From assembly GCA_003725745.1 (NCBI GenBank), contig RHDP01000001.1, forward strand, positions 5,249,501 through 5,313,500: a stretch of 64,000 bases of DNA, written 5' to 3'. This document shows, piece by piece, positions 1 to 64,000 of the stretch; positions within the stretch are counted from its first letter, which is position 1, and every line of letters starts with the position of its first letter. The translations under genes were made by a program, and so were the position numbers. The notes under the pieces are model-generated. The model saw nothing but the letters and a program-made list of their open reading frames with translations, did not search any database and was not told where the DNA came from. The DNA is from Streptomyces sp. I6 (GTDB lineage: Bacteria; Actinomycetota; Actinomycetes; Streptomycetales; Streptomycetaceae).

Positions 1-735
1 GTGGAGGACACCCTCGAGCTGCGGCTGCCCGGCGAACTCCTGGCGCTCTTCGGGCAGGACCGGCACTCCCGCACTCAGGCACCGGCCGGCCGGGAACCGC
101 AGGGCACCACCCCCCGCGGCGCTTCCGGCGGCGAGAAGCCCCCCGGCCGGCCGTTCCCCGGCGAGGACCTGCTCGACGCCCTCGCCGAGTGGGGTGTGGT
201 CGCCACCGCCGTCGGCTCGTTCCAGCTGGTGCCCGTCCGGATCGATCGGGATCTGCAACTCATCAGCAGCTGGATGAACGATCCCGCCGTCGCGGCCTTC
301 TGGGAGCTGGCCGGACCGGAGTCCGTCACCGAGCACCATCTCGGCGGCCAGCTTGCGGGGGACGGCCGCAGCATCCCCTGCCTCGGCGTCCTCGACGGCG
401 TGCCGAGGGGCTACTTCGAGATCTACCGAGCCGACCTCGACCCACTCGCGCGCCACTACCCCGCCCGGCCCCACGACACCGGCATCCACCTCCTGATCGG
501 GGGCGTCGCCGACCGCGGCCGCGGTCTCGGCACGACCCTGCTCCGGGCCACGGCCGACCACGTACTCGACCACCGCCCCCACTGCGCGCGCGTCGTCGCC
601 GAACCCGACCTGCGCAACACCCCCTCCGTCGCCGCCTTCCTCAGCGCCGGCTTCCGCTTCTCCGCGGAAGTCGACCTCCCCGACAAGCGGGCCGCGCTCA
701 TGGTCCGCGACCGGGCGCTGAGCAAGGTGCTGTGA
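1..735 (+). CDS. GNAT acyltransferase of a siderophore locus (possibly 5'-truncated)
   Basis: This is a GNAT-fold acyltransferase of the IucB/MbtK type, which acylates a hydroxylamine or amine building block during siderophore assembly. The GNAT core spans about residues 75-240 of 244. It contains the family-typical 'SWMNDPAVAAFWELAG' segment, an acetyl-CoA loop 'DRGRGLGTTLL' and the strongly conserved 'RVVAEPDLRN'. The about 70 residues before the core are proline/glycine rich. The open frame reaches the first base of the window, where GTG could be the start, but the real start may lie upstream. The stop precedes an IucA/IucC synthetase by about 70 bp, so the pair is probably one operon. The acyl substrate cannot be deduced. 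Confidence 0.8.
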   Translation: MEDTLELRLPGELLALFGQDRHSRTQAPAGREPQGTTPRGASGGEKPPGRPFPGEDLLDALAEWGVVATAVGSFQLVPVRIDRDLQLISSWMNDPAVAAFWELAGPESVTEHHLGGQLAGDGRSIPCLGVLDGVPRGYFEIYRADLDPLARHYPARPHDTGIHLLIGGVADRGRGLGTTLLRATADHVLDHRPHCARVVAEPDLRNTPSVAAFLSAGFRFSAEVDLPDKRAALMVRDRALSKVL

Positions 736-806
736 ACGACCGGCCGTCCGCCGCAGACCGCCGGAAAGACCGCCCGAACCGCATCGGTTGCATCCGAGGA
801 GTCCCC

Positions 807-2609
807 GTGCCGAAGTCCCCCGCAGCCCCAGACTCCGGCGAGCCGTCCGTCCTGCTCGCGCCGGCCGAGCTCAACCCGGAGACCTGGCAGCGGGCGTCCT
901 CCCGGCTGCTCGCCAAGATGCTCGGCGAGTTCGCCTACGAAGAGATCATCGAGCCGGTGCCCCAGGGCCACGGCGACGGCTACACGCTCCGCCTCGACGA
1001 CGGCCAGAACCTCTCCTTCCGGGCCCGGCGCGGTGCGTACGGCGGCTGGCGGGTGGTACCCGGCTCCGTCCGGTGCGACGGGGCCCCCTTCTCCGACCCG
1101 CTGCGGTTCCTGGCCGAGGCCCGCCATCTCCTCGCGCTCGACGGCGCCACGCTCGGCCACCTCGTACGCGAACTGAGCACGACCCTGGCCGCCGACTGCA
1201 GGCTCGACAGCACCGCGCTCCCCGCGGCACGCCTCGCCGACCTGGACTACGCCTCCCTGGAAGGCCACCAGACCGGTCACCCCTGGCTCGTACTCAACAA
1301 GGGACGCCTCGGCTTCTCGGCGCGCGACGCCGCACGCTGGGCCCCTGAAGCACGCACCCCGGCGCGGCTGCCCTGGATCGCCGTCAGTACCGGTCTCGCC
1401 GCCTACCGGGGCGTGCCGGGCCTCGACACCCCCGAGCACCTCTACGCCGCGGAACTCGACACCCCGGTCCGTGACGCCTTCACGGCCGCGCTGCGGGACC
1501 GCGGCCACGACCCCGCCGGGTTCCTCTACCTGCCCGTGCACCCCTGGCAGTGGGACCAGGTGCTGCTGCCCCTCTACGCCCCCTCGATCGCCCGCGGCGA
1601 GATCGTCCCGCTCACCGCGGACGGCGACCTCCGGCTTCCCCAGCAGTCCATCCGCACCTTCCTCAACACCAGCCGCCCCGACCGCCACACCGTCAAGCTC
1701 CCGCTGTCCGTACTCAACACCCTCGTCTGGCGCGGGCTCCCCACCGAACGCACGCTCGCCGCACCCGCCGTCACCTCATGGGTGCACGGGGTGCGCGACG
1801 CCGACCCCTTCCTCCGCGACGAGTGCGGGGTGGTCCTGCTGGGCGAGGTCGCCTCCGTCACCGTCGAGCACCCGCACTACGACCGGCTTCCCGAAGTGCC
1901 CTACCAGTACCGGGAACTGCTCGGCGCCATCTGGCGGGAGCCCCTGCGGCTGCCCGCGGGGGAGCGTGCCCGCACCCTCGCCTCGCTCCTGCACACCGAC
2001 CCCGCGGGGCGCGCCTTCACGGCCGAACTGGTCGCACGCTCCGGGCTGCCGGCCGCCACATGGCTGCGCCACCTCTTCGCGGCCCTGCTCCCGCCCCTGC
2101 TGCACTTCCTCTACCGCTACGGCACGGTGTTCTCCCCGCACGGTGAGAACGCCATCGTCGTCTTCGACGAGCGGGACGTGCCCGTGCGCCTGGCGATCAA
2201 GGACTTCGTCGACGATGTGAACGTCTGCGCCCGGCCGCTGCCGGAACTGGACGCCATGCCCGAGGAGGTGCGCGCGGTCCTGCTCACCGAGGAGCCGGCG
2301 TTCCTCACCCAGTTCATCCACTCCGGTCTCTTCATCGGTGTGTTCCGCTATCTCGCCCCACTGTGCGAGGAGCAGCTGGGGGTACCCGAGGCCGGGTTCT
2401 GGGCGCTGGTACGCGCGGAGATCCTGCGCCACCAGTCCCGCTTCCCCGGGCTCAAGGACCGCTACGAGCTGTTCGACCTGCTCACTCCGCGGATCGAGCG
2501 CCTCTGCCTGAACCGCAACCGGCTCCACCTCGACGGCTACCGCGACCGCTCCGAGCGCCCGCATGCCGCCGTCCACGGAACGGTCCGCAACCCCCTGAGC
2601 ACGTTATGA
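807..2609 (+). CDS. IucA/IucC-family NRPS-independent siderophore synthetase
   Basis: This 600-residue protein matches the usual length of NIS synthetases, which use ATP to condense a carboxylate with an amine or hydroxylamine. The IucA/IucC core shows 'HPWQWDQ', the nucleotide-binding stretch 'KLPLSVLNTLVWRGLP', and the FhuF-like C-terminal half with 'SPHGENAIVVFDERDVPVR' followed by 'IKDFVDD'. I chose GTG 807 because GAGGAG lies five bases upstream. A GTG at 732 that overlaps the previous stop is in frame but has no good ribosome site. The last sense codon (2604-2606) is TTA, the rare leucine codon read only by the bldA tRNA in Streptomyces. With the preceding acyltransferase it forms the end of a siderophore operon. 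The product is not predictable. Confidence 0.88.
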   Translation: MPKSPAAPDSGEPSVLLAPAELNPETWQRASSRLLAKMLGEFAYEEIIEPVPQGHGDGYTLRLDDGQNLSFRARRGAYGGWRVVPGSVRCDGAPFSDPLRFLAEARHLLALDGATLGHLVRELSTTLAADCRLDSTALPAARLADLDYASLEGHQTGHPWLVLNKGRLGFSARDAARWAPEARTPARLPWIAVSTGLAAYRGVPGLDTPEHLYAAELDTPVRDAFTAALRDRGHDPAGFLYLPVHPWQWDQVLLPLYAPSIARGEIVPLTADGDLRLPQQSIRTFLNTSRPDRHTVKLPLSVLNTLVWRGLPTERTLAAPAVTSWVHGVRDADPFLRDECGVVLLGEVASVTVEHPHYDRLPEVPYQYRELLGAIWREPLRLPAGERARTLASLLHTDPAGRAFTAELVARSGLPAATWLRHLFAALLPPLLHFLYRYGTVFSPHGENAIVVFDERDVPVRLAIKDFVDDVNVCARPLPELDAMPEEVRAVLLTEEPAFLTQFIHSGLFIGVFRYLAPLCEEQLGVPEAGFWALVRAEILRHQSRFPGLKDRYELFDLLTPRIERLCLNRNRLHLDGYRDRSERPHAAVHGTVRNPLSTL

Positions 2610-2670
2610 CGCCGTGTGCCGGCCGGGACCGGACCGCGCTGTCGGTGGCGCCCCGTAGGGTGGGCGTCCT

Positions 2671-4671
2671 ATGACGAAGCCATCCCTCCCCGAGCTCCTC
2701 CACGCAGCCGTCACCGCCGTCGGCGGGGTCGAGCGGCCCGGCCAGGCCGCCATGGCCGAGTCCGTCTCGGAGGCCATCGACGACGGGTCGCATCTGCTCA
2801 TCCAGGCCGGCACCGGCACGGGCAAGTCGCTCGGGTATCTGGTGCCCGCCCTGGCCCACGGGGACCGCGTGGTGGTCGCCACGGCGACGCTCGCGCTGCA
2901 GCGCCAGCTCGTCGAGCGGGACCTTCCGAGGACGGTGGAGGCCCTCCACCCGCTGCTTCGCCGCAGACCGGAGTTCGCCATGCTCAAAGGCCGGTCGAAC
3001 TACCTGTGCCTGCACCGGCTCCACGAGGGCGTCCCCCAGGAGGAGGGGGAAGGGCTCTTCGACCCTCTCCCGGCCTTCGGTACCGGGGACGCGGCGTCGG
3101 CCACCGGCCCCACCAGCAAGCTGGGCCAGGACCTGATGCGGCTGCGCGACTGGTCGGACGAGACGGAGACCGGTGACCGGGACGACCTCACCCCCGGCGT
3201 GTCCGACCGGGCGTGGTCGCAGGTCTCCGTGTCCTCCCGGGAGTGCCTCGGCGCGAGCAAGTGCGCCTACGGGGCCGAGTGCTTCGCGGAGATGGCGCGC
3301 GAGCGGGCCAAGCTCGCCGAGGTGGTCGTGACGAACCACGCCCTGCTCGCGATCGACGCGACCGAGGGCGCTCCGGTGCTTCCGCAGCACGAGGTCCTGA
3401 TCGTGGACGAGGCCCATGAGCTGGTCTCGCGGGTCACCGGGGTCGCCACCGGCGAACTCACCCCCGGCCAGGTCAATCGCGCCGTGCGGCGCGCGGCCAA
3501 ACTGGTCGACGAGAAGGCGGCCGACAAGCTCCAGACGGCGGCCGAGGGTTTCGAGAGGCTCATGGAGCTCGCGCTGCCCGGCCGCCTCGACGAGGTGCCG
3601 GAGGACCTGGGCTACGCACTCCTGGCGCTGCGCGACGCCGCCCGCACGGTGATCTCGGCGCTGGGCGCCACGCGCGACAAGTCCGTGCAGGACGAGGACG
3701 CCGTCCGCAAGCACGCGCTCGCGTCGGTCGAGTCCGTGCACGAGGTCGCCGAGCGGATCAGCCACGGTTCCGAGTACGACGTGGTCTGGTACGAGCGCCA
3801 CGACCGCTTCGGGGCGTCCCTGCGCGTGGCCCCGCTTTCGGTGTCGGGCCTGCTGCGGGAGAAGCTCTTCGCAGAGCGCTCGGTGGTGCTCACCTCCGCG
3901 ACGCTCAGACTGGGCGGTGACTTCAACGGGGTGGGGGCGTCGCTGGGGCTGGCACCCGAGGGCACCAAGGGCGATGACCTGCCCGTCTGGAAGGGGGTCG
4001 ACGTCGGCTCGCCGTTCGACTACCCCAGGCAGGGCATCCTCTATGTCGCGAAGCATCTGTCGCGCCCCGTCAGGGACGGCGGGCGCGACGACATGCTCGA
4101 CGAGCTCACCGAGCTGATCCGGGCGGCCGGCGGCCGCACGCTCGGTCTGTTCTCCTCCATGCGGGCGGCCCAGCTCGCGGCCGAGGAACTGCGCTCCCGT
4201 ATCCCCGAGTTCCCGATCCTGCTCCAGGGCGAGGAAACCCTCGGGGAGCTGATCAAGAGCTTCGCGGCCGATCCCCGGACGTGTCTGTTCGGCACGCTGT
4301 CCCTCTGGCAGGGGGTGGACGTCCCCGGTCCGAGCTGCCAGCTGGTGGTGATGGACAAGATTCCGTTCCCACGCCCCGACGATCCGCTGATGAGCGCGCG
4401 GCAGAAGGCGGTGGAGGAAGCCGGCGGCAACGGGTTCATGGCCGTCGCGGCTACCCATGCGGCGCTGCTGATGGCTCAGGGCGCGGGCCGGCTGGTGCGG
4501 GCCACCGCAGACCGCGGCGTGGTCGCCGTGCTCGACCAGAGGCTCGCCACGGCGCGGTACGGTAGCTATCTGAAGGCGTCACTGCCTGACTTCTGGTACA
4601 CCACGGACCGTCATCAGGTGCGCCGTTCCCTCGCGGCCATCGACGCGGCGGCGAAGGCCGAGGGGGCGTAG
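2671..4671 (+). CDS. dinG: DinG/XPD-type ATP-dependent DNA helicase with Fe-S cluster
   Basis: This 666-residue superfamily 2 helicase is of the DinG/YoaA (XPD-like) class, which unwinds DNA 5'-3' and acts on damaged or stalled forks. Walker A is 'QAGTGTGKS' and motif II is 'IVDEAHE'. The C-terminal motor shows 'LTSATLRLGG' and 'LWQGVDVPG' and ends with the 'QGAGRLVR' motif VI. Cysteines 113, 192, 198 and 204 sit between motifs I and II with the spacing of the XPD 4Fe-4S cluster. ATG 2671 starts about 60 bp after the siderophore synthetase. It converges on lexA with a terminator hairpin between. An SOS role is plausible from family and location, but I see no LexA box at its own start. Confidence 0.9.
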   Translation: MTKPSLPELLHAAVTAVGGVERPGQAAMAESVSEAIDDGSHLLIQAGTGTGKSLGYLVPALAHGDRVVVATATLALQRQLVERDLPRTVEALHPLLRRRPEFAMLKGRSNYLCLHRLHEGVPQEEGEGLFDPLPAFGTGDAASATGPTSKLGQDLMRLRDWSDETETGDRDDLTPGVSDRAWSQVSVSSRECLGASKCAYGAECFAEMARERAKLAEVVVTNHALLAIDATEGAPVLPQHEVLIVDEAHELVSRVTGVATGELTPGQVNRAVRRAAKLVDEKAADKLQTAAEGFERLMELALPGRLDEVPEDLGYALLALRDAARTVISALGATRDKSVQDEDAVRKHALASVESVHEVAERISHGSEYDVVWYERHDRFGASLRVAPLSVSGLLREKLFAERSVVLTSATLRLGGDFNGVGASLGLAPEGTKGDDLPVWKGVDVGSPFDYPRQGILYVAKHLSRPVRDGGRDDMLDELTELIRAAGGRTLGLFSSMRAAQLAAEELRSRIPEFPILLQGEETLGELIKSFAADPRTCLFGTLSLWQGVDVPGPSCQLVVMDKIPFPRPDDPLMSARQKAVEEAGGNGFMAVAATHAALLMAQGAGRLVRATADRGVVAVLDQRLATARYGSYLKASLPDFWYTTDRHQVRRSLAAIDAAAKAEGA

Positions 4672-4822
4672 CCGATGGGGGCGTAGGCCGAGGCGAGGCC
4701 GGCGGGGCGCCGGGACGCTCCCGGTGCGGTGCGGTGCGGCCGAGCATCAGGGGTGCGGAGGTCAGGCAGCGGCATCGGCACGGCCATCGCTCCCCCTGGG
4801 GGCACGAGGGGGCGGCAGAACA

Positions 4823-4855
4823 GGCCCCGGGACCGGCGCAGTGGGTCCCGGGGCC
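4823..4855. terminator. Bidirectional terminator between dinG and lexA
   Basis: A perfect 12-bp G/C stem (4823-4834 with 4844-4855, arm GGCCCCGGGACC) with a 9-nt loop lies between the convergent stops of the helicase and lexA. It lacks a T-run, as is common in Streptomyces. Confidence 0.75.
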
Positions 4856-4878
4856 CGGTCAGAGCCGACGAGGTGTGC

Positions 4879-5673
4879 TCACACCCGCCGAAGCACCGCC
4901 ACCACCTTGCCGAGGATGGTTGCCTCGTCGCCGGGGATCGGCTGATACGCCGCGTTGTGGGGGAGGAGCCATACGTGGCCGTCCTCGCGCTTGAAGCGCT
5001 TGACCGTGGCCTCGCCGTCCAGCATGGCCGCGACGATGTCGCCGTTCTCCGCGACCGGCTGGCGGCGGACGGTGACCCAGTCGCCGTCGCAGATCGCAGC
5101 CTCGATCATCGAGTCACCGACGACCTTCAGGACGAACAGTTCGCCGTCGCCGACCAGCTGGCGGGGGAGAGGGAAGACGTCCTCGACCGACTCCTCGGCG
5201 AGGATGGGGCCACCGGCGGCGATTCGGCCGACCAGCGGCACGTACGACGCCGCGGGCTTGCCCGTCGTGTCCGCGGGCTGCGTGGCCGGCTGGTCGGAGC
5301 CGCGCACCTCGTAGGCCCGGGGCCGGTGTGGGTCGCGGCGCAGGAAGCCCTTCCGCTCCAGGGCCATCAGCTGGTGGGCCACGGACGACGTGCTGGACAG
5401 GCCCACCGCCTGGCCGATCTCACGCATCGACGGCGGGTATCCGCGGCGCTGCACCGAGTCGCGGATGACCTCGATGACCCGGCGCTGGCGGTCCGTGAGG
5501 CCCGAGCTGTCCGCGCGGATCCCCGGAGGTCGACCGGGCAGCGAGCGAGCGGGGCGCGCGGGCTCTGCGCCCTCCGGGGTCGTGGCTGCGTCATTCATGG
5601 CATGCACCGGCTCGAATCGGTTCTGGGAGCGGTCCTGGGCAGTGATGGTGGCACTGTCAGCGGTGGTGGTCAC
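4879..5673 (-). CDS. lexA: LexA repressor of the SOS response
   Basis: LexA represses SOS genes until RecA filaments trigger its self-cleavage. The 264-residue protein has a winged helix ('[20 protein letters not shown]' onward) and a C-terminal S24 peptidase domain. The Ala-Gly cleavage site lies in 'RIAAGGP', the nucleophile in '[10 protein letters not shown]' and the catalytic lysine in 'GEATVKRF'. I chose GTG 5673 ('VTTTADSA') because an AGAGGGG ribosome site lies six bases upstream. A downstream ATG ('[10 protein letters not shown]') is a possible alternative. The N-terminal extension of about 60 residues before the winged helix is normal in Streptomyces. An SOS box about 65 bp upstream indicates autoregulation. 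It is divergent from nrdRJ. Confidence 0.95.
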
Positions 5674-5735
5674 GTCGGCCCCTCTCGAGATGGTCTCCCT
5701 AGCTGGACAACGGTAGTTGCTTTCGAAAGGTTGCG

Positions 5736-5751
5736 CCAAACACACGTTCGA
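5736..5751 (-). promoter_or_regulatory. LexA operator (SOS box)
   Basis: On the minus strand this reads TCGAACGTGTGTTTGG. It fits the actinobacterial SOS box CGAAC-N4-GTTCG with one deviation (T for C). It sits 63-78 bp upstream of the lexA start codon. Confidence 0.8.
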
Positions 5752-6052
5752 GTGAAAAAACGCAGATAGCCTTACGCTTGCCTGGGGCTGGGTGTATGGG
5801 GGCTGGTTTCGCGTCACTGGTCCGCGGCTTCGCGACAGCCCGCGGGACCGGGTGCGCGGGCTGCCCGCACGGACGGGATGCCCACGCCCCCAGTCTGTCA
5901 CCTGACGTCGCCGAAAGGGGCGACCCGCCCCCCGGGGCCGGGCGTGCCGGGCGCCCCCGGGTAACCTCGTCGGCGACCGGTGCGGGCCGGCGGCCCCCCG
6001 GGCCGTGCGCCCCCGCCGCGCGACACGCGTCAGGGTGCATTTGGCGGTCAAA

Positions 6053-6099
6053 CCCCAGATCTAGTGGTTGGATTGCCCCAGCCGCCCAGAAGTTGTGGT
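6053..6099 (+). promoter_or_regulatory. Tandem NrdR boxes upstream of nrdRJ
   Basis: Two related sites, CCCAGATCTAGTGG (6054-6067) and CCCAGAAGTTGTGG (6085-6098), start exactly 31 bp apart, or three helical turns. Two NrdR boxes in phase on one DNA face is the known architecture of NrdR-repressed ribonucleotide reductase promoters. They lie about 110-160 bp before nrdR, so the repressor probably controls its own operon. Confidence 0.8.
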
Positions 6100-6109
6100 C
6101 CCCGGTCCG

Positions 6110-6136
6110 TTGAAGGTCGCGGCGATCGCCTATGCT
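6110..6136 (+). promoter_or_regulatory. Possible nrdRJ promoter
   Basis: TTGAAG (6110-6115) and TATGCT (6131-6136) resemble -35 and -10 hexamers with a short 15-bp spacer, just downstream of the NrdR boxes. The sequence match is only moderate. Confidence 0.35.
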
Positions 6137-6210
6137 TGTGGCTGCTTCAAGGGGGCTGACGCGCCCCTGCGAGGCTGTTCAGTCGTGCTGTGAAGGAGGG
6201 TCGAGGAACC

Positions 6211-6723
6211 ATGCACTGCCCCTTCTGCAGGCACCCTGACAGTCGGGTCGTCGACAGCCGCACCACCGACGACGGCACGTCGATCCGCCGCCGCCGCCAG
6301 TGCCCCGACTGCTCCCGTCGTTTCACGACGGTCGAGACGGCGTCGCTGATGGTGATCAAGCGCAGCGGGGTGACCGAGCCCTTCAGCCGTACCAAGGTCA
6401 TCTCCGGCGTGCGCAAGGCGTGCCAGGGGCGGCCCGTCACCGAGGACGCACTCGCCCAGCTCGGCCAGCGGGTCGAGGAGGCCGTGCGCGCCACCGGCAG
6501 TGCCGAGCTGACCACCCACGACGTGGGTCTGGCCATACTCGGCCCCCTGCAGGAGCTCGACCTCGTCGCGTACCTGCGCTTCGCGTCCGTGTACCGAGCG
6601 TTCGACTCGCTCGAAGACTTCGAGGCCGCCATCACGGAGCTCCGTGAGCAGCGGCCGCCCACAGGGCGGAGCGGGCCCGGTGCGCCGCACGGGGCCCCCG
6701 AACCCGCCAGAGCCGCCGACTGA
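6211..6723 (+). CDS. nrdR: NrdR transcriptional repressor of ribonucleotide reductases
   Basis: NrdR senses ATP/dATP and represses ribonucleotide reductase genes through NrdR boxes. This 170-residue protein has the zinc ribbon C3-x2-C6 with C31-x2-C34 and the ATP-cone domain (about residues 48-138, '[19 protein letters not shown]'). It ends with the typical 'SLEDFEAAI' helix and a short variable tail. ATG 6211 has an AAGGAGGG ribosome site about 12 bases upstream. It is the first gene of an nrdR-nrdJ pair, with tandem NrdR boxes in its leader. Confidence 0.95.
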
Positions 6724-6884
6724 TCGTCCGGCCCGCCGGAGCGGGCGGAGACCGGTCGCTGAGCGGCTGAGCAGATGTGTCCCCGGCGCGGCGCGCGGCG
6801 CGGCGCCCGGGACGTCAGACAGAGACTGTGCCACGGGAAGATCTGGGCACTTCAGGGCGTTTTTGCCCGTATATGGGAGGCGGC

Positions 6885-9776
<2,892 letters not shown>

Positions 9777-9833
9777 TCACGAGCGCGGCGTGCCGGGGGC
9801 GGCACGCGGCGCCGCGGACCGTGAAGTGAACTC

Positions 9834-9870
9834 GGGGAGGGGCGTCGGCGCGGAGCCGGCGCCCCTCCCC
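9834..9870 (+). terminator. nrdJ terminator
   Basis: A 16-bp stem with one G-T pair (9834-9849 with 9855-9870) and a 5-nt loop, about 60 bp after the nrdJ stop and before the convergent TerD-family gene. Confidence 0.75.
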
Positions 9871-10012
9871 GGCGTCGTACGGCCGTTACGGGGAGAGCGG
9901 CCCGCGCGGAAGGCGCCCGGCCGTCCCGGGCGGACGGTTCGCCGGTCCCGCCGGCCCGCGGGGGCGGGCGGCGGCCCGGGACGGCCCGGGCCGGCCGTCG
10001 CGGACGCTCCGC

Positions 10013-10543
10013 TCAGGCCGGCGCCGTCCCCATCAGCCCGGCGAACTCGGCCGGAGCAGCGGTGAAGCCGTGCAGGACGGGGCGCAGTCGCCACGCGCCC
10101 GAGTCGTCCCGGGTGAACTCCGCGATCGTGGCGGCGGAGGCGTCCGGGACGCCCGAGAGATCATCGCTCGCCAGCTCCACCGGGCCGTCGAGTATGTGGA
10201 TCCCGGTGTTCGGGATGTCGGAGAAGGTCTTCTCCGCGGTCTGCTGCTGGATCACGACGCCGACCACGACCCTCGCGTAGGCCGGGGCCAGCCGCTCGAG
10301 CTCGAGGGTCATCACCTCGTCGGCGCCGAAGCCCTGCCCGGTGCGGCTGTCCCTGTCGAGGGTGATCGTGCCGTCAGGCGACCGGCTGTCGAAGTGCACG
10401 AGATAGGCGGGCGTGCCGTGGGGGGCGTCCGCCGTGTAGGTGGCCGCGACGATGTCCAGGTCGTGGGCGGCGGCTCCGATGGGGCTGGGGTCCCACTTGA
10501 GCGTCACCTGGACCTTCCGGAGCCCTTTGCTGAGACTGCTCAC
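10013..10543 (-). CDS. TerD-family stress protein
   Basis: This single TerD domain fills the 176 residues. TerD proteins bind calcium and belong to the tellurite/stress-resistance family that is expanded in Streptomyces. Recognisable stretches are the N-terminal 'KVQVTLKWDPSP' and the metal-binding loop region 'DRDSRTGQGFGADEVMTLEL'. The start GTG 10543 ('VSSLSKGL') has an AAGGGAA ribosome site about eight bases upstream. It is divergent from the DUF4937 gene. No ter operon partners are present, so the role is inferred from the domain only. Confidence 0.85.
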   Translation of the reverse strand: MSSLSKGLRKVQVTLKWDPSPIGAAAHDLDIVAATYTADAPHGTPAYLVHFDSRSPDGTITLDRDSRTGQGFGADEVMTLELERLAPAYARVVVGVVIQQQTAEKTFSDIPNTGIHILDGPVELASDDLSGVPDASAATIAEFTRDDSGAWRLRPVLHGFTAAPAEFAGLMGTAPA

Positions 10544-10765
10544 CCGAATTCCCTTCCTCGTGGACGGCGGAGGCTGCCCGCGGGCCGCCCGGCTGCGGGC
10601 CCGCAACTCCCGGCCCCGTGTGCGAACTGTCATCGTGTCATGCGTCCGCCGCGGCCCGGGTGGCGACCGGGAAGGGGAGGCCTGATCCGGTGGGGAGGGC
10701 GACCGGGGCACTCCTTCACCCGGGAGAGTGACCGAGACCACGTCCCCTGGCCGTACGATGGCGCG

Positions 10766-11370
10766 GTGCTGGTCAAGTGGATTCGCTGCACCGTCGTGGA
10801 CCGTCGGGGGTTCGAGCGCGGGCAGCGGAAGTGGGCGGGGCTGCTGGGGGAGCCGGGCTTCCGGGGCAGGGGGGCGGCTGGAGCCGAGGGCGGCCGGGTG
10901 TCGCGCATGTGTTCGCCTTCTGGGAGACCCGTGCGTTCTACGACTCGTTCATGGCGCGGTCGCACGACCGCCTCGCGTCCGCCCAGTCGGGCACGTACCG
11001 GAATCTCCAGGCGAAACTCTTCGACCACCGGTTCGATGTGAAGACCGGATTCGAGCCCAGGTTCACGGACGCGGACGTGGTGCGCGTCGCTCACTGCAGG
11101 GTGCACCGGCACAGGGTCGAGCACTTCTCCCTGATGCAGGCGAAGGTGTGGAATCCGGCCATGGCGGGGTCCCCGGGCATGGTGCGGGGACTCTTCGGCG
11201 AAGCCCCGGGGAACGAGTTCCTGGTGCTGTCCATGTGGCAGTCGGCCGCTGAGCACGGCAAGTACCGGGTGGAGCGGGTGGAGCGGCTGTCCCTCAGGGC
11301 GCAGACGGAGGCGGACATAGCGGCGCTGGCCGGCGACGTGGTGGAGCTGGAGCCGTCCTGGACGGTGTGA
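10766..11370 (+). CDS. DUF4937-type protein, frameshifted in this sequence
   Basis: The reading frame from GTG 10766 starts 'VLVKWIRCTVVDRRGFERGQ' and continues to 'LLGEPGFRG'. The protein then resumes one frame over with 'GGGWSRGRPGVAHVFAFWE' and runs to the stop at 11370. Restoring one G in the runs at 10863-10866 or 10869-10874 gives a continuous protein of about 201 residues. That product has the DUF4937 N-terminal domain ('YDSFMARSHDRLA') and a second similar segment with 'VRVAHCRVHRHRVEHF' and 'VLSMWQSAAEH', suggesting a duplicated ferredoxin-like (ABM/DabB-like) fold. No function is known. Undercalling of a homopolymer is likelier than a real pseudogene because both halves are intact. 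Confidence 0.7.
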
Positions 11371-11726
11371 CTCCCTCCGGTGGGCGGTGTGACCACCCCG
11401 AATCCACCGGGCCGCCGCAGGCCGGGGAGGCGTACGGCGTCGCCGCGGTGGACGTGCCGACCGGCTCGCAGGTCCGTTCCGGGATCCGCGGCTGTGGACG
11501 CGTCGTGCGAGGGCCCGCGGCACCCGCGCTGCGGTCTTCCGCTCCGATCCGGTGCCCTTGGGGCAGGCTCAGGACGTCCGGTACATCCGCGCCGAGCCCC
11601 GCCGAGAGCCTGCCGAAAGCCCTGGTGGCTCCGCCGGGGGCACTGCCGGCCGCCCGGCCGTGCGGGGTGCCGGGTGATGGCCCTCGGGGGGCGGGCGCCG
11701 CGGGTGGCGGCACTAGGGTTTGTCCT
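11371..11726. other. Intergenic region, no gene seen
   Basis: These 356 bp have open frames on both strands, but they are Arg/Pro-rich with no recognisable protein and no initiation signal. The histidine phosphatase promoter presumably lies near the right end. Confidence 0.5.
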
Positions 11727-12386
11727 ATGGCACGACCACGGCGCATCGTCCTCGTCCGGCACGGCGAGTCGGAGGGCAACGCCGACGACTCGGTCTACGA
11801 GCGCAAGCCCGACCACGCGCTGAGCCTCACCGACCGCGGATGGCGCCAGGCCGAGGACACCGGAAGCAGGCTGCGCACCCTTTTTGGTCATGAGCGCGTC
11901 AGTGTCTATGTGTCGCCCTACCGGCGCACCCACCAGACGCTCCACGCCTTCCGGCTCGATCCCCGGCTCGTCCGGGTCAGGGAAGAGCCGCGACTGCGAG
12001 AGCAGGACTGGGGGAACTGGCAGGAGCGGGACGCCGTGCGGCTTCAGAAGGCCTACCGCGACGCCTACGGCCACTTCTTCTACCGCTTTCCGCAGGGCGA
12101 GTCGGGAGCGGACGTCTACGACCGGGTCGGGGCGTTCCTGGAGAGTCTCCACCGGAGCTTCGAGTCCCCGGAGCACCCGCCCAACGTCCTGCTCGTCACC
12201 CACGGGCTGACCATGCGCCTCTTCTGCATGCGCTGGTTCCACTGGACGGTTCCCGAATTCGAGTCGCTCTCGAATCCCGGCAACGGCGAGACGAGGATGC
12301 TGCTGCTCGGCGAGGACGGCCGGTACGCGCTGGACAGGCCCTTCGAGCGCTGGTGCACACCCGAGTGGTACGGGATCACCGGATAG
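11727..12386 (+). CDS. Histidine phosphatase (phosphoglycerate-mutase superfamily)
   Basis: The 219-residue protein has the RHG signature 'LVRHGESEGNADDS' at residues 8-20, the second arginine in 'VSPYRRTHQT', the acidic 'LREQDWGNWQ' and the C-terminal catalytic histidine in 'LLVTHGLTMRLF'. Branch-1 histidine phosphatases hydrolyse diverse phosphoesters, so the substrate cannot be named. ATG 11727 follows 'ggtttgtcct', with no strong ribosome site. The gene sits 12 bp before the ADP-ribosylglycohydrolase and is likely co-transcribed with it. Confidence 0.88.
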   Translation: MARPRRIVLVRHGESEGNADDSVYERKPDHALSLTDRGWRQAEDTGSRLRTLFGHERVSVYVSPYRRTHQTLHAFRLDPRLVRVREEPRLREQDWGNWQERDAVRLQKAYRDAYGHFFYRFPQGESGADVYDRVGAFLESLHRSFESPEHPPNVLLVTHGLTMRLFCMRWFHWTVPEFESLSNPGNGETRMLLLGEDGRYALDRPFERWCTPEWYGITG

Positions 12387-12398
12387 AGTGGCGGTGCG

Positions 12399-13306
12399 AT
12401 GACCGCTGACTCCACTCTCGACCGGCGCCTCGGCCGCGCCTTGGCCAGCCTGCGCGGGCTGTCCGTGGGAGACGCCCTGGGCTCCCAGTTCTTCGTACCT
12501 TCCCACCATGCGCTGCTGAAGCGGCGGGCCCTGCCGTCCGGACCCTGGCAGTGGACCGACGACACCGAGATGGCCTGCTCGGTGGTGGCCGTGCTGGCCG
12601 CCCACAGCCGCATCGACCAGGACGCACTCGCCCGGTCCTTCGCCGAGCACCACGACTTCGACCGGGGCTACGGTCCCGCCGTGAACCGGATGCTGAGGCT
12701 GATCCGCGAGGGCGGCGACTGGCGAGAACTGGCTGCGGGACTCTTCAGCGGACAGGGCTCGTGGGGTAACGGGGCCGCCATGCGCATCGCCCCGCTCGGC
12801 GCCTGGTACGCCGACGACCCCGAGCAGGCCACCCATCAGGCCGAGATCTCCGCGTACACGACGCACCAGCACCGCGAGGCCGTCGCCGGGAGCATGGCGG
12901 TCGCCGCGGCCGCTGCGCTCGCGGCCTCCGAGGACGGGACTCCGCCGCCCGGCGAACTGCTCGACGGGGTGATCGCACTCGTGCCGCGCAGCGCCGTGGG
13001 GCAGGGTCTCCGCCGGGCGCGGGACATGCTCGACTACGGCGACGTCGGCACGGTCGCGGCGGTGCTCGGCCGGGGACGCCGCACGAGTGCGCACGACACC
13101 GTCCCGTTCGCGCTCTGGTCCGCGGCCCGGGCCCTCGGGGACTTCGAGGAGACCTTCTGGACCACCGCCCAGGTGGGCGGGGACGTCGACACGACCTGCG
13201 CCATCGCGGGGGAGTGGTCGCGGCTGCCAGGGCCGGGGCTCCGCCCGCGGCCTGGCTGGAGCGGACCGAGGCCCTGCCCGGTTGGCTGCCCGCCCGGGTC
13301 GCCTGA
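12399..13306 (+). CDS. ADP-ribosylglycohydrolase, frameshifted near the 3' end
   Basis: This enzyme of the DraG/ADP-ribosylglycohydrolase family removes ADP-ribose from proteins or small molecules using two Mg ions. It shows 'LGLSVGDALGSQF'-type opening ('RGLSVGDALGSQF'), the metal motif 'QWTDDTEMA', 'GSWGNGAAMRIAPLG' and 'GGDVDTTCAIAG'. After 'CAIAG' the frame is lost. Adding one G to the run 13208-13212 restores 'GVVAAARAGAPPAAWLER' and ends with 'PGWLPARVA' and a stop at 13304-13306, giving about 302 residues. This is the family's normal C-terminus, so a sequencing deletion is likely. It lies just behind the histidine phosphatase. Confidence 0.85.
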
Positions 13307-13864
13307 CGCCGGGAGGCGCCCCGGTGCGGAGCGGCGAGTCCGGTCGGCCGCACCGTCACTGCCGGCGGCCCGGCAGGTGGTGCTCGGCCCTGCGGACCGC
13401 CGACCGCGCCCGGGCGTGCGGGCGTACGGACGTGTCTGGGCGGCCCCCCCCCGCCAACTTACCCGCCCTCCGCCGGTGGTGACGCATCCGAAGCGCGGAT
13501 GGGCCCTTCGAACGGTCCTTCACGAATGCGACACGTCAGCGGCGCGGCGCTTCCGAGAGCCGGGGCGCCGGCGGTGCCGTCGGGTCGTCGGCTGGCCGCT
13601 TCCGGCAGGGTGTGCGCGGTGGTGCGGCCGCTGCCGGGGTGTCCGGACCCCGTGCGCCACCCGGGCTTCGTCGTGGTCGCGGCGATGACGACGTGCCGGC
13701 CCGGAGTGTGCGGAAGCGAAAGGCGGAGTGCGAGTTTCGCCGGCACGGCCGATCTGGCCGCCCTGCCGCGCATTTGTCCGGGCGGCGGTCGGCGGCGTGC
13801 CCGTCCGGGGGACGGGGAGCCGGGGTGTCGCGACCGGGCCGCGCGGCGTAATCTGTCTGGCGCC
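13307..13864. other. Intergenic region, no gene seen
   Basis: These 558 bp between the glycohydrolase and rnhB contain a run of nine C around 13444-13452. No coding sequence is convincing on either strand. The long open frames on both strands are Arg-rich shadows. Confidence 0.5.
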
Positions 13865-14575
13865 ATGCCGTACGAACCACCCACGCACTCCGTCGAGCGC
13901 TCCCTCCGCGCCACCACCGGGGCCAAGATCGTCGCCGGTGTCGACGAGGTCGGGAGAGGGGCCTGGGCCGGTCCGGTCACGGTGTGCGCGGCCATCACGG
14001 GTCTGCGACGGCCGCCCGAGGGGCTGACCGACTCCAAGCTGATCACACCCAGGCGCCGTGCCGTCCTGGCGGCGGAACTGGAGCGCTGGGTCACCTGCCA
14101 CGCGCTCGGGCACGCCTCCCCGGAGGAGATCGACGACCTGGGCATGACGGCGGCCCTGCGCCTGGCGGCGTCACGGGCCCTGGAGGGGCTTCCGGTCCGT
14201 CCCGACGCGGTGATCCTGGACGGCAAGCACGACTACCTGGGCGCGCCGTGGCGGGTCCGGACGGTCATCAAGGGTGACCGGTCGTGCATCGCCGTCGCTG
14301 CCGCCTCGGTGATCGCCAAGGTGCGGCGGGACGAGCTGATGGCCGAGCTCGGACTGGAGTCGGCGGCGGTCGGACCGTACGCGTTCGCCGAGAACGCCGG
14401 CTACCCGTCACCGGTGCACAGGGCGGCGCTGCACGACCTCGGTCCCACGCCCTTCCACCGGCTTTCCTGGGCCTACCTCGACGCGATGCCGCGCTGGCGG
14501 CATCTGAAGAAGGTCCGGATTCCCGCGGAGGCGGCCGCTCTGGAAAGCGGGGGCCAACTCGGCTTCGACTTCTGA
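13865..14575 (+). CDS. rnhB: Ribonuclease HII
   Basis: RNase HII cleaves RNA in RNA-DNA hybrids and starts the removal of misincorporated ribonucleotides. The 236-residue protein has the active-site '[14 protein letters not shown]' (residues about 21-34), '[12 protein letters not shown]', '[12 protein letters not shown]' and '[12 protein letters not shown]'. The ATG start at 13865 gives the usual short extension before the catalytic domain. It stands alone, about 100 bp before a hypothetical gene. Confidence 0.95.
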
Positions 14576-14678
14576 ACCGGCCGTACCAGGAGTACTGTGC
14601 CGACCGGCCCGACCTCCGGTCGCACTTATGTGCCACCCGCCGATGCCCATCGCACCGGCGTTTGATAAAAATCCACCC

Positions 14679-15296
14679 ATGCCTCTCATCCCCGAGGAGC
14701 CTCAGATTCACGAGAGTGCCCAGGGTCCCCGCGCTGCCTCGGCCACAGGCCGTACCGCGCCGACCCCCCGTCCCGTACCCGGTCCGCGCAGCGTGGCCGC
14801 TCCCCGTCCCGGGCGCCCCGGCCCCGGTCCGGCCAGGCCCGCTCCGCCCGCGCAGCGCGCGCACGGCTCCGCCGCTCCGGCGTCGCCCCGGAAGCAGAAT
14901 CGTTCCGCGCCGCAGATCCAGCTCATCCCCGCCTCCGCCGAGGGGGCGCTCGACGCCGCCGGTGAGGCCGTCGACCTGCTGCTCGACTCGGGGCGTGCCC
15001 CGGGCGAGATCCTCGTGCTGACCACGGGCGAGCAGCACCCCTGGGCGGCCCACGAGCTGTCCTTCGGTGAGAGCGCCTACTGGGCCCAGCACGACGCCGC
15101 CGACGACGTCTTCTACGCGGACGCCGCCTCGGTGGGCCGTGCCTCGCCCCGGCCCGTGGTCGTCGTCGCCGTGAATGGCGACGGCGGCGACGACGCCGCC
15201 CGGGTGCTGCCCGTCGCCCTGGGGCACGCGCGAGCGCTGCTGATCCTGTGCGGTGACCCGAAGCGGATCGACGCGGCGCTCGGCGCGAACGTCTGA
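14679..15296 (+). CDS. Hypothetical protein with possible helicase 2A-like remnant
   Basis: I do not recognise a named family. The 205-residue product has a Pro/Ala/Arg-rich disordered first half (about residues 8-85) and a compact second half from 'QLIPASAEGALDAAGEAVDLLL' on. The segments 'GEILVLTTGEQHPWA', 'PRPVVVVAVNGDGGDD' and 'VLPVALGHARALLILCGDP' resemble the end of superfamily 1 (UvrD_C_2) helicases, where 'YVALTRAR..L.V.GD' closes the second motor domain. No Walker A or other ATPase motif is present, so if related it is a stand-alone, non-motor derivative. ATG 14679 follows an AT-rich stretch (TTTGATAAAAAT). Confidence 0.6.
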   Translation: MPLIPEEPQIHESAQGPRAASATGRTAPTPRPVPGPRSVAAPRPGRPGPGPARPAPPAQRAHGSAAPASPRKQNRSAPQIQLIPASAEGALDAAGEAVDLLLDSGRAPGEILVLTTGEQHPWAAHELSFGESAYWAQHDAADDVFYADAASVGRASPRPVVVVAVNGDGGDDAARVLPVALGHARALLILCGDPKRIDAALGANV

Positions 15297-15684
15297 GCGG
15301 ACCGCCGGCGCGGGCAGCCGGACCGGGCGCCGCGCGGAGCGCGTCCGGCGCCGTGCTGTGCCTTGACGCGGTGTCCAGCCGGTGCGGTGCGGTCGTGCAC
15401 CGGCTCAGGGCCGGGCTCGCACCGGTGCGGCGCACCGCCGAGGGAAGAGGTTCCCCGCCTGAGCGGACCGCCGGGCTCGCCGCGGTGCGGCGCATCACCG
15501 GGGCACGGGGTACCAGCCGAGCATGGGCGCCCGCGTCCTCGCCCGCGGAGCCGTCGCCCGCGCACGATGGCGAGTGCCGCTCTGCACGGCGCCTGCCGGG
15601 CGGCGCGGACGGTGCGGCGGTGCCGCCTGACGCGGACTCACGAGGCGGGGGCCCGCATGCCGGAGACCGCCGTCCCCGCGTCTA
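15297..15684. repeat. Intergenic region with degenerate GC-rich repeats
   Basis: No gene is visible. Two related stretches, around 15409-15444 and 15470-15504, share 'GCCGGGCTCG' and 'GGTGCGGCGCA' at about 61-bp spacing. A third, weaker copy may lie near 15373-15400. Confidence 0.4.
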
Positions 15685-15862
15685 GTGCCGCGCCGGGCAG
15701 GGTTTGCCCGTCAAGGAGCGGGGTCCGGTGTGGTGCATCGCAAGCCGCCGGACCGGCCTCGTCGTGGGCCTGCTCGGTTGATGCGGCTGACTCGGCAACG
15801 CAGCGATTCGCCGAGCCTGCCGTGCCGGGCGCCGCGACGGGTCGAACGCCGCCTGACGCGGC
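15685..15862. repeat. Dispersed intergenic repeat, copy A
   Basis: About 178 bp here align with 53997-54237. A 30-bp block is identical (15812-15841 versus 54181-54210), the opening GTGCCGCG and GCCCGTCA blocks are shared, and so is the CGGCCTCGTCG block. It ends at the stop of the following minus-strand gene. The copies differ by indels and substitutions. Confidence 0.65.
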
Positions 15863-15863
15863 C

Positions 15864-16493
15864 CTAGCGAGCCGCCGTACGGCGCATCGCTTCGGCGGCG
15901 CCGCTCGCCGTGCGCAAGGGAGCCGTCCCCGGACCGGACACCAGGTCCGCGAAACCGCTCGGCCGCGACCCGGAGCTGGGCCGGCGCCCGCCGCGCCCTT
16001 CCCCGAGCACCTGCCACCCGCCGCGCGTCAGCGTGATGTACGCGCCGCACCTCAGCCCGTGCAAGGTGCACGCGTCCCGCAGGCCCCACATCCAGGCGCC
16101 GTCCTCCTCCGTCCAACGCTCATCGCCCTCACGGCAGTAGAGCAGCACGGCGGTGCGCACCGGTGAACGGCGGCGCAGATCGTGGGGGATGACCCGCCGC
16201 AGCTGGGCCAGCAGGGTGTTACGGAACTCCCACCCGTCGGCCGGGACGGGGCGCCGGGCGAACGAGGCACTGGCGACGAGCCGCTCCTCGGTGTCGAGCA
16301 CGGCGACCACGGCCGTCGAGGGCGCGGGCTCGTGGCGGACGTGCAGTCCGCTGACCACCTCGCGCGGGTTGCGAAGGAGAGGTATCCCCGCTTCCGCCCA
16401 CTCCGCGGGTTCCAGCAGTCTGGCGAGGCGACTGGCGGAGGCGGTCGATCCTTTGAACGAAGTGGCTGCGGACGAGGCGAATCCGAAGGTCAC
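15864..16493 (-). CDS. Conserved-looking hypothetical protein next to recQ
   Basis: I cannot assign a family. The 209-residue protein starts at GTG 16493 ('VTFGFASSAATSFKGS') with GGGAGG four bases upstream. The middle has 'TAVVAVLDTEERLVASASF' and 'RTAVLLYCREGDERWTEEDG', and the end is a short Arg/Ser-rich tail. The order of strands and helices after 'PREVVSGLHVRH' loosely recalls the JAB fold of RadC, but the HxHPSG metal motif is absent, so this is a weak idea. It lies downstream of recQ on the same strand (220-bp gap). Confidence 0.6.
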   Translation of the reverse strand: MTFGFASSAATSFKGSTASASRLARLLEPAEWAEAGIPLLRNPREVVSGLHVRHEPAPSTAVVAVLDTEERLVASASFARRPVPADGWEFRNTLLAQLRRVIPHDLRRRSPVRTAVLLYCREGDERWTEEDGAWMWGLRDACTLHGLRCGAYITLTRGGWQVLGEGRGGRRPSSGSRPSGFADLVSGPGTAPLRTASGAAEAMRRTAAR

Positions 16494-16713
16494 GGTCCTC
16501 CCTTCGCATACGCGCCCACAGTGCGGGCAGGGTCGGGTGAGGGCGCACCGCGGCATAGCCCTTGCGGACCGCGACCGGACCGGGCGGAGGGCGGTGGTTC
16601 CAATTCTTGCGGGCCAGGGGGCGGGCGGCAACGAGCAATTGAGGCCGCTGACTGGAATGGGCGGAAATGGTGCTCATTTCCCTGCCCGTCCACGCGTCCT
16701 GTCCCGCACACCC

Positions 16714-18884
16714 TTACGCCTGAACTGCCAGGACCAGCGGAAACACCCCCTCAGCTCCCGCCCGCCGCAGCAGTCGTGACGCGACGGCGAGGGTCCAGCC
16801 GCTGTCCGAAAGATCGTCCACAAGCAGCACCGGGCCGCCGGCCTCCGTCACCGTCCGTGCCAGATCCGGTGGAACGGCGAAGGCCTCGTGCAGCCCGCGC
16901 ACCCGCTGCGCGCTGTTCGTGCGTGAGATGTGCCGGTCCTCCGAACCCGCCGCGTACTCGATGGTGCCGAGGAAGGGCATCCTCCCGACCTCCGCGATGC
17001 GGGTTCCGAGCGATCCCACGAGTTGTGGCCTGGTGCGCGAGGCGACGGCCACGACCCCGACGGGGCGGGCCGGAGCGTCGGGGCCCCCGAGGACCAACCA
17101 CCAGGGCCCCGGGCCCAGTCGGCCAGCACACTCACGACGGCGTCGGCCACATCGGCGGGCACCGGGCCGTCCGGGGACTGCGCGGCGAGCATCGGCCGCA
17201 GTCGGTTGCCCCAGCCGATGTCGGAGAGCCGGCCCAGCGCCCGGCCGGTGAAGGCCTGCTCGCCCGCGGGGATACGGCCCTTCAGGTCCACACCGACCGC
17301 CGGAAGGCCCGTGGGCCACATCTTGCGGGCCTCCACCTCCACACCCGGGCGCCCCAGTTCGCCACGTGCGGCGTCCAGTGCGGCAGCGGACACCGAGGCG
17401 TCGAAGCGGGGCCCCGCGCAGTTGTCGCAGCGTCCGCAGGGGGCAGCGTCCCCGTCGTCGAGCTGCAGGCGCAGGAACTCCATCCGGCAGCCCACGGCCG
17501 AGGCGTAGTCGCGCATCGCCTGCTGCTCGCTCTCACGTTGACGCGCCACCCACGCATAGCGCTGGGAGTCGTACACCCACGGCCGGCCCGTCGTCGTCCA
17601 GCCGCCCTTGACCCGGTGCACGGCTCCGTCCACGTCGAGGACCTTGAGCATGGTCTCCAGACGTGTGCGCCGCAGCTCGACGAGCGGCTCCAGCGCAGGG
17701 AGCGACAGGGGACGCTCAGCGTGCGCCAGGACGTCGAGAGTGCGCCGCACGAGGTCCTCGGACGGGAAGGCGACCGAGGCGAAGTACTGCCAGATCGCCT
17801 CGTCCTCCTTGCCGGGCAGGAGGAGCACCTCGGCGTGCTCCACACCGCGCCCGGCGCGGCCCACCTGCTGGTAGTAGGCGATGGGCGAGGAGGGCGATCC
17901 CAGGTGGACGACGAAGCCGAGGTCGGGCTTGTCGAACCCCATCCCGAGCGCGGAGGTGGCGACCAGGGCCTTCACCCGGTTCGCCAGCAGGTCGTCCTCC
18001 GCCTGCTGCCGCTCCGCGTTCTCCGTGCGGCCCGTGTACGACGCCACCGTGTGCCCGCAGTGCCGCAGATACGCCGTCACCTCCTCCGCGGCGGCGACGG
18101 TGAGGGTGTAGATGATCCCCGAGCCGGGCAGGTCACCGAGGTGATCGGCGAGCCAGGCCAGCCGGTGGGCGGCGTCGGGGAGTTGGAGCACGGCGAGGCT
18201 CAGGCTCTCCCGGTCGAGCGGCCCGCGCAGCACCAGCGCGTCGGTGCCCGCACCCGTGCCCAACTGCTCGGCGACGTCGGCGGTCACTCGGGCGTTGGCG
18301 GTCGCCGTCGTGGCCAGCACCGGGACACCGGGCGCCAGATCGGCGAGCATCGTGCGCAGCCGCCGGTAGTCGGGCCGGAAGTCATGGCCCCAGTCGGAGA
18401 TGCAGTGCGCCTCGTCCACCACGAGCAGACCGGTCGCCGCTGCGAGTTTCGGCAGCACCTGGTCGCGGAAGTCCGGGTTGTTCAGCCGCTCGGGACTGAC
18501 CAGCAGCACGTCGACCTCGCCCGCTGCCACCTCGTCCTGGACCGACTCCCACTCCTCCGTGTTCGACGAGTTGATCGTCCTCGCCCGGATGCCCGCTCGC
18601 GCGGCGGCCTCCACCTGGTTCCGCATGAGCGCGAGCAGCGGCGAGACGATCACCGTCGGGCCGCTGCCCTGCTCACGGAGCAGGGAAGTGGCGACGAAGT
18701 ACACGGCGGACTTGCCCCAGCCCGTCCGCTGCACGACCAGCGCCCGGCGTTTCTCCGCCACGAGTGCCTCGATGGCCCGCCACTGGTCCTCGCGGAGTTT
18801 CGCGGCGCCGGTGGTGTCCCCGACGAGGCGTGCGAGTACCGCGTCGGCCGACGCCCTGAGCTGTGCGTGATCTGCGTTGGTCAT
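16714..18884 (-). CDS. recQ: RecQ helicase fused to a phosphoribosyltransferase domain (frameshifted)
   Basis: RecQ is a 3'-5' DNA helicase for recombination and fork repair. The N-terminal motor has '[14 protein letters not shown]' (Walker A), '[16 protein letters not shown]', 'LATTATAN' and '[11 protein letters not shown]'. A zinc-binding segment 'CGRCDNC' follows. After '[10 protein letters not shown]' the frame breaks. One extra base in the run 17081-17089 joins it to '[18 protein letters not shown]' and '[17 protein letters not shown]', which is a PRPP-binding loop of a type I phosphoribosyltransferase. The repaired protein is about 723 residues with stop at 16714. This RecQ-PRT fusion seems characteristic of actinobacteria. 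ATG 18884 faces the DUF4192 gene across a 26-bp palindrome. Confidence 0.88.
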
Positions 18885-18932
18885 GCCCCCATGCAACCCG
18901 ATGGCGCGGACAATGCGCGAACGGGCCGGTCT

Positions 18933-18958
18933 CCCTGTGGAAAACGTTATCCACAGGG
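18933..18958. promoter_or_regulatory. 26-bp palindrome with DnaA-box-like arms
   Basis: The two 13-base arms (18933-18945 CCCTGTGGAAAAC, 18946-18958 GTTATCCACAGGG) pair at 12 of 13 positions. Each arm contains a DnaA-box-like nonamer, TTTTCCACA on the minus strand and TTATCCACA on the plus strand, in inverted orientation. It lies in the 111-bp gap between divergent recQ and DUF4192 genes and could be an operator for both. Confidence 0.65.
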
Positions 18959-18995
18959 GTCGCGGTCCCGTGGCGGTCCGCGGGAACGTCGTGCC

Positions 18996-20702
18996 ATGAC
19001 CAAGCACCACGAACCCAACGGGCCGGCCGTCGACGATCAGCAGCAGGTCGTCCTGCGCGGGCCCGCCGAACTCGCCGACGCCCTGCCGTACATGCTGGGC
19101 TTCCATCCGACCGACTCCATCGTGCTCGTCGCGCTGCACGGCGGGCGGGGCCGCTTCGGAGGGCGGCTCCGCGTGGGCATCCCCGAATCGCCGCGCGAGT
19201 GGCTGCCCGTCGCCCGGCACCTCGCCGAGTGCCTCGTCGAGGGCAGCGAGCGCCGCGGCGCCCGGCCGGACGGCATCGTCGTCTTCCTCTGCCGGGACCC
19301 CGCGGAAGGGGAGTCCGGGCAGGCCGTGATGGAGCGGCTGCGTCCGCTCGCGCAGTGGCTCCGGACCTCCTGCGGAGCGCTCGACGTTCCGGTCCCGGAG
19401 GCGCTGTGCATTTCCGGCGGCCGCTTCTGGAGCTACTGCTGCCCGGATTCCCGCTGCTGTCCGGCGGAGGGGACGGCGACGGCGATCCCGGGCACCTCGG
19501 TGATGGCCGCGGCCGCGGCCTATGCGGGTATCCAGGTGCGGGGCTCACTGCAGGAGATGGAGTCCCGCCTGGAGCCGCTGGGGACCCCGTCCATGGCCGA
19601 CCAGGAGCGGGCCCTGGACTCCGCAGGCGCGGCCCTGCTGCCGAGGATCCTGGACGGAGGGAGCAGGGAGCAGGTCGCGTCCGAGACCCTCAGGCTCGCC
19701 CGCCGGCTGATGAAGCGCCTGGGGGAGAGGGCGACGCTGGACATGGACCGGTCCTCGGCGGACGGGCGCGACGACAGGCTGATCTCCCACGCCGAGGCCG
19801 CCGCGGTGATCCTCGGACTCCAGGACCGCGACACCCGGGACCGGGCCGCCGCGTGGATGGAGGGCCCGGAGGCCCACCGCGCGCTCAGGCTGTGGCGTGC
19901 GCTCGCCCGCCGCTGCGTCGGCCCCTATGTGGAGCATGCCGCCGCTCCGCTCTCGCTGGCCGGGTGGGTGTCCTGGTCCACGGGCGACGAGCCGAGTGCG
20001 AGAGTCGCCCTCAGCCTCGCCCTGCGCGTCGATCCGGAGTACGTCTTCGCACGCCTGCTGCACCAGGCGTGCAACGACGGGCTTGATCCCGAGGACCTGC
20101 GCCGCTGCCTGCGTACACATGCGGCGGCGCAGGAGCCGCAGAGGGCGGGGACGTCCGCACCCGTCCCGTCCGCCGAGGCTTCCCCGGCCGCTTCCGCGGG
20201 GCCGGGGCCAGGGCTGGCTGTCGCTGAGCCCACGGCCGGGTTCGCGGGCAGCGTGCCTGCTCCTCCCGGATCCGTCACGGAGCGGCCCGCTCCAGATTCG
20301 GCCACTGCGGGTTCACCCTCCTCGGCGGCTCCGGCACCGGGCCCCGCAGCGGCGGAACTTCCCGGAGCGGACCAGGACTCGCCCCCCTCCCGCGCGGGGA
20401 CGCCGGACACGGAGGGTGACGGCGTGCCGCGGATTCACGGCGCGGCACGACCTCAGTGCCAACGCGCCGAGGAGGGGCGCCGCCCCGGGGTACGACCCGC
20501 CCCCGTGCGCCCGGTGCCACGGGCACGTCCGGCAGTCCGGAAGCGAGTCACGGCGGCGGGCTCCGCCGCTTCGGGCGCCACGGCCCCCGGGCAGCGCGCC
20601 GCCTCGCACGTCGACGGCGATGCCGCCGCATGTGGACGGACACGCCCGGCCGGCCGCTCCGGTGATCGCGGCACGGGAAGGGGAGCAGGCGGCGGAGCGT
20701 GA
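18996..20702 (+). CDS. DUF4192 protein with long disordered tail
   Basis: The first about 380 residues are a DUF4192 domain: '[21 protein letters not shown]' and 'DSIVLVALH' at the start, then '[17 protein letters not shown]' and '[21 protein letters not shown]'. The family is abundant in actinobacteria and has no established function. From about residue 385 the chain is Ala/Pro/Gly-rich and then Arg-rich, to residue 568. The Arg-rich end reads like out-of-frame GC-rich DNA, so the true stop may be earlier and an indel in the tail is possible. It is divergent from recQ, sharing the palindrome, which hints at a DNA-maintenance link. Confidence 0.8.
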
Positions 20703-21299
20703 TCGGCCGGCCTCGCAGCGGGTGCCGCTGTCCGGCTGAGCGGTGGCGCCGTGAAGCCGGGCAGCAGGAGCCGCTCGGCGCCGGCCGTGCACCGGGAGCC
20801 GCCTGGCCGCACTCCGCCCCGCCCGGCACGCACAGTCCCGGCCGGGCGCCGTCCAACGCGTGCCGGCCGGGCCCCGTCCCGCGAGTCCGGGCCGGGCCCG
20901 CCCGGCCCGCTCGCGGTCTTGGCCCCCGACTCGCGTCGCCGGCTCCGTCTCCCGCCGTTGCCCCGGCCCGCGCTCCGCCACTGCCCGGTCCGGGCCTCCA
21001 TCCCCCGGCTGACGGCAGCCCGGGCTCCCGCCGCACCCGGTTGGGCCCGGGACTCCGGCCCGCCAGACGGCGACCCCGGCGTGAGCTCCGGTTCTGCCGT
21101 GGAGGGGTGAGTGGACGGGTTCCGGTCCTGTACCGGCGAACCCGGTCTCCGGACGGGAGCGGCTGGCGAGCGGGAGCCCCCGGGGCTGCGCCCAACGAGC
21201 CCGTCGCGTGGCCGGGACGTCAATCCGGTGAGCGCCGGAAGTCGCCGTTCCCGCATGGAAGGGAGTGTTTATCGTCAGGGAGACGACTATGATCGCGGC
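20703..21299. other. Intergenic region before the Nudix regulator
   Basis: I see no gene in these 597 bp; open frames are Arg/Pro-rich. Just before the Nudix start, TCGTC-AGGGA-GACGA (21272-21286) forms a short inverted repeat that could be an operator, but support is weak. Confidence 0.4.
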
Positions 21300-22058
21300 A
21301 TGCCCTACGACCCGTCGGCCTTCCCGCCCTTCGCTGTCACCGTCGACCTGGTCGTGCTCACCGTGCGGCGCGACGCGCTGTGCGCCCTGGTGGTACGGCG
21401 CGGTGAGCAGCCGTACCAGGGCCGGTGGGCGCTGCCCGGAGGATTCGTCAGGGCGGACGAGGACCTCACGGCCGCGGCGGCGCGTGAACTCGTCGAGGAG
21501 ACGGGGCTCTGCGTGCACGACCCCCACTCCCCCGCGCCGGGCAACGGCGCCCACCTCGAACAGCTCGCGACCTACGGCGACCCGAAGCGGGACCCGCGCA
21601 TGCGCGTGGTGAGCGTGGCGCACCTGGTACTCGCCCCGGACCTCCCGGCGCCGCGCGCCGGTGGTGACGCGAACCAGGCCCGCTGGGCGCCCGTCGGGCT
21701 GCTGCTGAGCCAGGAGGGGGGTGCGCGTGACGAGGACCAGTCCGGGCAGCTCGCCTTCGACCACACGCAGATCCTGGCCGACGGTGTGGAGCGGGCCCGC
21801 TCCAAGATCGAGTACTCCTCGCTGGCCACGGCCTTCTGCCCGCCGGAGTTCACCGTGGGCGAGCTGCGGCGGGTGTACGAGGCGGTGTGGGGAGTCGCCC
21901 TGGATCCGCGCAACTTCCATCGCAAGGTGACCGGGACCCCTGGTTTCCTGGTGCCCACGGGCGGTACCACGACCCGCCAGGGCGGGCGCCCGGCCCAGCT
22001 CTTCAGGGCCGGTGGCGCGACCCTGCTCAATCCGCCGATGCTGCGCCCGGAGGTCTGA
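21300..22058 (+). CDS. Nudix hydrolase / NrtR-type winged-helix regulator
   Basis: The 252-residue protein has an N-terminal Nudix domain with an intact box (G-x5-E-x7-RE-x2-EE-x-G, 'GGFVRADEDLTAAAAREL' followed by 'VEETGL') and a C-terminal winged helix: 'SLATAFCPPEFTVGELRRVY' and 'NFHRKVTGTPGFLVP'. This is the layout of NrtR, which senses ADP-ribose-type metabolites and controls NAD salvage genes. The intact box suggests possible hydrolase activity, unlike many pure regulators. Target genes are not evident nearby. ATG 21300 gives the family start 'MPYDPSAFPPFAVTVD'; an ATG at 21289 is out of frame. Confidence 0.82.
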   Translation: MPYDPSAFPPFAVTVDLVVLTVRRDALCALVVRRGEQPYQGRWALPGGFVRADEDLTAAAARELVEETGLCVHDPHSPAPGNGAHLEQLATYGDPKRDPRMRVVSVAHLVLAPDLPAPRAGGDANQARWAPVGLLLSQEGGARDEDQSGQLAFDHTQILADGVERARSKIEYSSLATAFCPPEFTVGELRRVYEAVWGVALDPRNFHRKVTGTPGFLVPTGGTTTRQGGRPAQLFRAGGATLLNPPMLRPEV

Positions 22059-22218
22059 CGCCCGCGGTATCGGAGCTGCGGAGGCCGTGACGGCGCCTGA
22101 CACCCGGTACCCCGGAGCTGCATAGAAAGTCCGAAATGTCGCGTTATCGTGCTGCGGTATCCACACCTGCCGCGTACCCGCACTGCCGCCGAGCGGTCTC
22201 ACCTCCGCAAGGGAAGCG

Positions 22219-24445
22219 ATGCTCCAGGCCATCGGACTCACCAGCACCACCCGCCGGTACCTCACGCGTGCCGTTGACGATCTGACCTTCGAGGCGAGGC
22301 CCGGCGACGTCACCGCCCTTCTCGGGGCCAGGGGTTCGGGCAAGAGCACGGCCCTGCGCCTGATGCTCGGGCTCGAGGCCGGCCGCGGCGTCGCGTACTT
22401 CCGCGGACGCCCCCTGCACGCCATGGCGAGCCCCGCCCGGGAGGTGGGTGTGCTGCTGGGCGACGTTCCGGGGCATCCCGCCCGCACCGCACGGGGGCAG
22501 CTCCGCATGCTCTGCGCGGCCGCCGGAGTGCCGGTGTCGCGCGCGGACGACATGCTCGACCTCGTGGGCATCGCCGCCCTGCGGGACGCGCGACTCGGCT
22601 CCCTCTCGCTCGGCATGGACCGCAGACTGGGACTGGCCTCCGCGCTGTTGGGCGACCCGCACACGCTGCTGCTCGACGCCCCGTCCCGGGGACTCTCGCC
22701 GCGCGAGCACAGCTGGCTGTTCGGTCTGCTGCGCGCTCATGCCGCGCACGGCGGGACCGTCCTCTACACGACCGCGGACCCCAAGGAGGCCGCCGGGACC
22801 GCGGATCGCGTGGTCACGATCGACAACGGCCGGCTCGTCGCCGACCAGGACGCCGCCGACTTCGCCCGCACCCGGCTCCGGCCGCGCGTCGCGGTCAGGA
22901 CGCCGCACGCCGGAAGGCTCGCCGCGGCACTGAGCCGTGAGTCGGGGGCCGGGCGCCGCTCCGTCGAAGTCGTCACCGAGGGCGGGAACCGGCTCTCCGT
23001 GTACGGCAGCAGCTGTGCGGAGATCGGTGACGCCGCCTTTCGGCACGGCGTTCCCGTCCACCGACTCGCCGAGGAGATCGGTGACGCCGGCCCCCGCCCG
23101 CCGTCCGTACCCGGGGCCATGGGCGAGGCCGCGGACGGCACCGCCCTCGCGGGGCCGGCCGGACCCGGTCCCGCACCCGCTCCGGGCGGTTGTGCCGGCC
23201 GCCGGGTCACCGCGCGGGATGCCGCCCGGCCGGCGTCCCTGGACGGCGGTTCCCCGTATGCGCCCGCGGCCGGCTCGGAGCCCCATCCCGCGAGGCCGCA
23301 GGGCCCCGGTCACCACCCCGCCGCTCCTCGCCGGGCGGCGCCCCGTCCGCCTGCCGTGCACCGCCCGGACGCCGGCCCGGATCCGGCCGCCCCGCCGCCC
23401 CGCCCCGAACTCCGCGATCCCGGCCGGGATCCCGGCCGGGATCCCGACGGCGCCCATGCCCTCCTCGTCGGGGTCTCCGGCCCCGGCGCCGCCCATCGCG
23501 AGGCCCGAGCCCCCGCAGTGCCCGGCCCGGACGTCTCCGACGGCGCCCGCCCCGACGGCGCGCCGCGCACCGAACCCTTCCGGAGCGGTCGGGGAGTCTT
23601 GCGCGGCGGCCGGGCTGCCGCCGGCGCGCAGCCCTCCCTCCGTCCCCGCCGGGGGCACCCCGCGCCGGGCGGCCTCCGTCGCAGCCGCTCCAGCCGCTGC
23701 GGTACGAACTGCGCCGCATCCTCGGGGTCCGCACGACGTATCTGGTCGTCGCGGCCGTTCTCGTCTCCTCGGCCGCGCTCTCCGCCCTGCTCGCGTACAC
23801 GGGTCGCACCCCGCTGCCGGGCCTCCTCGCGGCCTGGCCCGATGCGTTGCCGCTGCCTCCGGCGGCCCTGGGGGCCGGTGTGCTCGGAGCCCTCTCGTTC
23901 GGGAGGAGTTCCGCTATCCCGCGCTGGCGGCCGCCCGCGGAACCGTCCCCCGGCGGCTCGGCCTGCTCCTCGCCAAGCTGGCGGTGACGGCCGCGGCCGC
24001 CCTCGCGATCGGCGGCGCCGTCCTCGTGCTCGACGCCCAGGTGCTGTGGCTCCTCTACGGGTCCGACCCCGTTCCAGTTCTGCGGAACTGGCCGGCTCTC
24101 TGCCTGAGTTGGGCCGGACTCCTGGTCGGCAGCGCCTGGTCGGGCCTGCTCGCCGCGGGCACCTTCCGCCGCACGGTCGCGGGTGTGGTCGCGGTGCCGG
24201 CCGTACCCGTGGTGGTCGTCCCCTCCTGCAGAAGGCGCTCGCCGGTCCGTCCGGACGCTCGCTCGGGGATTCCCGGACCGTCTGGGGAGCTGACCTGGCT
24301 GGGCTGGCCGCACGAGGTGGACCGCTGGTTGCTCGCGGCGCTGCGAGCGCTCGCGCAACCCGTGGGAACGGCAATGGCGTTGTCGTTCTCTATTCTGCTC
24401 TGCTCGTACCTGCTCATCGGACTTCGCGGCAAAGCTCGTTGGTGA
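22219..24445 (+). CDS. ABC transporter: ATPase fused to membrane domain, at least two frameshifts
   Basis: From ATG 22219 (AAGGGAA upstream) an ABC ATPase runs to about residue 300. Walker A is normal ('GARGSGKST') but the signature is degenerate ('LGSLSLGM') and Walker B ends 'LLLDAPSRGL', with Ala where the catalytic Glu belongs. A Pro/Ala-rich linker follows, then a membrane region in other frames: 'LRYELRRILGVRTTYLVV' from about 23695 and, after one missing G at 23901-23903, 'EEFRYPALAAARGTVPRRL' to the stop at 24443-24445. Another indel must lie in the linker (about 23100-23650). Repaired, it is one protein of about 740 residues with four to six transmembrane segments. The substrate is unknown. 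It ends 160 bp before whiH. Confidence 0.7.
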
Positions 24446-24485
24446 CCGAATGCGATCACGGTGCGATGAGCTGCCCGTAACTCCC

Positions 24486-24512
24486 CGAAGAATGACCGTT
24501 TCTTCCCGATAA
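24486..24512 (+). promoter_or_regulatory. Likely sigma-WhiG promoter of whiH
   Basis: CCCGATAA at 24505-24512 differs by one base from the WhiG -10 element GCCGATAA. Fifteen bases upstream is CGAA (24486-24489), a poor match to TAAA. whiH is a known WhiG target, and the site lies about 90 bp before the whiH start. Confidence 0.6.
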
Positions 24513-24604
24513 GGCGTCAATTGCAAGGCGGGCGCCGATCACCCTTTCGTGTGCTTTTCACCAAAGACCTCAAGGGCGGCTGAAGGCACGCCGACAAAAG
24601 ATGC

Positions 24605-25492
24605 GTGAGTACCCTTGCGCACACCATGATGACCGCCGCCCGCCCCGTCGAGCCCGGCCTCGCCGGCCCGGGCGATCTCGACCGATACCCCTACCCGGAG
24701 GTGCCCGGCGTCGACCGGGTCGGCCCCCCGGCCTGGGACACCGCGGAAAGCGAGTTGGGCCGGGCCGGCCGCCGTGCCGCGGGCAGCCGGGGCCGCGGGC
24801 TCCACGGTCAACTCGTCCAGCAGTTGGGCCAGATGATCGTCTCCGGGGACCTCGGGGCCGACCGCCCGCTCGTGCCGGAGGAGATCGGCCAGCGCTTCGA
24901 GGTGTCCCGCACCGTGGTCCGCGAGTCGTTGCGGGTCCTCGAGGCCAAGGGCCTTGTCAGTGCCCGCCCGAACGTGGGCACCAGGGTCCGTCCGGTCAGT
25001 GACTGGAACCTGCTCGACCCCGACATCATCGAGTGGCGCGCCTTCGGCCCCCAGCGCGACGACCAGCGCCGCGAGCTGACCGAGCTCCGCTGGACGATCG
25101 AGCCGCTCGCCGCCCGGCTGGCGGCGGGGCACGGCCGTGAGGACGTCCAGCAGCGTCTCGCCGACATGGTGGAGATCATGAGCCACTCGCTCACGCAGGG
25201 CGACGGGATCACCTTCGGCCGCGCCGACGCCGAGTTCCACTCGCTCCTGATCCAGGTCGCGGGCAACCGCATGCTGGAGCACCTGTCGGGCATCGTGGCC
25301 GCCGCCCTTCAGGTGTCCGGGGGGCCTGCCGCGGGCTGCGACCGCCCCTCCGAGGCCTCCCTGGCGCACCACGCCCGCATCGTGGACGCCCTCGCGGCCG
25401 GTGACGCGAACGGCGCCGAGTCCGCCATGCGGCAACTTCTCACCGCCCACCCCGAGGTGGAGCGAGTGGTTCCGGCTCCCCGCGAGCACTGA
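24605..25492 (+). CDS. whiH: WhiH, GntR/FadR-family sporulation regulator
   Basis: WhiH is needed for septation of aerial hyphae into spores. The 295-residue protein has a Streptomyces-specific N-terminal extension (about 65 residues), a GntR winged helix ('EEIGQRFEVSRTVVRESL', 'VLEAKGLVSARPNVGTRV') and an FCD ligand domain ('FHSLLIQVAGNRMLEHLSG'). The GTG at 24605 gives the start 'VSTLAHTMMTAARP'. ATG codons at 24626 and 24629 are alternatives. A WhiG-type promoter lies upstream, and hrdB follows on the same strand 345 bp later, the order I recall from S. coelicolor. Confidence 0.93.
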   Translation: MSTLAHTMMTAARPVEPGLAGPGDLDRYPYPEVPGVDRVGPPAWDTAESELGRAGRRAAGSRGRGLHGQLVQQLGQMIVSGDLGADRPLVPEEIGQRFEVSRTVVRESLRVLEAKGLVSARPNVGTRVRPVSDWNLLDPDIIEWRAFGPQRDDQRRELTELRWTIEPLAARLAAGHGREDVQQRLADMVEIMSHSLTQGDGITFGRADAEFHSLLIQVAGNRMLEHLSGIVAAALQVSGGPAAGCDRPSEASLAHHARIVDALAAGDANGAESAMRQLLTAHPEVERVVPAPREH

Positions 25493-25837
25493 CCCGCGGC
25501 TGCGGCCGAGGTGTTCGAGGCGCACCCTCGTGTGTCGCCGGACCGTGGGGTCCGGCGACACGATCGTGGGCCCGGATGCCGAACGGCCACCCCGTTTGGC
25601 CGTTTGGTCGCAAATGGGGTGTGACTCGGGCCACGCGTAATGGGCGTAACACTCCTCGAGGCAGCGCGATGACCTAAGAGGTGACAGCCGAGGAGGGAAT
25701 ACGGGCGCCGATCGCGGCGCTGTTCACTCTCCGAGGTCCAGCCCGCGCCGTCGGTACATCCCCAGCCGGCGGTCGTCGGCTCCGGCCCGATCACGGGCGG
25801 GGCCGGAAGCCGTTTCCATCGTTCCGAGAGGTTGTTC
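25493..25837 (+). promoter_or_regulatory. hrdB upstream control region
   Basis: No gene is seen in these 345 bp. A less GC-rich stretch, about 25595-25655 (GTGTGAC, GTAATGG, GTAACACT), is the likely vegetative promoter zone. GGGAAT (25695-25700) followed by GTT (25722-25724) resembles a sigma-R promoter, a known input to hrdB in S. coelicolor. The 21-bp spacer is longer than the usual 18-19, so this is uncertain. Confidence 0.4.
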
Positions 25838-27375
<1,538 letters not shown>

Positions 27376-27397
<22 letters not shown>

Positions 27398-27441
27398 CCT
27401 GCGCGACCACCTGGACCAGCCTGCGCGACTACCTGGACCAG
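27376..27441 (+). repeat. Triple 22-bp tandem repeat across the hrdB stop codon
   Basis: Three adjacent 22-bp units (27376-27397, 27398-27419, 27420-27441) differ at one or two positions. Each begins CCTGCGCGAC and ends CTGGAC(T/C)AG. Unit 1 encodes the end of HrdB with its TAG stop. In units 2 and 3 the TAG has become CAG. The unit is not a multiple of three, and units 2 and 3 lie beyond the stop codon. Confidence 0.9.
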
Positions 27442-27458
27442 GCGGTGTCGCGAGAGTA

Positions 27459-27479
27459 GCCCCGCCCGCGGGGCGGGGC
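27459..27479 (+). terminator. hrdB terminator
   Basis: An 8-bp all-G/C stem, GCCCCGCC with GGCGGGGC (27459-27466, 27472-27479) and a 5-nt loop, lies 60 bp after the hrdB stop. Confidence 0.65.
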
Positions 27480-27942
27480 CGGCCGTGTCCGGTGCGTGCG
27501 ACCGCAGGGCGGAAGGTCATCCTCGTACCGGACGTACTCGGATGCATCCGGCAACGCGGCGCGGGGCCGCCTCCCGTGCTCCCGTGCTCCCGTGCCCGAA
27601 GGGCAGCGGGGAGTGCGTGCCGGCCCGTCGTGGGCCGGGTGGGACTCCCGCAACCCGCCCTGGCCGAGCGCGGCCGAAGGGCCGAAGCCCCGGTCGACCG
27701 GCAGCGGGCTCGGCACACCCCCGGAACGACGGGGCGCCGGGCCCGCTGCCCGTCCGTGTCCCGAACGCCCGGTGAGCCCGCCTCCGGGTCCGTGCCCCCT
27801 TCGCCGCCCCGGCCGTTGCCCGCGCCGGGCCCCTCGGGCCGATACGCCGGAGGGCGCCGACGCACCGCTCTCGCGGGGTGCAAACCGTGCCGGGCTGTCT
27901 GACGCTGAGTGTACGGAGAGCACCGGAGAGTCAGGAGAGCGC
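27480..27942. other. Intergenic region, no gene seen
   Basis: These 463 bp between the hrdB terminator and the protease hold no convincing coding sequence. The frame upstream of the protease ATG is Arg/Pro-rich and precedes an obvious signal peptide. 'CTCCCGTG' is repeated in tandem near 27571-27595. Confidence 0.45.
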
Positions 27943-28776
27943 ATGCGACGTCCCATCATCCGGCCCCTGCCGGTGGCCTTGGCCCTGGCCTCCGCGGCGG
28001 CTCTGACACCCCTGGCCGCCCAGGCTCCGGCGGCGGCCGACAGCGTGATCATCGGAGGCGCGGCGGTGCGCTCCTCGGAGATTCCCTGGGTCGTCGCCCT
28101 GTCCAGCCGTGACCGGTTCGGGGGTACCAGGGCCGGTCAGTTCTGCGGTGGCGTGGTGGTGGCCCCCACCCAGGTGCTCACCGCGGCCCACTGCCTCAGC
28201 CGCGAGGTGCTGGGGACGACGGTGGGCGAGGTGCGGGACCTCCGGGTGATCGCGGGGCGTGAGGACCTTCGCGGATCCGGCGGTCAGGAGATCCCGGTGC
28301 GGAAGGTCCAGCTCGCGCCCGGGTACGACCCCGCGACCAGCTCCGCGGATCTGGCCGTGCTCACGCTGGGAACCGCGCTGCCCGCGCGCGACGCCATCGC
28401 GACGGCCCGCCGGGGCGACGAGGCCTACCGGCCGGGCACCCCGGCGACGGTCTACGGCTGGGGCGACACCACGGGGATCGGGACCTACTCCAGTACGCTG
28501 CACGGCGCCCGGGTGCAGGTCCAGCCGGACTCGGTGTGCGCGCGGGCGTATCCCGGAAAAGTGATGGGGGGCCGCTACATGCCGGCGACCATGATGTGCG
28601 CCGGTGACGCCAGGGGCGGTCATGACGCCTGCCAGGGCGACAGCGGCGGCCCGCTGGTGGCGCGGGGCCGGCTGATCGGGATCGTCTCCTGGGGCAGCGG
28701 CTGCGGTCGGGCGGACGCTCCGGGCGTCTACACCCGGGTCGGTGAGGTGCTGCCCACGGTGGCCGGCCGGCACTGA
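27943..28776 (+). CDS. Secreted trypsin-like serine protease (S1A)
   Basis: The 277-residue preprotein has a signal peptide (Arg-Arg-Pro start, hydrophobic 'ALALASAAALTPLAAQ', cleavage probably near 'APAAA'). A chymotrypsin-fold domain begins 'SVIIGGAAVRSSEIPWVV'. The triad is His in 'LTAAHC', Asp in 'SSADLAVLTLG' and Ser in 'CQGDSGGPLV'. The Asp six residues before the catalytic Ser ('HDACQGDSGG') suggests trypsin-like Arg/Lys specificity. Cysteine pairs fit the usual disulfides. ATG 27943 has AGGAGAG seven bases upstream. It acts outside the cell. It is transcribed alone, and a strong hairpin follows. Confidence 0.92.
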   Translation: MRRPIIRPLPVALALASAAALTPLAAQAPAAADSVIIGGAAVRSSEIPWVVALSSRDRFGGTRAGQFCGGVVVAPTQVLTAAHCLSREVLGTTVGEVRDLRVIAGREDLRGSGGQEIPVRKVQLAPGYDPATSSADLAVLTLGTALPARDAIATARRGDEAYRPGTPATVYGWGDTTGIGTYSSTLHGARVQVQPDSVCARAYPGKVMGGRYMPATMMCAGDARGGHDACQGDSGGPLVARGRLIGIVSWGSGCGRADAPGVYTRVGEVLPTVAGRH

Positions 28777-28911
28777 GCCCCGCGTCGGTCGGCGGCGCCC
28801 GGGGCCGCCGGACGTGGACTGCCGGGGAACACAACCCCGTTGAGCGGGATCGGGGTCTGCCGGGTGTCACCGTGCGTGCGCGTCGCGCCACCGAGTGGTG
28901 GGGGGATGAGA

Positions 28912-28948
28912 ACGGGCGGCCGCCCCCGCGGGAGGGGCGGCCGCCCGT
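28912..28948. terminator. Bidirectional terminator after the protease
   Basis: A perfect 15-bp stem (28912-28926 with 28934-28948) with a 7-nt loop lies between the convergent protease and DUF7455 genes. Confidence 0.8.
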
Positions 28949-28992
28949 CGGCCGGTCCTGGACCGGCCCCTGGCTCGTCGTGGGATGAGAGA

Positions 28993-29223
28993 TCAGCGCT
29001 CGTCGTCTCCGGCGCTGGCCGGTACGGCCGTCAGGCGGTCCGTCTCATCCTGTATCTCAGCGGCGATCTTCTTGAGTTCCGGCTCGAACTTGCGCCCGTG
29101 GTGGGCACAGAAGAGCAGCTCACCGCCGCTTGTCAGGACGACGCGCAGGTACGCCTGGGCGCCGCAGCGGTCGCAGCGGTCAGCGGCCGTCAGCGGGCTC
29201 GCGGGGGTCAGAACAGTAGTCAC
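28993..29223 (-). CDS. Small DUF7455 protein with putative zinc ribbon
   Basis: The 76-residue protein is soluble, with 'DRCDRCGAQAYLRV' and 'LLFCAHHGRKFEPEL'. The Cys-x2-Cys pair plus Cys-x-His-His forms a plausible single zinc site. The C-terminal half is a charged helix. GTG 29223 has AGAGG six to eight bases upstream. Small proteins of this type are widespread in actinobacteria and have no known role. It lies alone between the protease and parE. Confidence 0.8.
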   Translation of the reverse strand: MTTVLTPASPLTAADRCDRCGAQAYLRVVLTSGGELLFCAHHGRKFEPELKKIAAEIQDETDRLTAVPASAGDDER

Positions 29224-29658
29224 GTCGCCTCTTCTCTAGCTCGACGAGCTGTCGTACCAGGGTCAACATCCAACCAGGCCGAAAACGTTCCCGCTCGTGC
29301 CTTTCCCCTGAAACTTCTTCGTCAAGGTGGCTGTCTGCTGCCGGTTGGCGGCGAATGTGCCGTATTGCTTGGCTTTACGGTTTCGCTTGGCTTCTCTGGG
29401 CCTTGGTCCTCCCGGCTGGGTTGCCGGTTGTTCATGAGGACGTGCCCGGAGCCTAAATGGTTCATGCCTGGAAGGGAACGTGATGTGCACGTCACTCCAT
29501 CGAGGTATCGAACGTGTATGCGACTCTGGACTAGCATGTTGAATCATGAGGGTGGCGTGACATCGGCTCTACCAGGCCTCGGTACCCTCTGACGGTCGAC
29601 CGACGCCGGCCGTCTCCCCCACACGGCCACCATCCGAATTCAGCGAGGAGCGAACCGC
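29224..29658 (+). promoter_or_regulatory. AT-richer leader region of parE with a 16-bp palindrome
   Basis: These 435 bp are clearly less GC-rich than their surroundings, especially about 29250-29560. A near-perfect palindrome GTGATGTGCACGTCAC (29480-29495, arms match at 7 of 8) lies about 165 bp before parE, and a possible -10, TAGCAT, is at 29532-29537. A half SOS-like motif TCGAACGTGTATGCGA is at 29508-29523. An open frame on the minus strand (29263-29547) lacks third-position GC bias and is not called. Confidence 0.45.
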
Positions 29659-31776
29659 GTGACCGCCGAAACGTCCGTGCCGTCGAGTGCGCTGCTGACC
29701 GCAGACCGTGACGGTTCCAACTACACCGCGCGGCACCTGCTCGTCCTCGAGGGGCTCGAGGCCGTTCGCAAGCGGCCGGGCATGTACATCGGCTCGACGG
29801 ACAGCCGGGGCCTGATGCACTGCCTGTGGGAGATCATCGACAACTCGGTGGACGAGGCCCTCGGCGGCCACTGCGACCACATCGAGGTCATCCTCCACGA
29901 CGACGGCTCCGTCGAGGTCCGCGACAACGGCCGCGGCATCCCCGTCGACGTGGAGCCCAAGACCGGGCTGTCCGGCGTCGAGGTCGTCATGACCAAGCTG
30001 CACGCCGGCGGGAAGTTCGGCGGCGGCTCGTACGCGGCCTCCGGCGGTCTGCACGGTGTGGGCGCCTCCGTCGTCAACGCGCTCTCCGCCCGTCTCGACG
30101 TCGAGGTCGACCGAGGCAGCGCGACCCACTCGATCAGCTTCCGCCGGGGTGTTCCCGGCATCTTCACCGAGTCCGGCCCGGACGCGCCGTTCGATCCGGC
30201 GAGCGGCCTGATCAAGGGCAGGCGAGTGCCCAGGACCCGCACCGGCACCCGGGTCCGCTACTGGGCGGACCGCCAGATCTTCCTCAAGGACGCCCGGCTG
30301 CAGCTGGAGACGCTCCACCAGCGCGCTCGCCAGACGGCGTTCCTCGTGCCCGGCCTCACCATCGTGGTCCGCGACGAGCGCGACCTCGAGGGCGAGGGCA
30401 AGTCACAGGAGATCTTCCGTTTCGACGGCGGCATCAGCGAGTTCTGCGAGTTCCTCGCCCAGGACAAGGCGGTCTGCGACGTCCTGCGGCTGAGCGGCCA
30501 CGGCACGTTCAAGGAGACCGTCCCCGTCCTCGACGACCGCGGCCACATGACGCCCACCGAGGTCACCCGGGAACTGGGCGTCGACATCGCGCTGCGCTGG
30601 GGCACCGGTTACGACACGACGGTCAGGTCGTTCGTGAACATCATCGCCACCCCCAAGGGCGGCACCCACGTCACCGGCTTCGAGCGCTCAGTCACCAAGA
30701 CGATCAACGAGGTGCTCCGCTCCGCCAAGCTGCTGCGTGTCGCCGAGGACGACATCGTCAAGGACGACGCCCTCGAGGGGCTGACCGCCGTGGTGACCGT
30801 ACGGCTCGCCGAGCCCCAGTTCGAGGGGCAGACCAAGGAGGTCCTCGGCACCTCCGCGGCCAACCGCATCGTCGCCAACGTGGTCGCCAAGGAGCTCAAG
30901 GCGTTCCTGACCTCGACCAAGCGCGACGCCAAGGCGCAGGCACGGGCCGTCCTGGAGAAGGCCGTCGCCGCCGCGCGCACACGGATCGCCGCCCGCCAGC
31001 ACAAGGAGGCGCAGCGGCGGAAGACGGCCCTGGAGTCGTCCTCGCTGCCCGCCAAGCTCGCGGACTGCCGCAGCGACGACGTCGAGCGCAGCGAACTCTT
31101 CATCGTCGAGGGCGACTCCGCGCTCGGTACGGCCAAGCTCGCCCGCAACTCGGAGTTCCAGGCACTGCTGCCGATCCGCGGCAAGATCCTCAACGTGCAG
31201 AAGTCGTCGGTCTCCGACATGCTCAAGAACGCCGAGTGCGGCTCGATCATCCAGGTCATAGGAGCGGGCTCCGGACGGACCTTCGACATCGACGCCGCCC
31301 GCTACGGCAAGATCGTCCTGCTCGTGGACGCCGATGTCGACGGGGCGCACATCCGCTGCCTGCTGCTCACGCTCTTCCAGCGCTACATGCGGCCGATGGT
31401 CGAGGCGGGCCGGGTCTTCGCCGCGGTCCCGCCGCTGCACCGGATCGAGCTGATCCAGCCCAGGAAGGGCCAGGACAAGTACGTCTACACGTACTCGGAC
31501 AACGAACTCCGCTCCACGCTGCTGGAGTTCCAGCGCAAGGGAATCCGCTTCAAGGACTCCATCCAGCGCTACAAGGGCCTCGGCGAGATGGACGCCGACC
31601 AGCTCGCGGAGACCACGATGGACCCGCGCCACCGCACGCTGCGCCGGATCAACATCGGGGATCTGGAGGCGGCGGAGCAGATCTTCGACCTGCTGATGGG
31701 GAACGAGGTCGCACCGCGCAAGGAGTTCATCACCAGCTCCGCGGCGACCCTGGACCGCTCGCGCATCGACGCCTGA
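29659..31776 (+). CDS. parE: DNA topoisomerase IV subunit B
   Basis: ParE is the ATPase subunit of topoisomerase IV, which decatenates daughter chromosomes. The 705-residue protein has the GHKL ATPase ('EIIDNSVDEALGG', 'VRDNGRGIPVDV', 'GGLHGVGASVVNALS'), the transducer domain ('GTHVTGFERSVTK') and the TOPRIM domain ('LFIVEGDSALGTAK', 'VLLVDADVDGAHI'). 'RYKGLGEMDADQLAETTMDP' lies near the C-terminus. GTG 29659 has GAGGAG nine bases upstream. Streptomyces have separate gyrA/gyrB elsewhere, and this copy goes with the parC at 37.8-40.2 kb rather than in one operon. Confidence 0.94.
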   Translation: MTAETSVPSSALLTADRDGSNYTARHLLVLEGLEAVRKRPGMYIGSTDSRGLMHCLWEIIDNSVDEALGGHCDHIEVILHDDGSVEVRDNGRGIPVDVEPKTGLSGVEVVMTKLHAGGKFGGGSYAASGGLHGVGASVVNALSARLDVEVDRGSATHSISFRRGVPGIFTESGPDAPFDPASGLIKGRRVPRTRTGTRVRYWADRQIFLKDARLQLETLHQRARQTAFLVPGLTIVVRDERDLEGEGKSQEIFRFDGGISEFCEFLAQDKAVCDVLRLSGHGTFKETVPVLDDRGHMTPTEVTRELGVDIALRWGTGYDTTVRSFVNIIATPKGGTHVTGFERSVTKTINEVLRSAKLLRVAEDDIVKDDALEGLTAVVTVRLAEPQFEGQTKEVLGTSAANRIVANVVAKELKAFLTSTKRDAKAQARAVLEKAVAAARTRIAARQHKEAQRRKTALESSSLPAKLADCRSDDVERSELFIVEGDSALGTAKLARNSEFQALLPIRGKILNVQKSSVSDMLKNAECGSIIQVIGAGSGRTFDIDAARYGKIVLLVDADVDGAHIRCLLLTLFQRYMRPMVEAGRVFAAVPPLHRIELIQPRKGQDKYVYTYSDNELRSTLLEFQRKGIRFKDSIQRYKGLGEMDADQLAETTMDPRHRTLRRINIGDLEAAEQIFDLLMGNEVAPRKEFITSSAATLDRSRIDA

Positions 31777-31966
31777 CGCGAGCACGGACCCGGGCCTCCC
31801 CGGCCCCGGACGGCCCAGGACGGGCAGGTCCTCCGTGACCGCGGGCGGAGTGTGAGTCTCCGTCACCTGATGGAGTGAAGAGCTTGAGAGAGGAGTCCGG
31901 GATCCCCCCGTTCTGTCCATCCTTGGGCACGCGGCCGTAACGGTTCGCTGACAAGGAGAACTGAGC

Positions 31967-32524
31967 GTGGAGAAGCAGCAAGACCGGGACGACGGCGCTG
32001 TCCGCATCGACGACCCGTGGTACGACGCGCTGGCCGCGGGCTGGGGTGAGCCGGGCGGTGCGGACGACTCCGTTCCCCTGGCGGCCCCGGCCGCGGCAAC
32101 CGGCGGGCCCGGCCACCGGACCAGCGACATCTACCTGGAAGTGCACCGCAGTGCGGCCTTTCAGGAGGTCCGCAGCCGGTATCGGCGGTTCGTCGTACCG
32201 GCGACCACTGCCTTCTTCATCTGGTACGTGGCGTATGTGATCACGGCCACCGCGGCACCCGCGCTGATGGCCCGGCAGGTGATCGGCGCCGTCAACGTGG
32301 CGATGGTGGCCGGGCTCGGCCAGTTCCTCAGCACCTTCCTGCTGACCTGGGCGTACGCCCGGCACGCCCGGCTGCGCAGGGACCGTGCCGCACTCGATCT
32401 CCGCTGGGCGGTCTTCGACCGCACCCGCGACACGGAATCGGCACCGGGCGAGGACGGCCCGTGGGCGGCTCCCGTCGGCCTCCCGGCGTACCCGCACACC
32501 GGCACGGGGGAGAACGGTCAGTGA
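31967..32524 (+). CDS. DUF485 membrane protein, partner of the downstream symporter
   Basis: The 185-residue protein has a hydrophilic N-terminal half and the DUF485 domain (about residues 50-135): 'EVHRSAAFQEVRSRYRRFVVP', two transmembrane helices, and a basic loop 'AYARHARLRRDRAALD'. DUF485 proteins (YjcH-like) are encoded next to sodium:solute symporters of the ActP type. Its stop overlaps the GTG of the symporter by four bases, so the two are translationally coupled. GTG 31967 has AAGGAG upstream. Confidence 0.88.
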   Translation: MEKQQDRDDGAVRIDDPWYDALAAGWGEPGGADDSVPLAAPAAATGGPGHRTSDIYLEVHRSAAFQEVRSRYRRFVVPATTAFFIWYVAYVITATAAPALMARQVIGAVNVAMVAGLGQFLSTFLLTWAYARHARLRRDRAALDLRWAVFDRTRDTESAPGEDGPWAAPVGLPAYPHTGTGENGQ

Positions 32525-34112
32525 CGGGCGATCACCAGATGCTGGCCCTCGTGCTGTTCAGCGCGTTCATCGCGGTGACCCTGGCCATCACCACGTGGGT
32601 CAGCCGCAACCGGCGCGGTTCGGCCGAGGAGTTCTACGCCGGCGGGCGGCTGTTCTCCCCGATGGAGAACGGCTTCGCGATCGCGGGCGACTACATGTCG
32701 GCGGCCTCGTTCCTCGGCATCTCCGGGCTGATCGCACTGTACGGCTACGACGGAATGCTCTACTCCGTGGGCTTTCTCGTCGCCTGGCTGGTCGTGCTGT
32801 TCCTGGTGGCCGAACTGGTCCGCAACTGCGGCCGCTTCACGCTCGCCGACGTCGTCGCCAGCCGGATGAGCGAGCGTCCCGTCCGCATCGCGTCGGGAAC
32901 CTCCTCGGTCACCGTTTCCGTTCTCTATCTGGTCGCGCAGATGGTGGGCGCAGGCAGCCTGGTGGCCCTGCTCCTCGGAGGGACGAGCGACTCCGCGCGC
33001 TCGTGGACCGTCGTCGGCGTCGGCGCGCTGATGGTGGTCTACGTCTCGATGGGGGGATGAGGGCCACCACCTGGATCCAGATCGTCAAGGCCGTACTGCT
33101 GATGGCCGGCGCCACCGCCCTCACCGTGCTCGTCCTGGCCCGCTTCCACGGAGATGTCAACGGAATGCTCGACTCCGCCGCCGCCCAGAGCGGACACGGC
33201 AAGGACTTCCTGTCGCCCGGGCTGCGGTACGGCACGGACTGGACCGCCCGTCTGGACTTCATCAGCCTCGGCCTCGCCCTGGTGCTCGGCACCGCCGGTC
33301 TGCCGCACATCCTGTCCCGCTTCTACACCGTTCCCACGGCCCGGGCGGCCCGCCGCTCGGTCGTCTGGTCCATCGCGCTCATCGGCAGCTTCTACCTGAT
33401 GACGATCGTGCTCGGGTTCGGCGCGGCCGCCATCCTCGGCACCGACGCGGTGCGCTCGTCGAACGCCGCGGGAAACACGGCGGTCCCGCTGCTCGCCCTC
33501 GACCTCGGCGGTGGGGCGGGCTCCACCGGAGGCACGGTGCTGTTCGCCGTCGTCGCGGCGGTCGCGTTCGCGACGATCCTCGCCGTCGTCGCCGGCATCA
33601 CCCTGGCGTCGTCGGCGTCCGTCGCCCACGACCTGTACGCGTCGCTGAAGAGGCGGCACGGCAGAGGGCACAGCGAGGTCGCGGTGGCACGCGTCGCCGC
33701 CGCGGTCATCGGCGCTGCCGCCATCGCGCTCGGCCTGCTCGCCCGCGACCTCAACGTGGCGTTCCTGGTGGGCCTCGCCTTCGCGGTCGCGGCGTCGGCG
33801 AACCTCCCGGTGCTGCTCTACTCGCTGTTCTGGCGCGACTTCACCACCCGGGGCGCGGTGTGGTCGGTGTACGGCGGCCTCGTTCCGGCGGTGCTGCTGG
33901 TGCTTCTCTCGCCCGTGGTGTCGGGCAGTCCCGAGGCGCTGTTCCCCCACCTGGACTTCCAGTACTTCCCGCTGCAGAACCCCGGCCTCGTCTCCATTCC
34001 GCTCGGCTTCCTCGCCGGCTGGCTCGGCACGGTGACGTCCGCGGAGGAACCGAACGAGGCCAGGCACGCGGAGACGGAGGTCCGGGCGCTGACGGGAGCG
34101 GGCGCGGTCTGA
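32521..34112 (+). CDS. Sodium:solute symporter, ActP-like (frameshifted)
   Basis: This is an SSS-family cation/monocarboxylate symporter of about 531 residues and 13 or so membrane helices. The N-terminal part has 'RRGSAEEFYAGGRLFSPMEN' and 'AIAGDYMSAASFLGISG'. The frame then stops at 33058 after 'VYVSMGG'. Adding one G to the six-G run 33051-33056 joins it to 'MRATTWIQIVKAVLLM', the family's conserved 'GGM(R/K)ATTW.Q..KA..L' segment, and continues to 34112. Acetate or another short carboxylate is the likely substrate. A CitA-like sensor kinase lies convergently next to it, so carboxylate sensing may control uptake. Confidence 0.88.
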
Positions 34113-34186
34113 GCCGGGGCGGTCCCTGGCCGCTGCCCCCGCGGGCACGGCACGGCGGACGCCGTCGCCGCGGACGAAAAACCCGG

Positions 34187-35883
34187 TCAGTGCCTCGGGC
34201 CTGTCCGCCGTCCCGCCGAATCCACCGCCGTGAGGGCCCGGTCCAGTCCTGGGTCGGCCAGCGCCTCGGGCAGCACGACGGTGAACTCCGCGCCCCCGCC
34301 CATCGCCGCGCGGGCCTCGGCCACCCGGGCGGTACCGCCCTGCCGTTCCGCGAAGCGCCGGACCAGCGCCAGCCCCAGGCCGCGTCTGCCGTGCGCCGGC
34401 GGCTCCTTGGTGGACCAGCCCTCGGTGAAGACCAGTCCGCGCAGTTCCCCCGGCACCCCGGGCCGCTGTCCGAGACCCGCAGGACGACGGTGCGGTCCTC
34501 GGCGAGCGCCTCGATCTCGATGCGCGGGTCCTCGGACCCGGCGGCCGCGTCCAGTGCGTTGTCGACGAGGTTGCCCACGACGGTCACCAGGCCGCGCGGG
34601 TCGACGAGCCGGTCCGGCAGCAGCGTGCCGGACGCGATCCGCAGCGACACGCCCCGCTCGGCCGCCACTGTCGCCTTGCCGACCAGCAGCGACGCCAGCA
34701 GGGGATCGTGGATCTTCTCCGTGACCTGCTCCGCCGTGGCCCGGTGCACACCCACGGACTCGGTCACGAACTCGGCCGCCTCCTCGTGCATCCCCAGTTC
34801 CAGCAGTCCGAGCAGCGTGTGCATGCGGTTGGCATGCTCGTGGTCCTGGGCGCGCAGCGCGTCGATCAGGCCGCGGGTGGCGTCGAGTTCGCGGCCCAGC
34901 CGCTCCAGTTCGGTGCGGTCGCGCAATGTGGCGACGGCGCCGCCGTCATCCGTCGGCATCCGGTTGGCGATCAGTACGCGAGGACCCCGTACCGTCACCA
35001 GGTCCTCGCCCGTGATCCGTCCGGCCAGCACGTCCGTGGTGCGGCCCGGTCCGAGCGCGTCCCGGAGCAGGCGGCCGCCCGCTTCGGGACCGACGCCCAG
35101 CAGCCGCTGCGCCTCGTCGTTCATCAGCCGGATCCGGCCCGCCCCGTCGAGGGCGACCACCCCTTCCCGGAGGGCGTGGAGCATGGCCTCGCGCTCGGCG
35201 AGCAGCGCCGAGATGTCGGAGAAGGCGAGGTCGTGGGTCTTGCGCTGCAGCCGGCGGGAGACCATGTAGGAGGCGAGGGCCCCGGCGGCGAGGGCGCCGC
35301 CCGCGTAGGCGAGGAGCCCGGGGATCGCGTCGAGCAGCCGGTCCCGGACGCTGTCGTACGCGATACCGACCGAGACCGCGCCGACGATCCTGCCGTCTTC
35401 GTCGTGCAGCGGGACCTTTCCCCGGGCCGAACGGCCGAGCGTCCCGCTCTCGATGCCCATCACATGCCGGCCCGCGAGCGCCTGGCCGGGGTCGGTGGAG
35501 ACGACCCGGCCGATCTTGTCGGCGTCCGGGTGGGACCAGCGCACCCCGCGCCGGTCCATGATCACGACGTACTCGGCCCCGGTGCTCCGCCGGATCCTCT
35601 CCGCCTCCGCCTGGACTGGGCCGCCCTCGGACGGTTCCGAGGCCAGAAGGGCCCCAACCACCTGCGGTGACGCCGTCGTCTCCGCGATAGCCAGCGCGCG
35701 GCGCATCGCCTGGTCGTCCAGCTGGGAGCTGAGCGGTGCCAGGAACAGGCCGGTGGCCAGGACGGCGACGCCGGCGGTGGTGGCCAGCTGCATCAACAGG
35801 ACCTGTGCGAAGACCCGACGCGGCCAGCGGAACCGCCTCGGTCCGGGGGACACGCCTGCGGGGCCGGTCGATGCGGGGCTCAT
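34187..35883 (-). CDS. CitA/DcuS-type sensor histidine kinase, orphan (frameshifted)
   Basis: The kinase has a first membrane helix ('QVLLMQLATTAGVAVLATG'), an extracytoplasmic PAS/CACHE sensor ('AEYVVIMDRRGVRWSHPDAD'), a second helix, a cytoplasmic PAS domain and a SpoB-type dimer helix. The phospho-accepting His is about residue 348 in 'DHEHANRMH'. The N box is 'VGNLVDNALDAA'. After 'RVSDSGPG' one base is missing in the C-run 34456-34459; restoring it gives 'VPGELRGLVFTEGWSTK' and 'GRRGLGLALVRRFAERQGG'. This class usually senses citrate or C4-dicarboxylates. No response regulator gene adjoins it. The start is ATG 35883 or GTG 35892, neither with a clear ribosome site. Confidence 0.85.
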
Positions 35884-36279
35884 CCGAGGCACGGTATGCG
35901 TGCCGGACGGCGCTCGGGAATCCCCGGACGGGCGCCGCGGGGGCGATGCGGCGCGAAACCGGACGAGCCGGGTGCGCCGGCCGCCCCGCTCCGCGCTTGT
36001 GACACCGCCGGTGCACGGAGGGCGCGAACGCGGTGTGGGACCGGCCGGAAGGCGGCCGCGGGTCAGCGGCGGTGTGCCGGTGTCTCCGGCGCCACCGCGG
36101 GGCCGGAGAGGACCGCGCCGGCCGCCGCGCGGCCGCGCCCGGCTGTCAGCGGTGCACGCGGCGGCACTTGACCCGATCGCCCCCCGCCCGATCGCCTAGG
36201 CGGCGCGGTCGCCGAGGGCACGGCCCGGCCATCGGGGAGCTCGGTCAGGCGCCGACCGGTGGCGGGTCGCCGTCGCGGG

Positions 36280-36423
36280 GCCTTCACCCCCACGCTCTGC
36301 GCGGCACGGGTGGTCGGCTGGAGCGCCAACATCGCGGAGCAGGCGCAGGATTCGAAGATCATCCGACCCGCCGCGCGCTATGTCGGGCCCTGGCCGCCGC
36401 AGCCGCTGCCGGAGGCCTGCTGA
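36280..36423 (+). pseudogene. C-terminal remnant of a citrate synthase
   Basis: Translation from 36280 gives '[20 protein letters not shown]', then '[19 protein letters not shown]' and a stop at 36421-36423. This is the conserved end of citrate synthases, including the C-terminal 'RVxGWxAH..EQ' helix and 'RIIRPxARYVG'. Nothing recognisable as the preceding about 320 residues (including catalytic His/Asp motifs) is found upstream in any frame, so the 5' part is deleted. It lies between the orphan kinase and the CobW gene. Confidence 0.8.
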
Positions 36424-36498
36424 ACGGCCCGCACGACCCTGCCCGTGTCCTGGCCCCATATCCTGGGCCGAAGCACGAGCAGCCCAGGAGGTCCCGCC

Positions 36499-37581
36499 TT
36501 GAGCAGTCCGCAGATACCCGTCGTCGTCCTCGCGGGCTTTCTGGGATCGGGCAAGACCACCCTGCTCAACCATCTGCTGCGGGCCGGCCGCGGGACCCGG
36601 ATCGGTGCGATCGTCAACGACTTCGGGGCGATCGAGATCGACGCCATGACCGTGGCCGGGCAGCTGGGCGACTCCACCGTGTCCCTCGGCAACGGCTGTC
36701 TGTGCTGTGCCGTCGACTCGAGCGAGCTGGACGTCTTCCTGGACAAGCTCACCCGGCCGGCCGCCCGCCTCGATGTGATCGTCATCGAGGCGAGCGGACT
36801 CGCCGAACCCCGGGAGCTGGTCCGTATGGTCCTCGCCAGCGAGAACGAGCGGATCGTCTACGGCGGCCTCGTCGAGGTCGTCGACGCCGCCGAGTTCGAC
36901 GCGACCCGGCAACGGCACCCCGAGCTCGAACGGCATCTGGGCATCGCCGACCTGGTCGTGGTCAACAAGACGGACCGGGTCGGTGCCGAGGAGCGGCAGC
37001 GCCTGGTGGAGCGGGTCACCCGACTCGCCGGCGGGGCCGCGGTGATCGAGGCGAGGTACGGGCGCGTCGACCCGGAGCTGCTCTTCGACTGCCGCCCTCC
37101 CGGTGAGCGGGTGGGCCAGCTCTCCTTCGACGACCTCCACGACCACCACCACGAGCACGGCGAGCACGGCGGAGGTCACCACGACCATCTGCACGCGGCC
37201 TACGAGACCGTGTCGTTCGAGGCCGCCGAACCGCTCCACCCGCGCAGGCTGCTGGACTTCCTCGACGCGCGGCCCGAAGGGCTGTACCGGATCAAGGGGT
37301 TCGTGGACTTCGGCGAGGCCGATCCGCTCAACCGCTACGAGGTCCACGCGGTCGGCCGCTTCCTGCGGTTCCACTCGCAGCCCTGGCCCGCCGACGGCAC
37401 CGGGAAGGGCACCCGGCTCGTGCTCATCGGCTCGGGCACCGACACCGGGACACTGCTCGCCCGGCTCGGCGCCGCCAGGGTCGCCGGCCCCGGCGACCGC
37501 CCGGAGGAGCACAGCATGTGGGGCGTGCTGCGCTATGTGCCGGAGCGGCGCGACGCCTCCGGGGAAGGGGCCTGGGACTGA
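36499..37581 (+). CDS. CobW/COG0523-family GTPase, putative metal chaperone
   Basis: COG0523 GTPases deliver metals, often zinc, to client proteins. The 360-residue protein has Walker A 'GFLGSGKTTLLNH', the metal-binding CxCC motif 'GCLCCAV', 'IEASGLAEP', the guanine motif 'NKTD', and the CobW C-terminal domain from about residue 240 on. A His-rich insert 'HDHHHEHGEHGGGHHDHLH' (about residues 213-231) adds a metal-binding loop. TTG 36499 is the start because AGGAGG lies about seven bases upstream. No Zur site was identified. The client is unknown. Confidence 0.9.
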   Translation: MSSPQIPVVVLAGFLGSGKTTLLNHLLRAGRGTRIGAIVNDFGAIEIDAMTVAGQLGDSTVSLGNGCLCCAVDSSELDVFLDKLTRPAARLDVIVIEASGLAEPRELVRMVLASENERIVYGGLVEVVDAAEFDATRQRHPELERHLGIADLVVVNKTDRVGAEERQRLVERVTRLAGGAAVIEARYGRVDPELLFDCRPPGERVGQLSFDDLHDHHHEHGEHGGGHHDHLHAAYETVSFEAAEPLHPRRLLDFLDARPEGLYRIKGFVDFGEADPLNRYEVHAVGRFLRFHSQPWPADGTGKGTRLVLIGSGTDTGTLLARLGAARVAGPGDRPEEHSMWGVLRYVPERRDASGEGAWD

Positions 37582-37583
37582 CC

Positions 37584-37674
37584 CGGCCCGCCCCGCACCT
37601 CAGTGGGCCGCCCTCGATGGCCCAGGCCGGGCACCAGGAGGGGTCGGCCCGCCCCGCACCACAGTGGGCCGCCC
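37584..37674. repeat. 30-bp direct repeat, two copies
   Basis: Two copies at 37584-37613 and 37645-37674 (29 of 30 identical, 61-bp period), beginning CGGCCCGCCCCGCACC, lie between the CobW stop and the terminator. Confidence 0.75.
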
Positions 37675-37726
37675 CCTCCGCGCCCGGCCCCCTCAAGGCG
37701 GCGGCCCAACCCGGAAGGGCGGTGAT

Positions 37727-37778
37727 CCCGTCACCCGGCGGCGGCCCGTCACCCGGCGGGCCGCCGCCGGGTGACGGG
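37727..37778. terminator. Bidirectional terminator, 21-bp stem
   Basis: 37727-37747 and 37758-37778 are perfect reverse complements with a 10-nt loop, between the convergent CobW and parC genes. Confidence 0.85.
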
Positions 37779-37788
37779 GTATCCCCGC

Positions 37789-40235
37789 CTATGACACCGG
37801 ACCCGCCAGGGCCGCGACCGGCTTGGCCAGCGGGGTGCCCGAGCCGTCCCGGCGGGGGTCGATCTCCGGAAGCTCCGCCGGGGAGCCGTTCTTCTGCGCC
37901 GCGCGCGCCGCGCTCACCCCTGCCCAGGCGAAGACCAGCCGGTCCTCGCCCTTCAGGAAGCGCTGGCAGCGCACACCGCCGGTGGCCCGGCCCTTGCGCG
38001 GGTACTGGTCGAACGGCGTCAGCTTCGCCGTCATCACCGAGTCGTCCAGTGTCCCGGCGGCTCCCGCGACCGTGAAGACCACCGCCTCCGCTGCCGGGTC
38101 AACCGCGGTGAACGAGATCACTTCGGCTCCCTCAGTGAGCTTGACCCCCGCCATGCCGCCCGCCGGCCTGCCCTGCGGCCGCACCTGCGAGGCCTGGAAG
38201 CGCAGCAGTTGCGCGTCGGAGGTGATGAAGACCAGGTCCTCATCGCCCGTGCGCAGTTCGGCGCCGCCGACGATCCGGTCACCCTCCTTGAGTGCGATGA
38301 CCTCGAGTGCGTCCTTGTTGGCCGGGTAGTCCGGCACCACCCGCTTGACCACGCCCTGGAGCGTGCCCAGCGCCAGGCCCGGGGAGGACTCGGCCAGACC
38401 GGTCAGGCAGACGACCGTCTCGTCCGCTTCCAGCGACAGGAACTCGGAGATCTGCGCGCCGCCCGAGAGGTTCGGCGCCTGCGCCGACTCCGGGAGCTGC
38501 GGGAGGTCGATCACCGACAGCCGGAGCAGCCGGCCCGCCGAGGTCACCACGCCCACCTCGCCGCGCGCCGTGGCCGCCACCGAGGAGACGACCACGTCGT
38601 GCTTCGCGCGCTTGCCCGCCTGCGGCGGCGGTTCGGCGGTGACCGTACGGGCGAGCAGTCCCGTGGAGGACAGCAGTACCCGGCACGGGTCGTCCGCGAC
38701 CTGCAGTGAGGCGGCGGGGGCCGGGGTGCCGGTGGACTCCAGCAGGACCGTGCGCCGGGGGTGCCGAACTTCTTGGCCACCGAAGCCAGTTCGGCCGAGA
38801 CGAGCTTGCGCAGCTCGGCGTCCGACTCCAGGATCTTCGTCAGTTCGGCGATCTCGTCCTTGAGCCTGTCGCGCTCGGCCTCCAGCTCGATCCGGTCGAA
38901 CCTGGTGAGCCGGCGCAGCGGGGTGTCCAGGATGTACTGCGTCTGGACGTCGCTGAGGGAGAAGCGCTCCATCAGCCGCTCCTTGGCCTGCGCCGCGTTC
39001 TCGCTGGAACGGATCAGGCGGATGACCTCGTCGATGTCGACCAGCGCGACGAGCAGGCCCTCGACCAGATGGAGCCGGTCCCGTCGCTTCCCGCGGCGGA
39101 ACTCGCTGCGGCGGCGCACCACGTCGAAGCGGTGGTCGAGATAGACCTCCAGCAGCTCCTTGAGGCCCAGCGTCAGCGGCTGACCGTCGACCAGTGCCAC
39201 GTTGTTGATGCCGAAGGACTCCTCCATCGGCGTCAGCCTGTACAGCTGCTCCAGGACGGCCTCGGGGATGAAACCGTTCTTGACCTCGATGACCAGGCGC
39301 AGCCCGTGCTCGCGGTCCGTGAGGTCCTTGACGTCGGCGATGCCCTGCAGCTTCTTCTGGCCGACCAGGTCCTTGATCTTGGAGATCACCTTCTCCGGGC
39401 CGACGCTGAACGGCAGTTCGGTGACGACGAGGCCCTTGCGGCGCGCCGTTACGCTCTCCACCGAGACCGTGGCGCGGATCTTGAACGTGCCGCGGCCGGT
39501 CTCGTACGCGTCCTTGATCCCGGACAGGCCGACGATCCGGCCGCCGGTGGGCAGGTCGGGTCCCGGCACGTGGCGCATCAGCGTCTCCAGGTCCGCCCCC
39601 GGGTGCCTGATCAGATGGCGGGCGGCGGCGATCACCTCGCCGAGGTTGTGGGGCGGCATGTTGGTCGCCATGCCGACCGCGATCCCCGACGCGCCGTTCA
39701 CCAGCAGGTTCGGGTACGCCGCCGGCAGCGCCAGGGGCTCGCGCTCCTGCCCGTCGTAGTTGGGGGCGAAGTCGACCGTGTCCTCGTCGATGGACTCGGT
39801 CATCAGGCTCGTCGCGTCGGCCATCCGGCACTCGGTGTAGCGCATCGCCGCCGGAGGGTCGTCGTTGCCCAGGGAGCCGAAGTTGCCGTGGCCGTCGACC
39901 AGCGGCAGCCGCATCGAGAAGGGCTGGGCCATGCGCACCAGGGCGTCGTAGATCGACGCGTCGCCGTGCGGATGGAGCTTTCCCATCACCTCGCCGACGA
40001 CCCGGGCGCACTTCACATAGCCCCGGTCGGGACGCAGCCCCATCTCGTTCATCTGGTACACGATCCGGCGGTGCACCGGCTTCATGCCGTCCCGGGCGTC
40101 GGGCAGGGCGCGGGAGTAGATCACCGAGTACGCGTACTCGAGGAAGGAGCCCTGCATCTCGTCGACGACGTCGATGTCGAGGATCCTCTCCTCGAAGTCG
40201 TCGGGCGGCGGCGTCTTCGTGCTGCGGCGGGCCAT
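37789..40235 (-). CDS. parC: DNA topoisomerase IV subunit A (frameshifted)
   Basis: ParC is the DNA-cleaving subunit of topoisomerase IV. From ATG 40235 the breakage-reunion domain reads 'RALPDARDGMKPVHRRIVY' and 'GKLHPHGDASIYDALVRMAQ', with the catalytic Tyr in 'AAMRYTECR' (the quinolone region is also here). After 'ASVAKKFGTP' one C is missing from the G/C run at 38757-38761 (plus-strand G). The next frame continues 'RRTVLLESTGTPAPAASLQV' through the C-terminal beta-pinwheel to the stop at 37789. The repaired length is about 815 residues. An essential-type gene is unlikely to be broken, so a sequencing error is probable. It pairs with parE 6 kb away. Confidence 0.92.
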
Positions 40236-40422
40236 CGCTGCTGCGGCTCCTTCACCAACATGAACCATGAACGGGATCTGACGCCGACCATTGTGGACCG
40301 TCGCGCCGACAACGCCGACCGCGACCCGGGACAGGGGGGTGGAAGCCTCGGGAACTTCGCCGGTTACCTGCACGGTTTGCATACAGTGGCAGGACATCCT
40401 GCAACGCGATCGAAGGGACCAC

Positions 40423-41810
40423 ATGCCCATGGGTCACACGGCCACAGCCCGGGCCGGCTCCGGAGGCCTGACAGCGAGCGAGCACCGCCTGGCCAACGGC
40501 CTGCGCGTGGTGCTCTCCGAGGACCACCTGACCCCGGTCGCCGCGGTGTGCCTCTGGTACGACGTCGGCTCCCGCCACGAGGTCGAGGGCCGCACCGGCC
40601 TGGCCCACCTGTTCGAGCACCTGATGTTCCAGGGCTCCGCCCAGGTGCCGGGCAACGGCCACTTCGAGCTGGTGCAGGGGCCGGCGGCTCGCTGAACGGC
40701 ACCACGAGCTTCGAGCGCACCAACTACTTCGAGACCATGCCCGCCCACCAGCTGGAGCTCGCGCTCTGGCTGGAGGCCGACCGCATGGGCTCCCTGCTGA
40801 CCGCTCTCGACGACGAGTCCATGGAGAACCAGCGGGACGTCGTGAAGAACGAGCGCCGCCAGCGCTACGACAACGTGCCGTACGGCACCGCCTTCGAGAA
40901 GCTGACCGCGCTGGCCTACCCCGAGGGCCACCCCTACCACCACACCCCGATCGGCTCGATGGCCGACCTGGACGCGGCGACGCTGGAGGACGCGCGGAAC
41001 TTCTTCCGCACCTACTACGCGCCGAACAACGCGGTCCTGTCGGTCGTCGGCGACATCGACCCGGAGCAGACGCTCGCCTGGATCGAGAAGTACTTCGGGT
41101 CCATCCCCATGCACGACGGCAAGCAGCCGCCGCGCGACGGCTCGCTCCCGGAGATCATCGGCGAGCAGCTGCGCGAGGTGCTGGAGGAGGAGGTTCCGGC
41201 ACGGGCCCTGATGGCCGCGTACCGCCTCCCGCACGACGGCACCCGCGCGGCCGACGCCGCCGACCTGGCGCTGACCATCCTCGGCGGCGGTGAGTCGTCC
41301 CGGCTGCACAACCGGCTGGTCCGCCGCGACCGTACGGCCGTCGCCGCCGGCTTCGGCCTGCTCCGCCTCGCCGGCGCCCCCTCGCTGGGCTGGCTGGACG
41401 TGAAGACCTCCGGGGGCGTCGAGGTCCCCGGCATCGAGGCCGCGGTCGACGAGGAGCTGGCGCGGTTCGCCGCCGAGGGCCCCACGCCGGAGGAGATGGA
41501 GCGCGCCCAGGCCCAGCTCGAGCGGGAGTGGCTGGACCGCCTCGGCACCGTCGCGGGCCGCGCCGACGAGCTGTGCCGGTACGCCGTGCTCTTCGGCGAC
41601 CCGCAGCTGGCGCTGAGCGCCGTCCAGCGGGTGCTCGACGTCACGGCCGAGGAGGTGCGGGCCGTCGCCGCGGCGAGGCTGCGCCCGGACAACCGGGCGG
41701 TGCTGGTGTACGAGCCGGCCGCGCCCGCGGACGACGCCGGGAACGCCGGGGACGCCGAAGGCGCCGGGGACGCCGGGGACAACGACGACGCAGAGGGGAC
41801 GGACCAGTGA
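40423..41810 (+). CDS. M16-family zinc peptidase, catalytic subunit (frameshifted)
   Basis: The N-terminal M16 domain has the inverted zinc motif HxxEH in 'GLAHLFEHLMF', followed by 'LVQG'. The frame then ends at 40695, but one extra G in 40677-40680 joins it to 'AGGSLNGTTSFERTNYFETM' and on to 41810, giving about 462 residues. The distal glutamate ligand is expected near 'DVVKNERRQRYDN'. ATG 40423 ('MPMGHTATARAG') has AAGGGA six bases upstream. It overlaps the next M16 gene by four bases, and the pair most likely forms a heterodimer like the mitochondrial processing peptidase. It is divergent from parC. The acidic tail is Gly/Asp-rich. Confidence 0.88.
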
Positions 41811-43210
41811 CCGACGCTGCCGTGACCATGGACCTCCATCCGCAGCCGCAACCCGGCGAGGCCAAGCCCTGGGCCTTTCCCGCCCCCGTGCGCGGCACGC
41901 TGGGCAACGGGTTGACCGTGCTGCGCTGCAACCGCCCCGGCCAGCAGGTCGTGGCCGTGGAGATCTTCCTCGACGCGCCGCTGGACGCCGAGCCCGAGGG
42001 CCTGGACGGCGTCGCCACGATCATGGCCCGGGCGCTGTCCGAGGGCACCGACAAGCATTCGGCGGAGGAGTTCGCGGCCGAACTGGAGCGCTGCGGCGCC
42101 ACGCTCGACTCCCACGCCGACCACCCCGGGGTCCGGCTCTCCCTGGAGGTGCCTGTCTCGCGGCTGCCCAAGGCCCTCGGCCTGCTCGCCGAGGCGCTGC
42201 GCGCCCCGCTGTTCGCCGACGGCGAGGTCGAGCGGCTCGTCCGCAACCGGCTGGACGAGATCCCGCACGAGACGGCGAACCCGGCCCGCCGGGCCGCCAA
42301 GGAGCTCTCCCGGCAGCTCTTCCCGGCGTCCTCCCGGATGTCCCGTCCGCGGCAGGGCACGGAGGCGACCGTCGAGCGCATCGACTCGGCCGCGGTCCGC
42401 GCCTTCTACGAGGCGCACATCCGGCCTGCCGCGGCCACGGCCGTGGTCGTCGGCGACCTGGAGGGCGTGGATCTCGACGCCGTACTGGCCGACACGCTCG
42501 GCGCCTGGACGGGCGACTCGGCCGAGAGCCGCCCGATGCCGCCGATCACCGCCGACGACACGGGCCGCGTCGTCATCGTGGACCGCCCCGGCGCCGTGCA
42601 GACCCAGTTGCTGATCGGGCGGATCGGGCCCGACCGCCACGACCGGGTCTGGCCCGCCCAGGTCCTGGGCACCTACTGCCTCGGCGGCACGCTCACCTCC
42701 CGCCTGGACCGCGTCCTGCGAGAGGAGAAGGGCTACACCTACGGCGTACGGGCCTTCGGCCAGGTCCTGCGCTCCGACGCCCCGGCGGCCCCGGGCGGGG
42801 CCGCCGGCGCCTCCATGCTTGCCATCAGCGGGTCGGTCGACACCCCGCACACCGGTCCCGCGCTCGATGACCTGTTCACGGTGCTGCGCACCCTCGCCTC
42901 CGAGGGCCTGACGGACGCGGAGCGCGATGTCGCGGTGCAGAACCTCGTGGGCGTGGCCCCGCTGAAGTACGAGACGGCCGCCTCCGTGGCCGGCACGCTG
43001 GCCGACCAGGTCGAGCAGGGCCTCCCGGACGACTACCAGGCCCGGTTGTACGCACGGCTGGCCGGCACCGGCACGGTGGAGGCGACGGCCGCGGTGGTCA
43101 GCGCCTTCCCCGTGGACCGGCTCGTGACGGTCCTCGTCGGGGACGCGTCCGAGATCGAGGAGTCCGTGAGGGCCCTCGGGATCGGTGAAGTGACCGTTGT
43201 CACCGGCTGA
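41807..43210 (+). CDS. M16-family peptidase partner lacking the zinc motif
   Basis: This 467-residue M16 protein has the domain fold but no HxxEH: the equivalent position reads 'MARALSEGTDKHSAEEFAAE'. It keeps the substrate-binding Arg/Tyr pair in the C-terminal half ('LREEKGYTYGVRAF'). M16B peptidases in bacteria often pair one zinc subunit with one substrate-binding subunit, and the GTGA overlap with the preceding catalytic gene fits that. A 30-bp perfect hairpin follows the stop. The natural substrate is unknown. Confidence 0.9.
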   Translation: MTDAAVTMDLHPQPQPGEAKPWAFPAPVRGTLGNGLTVLRCNRPGQQVVAVEIFLDAPLDAEPEGLDGVATIMARALSEGTDKHSAEEFAAELERCGATLDSHADHPGVRLSLEVPVSRLPKALGLLAEALRAPLFADGEVERLVRNRLDEIPHETANPARRAAKELSRQLFPASSRMSRPRQGTEATVERIDSAAVRAFYEAHIRPAAATAVVVGDLEGVDLDAVLADTLGAWTGDSAESRPMPPITADDTGRVVIVDRPGAVQTQLLIGRIGPDRHDRVWPAQVLGTYCLGGTLTSRLDRVLREEKGYTYGVRAFGQVLRSDAPAAPGGAAGASMLAISGSVDTPHTGPALDDLFTVLRTLASEGLTDAERDVAVQNLVGVAPLKYETAASVAGTLADQVEQGLPDDYQARLYARLAGTGTVEATAAVVSAFPVDRLVTVLVGDASEIEESVRALGIGEVTVVTG

Positions 43211-43223
43211 TTGACCGCCCGGG

Positions 43224-43288
43224 TTCCGGGCAGGGGAAAGGGGCTCCCACGGCACGACGCCGTGGGAGCCCCTTTCCCCTGCCCGGAA
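43224..43288 (+). terminator. 30-bp perfect hairpin terminator
   Basis: 43224-43253 and 43259-43288 are exact reverse complements with a 5-nt ACGAC loop, 14 bp after the M16 stop. It is far longer than a minimal terminator and insulates the next leader. Confidence 0.85.
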
Positions 43289-43365
43289 CAGCTTTCCCCG
43301 TGTCCGGTTTGATGAGGAGAGTCGGTGTCTGCCCTGTGGCGTGCACTACAAATTTCCGTGACCGT

Positions 43366-43395
43366 TTGGTGATTGAACGAAGATCGGCCTAGCGT
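43366..43395 (+). promoter_or_regulatory. Probable promoter of the riboswitch-controlled hydrolase
   Basis: TTGGTG (43366-43371) and TAGCGT (43390-43395) with an 18-bp spacer, in a locally AT-richer stretch about 55 bp before the riboswitch aptamer. Confidence 0.5.
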
Positions 43396-43448
43396 CTTCT
43401 GCGCTGTCCGCCAGTTGCACACGCCGCACCCGCGGCATCGGGCAGCCA

Positions 43449-43590
43449 TCGCCGAGTCCCCGTCCGGCGCGAGCCCGGGGAGCCGGGGACCCATATGTCC
43501 CCCGGGGTGAATCGGGTGCCTTCGCCTTCGTGCGGAGGGGCCCGTAGGAGACCTTCCTGCTCCGAACCCGTCAGCTAACCCGGTAGGCGA
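43449..43590 (+). promoter_or_regulatory. ydaO-type c-di-AMP riboswitch
   Basis: The leader of the M23 gene contains the ydaO consensus blocks in order: TCGCCGAGTCC at the 5' side, CCGGGGACCC, CCCGGGGTGAATC, then CCGAACCCGTCAGCTAACC and GGTAGGCGA at the 3' side. The first and last blocks pair (TCGCC 43449-43453 with GGCGA 43586-43590) as stem P1. This class binds c-di-AMP and turns genes off. In Streptomyces it controls cell-wall hydrolases such as rpfA. The coding start is 26 bp further on. Confidence 0.92.
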
Positions 43591-43616
43591 GAAGGAAGGA
43601 AAGGATCAGCCACTTC

Positions 43617-44390
43617 ATGGCGTTCACCCGTGCCACCGGGAAGCACCGTGGTCCGAGCCGCCTGTCGCGCAAGCGCGCGGGCGCCGCCTCCGTCGCGGCC
43701 ATCGCCACCACCGGCGTCATCGGTACCCTCGCCTCCCCGGCCCTCGCCGCCGAGGCCGGGGGGCCCGCCCCCGTCGAGGACACCGGACTGACCCAGGCGG
43801 TCGCCGCCGACTCGCTCGCCGAGCAGATCGGCGCCCAGGCCGATGCCCAGCAGCAGGAAGCCGCCCTGGCCGCGGCCCAGGAGAAGGCCGAGGCCGAGGC
43901 CAAGCGCAGGGCCGAGCTCCGGGTGAAGGCCGCGCGTGACGCCGCGGAGCGCGCCGCCCGGGAGGCCGAGCGCAAGCGCCTGACGACCTACACGCTTCCG
44001 GTCGCCGGTTCCTATGTGAGCACCGCCTACCGCGCCGGAAGCGGTCTGTGGTCCTCCGGCAGTCACACCGGCGTCGACTTCCACGCCGCCTCCGGCACCA
44101 AGGTCGTCGCGGTCGGCATGGGCACCGTCGTGGAGGCCGGCTGGGGCGGTGCCTACGGCAACAACGTCGTGATCCGCATGCACGACGGCACGTACACCCA
44201 GTACGGCCACCTGTCCTCGGTCAGTGTCTCGGCCGGCCAGCAGGTCACCCCGGGCCAGCAGATCGGCCTCGCCGGATCGACCGGGAACTCGACCGGCCCC
44301 CACCTCCACTTCGAGGCCCGCACCGGACAGGACTACGGTTCGGACATCGACCCGATCGCGTACCTCCGCTCGCACGGCGTCCGCGTCTGA
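43617..44390 (+). CDS. Secreted M23 cell-wall endopeptidase
   Basis: M23 (LytM) endopeptidases cut peptide cross-links in peptidoglycan. The 257-residue protein has a twin-basic signal region ('RLSRKRAGAASVAAIATT', cleavage near 'ALAAEA'), an Ala/Glu/Lys-rich coiled coil (about residues 65-122) and the LytM domain. The zinc ligands are in 'SGSHTGVDFHA' (HxxxD) and 'GPHLHFEAR' (HxH). It is exported and anchored only through binding. ATG 43617 follows the c-di-AMP riboswitch. It is probably the orthologue of the S. coelicolor hydrolase I remember as SwlA. Its riboswitch links wall remodelling to c-di-AMP. Confidence 0.93.
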   Translation: MAFTRATGKHRGPSRLSRKRAGAASVAAIATTGVIGTLASPALAAEAGGPAPVEDTGLTQAVAADSLAEQIGAQADAQQQEAALAAAQEKAEAEAKRRAELRVKAARDAAERAAREAERKRLTTYTLPVAGSYVSTAYRAGSGLWSSGSHTGVDFHAASGTKVVAVGMGTVVEAGWGGAYGNNVVIRMHDGTYTQYGHLSSVSVSAGQQVTPGQQIGLAGSTGNSTGPHLHFEARTGQDYGSDIDPIAYLRSHGVRV

Positions 44391-44411
44391 CGCGCGCACC
44401 GGTCCCACGAG

Positions 44412-44440
44412 GCCCCGGCTCCTCCATGAGCCGGGGCTTT
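44412..44440 (+). terminator. Terminator of the M23 gene
   Basis: A 10-bp stem GCCCCGGCTC with GAGCCGGGGC (44412-44421, 44428-44437) followed by TTT, 22 bp after the stop. Confidence 0.8.
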
Positions 44441-44568
44441 CGGCGTATTCAGGCCAAAAGATATCCATGGATTACGATGGGTCTTCGGAAATTCAGGCCA
44501 CCTGCCATAGAGTCGCCAAACAGGCGTCGCTCGACGGGGTTTCGCGGCGATTAAAGCGGAGGTTCGGT

Positions 44569-45246
44569 ATGCGCGTTCCCGCACGCTCGGTATGCACGGC
44601 GATCCGCGACGACATCGTCTCCGGTGTGTTCGAGCGCGGCAGCCGGCTCACCGAGGACCAGCTGGCGCGCCGCTACGGCGTCTCGCGCGTCCCGGTCCGT
44701 GAGGCGTTGCGCACCCTCCAGTCGGAGGGGTTCGTCGTCACCCGCCGCCACGCCGGCGCGTGTGTGGCCGAGCCCACCGAGCAGGAGGCCGCCGACCTGC
44801 TGGAGATCCGGCTGCTGCTGGAGCCCCTCGGTGCCGCACGGGCTGCCCAGCGGCGGACCGAGGCGCACCTCAAGGTGCTGCGCGGACTGGTCCGGCTCGG
44901 TCAGGACCGGGCGCGGCGCGGTCAGGGCGAGGATCTGCGGTCGCTCGGCGCCTGGTTCCACGAGACCCTGGCGCGGGCGTGCGGGAGTCCGGGTCTCACC
45001 GCGCTGCTGACCCAGCTCCGTCACAAGATTGCGTGGATGTACGCGGTCGAGCAGCCGGCCCGCCCGGTCGAGGCATGGGCCGAGCACGGCGCGATCGTGG
45101 ACGCGGTGGCCCGCGGGGACGCGGAGCGGGCCCGCGCGCTCACCGCCCTGCACGCCGAGCGCACGACGGGTGCGCACCGGCTTCGGATCCCTGCGGCCGT
45201 GAGGACCTCGCAACACTCCGTAAACACGGCGGGCGGCCGCATTTAA
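44569..45246 (+). CDS. GntR/FadR-family transcriptional regulator
   Basis: The 225-residue protein has a GntR winged helix ('LTEDQLARRYGVSRVPVREA', 'LQSEGFVVTRRHAGACV') and an FCD helical domain ('LEIRLLLEPLGAARAAQR', 'WFHETLARACGSP', 'WAEHGAIVDAVARGD'). FCD regulators usually bind small organic acids. ATG 44569 has GGAGG seven bases upstream. It faces ptsH convergently, with a hairpin between. The leader (about 44441-44568) is AT-richer than average. No target can be named. Confidence 0.88.
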   Translation: MRVPARSVCTAIRDDIVSGVFERGSRLTEDQLARRYGVSRVPVREALRTLQSEGFVVTRRHAGACVAEPTEQEAADLLEIRLLLEPLGAARAAQRRTEAHLKVLRGLVRLGQDRARRGQGEDLRSLGAWFHETLARACGSPGLTALLTQLRHKIAWMYAVEQPARPVEAWAEHGAIVDAVARGDAERARALTALHAERTTGAHRLRIPAAVRTSQHSVNTAGGRI

Positions 45247-45336
45247 CACACGCGCCGTATACAAAGAAGCAACGGGAAGTCCGAGATTCTTTCCGGCTGC
45301 CCGGAACGTAATTCCGGCGAGGGTCTGGAAAGGCGT

Positions 45337-45375
45337 GCGGGCCGCGGTCCCGGAAAATCCGGCGCCGCGGCCCGC
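45337..45375. terminator. Terminator between the GntR gene and ptsH
   Basis: An 11-bp stem GCGGGCCGCGG with CCGCGGCCCGC (45337-45347, 45365-45375), with an inner CCGG/CCGG pair, between the convergent genes. Confidence 0.75.
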
Positions 45376-45394
45376 GTTTATGGATTCGCTGTGC

Positions 45395-45676
45395 TCAGAC
45401 GGTTTCGGGAAGTTCCTCGAGGCCCTCGGCGACCAGTTTCGCCAGACGCTCCAGTGCCGCCTCCGCGCCCTCCGCGTCCGACGCGAGCACGATCTCCTCA
45501 CCGCCCTGTGCGCCGAGGCCGAGCACCGCGAGCATCGACGCGGCGTTGACCGGGGTGCCGCCGGCCTTGGCGATCGTCACCGGAACGCCGGAAGCCGTGG
45601 CGGCACGGACGAAGATGGACGCGGGGCGGGCGTGCAGGCCCTCGGCCCAGCCGACATTGACGCGGCGCTCAGCCAT
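45395..45676 (-). CDS. ptsH: HPr phosphocarrier protein of the PTS
   Basis: HPr passes phosphate from EI to sugar-specific EIIA proteins. The 93-residue protein has the active His15 in 'EGLHARPAS' and a serine at 47 ('VNAASMLAVLGLG'), the position equivalent to the regulatory Ser46 of Firmicutes. The ATG start 'MAERRVNVGW' is followed by the normal open-faced sandwich sequence. It is transcribed alone and divergent from the PatA-like gene. A short tandem repeat lies just upstream. Confidence 0.95.
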   Translation of the reverse strand: MAERRVNVGWAEGLHARPASIFVRAATASGVPVTIAKAGGTPVNAASMLAVLGLGAQGGEEIVLASDAEGAEAALERLAKLVAEGLEELPETV

Positions 45677-45707
45677 GGTGGTGCCCTTCGGGTCTCGGCG
45701 GGAAGTC

Positions 45708-45752
45708 CGCTGGAAGTTGGCAGGGAATTCGCTGGAGGTCGGCAGGGAGGTT
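45708..45752. repeat. Short tandem repeat upstream of ptsH
   Basis: Two adjacent 22-23-bp units (45708-45729, 45730-45752), both beginning CGCTGGA and containing GGCAGGGA, lie 32-76 bp before the ptsH start codon. Confidence 0.6.
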
Positions 45753-45918
45753 GACGGGGCGGGTGACAGGGAAGCCCCTGGGTTGTCTAGACCAGTCTCT
45801 CATGACGTGCGGAGTGCCGGGCCACCGGCCCCGGCCGGTGCGGGGCCGGGATCGGCCCTCCCAGCCTGCCTCCGCACTCCGGGGAACGCGACCCGTGCCG
45901 GGGCCTTACCCTTGCCCC

Positions 45919-48900
45919 ATGCAGAGCCCGTCGGATCACGCGTATCCCGACCACTGGGAAGCCGACGTGGTGCTGCGCGACGGTGGCACCGCGCACATCA
46001 GGCCCATCACCACCGAGGACGCCGAGCGGCTCGTCAGCTTCTACGAGCAGGTCTCGGACGAGTCCAAGTACTACCGGTTCTTCGCGCCCTACCCGCGGCT
46101 GTCGGCCAAGGACGTGCACCGGTTCACCCACCACGACTACGTGGACCGGGTGGGCCTCGCGGTGACCGTGGGAGGCGAGTTCATCGCGACCGTCCGCTAC
46201 GACCGCATCGACGCCCGGGGCCTGCCGGCCTCCGCCCCCGCCGACGAGGCCGAGGTGGCCTTCCTGGTGCAGGACGCACACCAGGGCCGGGGTGTCGCCT
46301 CCACGCTGCTCGAACACATCGCCGCGGTCGCACGGGAGCGCGGGATCAGGCGGTTCGCGGCGGAGGTGCTGCCCGCCAACAACAAGATGATCAAGGTGTT
46401 CACGGACGCCGGCTACACCCAGCGGCGCAGCTTCGAGGACGGCTCCGTCCACCTCACACTCGACCTCGAGCCGACCGCCCGGTCCCTCGCCGTCCAGCGC
46501 GCCAGGGAACAGCGGGCCGAGGCCCGTTCCGTGCAGCGGCTCCTGGCTCCTCGCTCGGTCGCGGTGGTCGGCGCGGGGCGTGCACCCGGCGGGGTGGGGC
46601 GAGCGGTGCTGCGCAACCTCCTCGACGCGGGCTACACCGGGCGTACCTACGCGGTGAACCGCTCCCTCGTCCTCGACATGGACGAGATCGACGGGGTGCC
46701 CGCCTACCGCTCGGTGGGGGAGGTCGTCGCATCGACCGGGGAACCGGTCGACCTCGCGGTCGTGGCCGTCCCCGCCGAACGCGTCCCCGAAGTCGTCGCG
46801 GACTGCGGCGAGCACGGGGTGCAGGGACTCGTGGTGATCGCCGCGGGGTACGCGGAGAGCGGCCCGGAGGGGCTGGAGGGGCAGCGCCGGCTCGTGCGCC
46901 AGGCGCGTGCGCACGGGATGCGGATCATCGGACCGAACGCGTTCGGGATCATCAACACCTCGGCCGGGGCACGGCTCAACGCCTCCCTCGCGCCGGAGTC
47001 CCCCGCCCGCGGCCGTACCGCGCTCTTCACCCAGTCCGGCGCCATCGGCATAGCGCTGCTCAGCGGACTCCACCGCCGGGGCGCGGGACTGTCGTCGTTC
47101 ATCTCCGCGGGCAACCGGGCCGATGTGTCGGGCAACGACTTCCTCCAGTACTGCTACGACGACCCGGACACCGACGTCGTCCTGCTCTACCTCGAATCGA
47201 TCGGCAACCCGCGGAAGTTCACCCGGCTCGCACGGCGCACTGCGGCGGTCAAACCCGTCGTCGTCGTCAAGGGCGCCCGGCACAGCGGCAGCGCTCCGCC
47301 GGGACACGCGGTGCCGTCCACCCGGGTGCCGTACGCGACGGTCTCGGAACTGCTGAGGCAGGCCGGCGTGATCCGAGTCGACACCGTCACCGAACTCGTC
47401 GACGCCGGGGTGCTGCTGGCGAGCCAGCCGCTGCCCGCGGGGCCGCGGGTCGCGATCCTGGGCAACTCGGAGTCCCTGGGCCTGCTGACGTACGACGCCT
47501 GCCTGACGGAGGGGCTGCGCCCGCTGCGGCCGCGCGACCTGACGACGGCCGCGACGCCGGACGACTTCCGCGAGGCACTGGCCGGGGCGCTGCGGGACGA
47601 CGCGTGCGACGCGGTCGTCGTCAACGCGATCCCCTGGGTCGGGGAGAACGGCGTCACCGAGTCCGGTGACGGCGAGGTCCTCGCCGCCGCACTCCTCGCC
47701 GCGACCGCCTCCGCGCCGGCGAAGCCCGTGCTCGTCGTCCACGTCGAACTCGGCGGGCTCGCCGACGCCCTCGCGGCGGCCAGCAGTTCGGCCCCGGCCT
47801 CCCCGCACCGCGGCCCGGGCACCGGGGCGGACCCCGCCCCGGCGTACGCGGGCACCGCGCGGGGTGCGGGGGCGGGCGCCGTGCCGGCGCCGGGGGCCGG
47901 GGCTGCCGCGGCCGGCTTCCCGGCGGTCGCCCGGAACGCGGCCCCCGGTTCCGGCCCACCCTCCCCGGCCGGTTGCGACTCGCCCTCCCCGGCCGGTCCC
48001 GCGGGCGGCTCCGCGGCCGGCTTCCCGGCTGTCGGGCCTGGCGCGCGCGGTGCCACCGCGGTGCCCGCCACCGCAGCACCCGCCACCACGGTGCCCGGAG
48101 GCGCGCAGCCTCCGCCCGGTGCGGGGGCACCGCCGGACGGGCCCGCCGGGCAGGACGCGCCCGCGGCATCCCGCGGAGAAGCCGGCCGCATCCCCGCGTA
48201 CCCCGCCGCCGAACGGGCCGTGCGGGCCCTGGCCGAGGCCGTGAGGTACGCGCAGTGGCGCCGTGACGCGGCGGAGCCGGGCAAGGTGCCGGAGTACGAC
48301 GACATCGACGAGAGCGGTGCCGCCGGACTCATCGCGGGCCTGCTCGACGCCACCCCCGGCGAGTACGGCGTCACCCTGTCCGAGGACGACGCGCGGCGGC
48401 TGCTGGAGCGCTACGGCATCGCCGTCCTTCCCACACTCCCAGCCCCCGACGCGGACACCGCGGCCCGGGCCGCCGCCCGGCTGGGCTACCCGGTCGCCCT
48501 CAAGACCACCGCCCCCCATCTGCGCCACCGCCCCGACCTCGGCGGCGTGCGGCTGGACCTGGCCGACGAACGGCAGGTGCGCCAGGCGTACGCGGAGGTG
48601 ACGGAGCACCTCGGAAAGCCCGAGGAGCTCCGGCCCGTCCTGCAGGCGATGGTCCCGAGAGGAGTGGACACCGTGGTGCGAGCCGCTATCGACCCCGCGG
48701 TGGGCGCCGTGCTGTCCTTCGGGCTCGCGGGCCCCGCCACGGATCTGCTCGGCGACACGGCCCACCGTCTCGTCCCCGCCACCGACCGCGACGCCGCCGG
48801 CCTCATCCGGTCCGTCAGGACCGCCCCCCTCCTCTTCGGCTGGCGCGGTTCCGCGCCCGTCGACACCGCCGCGCTGGAGGAGCTGCTGCTCCGCGTCTCC

Positions 48901-49053
48901 CGCCTGGTCGACGACCACCCGGAGGTCGTCGGCGTCGGGCTCGAACCGGTCGTGGTCGCCCGGCACGGCCTCTCCGTGCTCGGAGCCTCGGTACGGCTCG
49001 CCCCGCCGCCGGCCCGGACCGACCTGGGGCCCAGGACCCTCCCGAGCTACTGA
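45919..49053 (+). CDS. PatA-like protein acetyltransferase: GNAT plus NDP-forming acyl-CoA synthetase domain
   Basis: The 1044-residue protein starts with a GNAT domain (about residues 15-190; 'DAHQGRGVASTLLEHI' binds acetyl-CoA). CoA-binding and ligase domains of the NDP-forming acyl-CoA synthetase type follow ('SVAVVGAGRAPGGVGRAVL', 'IIGPNAFGIIN', 'FTQSGAIGIALLSG'), with an ATP-grasp part at the end ('LKTTAPHLRHRPDLGGV'). This domain order matches Streptomyces PatA, which acetylates lysines of enzymes such as acetyl-CoA synthetase. The usual 'SHTG' active-site loop reads 'GHAVPSTRVP', so ligase activity is doubtful. Residues about 623-758 are a Gly/Ala/Pro-rich insert. ATG 45919 has no strong ribosome site. 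Confidence 0.88.
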   Translation: MQSPSDHAYPDHWEADVVLRDGGTAHIRPITTEDAERLVSFYEQVSDESKYYRFFAPYPRLSAKDVHRFTHHDYVDRVGLAVTVGGEFIATVRYDRIDARGLPASAPADEAEVAFLVQDAHQGRGVASTLLEHIAAVARERGIRRFAAEVLPANNKMIKVFTDAGYTQRRSFEDGSVHLTLDLEPTARSLAVQRAREQRAEARSVQRLLAPRSVAVVGAGRAPGGVGRAVLRNLLDAGYTGRTYAVNRSLVLDMDEIDGVPAYRSVGEVVASTGEPVDLAVVAVPAERVPEVVADCGEHGVQGLVVIAAGYAESGPEGLEGQRRLVRQARAHGMRIIGPNAFGIINTSAGARLNASLAPESPARGRTALFTQSGAIGIALLSGLHRRGAGLSSFISAGNRADVSGNDFLQYCYDDPDTDVVLLYLESIGNPRKFTRLARRTAAVKPVVVVKGARHSGSAPPGHAVPSTRVPYATVSELLRQAGVIRVDTVTELVDAGVLLASQPLPAGPRVAILGNSESLGLLTYDACLTEGLRPLRPRDLTTAATPDDFREALAGALRDDACDAVVVNAIPWVGENGVTESGDGEVLAAALLAATASAPAKPVLVVHVELGGLADALAAASSSAPASPHRGPGTGADPAPAYAGTARGAGAGAVPAPGAGAAAAGFPAVARNAAPGSGPPSPAGCDSPSPAGPAGGSAAGFPAVGPGARGATAVPATAAPATTVPGGAQPPPGAGAPPDGPAGQDAPAASRGEAGRIPAYPAAERAVRALAEAVRYAQWRRDAAEPGKVPEYDDIDESGAAGLIAGLLDATPGEYGVTLSEDDARRLLERYGIAVLPTLPAPDADTAARAAARLGYPVALKTTAPHLRHRPDLGGVRLDLADERQVRQAYAEVTEHLGKPEELRPVLQAMVPRGVDTVVRAAIDPAVGAVLSFGLAGPATDLLGDTAHRLVPATDRDAAGLIRSVRTAPLLFGWRGSAPVDTAALEELLLRVSRLVDDHPEVVGVGLEPVVVARHGLSVLGASVRLAPPPARTDLGPRTLPSY

Positions 49054-49134
49054 ACCCGGCCCGGCCGGCGGGCAGCCGGGGCGGGCGGTCGCGGGGCGCA
49101 CTCCCGGGTCCGCGGGCCCCGTAGGATGGAGCCC

Positions 49135-49719
49135 ATGGCGAAGACCGGTACGACGACCCAGGGGCTGCGCACGGCGATCGAGCGCAGCGGCTACTACCCG
49201 GCTCTCGTGGCCGAAGCGGTGGAGGCGGCGGTGGGGGGCGAGCAGATCTCGTCGTACCTCGTGCACCAGGAGACGACCTTCGACTCCAACGAGGTGCGCC
49301 GCCATGTCACCGTCCTCGTGCTGACCGGCACCCGGTTCATCGTGAGCCACACCGACGAGCAGGCGGCCGACAGCAGCTCCCCGACGCCCTACGCGACGAC
49401 CTCCACCGAGTCGGTGAAGCTTCCGAGGATCTCGTCCGTCGTCGTGAGCCGCGTCGTCGGCAACCCGGAGTCGTACACCCCGGGCACCGTGCCCCGCGAG
49501 GTGGTCCTCACCATCGGCTGGGGCGCGGTGTCCCGGATCGACCTGGAGCCCGCCGCCTGCGGTGACACCAACTGCGAGGCCGACCACGGCTACACCGGCA
49601 GCTCCACGGCCGACGACCTCAGCCTGCGGGTCAGCGAGGCCGGTGACGGCCCGGAGGCGGTCCGCCAGACGCTCGCCTTCGCCCAGGCGCTGTCCGAGGC
49701 CACGGCCGCCACCCGCTGA
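49135..49719 (+). CDS. DUF5998 protein
   Basis: This 194-residue soluble protein belongs to a family typical of actinobacteria, without known function. Its N-terminal part 'LRTAIERSGYYPALVAEAV' is helical, followed by a beta-rich core like a PH-type domain ('HVTVLVLTGTRFIVSHTDE'). A small cysteine motif 'CGDTNCEADHGY' sits near residue 145. Start ATG 49135 ('MAKTGTTTQG') is preferred to ATG 49126 because GGAG lies just upstream. Its TGA overlaps the ATG of the next gene (ATGA), so it is coupled to the phosphodiesterase. Confidence 0.82.
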   Translation: MAKTGTTTQGLRTAIERSGYYPALVAEAVEAAVGGEQISSYLVHQETTFDSNEVRRHVTVLVLTGTRFIVSHTDEQAADSSSPTPYATTSTESVKLPRISSVVVSRVVGNPESYTPGTVPREVVLTIGWGAVSRIDLEPAACGDTNCEADHGYTGSSTADDLSLRVSEAGDGPEAVRQTLAFAQALSEATAATR

Positions 49720-50909
49720 TGGCCCGTCCCGACTGGCCCGAGGACGTCGTTCCGCTCGGCCTCGACACGGCCCCTGTCCCCGCCTACGGCACGGCCTCGC
49801 TCGCCGATCTGCTGCCGACGCTCGCCGCCGGGCAGGGCGTGCCGGGTCTGCGCCGCGCCATCCCGGAGCTGACGCCCGCGGACCGGAACTGCGTCTTCCT
49901 GATCGACGGTCTCGGCTGGGAGCAGCTGAAGGCCCACCCCGACGACGCGCCGTACCTCACCTCGCTCCTCGCCGGCTCGCTGGGCGGCACCGGACGGCCG
50001 CTGACCGCCGGATTCCCCGCCACGACGGCCACCTCGCTCGCCTCCTTCGGCACCGGGCTGCCGCCCGGGGCACACGGCCTGCCCGGCTACACCGCGCGGA
50101 ATCCGGAGACCGGGGAGCTGATGAACCAGCTGCGCTGGAAGCCGTGGACCTCGCCGCGCGTCTGGCAGCCGTACCCGACGGTCTTCCAGCTCGCCGACGA
50201 GTCGGGGGTGCACACCGCCCAGGTGTCGTCGCCCACGTTCCGGGACACCCCGCTCACCACGATCGCGCTGAGCGGCGGGACGTTCCACGGCAGGCTCAGC
50301 GGCGAGGAGCGGATGGACTTCGCCGCGGAGCAGCTCGCCGCGGGGGACCGGTCGCTGGTGTACACCTACTACAGCGAGCTGGACGGCAAGGGCCACCGTT
50401 TCGGCATCGACTCCGACGCCTGGCGCGGCCAGCTGATGTACGTCGACCGTCTCGTCCAGCGTCTCGCCGAGCAGCTGCCGCCGCACGCCGCGCTGTACGT
50501 CACCGCGGACCACGGCATGATCGACATCCCGTTCGACGAGGAGTCGCGGATCGACTTCGACGAGGACTGGGAGCTGCGCGCGGGAGTCGCCCTGCTCGGC
50601 GGCGAGGGCCGGGCCCGGCACGTCTACGCCGTTCCCGGCGCCGAGGCCGATGTGCTCGCCGTGTGGCGCGAGGTGCTCGGCGAGCGGTTCTGGATCGCGA
50701 GCCGGGACGAGGCCATCGCGGCGGGCTGGTTCGGCCCGCGGACCGACGAGCGGGTGTACCGGCGTATCGGGGACGTCGTCGCGGCGGCCCACGACGACGT
50801 CGTGATCACCGCATCGGTCAACGAGCCCCACGAGTCGGCCATGGTCGGCATGCACGGGTCGATGACCCCCGCGGAACAGCTCGTCCCCCTCCTCGAAGTA
50901 CGCTCCTGA
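49719..50909 (+). CDS. Nucleotide pyrophosphatase/phosphodiesterase-family protein
   Basis: This 396-residue member of the alkaline phosphatase superfamily (NPP type) cleaves phosphodiesters with two zinc ions. Metal ligands and nucleophile are visible: Asp in 'FLIDGLGWEQL', Thr nucleophile in 'FPATTATSLASFG', Asp/His in 'YSELDGKGHRFG', Asp-His in 'TADHGMID' and His in 'VGMHGSMTP'. There is no signal peptide, so it is cytoplasmic. The substrate is unknown. It is translationally coupled to the DUF5998 gene and followed 58 bp later by thymidine kinase. Confidence 0.88.
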   Translation: MARPDWPEDVVPLGLDTAPVPAYGTASLADLLPTLAAGQGVPGLRRAIPELTPADRNCVFLIDGLGWEQLKAHPDDAPYLTSLLAGSLGGTGRPLTAGFPATTATSLASFGTGLPPGAHGLPGYTARNPETGELMNQLRWKPWTSPRVWQPYPTVFQLADESGVHTAQVSSPTFRDTPLTTIALSGGTFHGRLSGEERMDFAAEQLAAGDRSLVYTYYSELDGKGHRFGIDSDAWRGQLMYVDRLVQRLAEQLPPHAALYVTADHGMIDIPFDEESRIDFDEDWELRAGVALLGGEGRARHVYAVPGAEADVLAVWREVLGERFWIASRDEAIAAGWFGPRTDERVYRRIGDVVAAAHDDVVITASVNEPHESAMVGMHGSMTPAEQLVPLLEVRS

Positions 50910-50967
50910 CGTCCGGCCCGCCCCGGTCCCAGTCCCCCGGAAACAACGGAAAGGCTGTCACGCCCCC

Positions 50968-51618
50968 ATGCCCGAGCTGGTGTTCTTCTCCGGAACGATG
51001 GACTGCGGAAAAAGCACCCTCGCTCTTCAGATCGAGCACAACCGGTCCGCCCGCGGACTGCAGGGTGTGATCTTCACCCGCGACGACCGGGCGGGCGAGG
51101 GCAAGCTGTCGTCCCGGCTGGGACTGGTGACGGACGCCATCGAGGCCGCGGAGGGCTTCGACTTCTACGCCTACCTCGTCGCCCGCCTCTCCCGGGGCGG
51201 ACGCTGCGACTACGTGATCGCGGACGAGGCGCAGTTCCTCGCCCCGGAGCAGATCGACCAGCTGGCGCGGGTCGTGGACGACCTCCGGCTCGACGTGTTC
51301 GCGTTCGGCATCACGACGGACTTCCGGTCCAAGCTGTTCCCCGGATCGCAGCGGCTGGTGGAACTGGCCGACCGGGTCGAGGTGCTGCAGGTCGAGGCGC
51401 TGTGCTGGTGCGGGGCCCGCGCCACCCACAACGCCCGTACGATCGGCGGGGAGATGGTCGTCGAGGGTGCCCAGGTCGTCGTCGGCGACGTGAACCAGTC
51501 GCTGGACGAGATCGGCTACGAGGTGCTGTGCCGGCTGCATCACCGGCGGCGCACGACCGCCGCCTCCGCGCGGGCCGCGGCGCTGTCGCCCGACGTGCTG
51601 CCCGTGGCCGCCGACTGA
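50968..51618 (+). CDS. tdk: Thymidine kinase
   Basis: Type II thymidine kinase phosphorylates thymidine in pyrimidine salvage. The 216-residue protein has the P-loop 'SGTMDCGKST' (residues 8-17), the Walker B/lid 'IADEAQFL', and a zinc-binding region with 'CWCGARATHNAR' and a later Cys in 'EVLCRLHHRRR'. The substrate loop 'VVVGDVNQSLDE' differs slightly from the common GG-Y-x-VC form. ATG 50968 follows 'acgcccc'; a weak ribosome site (GGAAA) lies about 17 bases upstream. Confidence 0.92.
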   Translation: MPELVFFSGTMDCGKSTLALQIEHNRSARGLQGVIFTRDDRAGEGKLSSRLGLVTDAIEAAEGFDFYAYLVARLSRGGRCDYVIADEAQFLAPEQIDQLARVVDDLRLDVFAFGITTDFRSKLFPGSQRLVELADRVEVLQVEALCWCGARATHNARTIGGEMVVEGAQVVVGDVNQSLDEIGYEVLCRLHHRRRTTAASARAAALSPDVLPVAAD

Positions 51619-51988
51619 GAGCGGACGCCGGCGTATCCCGTCGGGACCCTCCGGGAGGGGCGCACCCCGGCGGGGACGCGCACCGTGCCGTCGAGTGGAA
51701 ACGGGCTCCGGGAGGGGCGCACCCCGGGCGCACTCCGGGCGCACCCCGGCGGGGAGGCGCGCCACGGCGGCCGGCGGGGAGCGGGCTCCCGGCACGTTCG
51801 CGAGGGTGACGGGCTCCGCAGCGGTCCCGGCGTGGCCGGCTCCGGCGCCTCCCACGGCAGCGGGCCCGACGGCAGCGGGCCCCGCAGCACGACCGACGAG
51901 CCCGGTAGTGCCCGGTCGAGGCCGGGGCCGGCCGCGGGCAACGTCCTGGGAGGAGGTGGGCTCGGCCCGCGACGGCCCGCCGCCCGGG
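51619..51988. repeat. Intergenic GC-rich repeats after tdk
   Basis: No gene is seen. CTCCGGGAGGGGCGCACCCC occurs at 51649-51668 and 51706-51725 (57-bp period), with a partial third copy (GCGCACCCCGGCGGGGA) near 51739-51755. Repeat-made hairpins could terminate both convergent genes. Confidence 0.6.
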
Positions 51989-52767
51989 TCAGTCCCGCCG
52001 AGAGGTCCGCACGACGGTGAAGACCGCCCCTCGTGGTCGGCCACCGTCGCCTGCCGGCCGCTGGTGCCCTCGTGCGGTTCGCGCACGACGTGGCCGCCGA
52101 GACCCACCACCGCGGCCGCGGCCGCGTCGGGGTCCTCGACCTCGAAGGAGGTCATCCAGTGCGAGCCCCTGTCCCGCGGCAGCGCGTGGCCCACCCCGTG
52201 GATCGAGGCCACCGGGCGGTCGTCCAGGCGCAGCGTCAGCCGGTCGGACCCGACCGGGACCACGGGTTCGAGGTCGTAGCCGAAGACCGACTCGTAGAAC
52301 TTGCCGACCGCCGACGTCTCCCGTGTCATCAGCTCGTTCCAGACGGGTGTGCCGTGGGTGCCGAAGATCGCGGTACCCGTGTGCGCCGAGGCCTGCCAGG
52401 CGCCGAAGACCGCGCCCTCCGGGTCGGCGGCGATGACGAGCCGTCCCGCGTCCGCCGCGTCGAGCGGTCCGACCCCGATCGTGCCGCCGCACATCCTGAT
52501 CTGCTCGGCGGTCTCGTCGACGTCGTCCGAGGCCATGTACGGCGTCCACGCGACCGGCAGACGGCGGTCCGCCGGGAGCCGGCCGATGCCGGCCACCTCC
52601 TTGCCGTCGAGCAGTGCCCGGACGTACGGGCCGAGTTGCTGCGGCCAGGGGAGGAAGTCCCAGCCGAACAGCTCCCGGTAGAAGTCCTGCGTCGCGTCGA
52701 GTCCGTGCACCATGAGGCTCACCCAGCAGGGCGCGCCGGGTCTGCGCCGAGTCGCCTCGGTCGTCAT
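51989..52767 (-). CDS. Two-domain VOC (glyoxalase/bleomycin-resistance fold) protein (frameshifted)
   Basis: Two VOC modules occur in tandem. The first begins 'PCWVSLMVHGLDATQDFYRE', the second 'WNELMTRETSAVGKFYESVF', like the mycobacterial 27-kDa antigen CFP30B group. The frame breaks after 'ATVADHEG'; one extra base in the run 52027-52030 gives 'AVFTVVRTSRRD' and the stop at 51989, for about 259 residues. Start ATG 52767 has AGGAG nine bases upstream; GTG 52773 is an alternative. VOC proteins range from dioxygenases to antibiotic-binding proteins, so no reaction is assigned. It converges on tdk. Confidence 0.82.
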
Positions 52768-53004
52768 CGTCACTCTCTCCTCGGACCATCGTCGTCGTGG
52801 CCGTGCGGGGACCGGCGACCGTCGTACGGGACGGACCCCACCCCGTGCAGATGCTCGCACCACCGGGCGCGCCGCGCGTCACGGCCGCGCCGCTCCTCCC
52901 GGGGATCCCCGGGGAAGGATGCCCGTTCCCGCATCTTCCATCCTCGGTACGGTCATTGACGTCGCTGCCGGGGGCCCGGCGGGCCCTTGCGCGAAGATGG
53001 CGTC

Positions 53005-53858
53005 ATGAAGCCCATCATCACCGCTACCGAACTCGCCGGCGAGTCAGCCGGTCGGCGGCCGCCGGTGCTGCTCGACGTCCGCTGGCAGCTCACTGCGGCC
53101 AAGGCCGCAGGTGCCGCACCCTTCGACGGCCGGGCCGCCTACGAGGCCGGCCACATTCCCGGGGCCGTGTACGTCGACCTCGACTCCGAACTGGCGGGAC
53201 CGCCCGGCCGGGGTGGCCGCCATCCGCTGCCGGACATGGAGACCTTCGGCGCGGCGATGCGCCGCGCGGGCGTGTCGGGTCGCGCCCCGGTCGTCGTCTA
53301 CGACGGGGGACAGGGCTGGGGCGCGGCGCGGGCGTGGTGGCTGCTGCGGTGGGCGGGACACCCGGACGTCCGTGTCCTGGACGGGGGTCTCGCGGCATGG
53401 AACGGCCCGTTGAGTACGGACGTCCCTCCCACGGCGCCGGGAGACTTCACGCCCGTGCCCGGGGCCTGCCGCTGCTCGACGCGGACGGGGCTGCGGCCCT
53501 CGCCCGGTCAGGGCTCCTGCTGGACGCCCGGGCCGCCGAGCGCTACCGGGGCGACGTCGAGCCGATCGACCCCGTCGGCGGGCACATCCCCGGCGCGGTC
53601 TCGGCTCCGACCACGGAGAACGTATCGGAGGGCGCCACCACCTTCCTGTCCCGCGAGGAACTGGCCTCCCGATTCAAGCGGCTGGGCGCCGAGGATGCCC
53701 GCGAGGTCGGGGTCTACTGCGGTTCCGGGGTCTCCGGCGCCCACGAGGTGCTGGCTCTGGCGATCGCCGGAATCCCGGCGGCGCTCTACGCCGGTTCCTG
53801 GTCGCAGTGGTCCTCCGACCCCGCCCGGCCGGTCGCGACGGGCCCCGACCCGCAGTAG
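53005..53858 (+). CDS. Rhodanese-type sulfurtransferase, two domains (frameshifted)
   Basis: This thiosulfate or 3-mercaptopyruvate sulfurtransferase has two rhodanese domains. The first has 'LLDVRWQL', 'YEAGHIPGAVYVDLD' and an inactive loop 'VVYDGGQGWGAARAWWLL'. The second carries the catalytic cysteine in 'VYCGSGVSGAHEVLAL'. The frame changes after 'DFTPVPG': one extra G in 53461-53464 joins it to 'GLPLLDADGAAALARSGLLL' and the stop at 53856-53858, for about 284 residues. ATG 53005 ('MKPIITATELAGE') is preceded by GAAGATGG. It is convergent with sepH. Confidence 0.88.
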
Positions 53859-54279
53859 CGGGAGGGGGCGGGCCGGCACCGGTGCCACGCGGGGCCGGCC
53901 GCTTCCCGGGCCCGCCGGTCGCGGAGAGGGCCGGATCGCCGGGCGGCGGGCCCGCTTGCCGAGAACCCGGGCCCGTTCGGGGCCGTCCGGCCGCTGGTGC
54001 CGCGTCAGGCGGGGTTCGCCCGTCAGGGAGCGGCGTCCGGCGCATGGGGATTCCCCCGGCCCTCCGGGCCGAGGGAGGCAGCGCAAGGCGCCGGATCGGC
54101 CTCGTCGCGGGCCTACTCGGTCGATTCGGTCGATTCGGTCGATTCGGCAACGCGGCGATGCGCCTGATTCCGCAACGCCGCGAGCCTGCCGTGCCGGGCG
54201 CCGCGACGGGGCGAAGGCCGCCCGATGCGGCACGGGAGCCTGTGTGGTGTGCGAACTCGCCCGATGCGGCACCGGAGAA
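53859..54279. other. Intergenic region between the sulfurtransferase and sepH
   Basis: No gene is seen. It contains the dispersed repeat at 53997-54237 and, inside it, three tandem copies of a 9-mer (TCGATTCGG, 54121-54147). Confidence 0.55.
53997..54237. repeat. Dispersed intergenic repeat, copy B
   Basis: Aligns with 15685-15862. Shared blocks include GTGCCGCG at the left end, GCCCGTCA, CGGCCTCGTCG and an identical 30-bp block at 54181-54210. Copy B is longer because of an insert (about 54035-54090) and the 9-mer triplication. Confidence 0.65.
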
Positions 54280-54328
54280 CGGTGGAGGGCTCATACGGAA
54301 ACCGCCAACCCGTAGGAGCCCTCCACCG
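54280..54328. terminator. Terminator of sepH
   Basis: A 13-bp stem CGGTGGAGGGCTC with GAGCCCTCCACCG (54280-54292, 54316-54328), with an inner TACGG/CCGTA pair, directly after the sepH stop on its strand. Confidence 0.8.
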
Positions 54329-54344
54329 CGATGGCCCGAAGGGG

Positions 54345-55381
54345 CTACTCCTGCTTCTTCCTGCGGGTGCCGAACACGATCTCGTCCCAGCTCGGCACCG
54401 CGGCCCGGCGGCCCGGACGGACGCCGTCGGCCTCGGCCTGCCGGTCCGTGGTTCCGGTGAGGCGGTCGCGGTGGCCGGTGACCGACCGCGGCATCAGGAC
54501 GTCCGCGTACGCCGAGCCCGCGCCGGCGGAGGCCGCGGGGGCGGGGGCTCCTCGGTCTCGGCCTCCTGGACGGGGTCGGCGGCGGGCCCGTCGGGGGCGG
54601 ACCGCTCCGGCACGACGAGGTCGCCCCGGAAGCTCGGCACCGCCTCCAGCAGGCTGGTCAGCGAGTCCCGCTCGGTCTCGTCGGCCTCGGGTGCCGCTGC
54701 CGGGAGCTGCGCGGGACGGTCCGGGGCGCGGTCGAGCGGCCGGTCCCGGGGGAGCCGGGCGATGCGCGGCACGAACGGGAAGCTCGGCTCATGGGCGACG
54801 CCGATCGTGTCGTCGGTCTCCCCGATCAGCGCCCGGGCCTCGTCGTCGGCGGCCTGGACGAGCCGGCGTGGCGGGTCGTACGTCCAGCTCGCCGAGTGCG
54901 GCTCTCCCGCCACCCGGTACACCAGCAGTACTTCCCAGGTGCCGTCGTCCCGGCGCCAGGAGTCCCACTGGACGGTGTCCTTCTCGGCGCCCCGCAGCAG
55001 CAGACGCTCCTGGACGGCCTCGCCGAGCTGCGGGCCGGTGTTCTCCCCGGGGCGCCGGACGGGCGTCTTGCGCGCACGCTCCGCCATGAACGCGCGCTCC
55101 GCGAGGACGGGCCCCTCGAACCGGCGCACCCGCTCCACGGGGATGCCGGCGAGCTGGGCGACCTCCTCCGCGGAGGCGCCCGCTCGTATACGCGCCTGGA
55201 TGTCGCGGGGGCGGAGGTGGCTCTCGACCTCGATCTCGATCTGGCCGAGACGCGCGCGGTCGTTGCGGACGGCGGCGCGCAGCCGTTCATCAATCGGAAG
55301 CGTGTACTCCGTGCTGTCCGCAGCCTTCAGCACCAGTCGTGTGCCGTCGTTCGAGACGGCCACGACACGCAGTTCGGGCAT
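54345..55381 (-). CDS. sepH: SepH, actinobacterial cell-division protein (DUF3071; frameshifted)
   Basis: SepH stimulates FtsZ ring formation. The protein starts 'MPELRVVAVSNDGTRLVLKA', carries a DUF3071 domain with a helix-turn-helix-like core ('LRPRDIQARIRAGASAEEVA', 'QLAGIPVERVRRFEGPV'), then 'DTVQWDSWRRDDGTWEVLL' and a Pro-rich region. After 'EEPPPP' one base is missing from the G/C runs at 54537-54547. Restoring it gives 'AASAGAGSAYADVLMPRSVT', then 'AAVPSWDEIVFGTRRKKQE' and the stop at 54345. That C-terminal motif is typical of the family, and the repaired length is about 345 residues. ATG 55381 has GGGAGG five bases upstream. Confidence 0.92.
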
Positions 55382-55849
55382 GGGGACCTCCCGGGTGGTG
55401 CCTGCCGACGTCACGTGCGTCGCTGCTTCCGCTAGTCGAGTGTGGCCTGCCCGGGTGCAGCCTGCCACAACCTTGCCGAGTTGCCCGGCGTGTCGGGCAT
55501 GGGCCCTGGACCGCCGTTATGGCACGGTTACCTGTTTGCAACGCAGGGTGACGGATGCCGCCACCTCGCACAGCAGGCGACCGTGCGGTGCCACGGCGCC
55601 GCCGGTTCGAGTGCCGCTTTCGGCCCCCTTTTCCCGGGGCCGTGCACCCGTGAGAGAGACCGGACCCAGGGCTCGTCACAGTACTCCATTCGGGCCATCG
55701 CGGTGGACCGGCGCGCCGCCGACTTTGTCGAGGAGAGGGCAAGTTCCGCTTCTCTACCCCGAATTCGCGGGTGGCAAGCTTCACAGAATCCACAGAACCG
55801 GAACTATTTCATTCGCCCATATGTCCCTTCATGGTGCACGGTGGAACAG
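55382..55849. other. Intergenic region upstream of sepH and the membrane protein
   Basis: These 468 bp separate divergent genes and should hold both promoters. The right half is AT-richer (for example CACAGAATCCACAGAACCGG near 55791). No gene or clear operator is recognised; the open frame through here lacks an initiation signal. Confidence 0.45.
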
Positions 55850-56724
55850 ATGGGTGAGCAGAGGGCGGAGATGCACCACACGAGGGACGACGGGGCGAGG
55901 GAACGGAAGGTGCGGCGGCTGGACCTGAGCGTTCCGCAGGTCGCGGGCAGTGCCCTCGCGGCGGTCGCGGCGGCGGTCCTCGCCTCCCGGCTCGGCGTCT
56001 ACGGAACGATCCTGGGCGCCGGGGTGGTGAGCGTGGTGGCCACCTGCGGCGGCTCCCTCTTCCAGCACCTGTTCCGGCGAACCGGCGAACAGATTCGCGG
56101 TGCCACCCGGCAGGCCCGGCCCAGGGGCCCGCGACCGCCGGGCGGTTCCCCGGAAGCAGGGCCTGCGGCGTACCGGGAGCCGCCCGCTCCCGGGGAGTTC
56201 GGCGAGGCGACCACCCACGGCACCCGCGTCCGCGGGCGGAGGCGCTCCGTGCTCGCCGCCGCGGTCGCCTTCGTCCTCGCCATGGTCGGCATCACCGGCT
56301 ACGAACTGGCCTTGGGCCGGGACCTCAGCGGCGGGCGGGGCACCACCGTGGGCACGGCCGTGCGGGGCGGGGGCGGCAACCCTGCCGACGACGGGTCCCC
56401 TTCACCCTCCGTGTCTCCGCGCGACGGCGGCGCGGAGCGGCAGGCGTACCCGGACGGAGGACAGGGCGGCTCCGGAACGGGTGCCGGCCCGTCCGGGTCC
56501 AGCGGCCCGGCGGGCGAGCACGGCACCGGCTCCGGCTCGGAGTCGGGTTCGGGCGACGGTCCGGGCGCGGACGGCGGTGCGGACGGTCCGGCCCCCGGGC
56601 CCTCCGGGTCCACCGGAGCGGAGAGTCCCGCCGAGTCGCCGGACCCGGCGTCCTCCGCGCCGGGGCCGTCCGCGCCGGAGACTCCGGGCAGAGCCCCGGG
56701 CCGGGTGCCGGCGCCAGTCCGTAG
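55850..56724 (+). CDS. Membrane protein with Gly/Ser/Pro-rich extracellular tail (3' end uncertain)
   Basis: I do not recognise a family beyond 'Streptomyces membrane protein'. The basic N-terminus 'RERKVRRLDLSVPQVAGSAL' leads into one hydrophobic stretch (about residues 30-65), and a second helix 'SVLAAAVAFVLAMVGITGYE' lies near residue 135. A long Gly/Ser/Pro tail follows. The plain reading frame stays open to 57091 and overlaps the convergent flavoprotein by over 300 bp. One extra G in the GGG run near 56699-56701 would give the end 'APGPGAGASP' with TAG at 56722-56724, which I prefer. Start choices are GTG 55841, ATG 55850 and ATG 55871. Confidence 0.6.
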
Positions 56725-56767
56725 CCCGGCCGGCGGCCGCCCCGCACTCCCCGGCGCCGTGCGGTCC

Positions 56768-58099
56768 TCAGCCTCCCAGCACCCGCCGCAGGTGGTCGTT
56801 GCCGAACAGCCGGCCCGGGTCCAGCCGGTCGCGCAGCGCCAGGAACTCGCCGAACCGCGGGTAGACGCCGTCGAAGTACTTTGCGTCGCGCGTGTGGATC
56901 TTGCCCCAGTGCGGCCGGCCGCCGTATGCGGTCATGATCCGCTCAACCGCGGTGAAGTACGAGCGGTACGGCGTGCCCCTGTACATGTGCACGGCGATGT
57001 ACGCGCTGTCCCGCCCGGACGCGGTGGACAGCGTGATGTCGTCGGCGGGCGCCGTACGCACCTCCACGGGGAAGCTGATGCGCAGCGGTGAACGGTCCAG
57101 CATCGCCTTCAGTTCGCGCAGGGCCGTGACGGCGGCCTCCTTCGGAAGCGCGTACTCCATCTCGACGAAGCGGACCCGGCGGGGACTTGTGAAGACCTTG
57201 TAAGGAATATCCGTGTAGGTGCGGGCGGACAGTGCGCGACTGGAGACCCTCGCGATCGCCGGTATCGCGGCCGGAACCGCCCGCCCGACGGAATTGACCA
57301 CCTGGAACAGCCCGTTGGAGAGCAGCTCGTCTGTGATCCACCCGCTGACCGCCCCGGGCGGGGCGACGGGGCCGGCGCTGCGGTTGTTGCGCTTGGTGTT
57401 GCAGTTGCCCGTGTGGGGGAACCAGTAGAACTCGAAGTGCTCGTTCTCCGCGTGCAGCTCGTCGAGCTCCGATGTCACCCGGTCGAAGGACATCGGCTCC
57501 TCGCGGGCTGACAACAGGAACAGCGGCTCCACGGCGAAGGTGATGGCGCTGATCACGCCCAGGGCACCGAGCCCGACCCTGGCCGCGGCGAAGATCGCCC
57601 GCTCCTCGTCGGTGCCCTTCTCCGAGACGGTCAGCACCGAACCGTCGGCGGTGATCAGCTCGAGGCCCCGGATCTGCGCCGCGAGGGAGGCCGAGTCGCG
57701 GCCGGTGCCGTGCGTCCCGGTGCTCGTGGCGCCCGCGACCGTCTGCTCCATGATGTCGCCCATGTTGGTGAGCGACAGGTCCTCCCGGGCCAGCGCGGCG
57801 TTGAGGCGCTTCAGAGGGGTACCCGCCTCGACGGTCACCGTCATCGCCGCCCGGTCGATCTCCCGAATGCCGGTGAGGAGATCGGGCCGGATCAGCACGC
57901 CGTCGGTGGCGGCGATCGCGGTGAACGAGTGGCCGGTGCCGACCGTCTTCACCCGCAGACCGTCCTCCGCGGCGCGGCGCACGGCCTCGGCCAGCTCCCC
58001 GGCGGAGGCCGGAGCGACCTCCCGCACCGGACGGGCGGCGACCGTGCCGGCCCAGTTACGCCACGCGTTCCCCTTCGTGGTCCCGGATGTGCTCGTCAT
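56768..58099 (-). CDS. FAD-linked aldonolactone/alditol oxidase-like protein
   Basis: The 443-residue protein has the VAO-type FAD domain ('LRVKTVGTGHSFTAIAATDG', 'LTNMGDIMEQTVAGATSTGT') and the D-arabinono-1,4-lactone oxidase C-terminal domain with the HWxK motif in 'RPHWGKIHT'. Such enzymes oxidise sugar lactones or alditols and usually make hydrogen peroxide. The GATSTGTHG loop would determine covalent or non-covalent flavin; no clear His-FAD link can be assigned by eye. ATG 58099 has GAGGGG six bases upstream. Its start lies 44 bp inside the end of the upstream MFS gene, so they form an operon. Confidence 0.88.
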   Translation of the reverse strand: MTSTSGTTKGNAWRNWAGTVAARPVREVAPASAGELAEAVRRAAEDGLRVKTVGTGHSFTAIAATDGVLIRPDLLTGIREIDRAAMTVTVEAGTPLKRLNAALAREDLSLTNMGDIMEQTVAGATSTGTHGTGRDSASLAAQIRGLELITADGSVLTVSEKGTDEERAIFAAARVGLGALGVISAITFAVEPLFLLSAREEPMSFDRVTSELDELHAENEHFEFYWFPHTGNCNTKRNNRSAGPVAPPGAVSGWITDELLSNGLFQVVNSVGRAVPAAIPAIARVSSRALSARTYTDIPYKVFTSPRRVRFVEMEYALPKEAAVTALRELKAMLDRSPLRISFPVEVRTAPADDITLSTASGRDSAYIAVHMYRGTPYRSYFTAVERIMTAYGGRPHWGKIHTRDAKYFDGVYPRFGEFLALRDRLDPGRLFGNDHLRRVLGG

Positions 58100-59300
58100 C
58101 CCGCCCCTCCCGCGTCGGCACCGGCCTGCGCAGCCGGCGGTATCCCAGGAACGCGACCACGACCGCGAGCACTCCCGCCGTCGCGGGCACCGCGTACGCG
58201 GCACCGGCCCCGTACTCGTCCACCGCCCATCCTGAGGCCGACAAGCCGAGCGAGACGCCGACCGCGAGCCCGGTACCGGTCCAGGTCATGCCCTCGGTCA
58301 GCTTGGTGCGCGGTACGTGCGCTTCGACGAGGGCCATGGTCGTCACCATGGTGGGCGCGATGGCCAGGCCCGCGACAAAGAGCGCCACGGCCAGGACCGC
58401 CAGATTCCCGGCCAGTTGGAGGGGGATCATACTCACGGCCATCGCGCATACGCCCAGTACCCATCTGCGGGCGGGGTCCCCCTTCAGGTGCAGCAGCCCG
58501 AAGACCGCGCCGGCGAGGCACGATCCCAGCGCGTACACCGCCAGGACCAGGCTGGCCGCGGCCTTGCTGCCCTGCTCCTCGGCGAAGGCCACCGTGACCA
58601 CGTCGACGGAGCCGAAGACGGCACCCGTCGCGACGAACGTCAGGGCCAGTACGCGCAGACCGGGGGAGCGCAGCGCGGAACCGCCGCTTCCGGGCGTGCC
58701 CGGGTGCGGCGCCGGCTCGGTCGCGCGCTGCGCGGTGAGCCAGAGGACGCCGACCACCAGGAAGGCGGTGGCGAGCAGCGGGCCCGCCTCCGGGAACCAG
58801 ACCGTGGACAGCCCGATGGAGACGATCGGCCCGACGATGAAGCACACCTCGTCGACGATCGACTCGAAGGCGTACGCGGTGTGCAGTTCGCGCGGTGAGC
58901 CGTAGTAGATCGCCGCCCAGCGGGCCCGGGTCATCGCGCCGACCGCCGGAATGCAGCCGGCGCAGGCGGTGAAGGCGAAGAGCGTCCAGTGCGGCGCCCC
59001 CTGCCGGACGCTGACGAGCAGTCCCGCCACCGCGGCGACCGAGATCAGCAGGGCCGGGCGCAGCACCCTGCTCTGGCCGTGCCGGTCGACCAGCCGGGAC
59101 ACCTGGGGGCCGAGTACCGCCGCCGAGAGCGCCAGGGTGGCGGAGAGCCAGCCGGCGAGGCTGTAGCGCCCCGTGACGTGGGAGACCATCGCCACGATGC
59201 CGACGCCCATCATGGACAGCGGCATGCGCCCGAAGAAGCCTGCGGCGGAGAACGCCAGGGTGCCGGGGGCCGCGAATATCGCGCGGTAGGGACTGGGCAA
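58056..59300 (-). CDS. MFS transporter
   Basis: The 414-residue protein has about 12 hydrophobic helices in two halves around a loop near residue 195. It shows '[20 protein letters not shown]' and the motif-A-like loop '[17 protein letters not shown]'. It resembles exporters of the drug/sugar efflux type. The start is TTG 59300 with GGAG seven bases upstream. The 3' end overlaps the flavoprotein gene by 44 bp. An iron-box-like inverted repeat lies between it and ferrochelatase, so iron or haem may regulate both. Substrate unknown. Confidence 0.85.
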
Positions 59301-59340
59301 GACGGCGCTCCGTAAGGGATGTGAGTGGCCGGTACAGCTT

Positions 59341-59366
59341 ACTGGTGAGGCAAGCCTTACTCCAGT
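59341..59366. promoter_or_regulatory. Iron-box-like inverted repeat upstream of ferrochelatase
   Basis: The core AGGC-AA-GCCT lies within longer arms ACTGG...CCAGT (59341-59366). On the minus strand AGGCTTGCCT matches the AGGCTxxCCT core of the IdeR/DmdR iron box, though the flanks match poorly. It is placed between divergent MFS and ferrochelatase starts. Confidence 0.45.
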
Positions 59367-59407
59367 GCGGTTTCCCCGCTGTCCGAACCTGGTGGGAGGA
59401 TCGCATC

Positions 59408-60550
59408 ATGGCCGAACAGCACGATCCCGCCCTGCGCGACCCCGCCCCCTACGACGCCCTGCTGCTGCTCTCCTTCGGCGGCCCCGAGGGACCGGACGAC
59501 GTGGTCCCCTTCCTGGAGAACGTGACGCGTGGCCGCGGCATCCCCAGGGAACGCCTGAAGGAAGTCGGTCGGCACTACTTCCTCTTCGGCGGAGTCAGCC
59601 CGATCAACGCCCAGAACCGGGCGCTGCTGGACGCGCTGCGCGAGGACTTCGCCGGCGCCGGAATCGATCTGCCGGTCTACTGGGGCAACCGGAACTGGGC
59701 GCCGTATCTGACCGACACCCTCCGGGAGATGGTCCTGGACGGGCGCCGCCGCGTCGCGGTGCTCGCCACCAGCGCGTACGCCTCGTACTCGGGCTGCCGC
59801 CAGTACCGGGAGAACCTCGCGGACGCCCTCTCCGCACTGGAGGCCGAGGGGCTGCCGCTGCCGCGTGTCGACAAGCTGAGGCACTACTTCAACCACCCCG
59901 GTTTCATCGGCCCGATGGTGGAGGGTGTGCTCGCCTCGCTCGCCGACCTGCCCGAGGACGTGCGGGCGGACGCGCATCTGGCGTTCACCACCCACTCCAT
60001 CCCGGACGCGGCCGCGGACGGTTCGGGCCCGGTCGCCGAGCACGGCGGGGGCGGGGCGTACGTGAAGCAGCACCTCGACGTGGCGCGGGTGATCGTGGAC
60101 GCGGTCCGGGAGGAGACCGGCGTCGCCCACCCGTGGCGGCTCGTGTACCAGTCGCGCAGCGGCGCCCCGCACATCCCCTGGCTGGAGCCGGACATCTGCG
60201 ACCACCTGGAGGAACTGCACGGCGAGGGGGTGCCCGCGGCCGTGATGGTGCCGATCGGTTTCGTCTCGGACCATATGGAGGTCCTGTACGACCTGGACAC
60301 GGAGGCCACCGCCAAGGCGGCGGAGCTGGGGCTTCCGGTCCGCCGGTCGGCGACCGTGGGCGCGGACCCGCGTTTCGCCGCCGCGATCCGAGACCTGCTT
60401 CTGGAGCGTGCGGCGACCGAGCGGGGGAAGGCGGTGGCGCGGTGCGTGCTCGGGGAGCTGGGGCCGTCCCACGACCTGTGTCCGATCGGATGCTGCCCCG
60501 CCAGGTCCGAGCGCCCGGCGGCGGCCGGCGCGGACAGCCCGTTCGCCTGA
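59408..60550 (+). CDS. hemH: Ferrochelatase (coproporphyrin III ferrochelatase)
   Basis: Inserts ferrous iron into a porphyrin. In actinobacteria the substrate is coproporphyrin III (CpfC). The 380-residue protein has '[14 protein letters not shown]', '[12 protein letters not shown]', '[11 protein letters not shown]', the catalytic His in 'AFTTHSIPD', and '[17 protein letters not shown]'. The C-terminal '[11 protein letters not shown]' with an earlier 'ARCVLGE' supplies the cysteines of the [2Fe-2S] cluster found in actinobacterial enzymes. ATG 59408 has GGGAGG eight bases upstream. A possible iron box lies in the divergent promoter. Confidence 0.95.
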
Positions 60551-60721
60551 CCGGCAGGCGGGTGCACGTCGTGGACGGCCGCCGCCATGCGCGTCCGGCC
60601 CGCGTACGGCGATCCGCGTATGACCTGAGGACGGCCCGCCTGAGGACGGAAGAGGGGTGCGTGGCGCGAGCGCGGCACACGCCCCGGTACACCACACAGC
60701 CACGCACCCGGGAGCCAATCC

Positions 60722-61534
60722 GTGACCGACCCCCTGCCCGACCCCCTGCTCGACGAGCTGTCGTCCCTGGCGCTGGAGGCCGCGCGCCGGGCGGGTGAGC
60801 TGCTGAGGGACGGCAGACCCGACGACCTCTCGGTGGCCGCGACCAAGTCCAGCCCGATCGACGTCGTGACCGAGATGGACATCGCGGCGGAGAAGCTGAT
60901 CACCGGTTTCCTCGCCGGCGCCCGGCCGGACGACGGCTTCCTCGGCGAGGAGGGGGCCTCCACGGCGGGCACGAGCGGGGTCCGGTGGATCGTGGACCCG
61001 CTCGACGGCACCGTGAACTACCTCTACGGCCTGCCGACGTGGGCCGTCTCCATCGCGGCCGAGCGGGACGGCGAGACCGTCGCCGGGGTCGTCGAGGTGC
61101 CGATGCGCGGCGAGACGTACCGGGCCGTGCTCGGCGGCGGCGCCTTCTGCGGCGACCGCCCGCTCCGCTGCCGGCCCGCCCCGCCGCTGGACCAGGCACT
61201 GGTCTCCACCGGTTTCAACTACGTCGAGTCCGTTCGCCGTCACCAGGCGGAAGTCGCCCGGCTGCTGATCCCGCGGCTCCGCGACATCCGGCGCGGCGGT
61301 TCCGCGGCGGTGGACCTCTGCGACGTCGCCGCCGGCCGTCTGGACGGCTACTACGAGCGGGGCCTCCACCCCTGGGACCTCGCCGCGGGGGATCTCATCG
61401 CCCGCGAGGCGGGCGCTCTCACCGGATCCCGCCCGGGCGAGCCGCCGTCCCGGGACCTGGCCGTGGCGGCATCGCCCGGAGTCTTCTCGCCCCTCCAGCG
61501 ACTGCTCGACGACCTGGGAGCCTGGCACGACTGA
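60722..61534 (+). CDS. Inositol monophosphatase family protein
   Basis: The 270-residue enzyme belongs to the Mg-dependent, Li-sensitive IMPase family. The metal sites are visible: Glu in 'LGEEGAS', 'WIVDPLDGTVNYLYG' (DPLDGT) and Asp in 'GLHPWDLAAGDLIAREAGA'. Substrates may be inositol-1-phosphate, histidinol phosphate or fructose bisphosphate. GTG 60722 starts directly after a stretch with 'gggagccaatcc' (GGGAG about seven bases upstream). It follows ferrochelatase by about 170 bp and may be read through from it. Confidence 0.9.
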   Translation: MTDPLPDPLLDELSSLALEAARRAGELLRDGRPDDLSVAATKSSPIDVVTEMDIAAEKLITGFLAGARPDDGFLGEEGASTAGTSGVRWIVDPLDGTVNYLYGLPTWAVSIAAERDGETVAGVVEVPMRGETYRAVLGGGAFCGDRPLRCRPAPPLDQALVSTGFNYVESVRRHQAEVARLLIPRLRDIRRGGSAAVDLCDVAAGRLDGYYERGLHPWDLAAGDLIAREAGALTGSRPGEPPSRDLAVAASPGVFSPLQRLLDDLGAWHD

Positions 61535-61566
61535 GCACGCCGGCCGGCCGCTCTCCGGCGGTCGCA

Positions 61567-61714
61567 CGCCGCCGCGCATACGCGAGGGCCCGGCGCCGCA
61601 CATGCCGGACCCGACATATGGGGCGTACGCGCCGCCGCGCATACGCGAAGCCCGGCCGGTGCCGACGTGCTCCCCGGGCCGCGCCGCCGCGCATGCGCGA
61701 GGGCCCGGCGCCGC
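61567..61714. repeat. Three spaced copies of a ~34-bp GC-rich element
   Basis: Copies near 61567-61600, 61628-61664 and 61680-61714 share CGCCGCCGCGCAT(A/G)CGCGA followed by a GCCCGG-containing block. The copies start about 61 and 52 bp apart. The last merges into the terminator stem. Confidence 0.75.
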
Positions 61715-61735
61715 AAGCAGCGGCACCGGGCCCTC
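61699..61735. terminator. Bidirectional terminator before DUF6104
   Basis: The stem GAGGGCCCGG-x-GCCGC with GCGGC-x-CCGGGCCCTC (61699-61714, 61720-61735), 16 bp including one mismatch, lies between the convergent IMPase-family and DUF6104 genes. Confidence 0.8.
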
Positions 61736-61744
61736 GCCGGCCGG

Positions 61745-61918
61745 TCAGACGCCGACGGCGCCGACCTTCACGCCGTGCTCCGCCGCGAGACGGTGCAGGT
61801 CCTCGAGCTCGGCCTGCTCGACCTCCGCCAGGAAGTCGTCGCCGTCCTCGCGGGCCCGCGTGAGGTCGGTCTCCGTGGTCTTGATGCGCTGCAGAAGACC
61901 TGCGGTGAATGCGTCCAT
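61745..61918 (-). CDS. Small DUF6104-type helical protein
   Basis: The 57-residue protein 'MDAFTAGLLQRIKTTETDLT' continues as a charged amphipathic helix pair ('RAREDGDDFLAEVEQAELED') and ends 'HGVKVGAVGV'. ATG 61918 has GAGGGGG about eight bases upstream. The frame extends further upstream but without a start signal. Small proteins of this family are common in Streptomyces; no function is known. Confidence 0.8.
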   Translation of the reverse strand: MDAFTAGLLQRIKTTETDLTRAREDGDDFLAEVEQAELEDLHRLAAEHGVKVGAVGV

Positions 61919-62267
61919 GGTTGCGCCCCCTCGTCGTGGGTCGGTGGCGGGTGGTGGATCACGCGCACCCTCTGGGGGACAGAGAGACGGGGTGTGGCAT
62001 GCCACATACACGGCGTGATCGCGGGGTGTGCACTCGTCCTCCCCAAGGCCACCCCCGGGGAAACCTCAACTCCATCGCCTATCCCGTGAATTCCCGGTGC
62101 ACTCCTGGTGCCGCCGGGGTGCGCCTTCTCCGTCTTACAGCCGGTTTACGCGCGTAAGGGGCAGGATGGAGGCAACAACGAACCGTCATTCGACCATCGA
62201 CCCGGCCAGGGTCGCCGTCGACCTGCCCTGGAATGGACAGGGCAGCCACAGAGGAAGGACCAGCCCC
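61919..62267. other. Divergent promoter region of DUF6104 and cutR
   Basis: These 349 bp contain no gene. The central part (about 61990-62100) is AT-richer. The TTAC repeats and palindrome described at 62135-62157 lie about 110 bp before cutR. Confidence 0.5.
62135..62157 (+). promoter_or_regulatory. Possible response-regulator operator upstream of cutR
   Basis: TTAC occurs at 62135 and 62146, exactly 11 bp apart, the spacing used by OmpR-family dimers. The second TTAC begins a perfect 12-bp palindrome TTACGCGCGTAA (62146-62157). CutR is an OmpR-family regulator, so autoregulation is a reasonable inference. Confidence 0.45.
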
Positions 62268-62921
62268 GTGCGCGTACTCGTCGTCGAGGACGAGCAGCTG
62301 CTCGCCGATGCGGTGGCCACCGGACTGCGCCGGGAGGCCATGGCGGTCGACGTCGTGTACGACGGCGCCGCCGCACTGGAACGCATCGGGGTCAACGACT
62401 ACGACGTGGTCGTCCTCGACCGCGATCTCCCCCTCGTTCACGGCGACGACGTCTGCCGCAAGATCGTCGAACTCGGCATGCCCACCCGCGTCCTGATGCT
62501 CACCGCGTCCGGCGACGTCAGCGACCGCGTGGAGGGCCTGGAGCTCGGCGCGGACGACTACCTGCCCAAGCCCTTCGCCTTCACCGAGCTCACCGCGCGC
62601 GTGCGCGCGCTGGGCCGGCGCACCACCGTGCCGCTGCCTCCGGTCCTGGAGCGAGCCGGGATCAAGCTCGACCCCAACCGCCGCGAGGTCTTCCGCGAGG
62701 GCCGGGAGATCCAGCTCGCCCCCAAGGAGTTCGCCGTGCTGGAGGTACTGATGCGCAGCGAGGGCGCGGTCGTCTCGGCCGAACAGCTGCTCGAGAAGGC
62801 CTGGGACGAGAACACCGACCCGTTCACGAACGTCGTCCGGGTCACCGTCATGACCCTGCGCCGCAAGCTCGGCGAGCCCCCGGTGATCGTCACCGTCCCG
62901 GGCTCCGGCTACCGGATCTGA
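62268..62921 (+). CDS. cutR: CutR, OmpR-family response regulator
   Basis: The 217-residue regulator has a receiver domain with the acidic pair Glu7/Asp8, the phospho-accepting Asp51 in 'VVVLDRDLPLVHGDD', 'MLTASG' and the Lys in 'DDYLPKPFAF'. It ends with an OmpR-type winged helix ('LAPKEFAVLEVLMRSEGAVV', 'VTVMTLRRKLGEPPVIVTVP'). GTG 62268 has GGAAGGA about eight bases upstream. The stop is two bases before the cutS start. CutRS is a conserved Streptomyces system, first linked to secretion stress and actinorhodin control in S. lividans. Confidence 0.93.
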   Translation: MRVLVVEDEQLLADAVATGLRREAMAVDVVYDGAAALERIGVNDYDVVVLDRDLPLVHGDDVCRKIVELGMPTRVLMLTASGDVSDRVEGLELGADDYLPKPFAFTELTARVRALGRRTTVPLPPVLERAGIKLDPNRREVFREGREIQLAPKEFAVLEVLMRSEGAVVSAEQLLEKAWDENTDPFTNVVRVTVMTLRRKLGEPPVIVTVPGSGYRI

Positions 62922-62923
62922 CC

Positions 62924-64000
62924 GTGGCGACGGCACCCGCGCCCCCCACCGCGCCACCCAAGCCCACCTGGGACCCGAGAGAGCCCGGCGGCCCCCTGCT
63001 GCGCCCCACCATCCGGATAAGGCTCACCCTGCTGTACGGCGGGATGTTCCTGATCGCGGGCATCCTGCTGCTGTCGATCATCTATCTGCTGGCCGCGCAG
63101 GCGCTGCACGACGGAATCCGGCAGTCCGTCGAGGTCGGCGCCGCGCCGGGCGCAAACGTCACCATCACCAGCCCCACGTGCCCCCGGATCAACGACCTGG
63201 TCGACAACTCGGAGCGCAACGCCGCCCTGAAGCTGTGCATCGCGGAGCAGCGTCAGCGCGCCCTCGACGAGCTGCTGACCCGCTCGCTCTTCGCGCTGCT
63301 CGGTCTCAGCGTGATCGCGTTCGCGTTCGGCTACGCCATGGCCGGCCGCGTGCTGTCCCCTCTCGGCAAGATCACCCGCACCGCTCGCCGGGTCGTCGGC
63401 ACCGACCTCTCACGGCGCATCGAGCTGGACGGCCCGGACGACGAGCTGAAGGAGCTGGCCGACACGTTCGACGAGATGCTGGAGCGGCTGGAGAGGGCCT
63501 TCTCCGCCCAGCAGCGGTTCGTCGCCAACGCCTCGCATGAGCTGCGCACCCCGCTAGCGATCAACCGGACCCTGCTGGAGGTGCACCTCTCGGACCCGGG
63601 TGCCCCGGCCGAGCTCCAGCAGCTGGGGAAGACCCTGCTCGCGACCAACGAGCGCAGCGAGCAGCTGGTGGAGGGACTGCTGCTGCTCGCCCGCAGCGAG
63701 AACCAGATCGTCGAGCGCAAGCCCGTCGATCTCGCCGAGGTGGCCGGCCGCGCCGTGGACCAGACGAGGGCGGAGGCGGAGGCCGGGGGCGTCGAGATCC
63801 GCGGAGCGCGCGCGCCCGCAGTCGTCCAGGGCAACGGCGTCCTGCTGGAGCGGATCGCCCTGAACCTGGTGCAGAACGCGGTGCGCTACAACATCGCGGA
63901 CGGCGGCTGGGTGGAGGTCACCACCGGGGTCGAGCACGGTCAGGCGGTGCTGGTGGTGACCAACACCGGTCCGGTGGTGCCCGGCTACGAGATCGACAAC
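62924..64000 (+). CDS. cutS: CutS, sensor histidine kinase (3' end outside window)
   Basis: This frame is open from GTG 62924 to the last base (359 codons). It encodes an N-terminal Pro-rich segment, a first helix ('MFLIAGILLLSIIYLLAAQ'), a small extracellular domain (about residues 57-115), a second helix and a HAMP domain ('GRVLSPLGKITRTARRV'). The H box has His205 in 'NASHELRTPLA' and the N box is 'NLVQNAVRYN'. The sensor domain contains exactly two cysteines, Cys86 and Cys105, placed to form a redox disulfide. The G boxes lie beyond the window. It is translationally close to cutR. Confidence 0.93.
   Translation, partial: MATAPAPPTAPPKPTWDPREPGGPLLRPTIRIRLTLLYGGMFLIAGILLLSIIYLLAAQALHDGIRQSVEVGAAPGANVTITSPTCPRINDLVDNSERNAALKLCIAEQRQRALDELLTRSLFALLGLSVIAFAFGYAMAGRVLSPLGKITRTARRVVGTDLSRRIELDGPDDELKELADTFDEMLERLERAFSAQQRFVANASHELRTPLAINRTLLEVHLSDPGAPAELQQLGKTLLATNERSEQLVEGLLLLARSENQIVERKPVDLAEVAGRAVDQTRAEAEAGGVEIRGARAPAVVQGNGVLLERIALNLVQNAVRYNIADGGWVEVTTGVEHGQAVLVVTNTGPVVPGYEIDN

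What the first reader, a model, noticed from the sequence alone, without database searches (positions are those of the whole stretch)
10766..56724. Eleven or more conserved genes with single-base deletions in G/C runs
The DUF4937, ADP-ribosylglycohydrolase, recQ, ABC transporter (twice), symporter, CitA-like kinase, parC, M16 peptidase, VOC, sulfurtransferase and sepH genes each lose frame at a short G or C run. Each recovers family sequence in the frame expected for exactly one missing base. All events have the same sign and context. That argues for systematic homopolymer undercalling rather than gene decay, and it means standard gene calling here would report false truncations, including a false early end of parC and sepH.
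Basis: partly seen in the sequence, partly recalled or inferred. Interest (0 to 1): 0.7.

Follow-up and report, generated by a model that had tools for sequence, protein, structure and literature searches.

The report
Sequencing-error frameshifts in a Streptomyces assembly
This stretch of a soil bacterium's genome looks as if many important genes are broken, but the breaks are most likely the usual errors of long-read sequencing, in which repeated G or C letters are counted one short, so this is an ordinary artefact and not biology.

Summary
Each has the sign of one missing base. The "twice broken" ABC transporter gene (22219-24442) carries five such losses against S. pacificus, four of them clear in that relative only. 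I count 15 in the window, all of one sign.

The pattern is not local. In 463.5 kb of this assembly, 51 events have the missing-base sign and 1 the opposite (support from at least two of three relatives). Of the 51, 38 touch a G/C run of 4 or more, against 10% of matched random intervals. The loss rate per run climbs from 0.45% (inferred true length 4) to 3.5% (5) and 17% (6).

Single-copy parC, ligA and dapB are hit, and gyrA twice. No in-frame stop occurs in 15,028 aligned codons. Relatives have open frames at these sites.

Gene decay and programmed recoding fit poorly. The best reading is a long-read assembly without adequate polishing. No reads could be examined, so the platform is inferred.

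The parts
10766..11367 (+). DUF4937 gene, reading frame broken once (interval 10862-10872, G run)
   Evidence: PF16291 in the intact relative
12399..13303 (+). ADP-ribosylglycohydrolase gene, broken once (13206-13207, G run)
   Evidence: PF03747 in the intact relative
16717..18884 (-). RecQ-family helicase gene, broken once (17080-17084, run of 5)
   Evidence: TIGR00614 above cut-off
22219..24442 (+). ABC transporter gene, five losses against S. pacificus (near 23656, 23904, 24218, 24265, 24285); only 23904 is also supported by two other relatives
   Evidence: ABC_tran PF00005
32521..34109 (+). Sodium:solute symporter gene (MctC-type monocarboxylate transporter), broken once (33049-33050, run of 6)
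   Evidence: NF058657 above cut-off
34229..35883 (-). DcuS/MalK/CitA-like sensor kinase gene, broken once (34454-34455, run of 4)
   Evidence: NF008298 (344 bits, below its cut-off 520)
37792..40235 (-). parC-like topoisomerase IV subunit A gene, broken once (38758-38759, run of 5)
   Evidence: NF004044 above cut-off (parC-specific models below theirs)
40423..41807 (+). M16 peptidase gene, broken once (40675-40682, run of 4)
   Evidence: PF00675 and PF05193
52001..52722 (-). KbpA-like glyoxalase-fold (VOC) gene, broken once (52025-52038, run of 4)
   Evidence: NF053614 below cut-off; PF18029
53005..53855 (+). Sulfurtransferase (rhodanese) gene, broken once (53464-53471, run of 4)
   Evidence: PF00581
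54348..55414 (-). sepH gene, broken once (54540-54541, run of 5)
   Evidence: NF040712 346.7 bits against cut-off 40

Best explanation
The frame breaks are errors of the assembly, not of the organism. Where the chromosome has a run of about four to seven identical G or C bases, the sequencing and consensus step counted one base too few in a fraction of cases that grows with run length. In a genome of about 71% G+C most runs are G or C and most DNA is coding, so the error appears as single-base frameshifts in roughly one matched gene in five or six. Shown here: the sign, the run context, the length dependence, the spread, the hits in genes known to be essential and the open frames in relatives. 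Inferred: that the cause is a long-read (most likely nanopore) assembly without adequate short-read polishing.
For: All 11 listed sites re-found with the missing-base sign. Over 463.5 kb, 51 missing-base and 1 extra-base event with support from at least 2 of 3 relatives (two-sided sign test p about 2e-14). 38 of 51 touch a run of 4 or more against 10.3% of matched random coding intervals; 18 of 51 a run of 5 or more against 2.6%. Loss rate by inferred source G/C run length: 4, 10 of 2235; 5, 20 of 567; 6, 16 of 92; 7, 2 of 3. In the own assembly ligA and dapB are found only as one copy split over two frames; parC likewise, with gyrA as the only other match; smc likewise, with two weak further matches. 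gyrA is broken twice and recF once, about 1.8 Mb from the window. No in-frame stop in 15,028 codons aligned to S. pacificus. Estimated completeness 87.42% in 2 contigs; 23 of 25 relatives are at 98% or more. Published precedent: nanopore systematic errors are mainly homopolymer indels that shift reading frames (passages of PMC8011154); deletion errors are most frequent after runs of four to five (section 6 of PMC12007338); 96% of errors in Flye nanopore assemblies were tied to homopolymers (passages of PMC11232133).
Against: 13 of 51 events touch only runs of 1-3, so not every event is a long-run miscount. The run-length spectrum is not clearly depleted: runs of 5 are 221 per 100 kb here against 200-257 in three relatives; runs of 7 or more are 0.6 against 1.4-1.9, too few to test. 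Real slippage would also prefer long runs. The pooled nonsynonymous:synonymous codon ratio is higher in broken genes (0.65) than in intact ones (0.43); without the ABC transporter and KbpA-like genes it is 0.41, and the per-gene test over all genes gives p = 0.20. One relative (G001, 630 contigs) has a lower completeness, 79%. No raw reads or platform record were available.
Confidence: 0.97

Rival explanations
1. Real gene decay: the strain has lost frames by true single-base deletions in G/C runs, for example in a slippage-prone mutator lineage.
For: True slippage also favours longer runs (established knowledge). The pooled nonsynonymous:synonymous ratio is higher in broken than in intact genes (0.65 against 0.43), though this is carried by two genes.
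Against: Single-copy parC, ligA and dapB, and gyrA twice, would be lost together. No in-frame stop in 15,028 codons. 51:1 sign bias. Eight of the ten broken genes compared with S. pacificus keep protein identity of 0.93-0.97.
Confidence: 0.015
2. Programmed recoding or transcriptional slippage at G/C runs that restores the frames, so that the genome really holds split genes.
For: Most breaks lie on G/C runs with both frames conserved around them.
Against: Relatives have open frames through the same sites, so no site was seen conserved. Many unrelated genes would need it, and some sites have runs of only 1-3. In the scheme of PMC3711429 (passages) unclustered frameshifts validated by protein similarity are expected to be sequencing errors.
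Confidence: 0.01
3. Phase variation by run-length change in contingency loci, with the assembly catching one state.
For: Run-length change is the mechanism of known contingency loci (established knowledge, recalled).
Against: Housekeeping genes are hit, the runs seen are at most 6 long, and nearly only one direction is seen.
Confidence: 0.005

Closest known systems
Systematic homopolymer indels of nanopore-only assemblies (Homopolish, PMC8011154; passages seen)
   Same: Residual single-base indels in homopolymers that shift reading frames and inflate pseudogene counts, recognisable by comparison with related genomes.
   Different: Here the platform is not documented, and the runs are all G/C in a genome of about 71% G+C.
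Gene-fragmenting errors in long-read assemblies (Kastor, PMC12007338; abstract and section 6 read)
   Same: Most indels are false deletions, most often after runs of four to five; many pseudogenes arise from errors in a tiny part of the assembly.
   Different: In their 59% GC example A/T runs dominate; here no event was placed on an A/T run, but few long A/T runs exist.
Frame transitions classified by GeneTack (PMC3711429; passages seen)
   Same: Non-conserved frameshifts confirmed by protein similarity, expected there to be mostly sequencing errors.
   Different: That survey groups frameshifted genes over 1106 genomes; here many genes of one assembly are hit.

Membership tests
Systematic homopolymer undercalling in a long-read assembly | Deletions far outnumber insertions | tested here: met
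   51:1 with support of at least 2 of 3 relatives; 15:0 in the window
Systematic homopolymer undercalling in a long-read assembly | Events sit in homopolymer runs more than chance | tested here: met
   38 of 51 touch a run of 4 or more, control 10.3%; 13 of 51 do not
Systematic homopolymer undercalling in a long-read assembly | Error rate rises with run length | tested here: met
   0.45%, 3.5%, 17%, 2 of 3 for inferred source lengths 4, 5, 6, 7
Systematic homopolymer undercalling in a long-read assembly | Spread over the assembly and blind to gene function, essential genes included | tested here: met
   two regions of 463.5 kb and 80 kb examined; ligA, dapB, parC, smc, ilvC, glnD; gyrA and recF
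Systematic homopolymer undercalling in a long-read assembly | Raw or independent accurate reads disagree with the consensus | not testable with these tools
   no reads are held
Pseudogene decay | In-frame stops and mixed lesions accumulate | tested here: not met
   0 in-frame stops in 15,028 aligned codons; nearly all events of one sign
Pseudogene decay | Relaxed selection in broken genes | tested here: inconclusive
   pooled ratio 0.65 against 0.43 (0.41 without two genes); per-gene Mann-Whitney p = 0.20 for 10 and 29 genes
Programmed frameshifting or transcriptional slippage | Frameshift site conserved in relatives | tested here: not met
   predicted relative genes are open through these sites
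Phase-variable contingency loci | Mostly surface or contingency genes with long tracts (definition recalled) | tested here: not met
   housekeeping genes with runs of at most 6

The most novel reading that the evidence does not exclude
The frameshifts are real, and the strain reads through them by transcriptional or ribosomal slippage at G/C runs, a G/C counterpart of the poly(A) slippage rescue described for insect endosymbionts (recalled). This is not formally excluded, because no reads, transcripts or proteins were examined.
Probability: 0.01. Interest if true: 0.9.

Novelty: not a real feature. Interest (0 to 1): 0.07.

Why it matters
It matters for data quality only. Gene calls, pseudogene counts, completeness estimates and essential-gene inferences from this assembly are unreliable: 38 to 51 of 242 to 256 genes matched per relative contain a frame break, and parC, sepH, ligA, dapB and gyrA are among the broken ones. 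Anyone using it as a species representative should treat truncated or missing genes as suspect. A second genome in the set (G005) shows a milder version of the same signature.

Tried and rejected
Placing each lost base by pairwise DNA alignment to relatives of about 80% identity was too noisy, because third-position differences attract the gap; I replaced it with an interval from the switch of protein frames.

A DNA gap inventory against the S. pacificus locus L116 shows gaps of both signs. The 'extra base' gaps lie between called genes or at the end of the kinase gene, for which S. pacificus gave no match. I did not use this inventory for the counts.

The homopolymer-length spectrum as a stand-alone test did not discriminate.

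A flanking-base preference of the events was looked at. With runs written as C, those now 4 long have a G before them in 16 of 20 cases against 46% of background runs, but those now 5 long do not (7 of 16 against 55%). I draw no conclusion.

Dropped before the 51:1 count: 24 of 76 event clusters with one supporting relative only, of which 14 have the missing-base and 10 the extra-base sign. In the window these were near 23095, 23626 and 59403; the last is not confirmed by S. pacificus. Controls have two query relatives and so need 2 of 2, which is stricter than 2 of 3 for the own assembly; the single-comparison counts are therefore also given.

One alignment (G006_29, 712 aa) shows additional breaks of both signs at 33800 and 34120. 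I set it aside because that predicted relative gene is longer than its counterparts and runs into the neighbouring symporter gene.

The first run of the tblastn script stopped with an error after printing the gene counts; it was mended and rerun. Of the 45 broken genes of the 463.5-kb region, 30 were given to NCBIfam.

Identification of the organism: the one genome-contig scan returned no record of the window's own genome; its note says such records may be left out. The nearest named record is Streptomyces pacificus CWH03, 85-95% identical in the 11 DNA blocks over 300 bases. That the window is Streptomyces is inferred from these neighbours. A paper search for that name listed two papers that are not about its genome, judged from title and start of abstract.
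Full report
What was checked. The window lies at bases 5,249,501-5,313,500 of the larger contig of a 7.05-Mb, two-contig assembly with an estimated completeness of 87.42%. Of 25 relatives searched, 23 have 98% or more; the others have 93% and 79%. The nearest named records are Streptomyces. The order of genes is well kept in five relatives of the same genus (G004, G005, G006, G009, G015), so orthologous stretches could be compared. A simple codon-usage gene caller covers 65.6% of the window with genes, against 80-86% in the five relatives.

The breaks are there. A first tblastn pass with proteins of the five relatives gave 5 to 8 broken genes out of 31 to 44 matched per relative, all with the sign of a missing base. 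The same pass between relatives gave none, except one break per query in G005. A second method, a protein-to-DNA alignment with a frameshift penalty written for this purpose, used proteins from three relatives (G015, G005, G009) over 480 kb each. In the window it found exactly the 11 listed sites with support from at least two relatives, and three events with single support. All 11 have the missing-base sign.

The closest named relative, S. pacificus CWH03, was found by a genome scan, fetched and compared. Of 39 matched genes, 10 are broken, with 14 missing-base and no extra-base events; proteins of four other relatives show no break in S. pacificus itself. The sensor kinase gene gave no S. 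pacificus match in that call, but its break is supported by the other relatives. The ABC transporter gene has five losses against S. pacificus; four of these rest mainly on that one relative. The window total is therefore 15, all of one sign.

The pattern is wide and follows run length. Over 463.5 kb of the own assembly, 51 missing-base and 1 extra-base event have support from at least two of three relatives; 24 clusters with single support (14 and 10) were set aside. With two queries each, G015 as subject shows no such event, G009 one, and G005 eleven, all of the missing-base sign. For each of the 51 events the stretch in which the protein frame switches was computed. 38 of 51 touch a G/C run of 4 or more, against 10.3% of random coding intervals of the same lengths; for runs of 5 or more it is 18 of 51 against 2.6%. 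Taking the true run as one longer than the longest run seen at the break, the loss rate is 10 of 2235 for length 4, 20 of 567 for length 5, 16 of 92 for length 6 and 2 of 3 for length 7. No event was placed on an A/T run, but only 25 A/T runs of 4 or more lie in the aligned coding DNA, so this does not show base specificity. In a separate 80-kb region around gyrA, about 1.8 Mb from the window, one relative gave 19 missing-base and 2 extra-base events in 57 genes, and another 15 and 2 in 44 genes; the four extra-base events are at different places, so none is shared. Between the two relatives the counts are 1:1 and 0:0 in 43 genes each.

The hits include genes a cell cannot lose. Of 45 broken genes in the 463.5 kb, 30 intact relatives were named with NCBIfam. 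Among them are ligA, ilvC, smc, glnD and sepH, dapB, rsmD, eccC and eccD and the parC-like gene. Searching the whole own assembly found ligA and dapB only once each, split over two frames; parC likewise, with gyrA as the only other match. smc is also split, with two weak further matches. gyrA is itself broken twice and recF once. That parC, ligA, dapB and gyrA are essential is established knowledge, not tested here. I did not test for a second ilvC.

The genes do not look decayed. In 15,028 codons aligned to S. pacificus there is no in-frame stop; the alignment penalises stops, which weakens this a little. Eight of the ten broken genes keep protein identity of 0.93-0.97. The pooled nonsynonymous:synonymous codon ratio is 0.65 in broken and 0.43 in intact genes. 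Two fast genes (ABC transporter 1.43, KbpA-like 1.30) account for the difference, since the other eight give 0.41; the per-gene test gives p = 0.20 for 10 against 29 genes.

What it is. This is a described phenomenon. Homopolish (PMC8011154, passages) states that residual nanopore errors are mainly homopolymer indels that shift reading frames, and gives 151-5298 pseudogenes after Racon-Medaka on R9.4 against 12-136 in the true genomes. Kastor (PMC12007338, abstract and section 6) finds most indels to be false deletions, most frequent after runs of four to five. A polishing benchmark (PMC11232133, passages) ties 96% of errors in Flye assemblies to homopolymers. The platform of the present assembly is not known to me, so the cause is inferred.

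Rivals. Real decay would require loss of several essential functions and would hardly give 51:1 of one sign without any stop codon. Programmed recoding would require conserved sites, and the relatives compared have open frames there. Phase variation does not fit housekeeping genes with runs of at most 6. None can be excluded formally without reads.

Verdict. Observation confirmed, interpretation supported, not a biological feature; low interest except as a warning about this assembly.

Noticed in passing
G005 stretches L028-L031 and L076-L095 (480 kb): A relative listed as one contig and 100% complete carries a milder version of the same signature: 11 missing-base events and no extra-base event supported by two relatives; 8 of 11 touch a run of 4 or more.
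   Followed up: partly
G000:C1:3370001-3450000 (L202-L205): The region around gyrA and recF has about 1.7 to 2 times the density of frame breaks per aligned kb of the 463.5-kb region, including two in gyrA and one in recF.
   Followed up: partly
window 52001-52722: The VOC gene near sepH resembles the AfsK-binding protein KbpA (133 bits, below the family cut-off of 250).
   Followed up: no
window 34229-35883: The DcuS/MalK/CitA-like sensor kinase gene seems absent at this locus in S. pacificus: its DNA match skips from 34360 to 36455 with 26 bases between the blocks.
   Followed up: no
L189: A record titled Microtetraspora glauca NRRL B-3735 holds a match of 67% identity among records titled Streptomyces, perhaps a mislabelled genome.
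   Followed up: no
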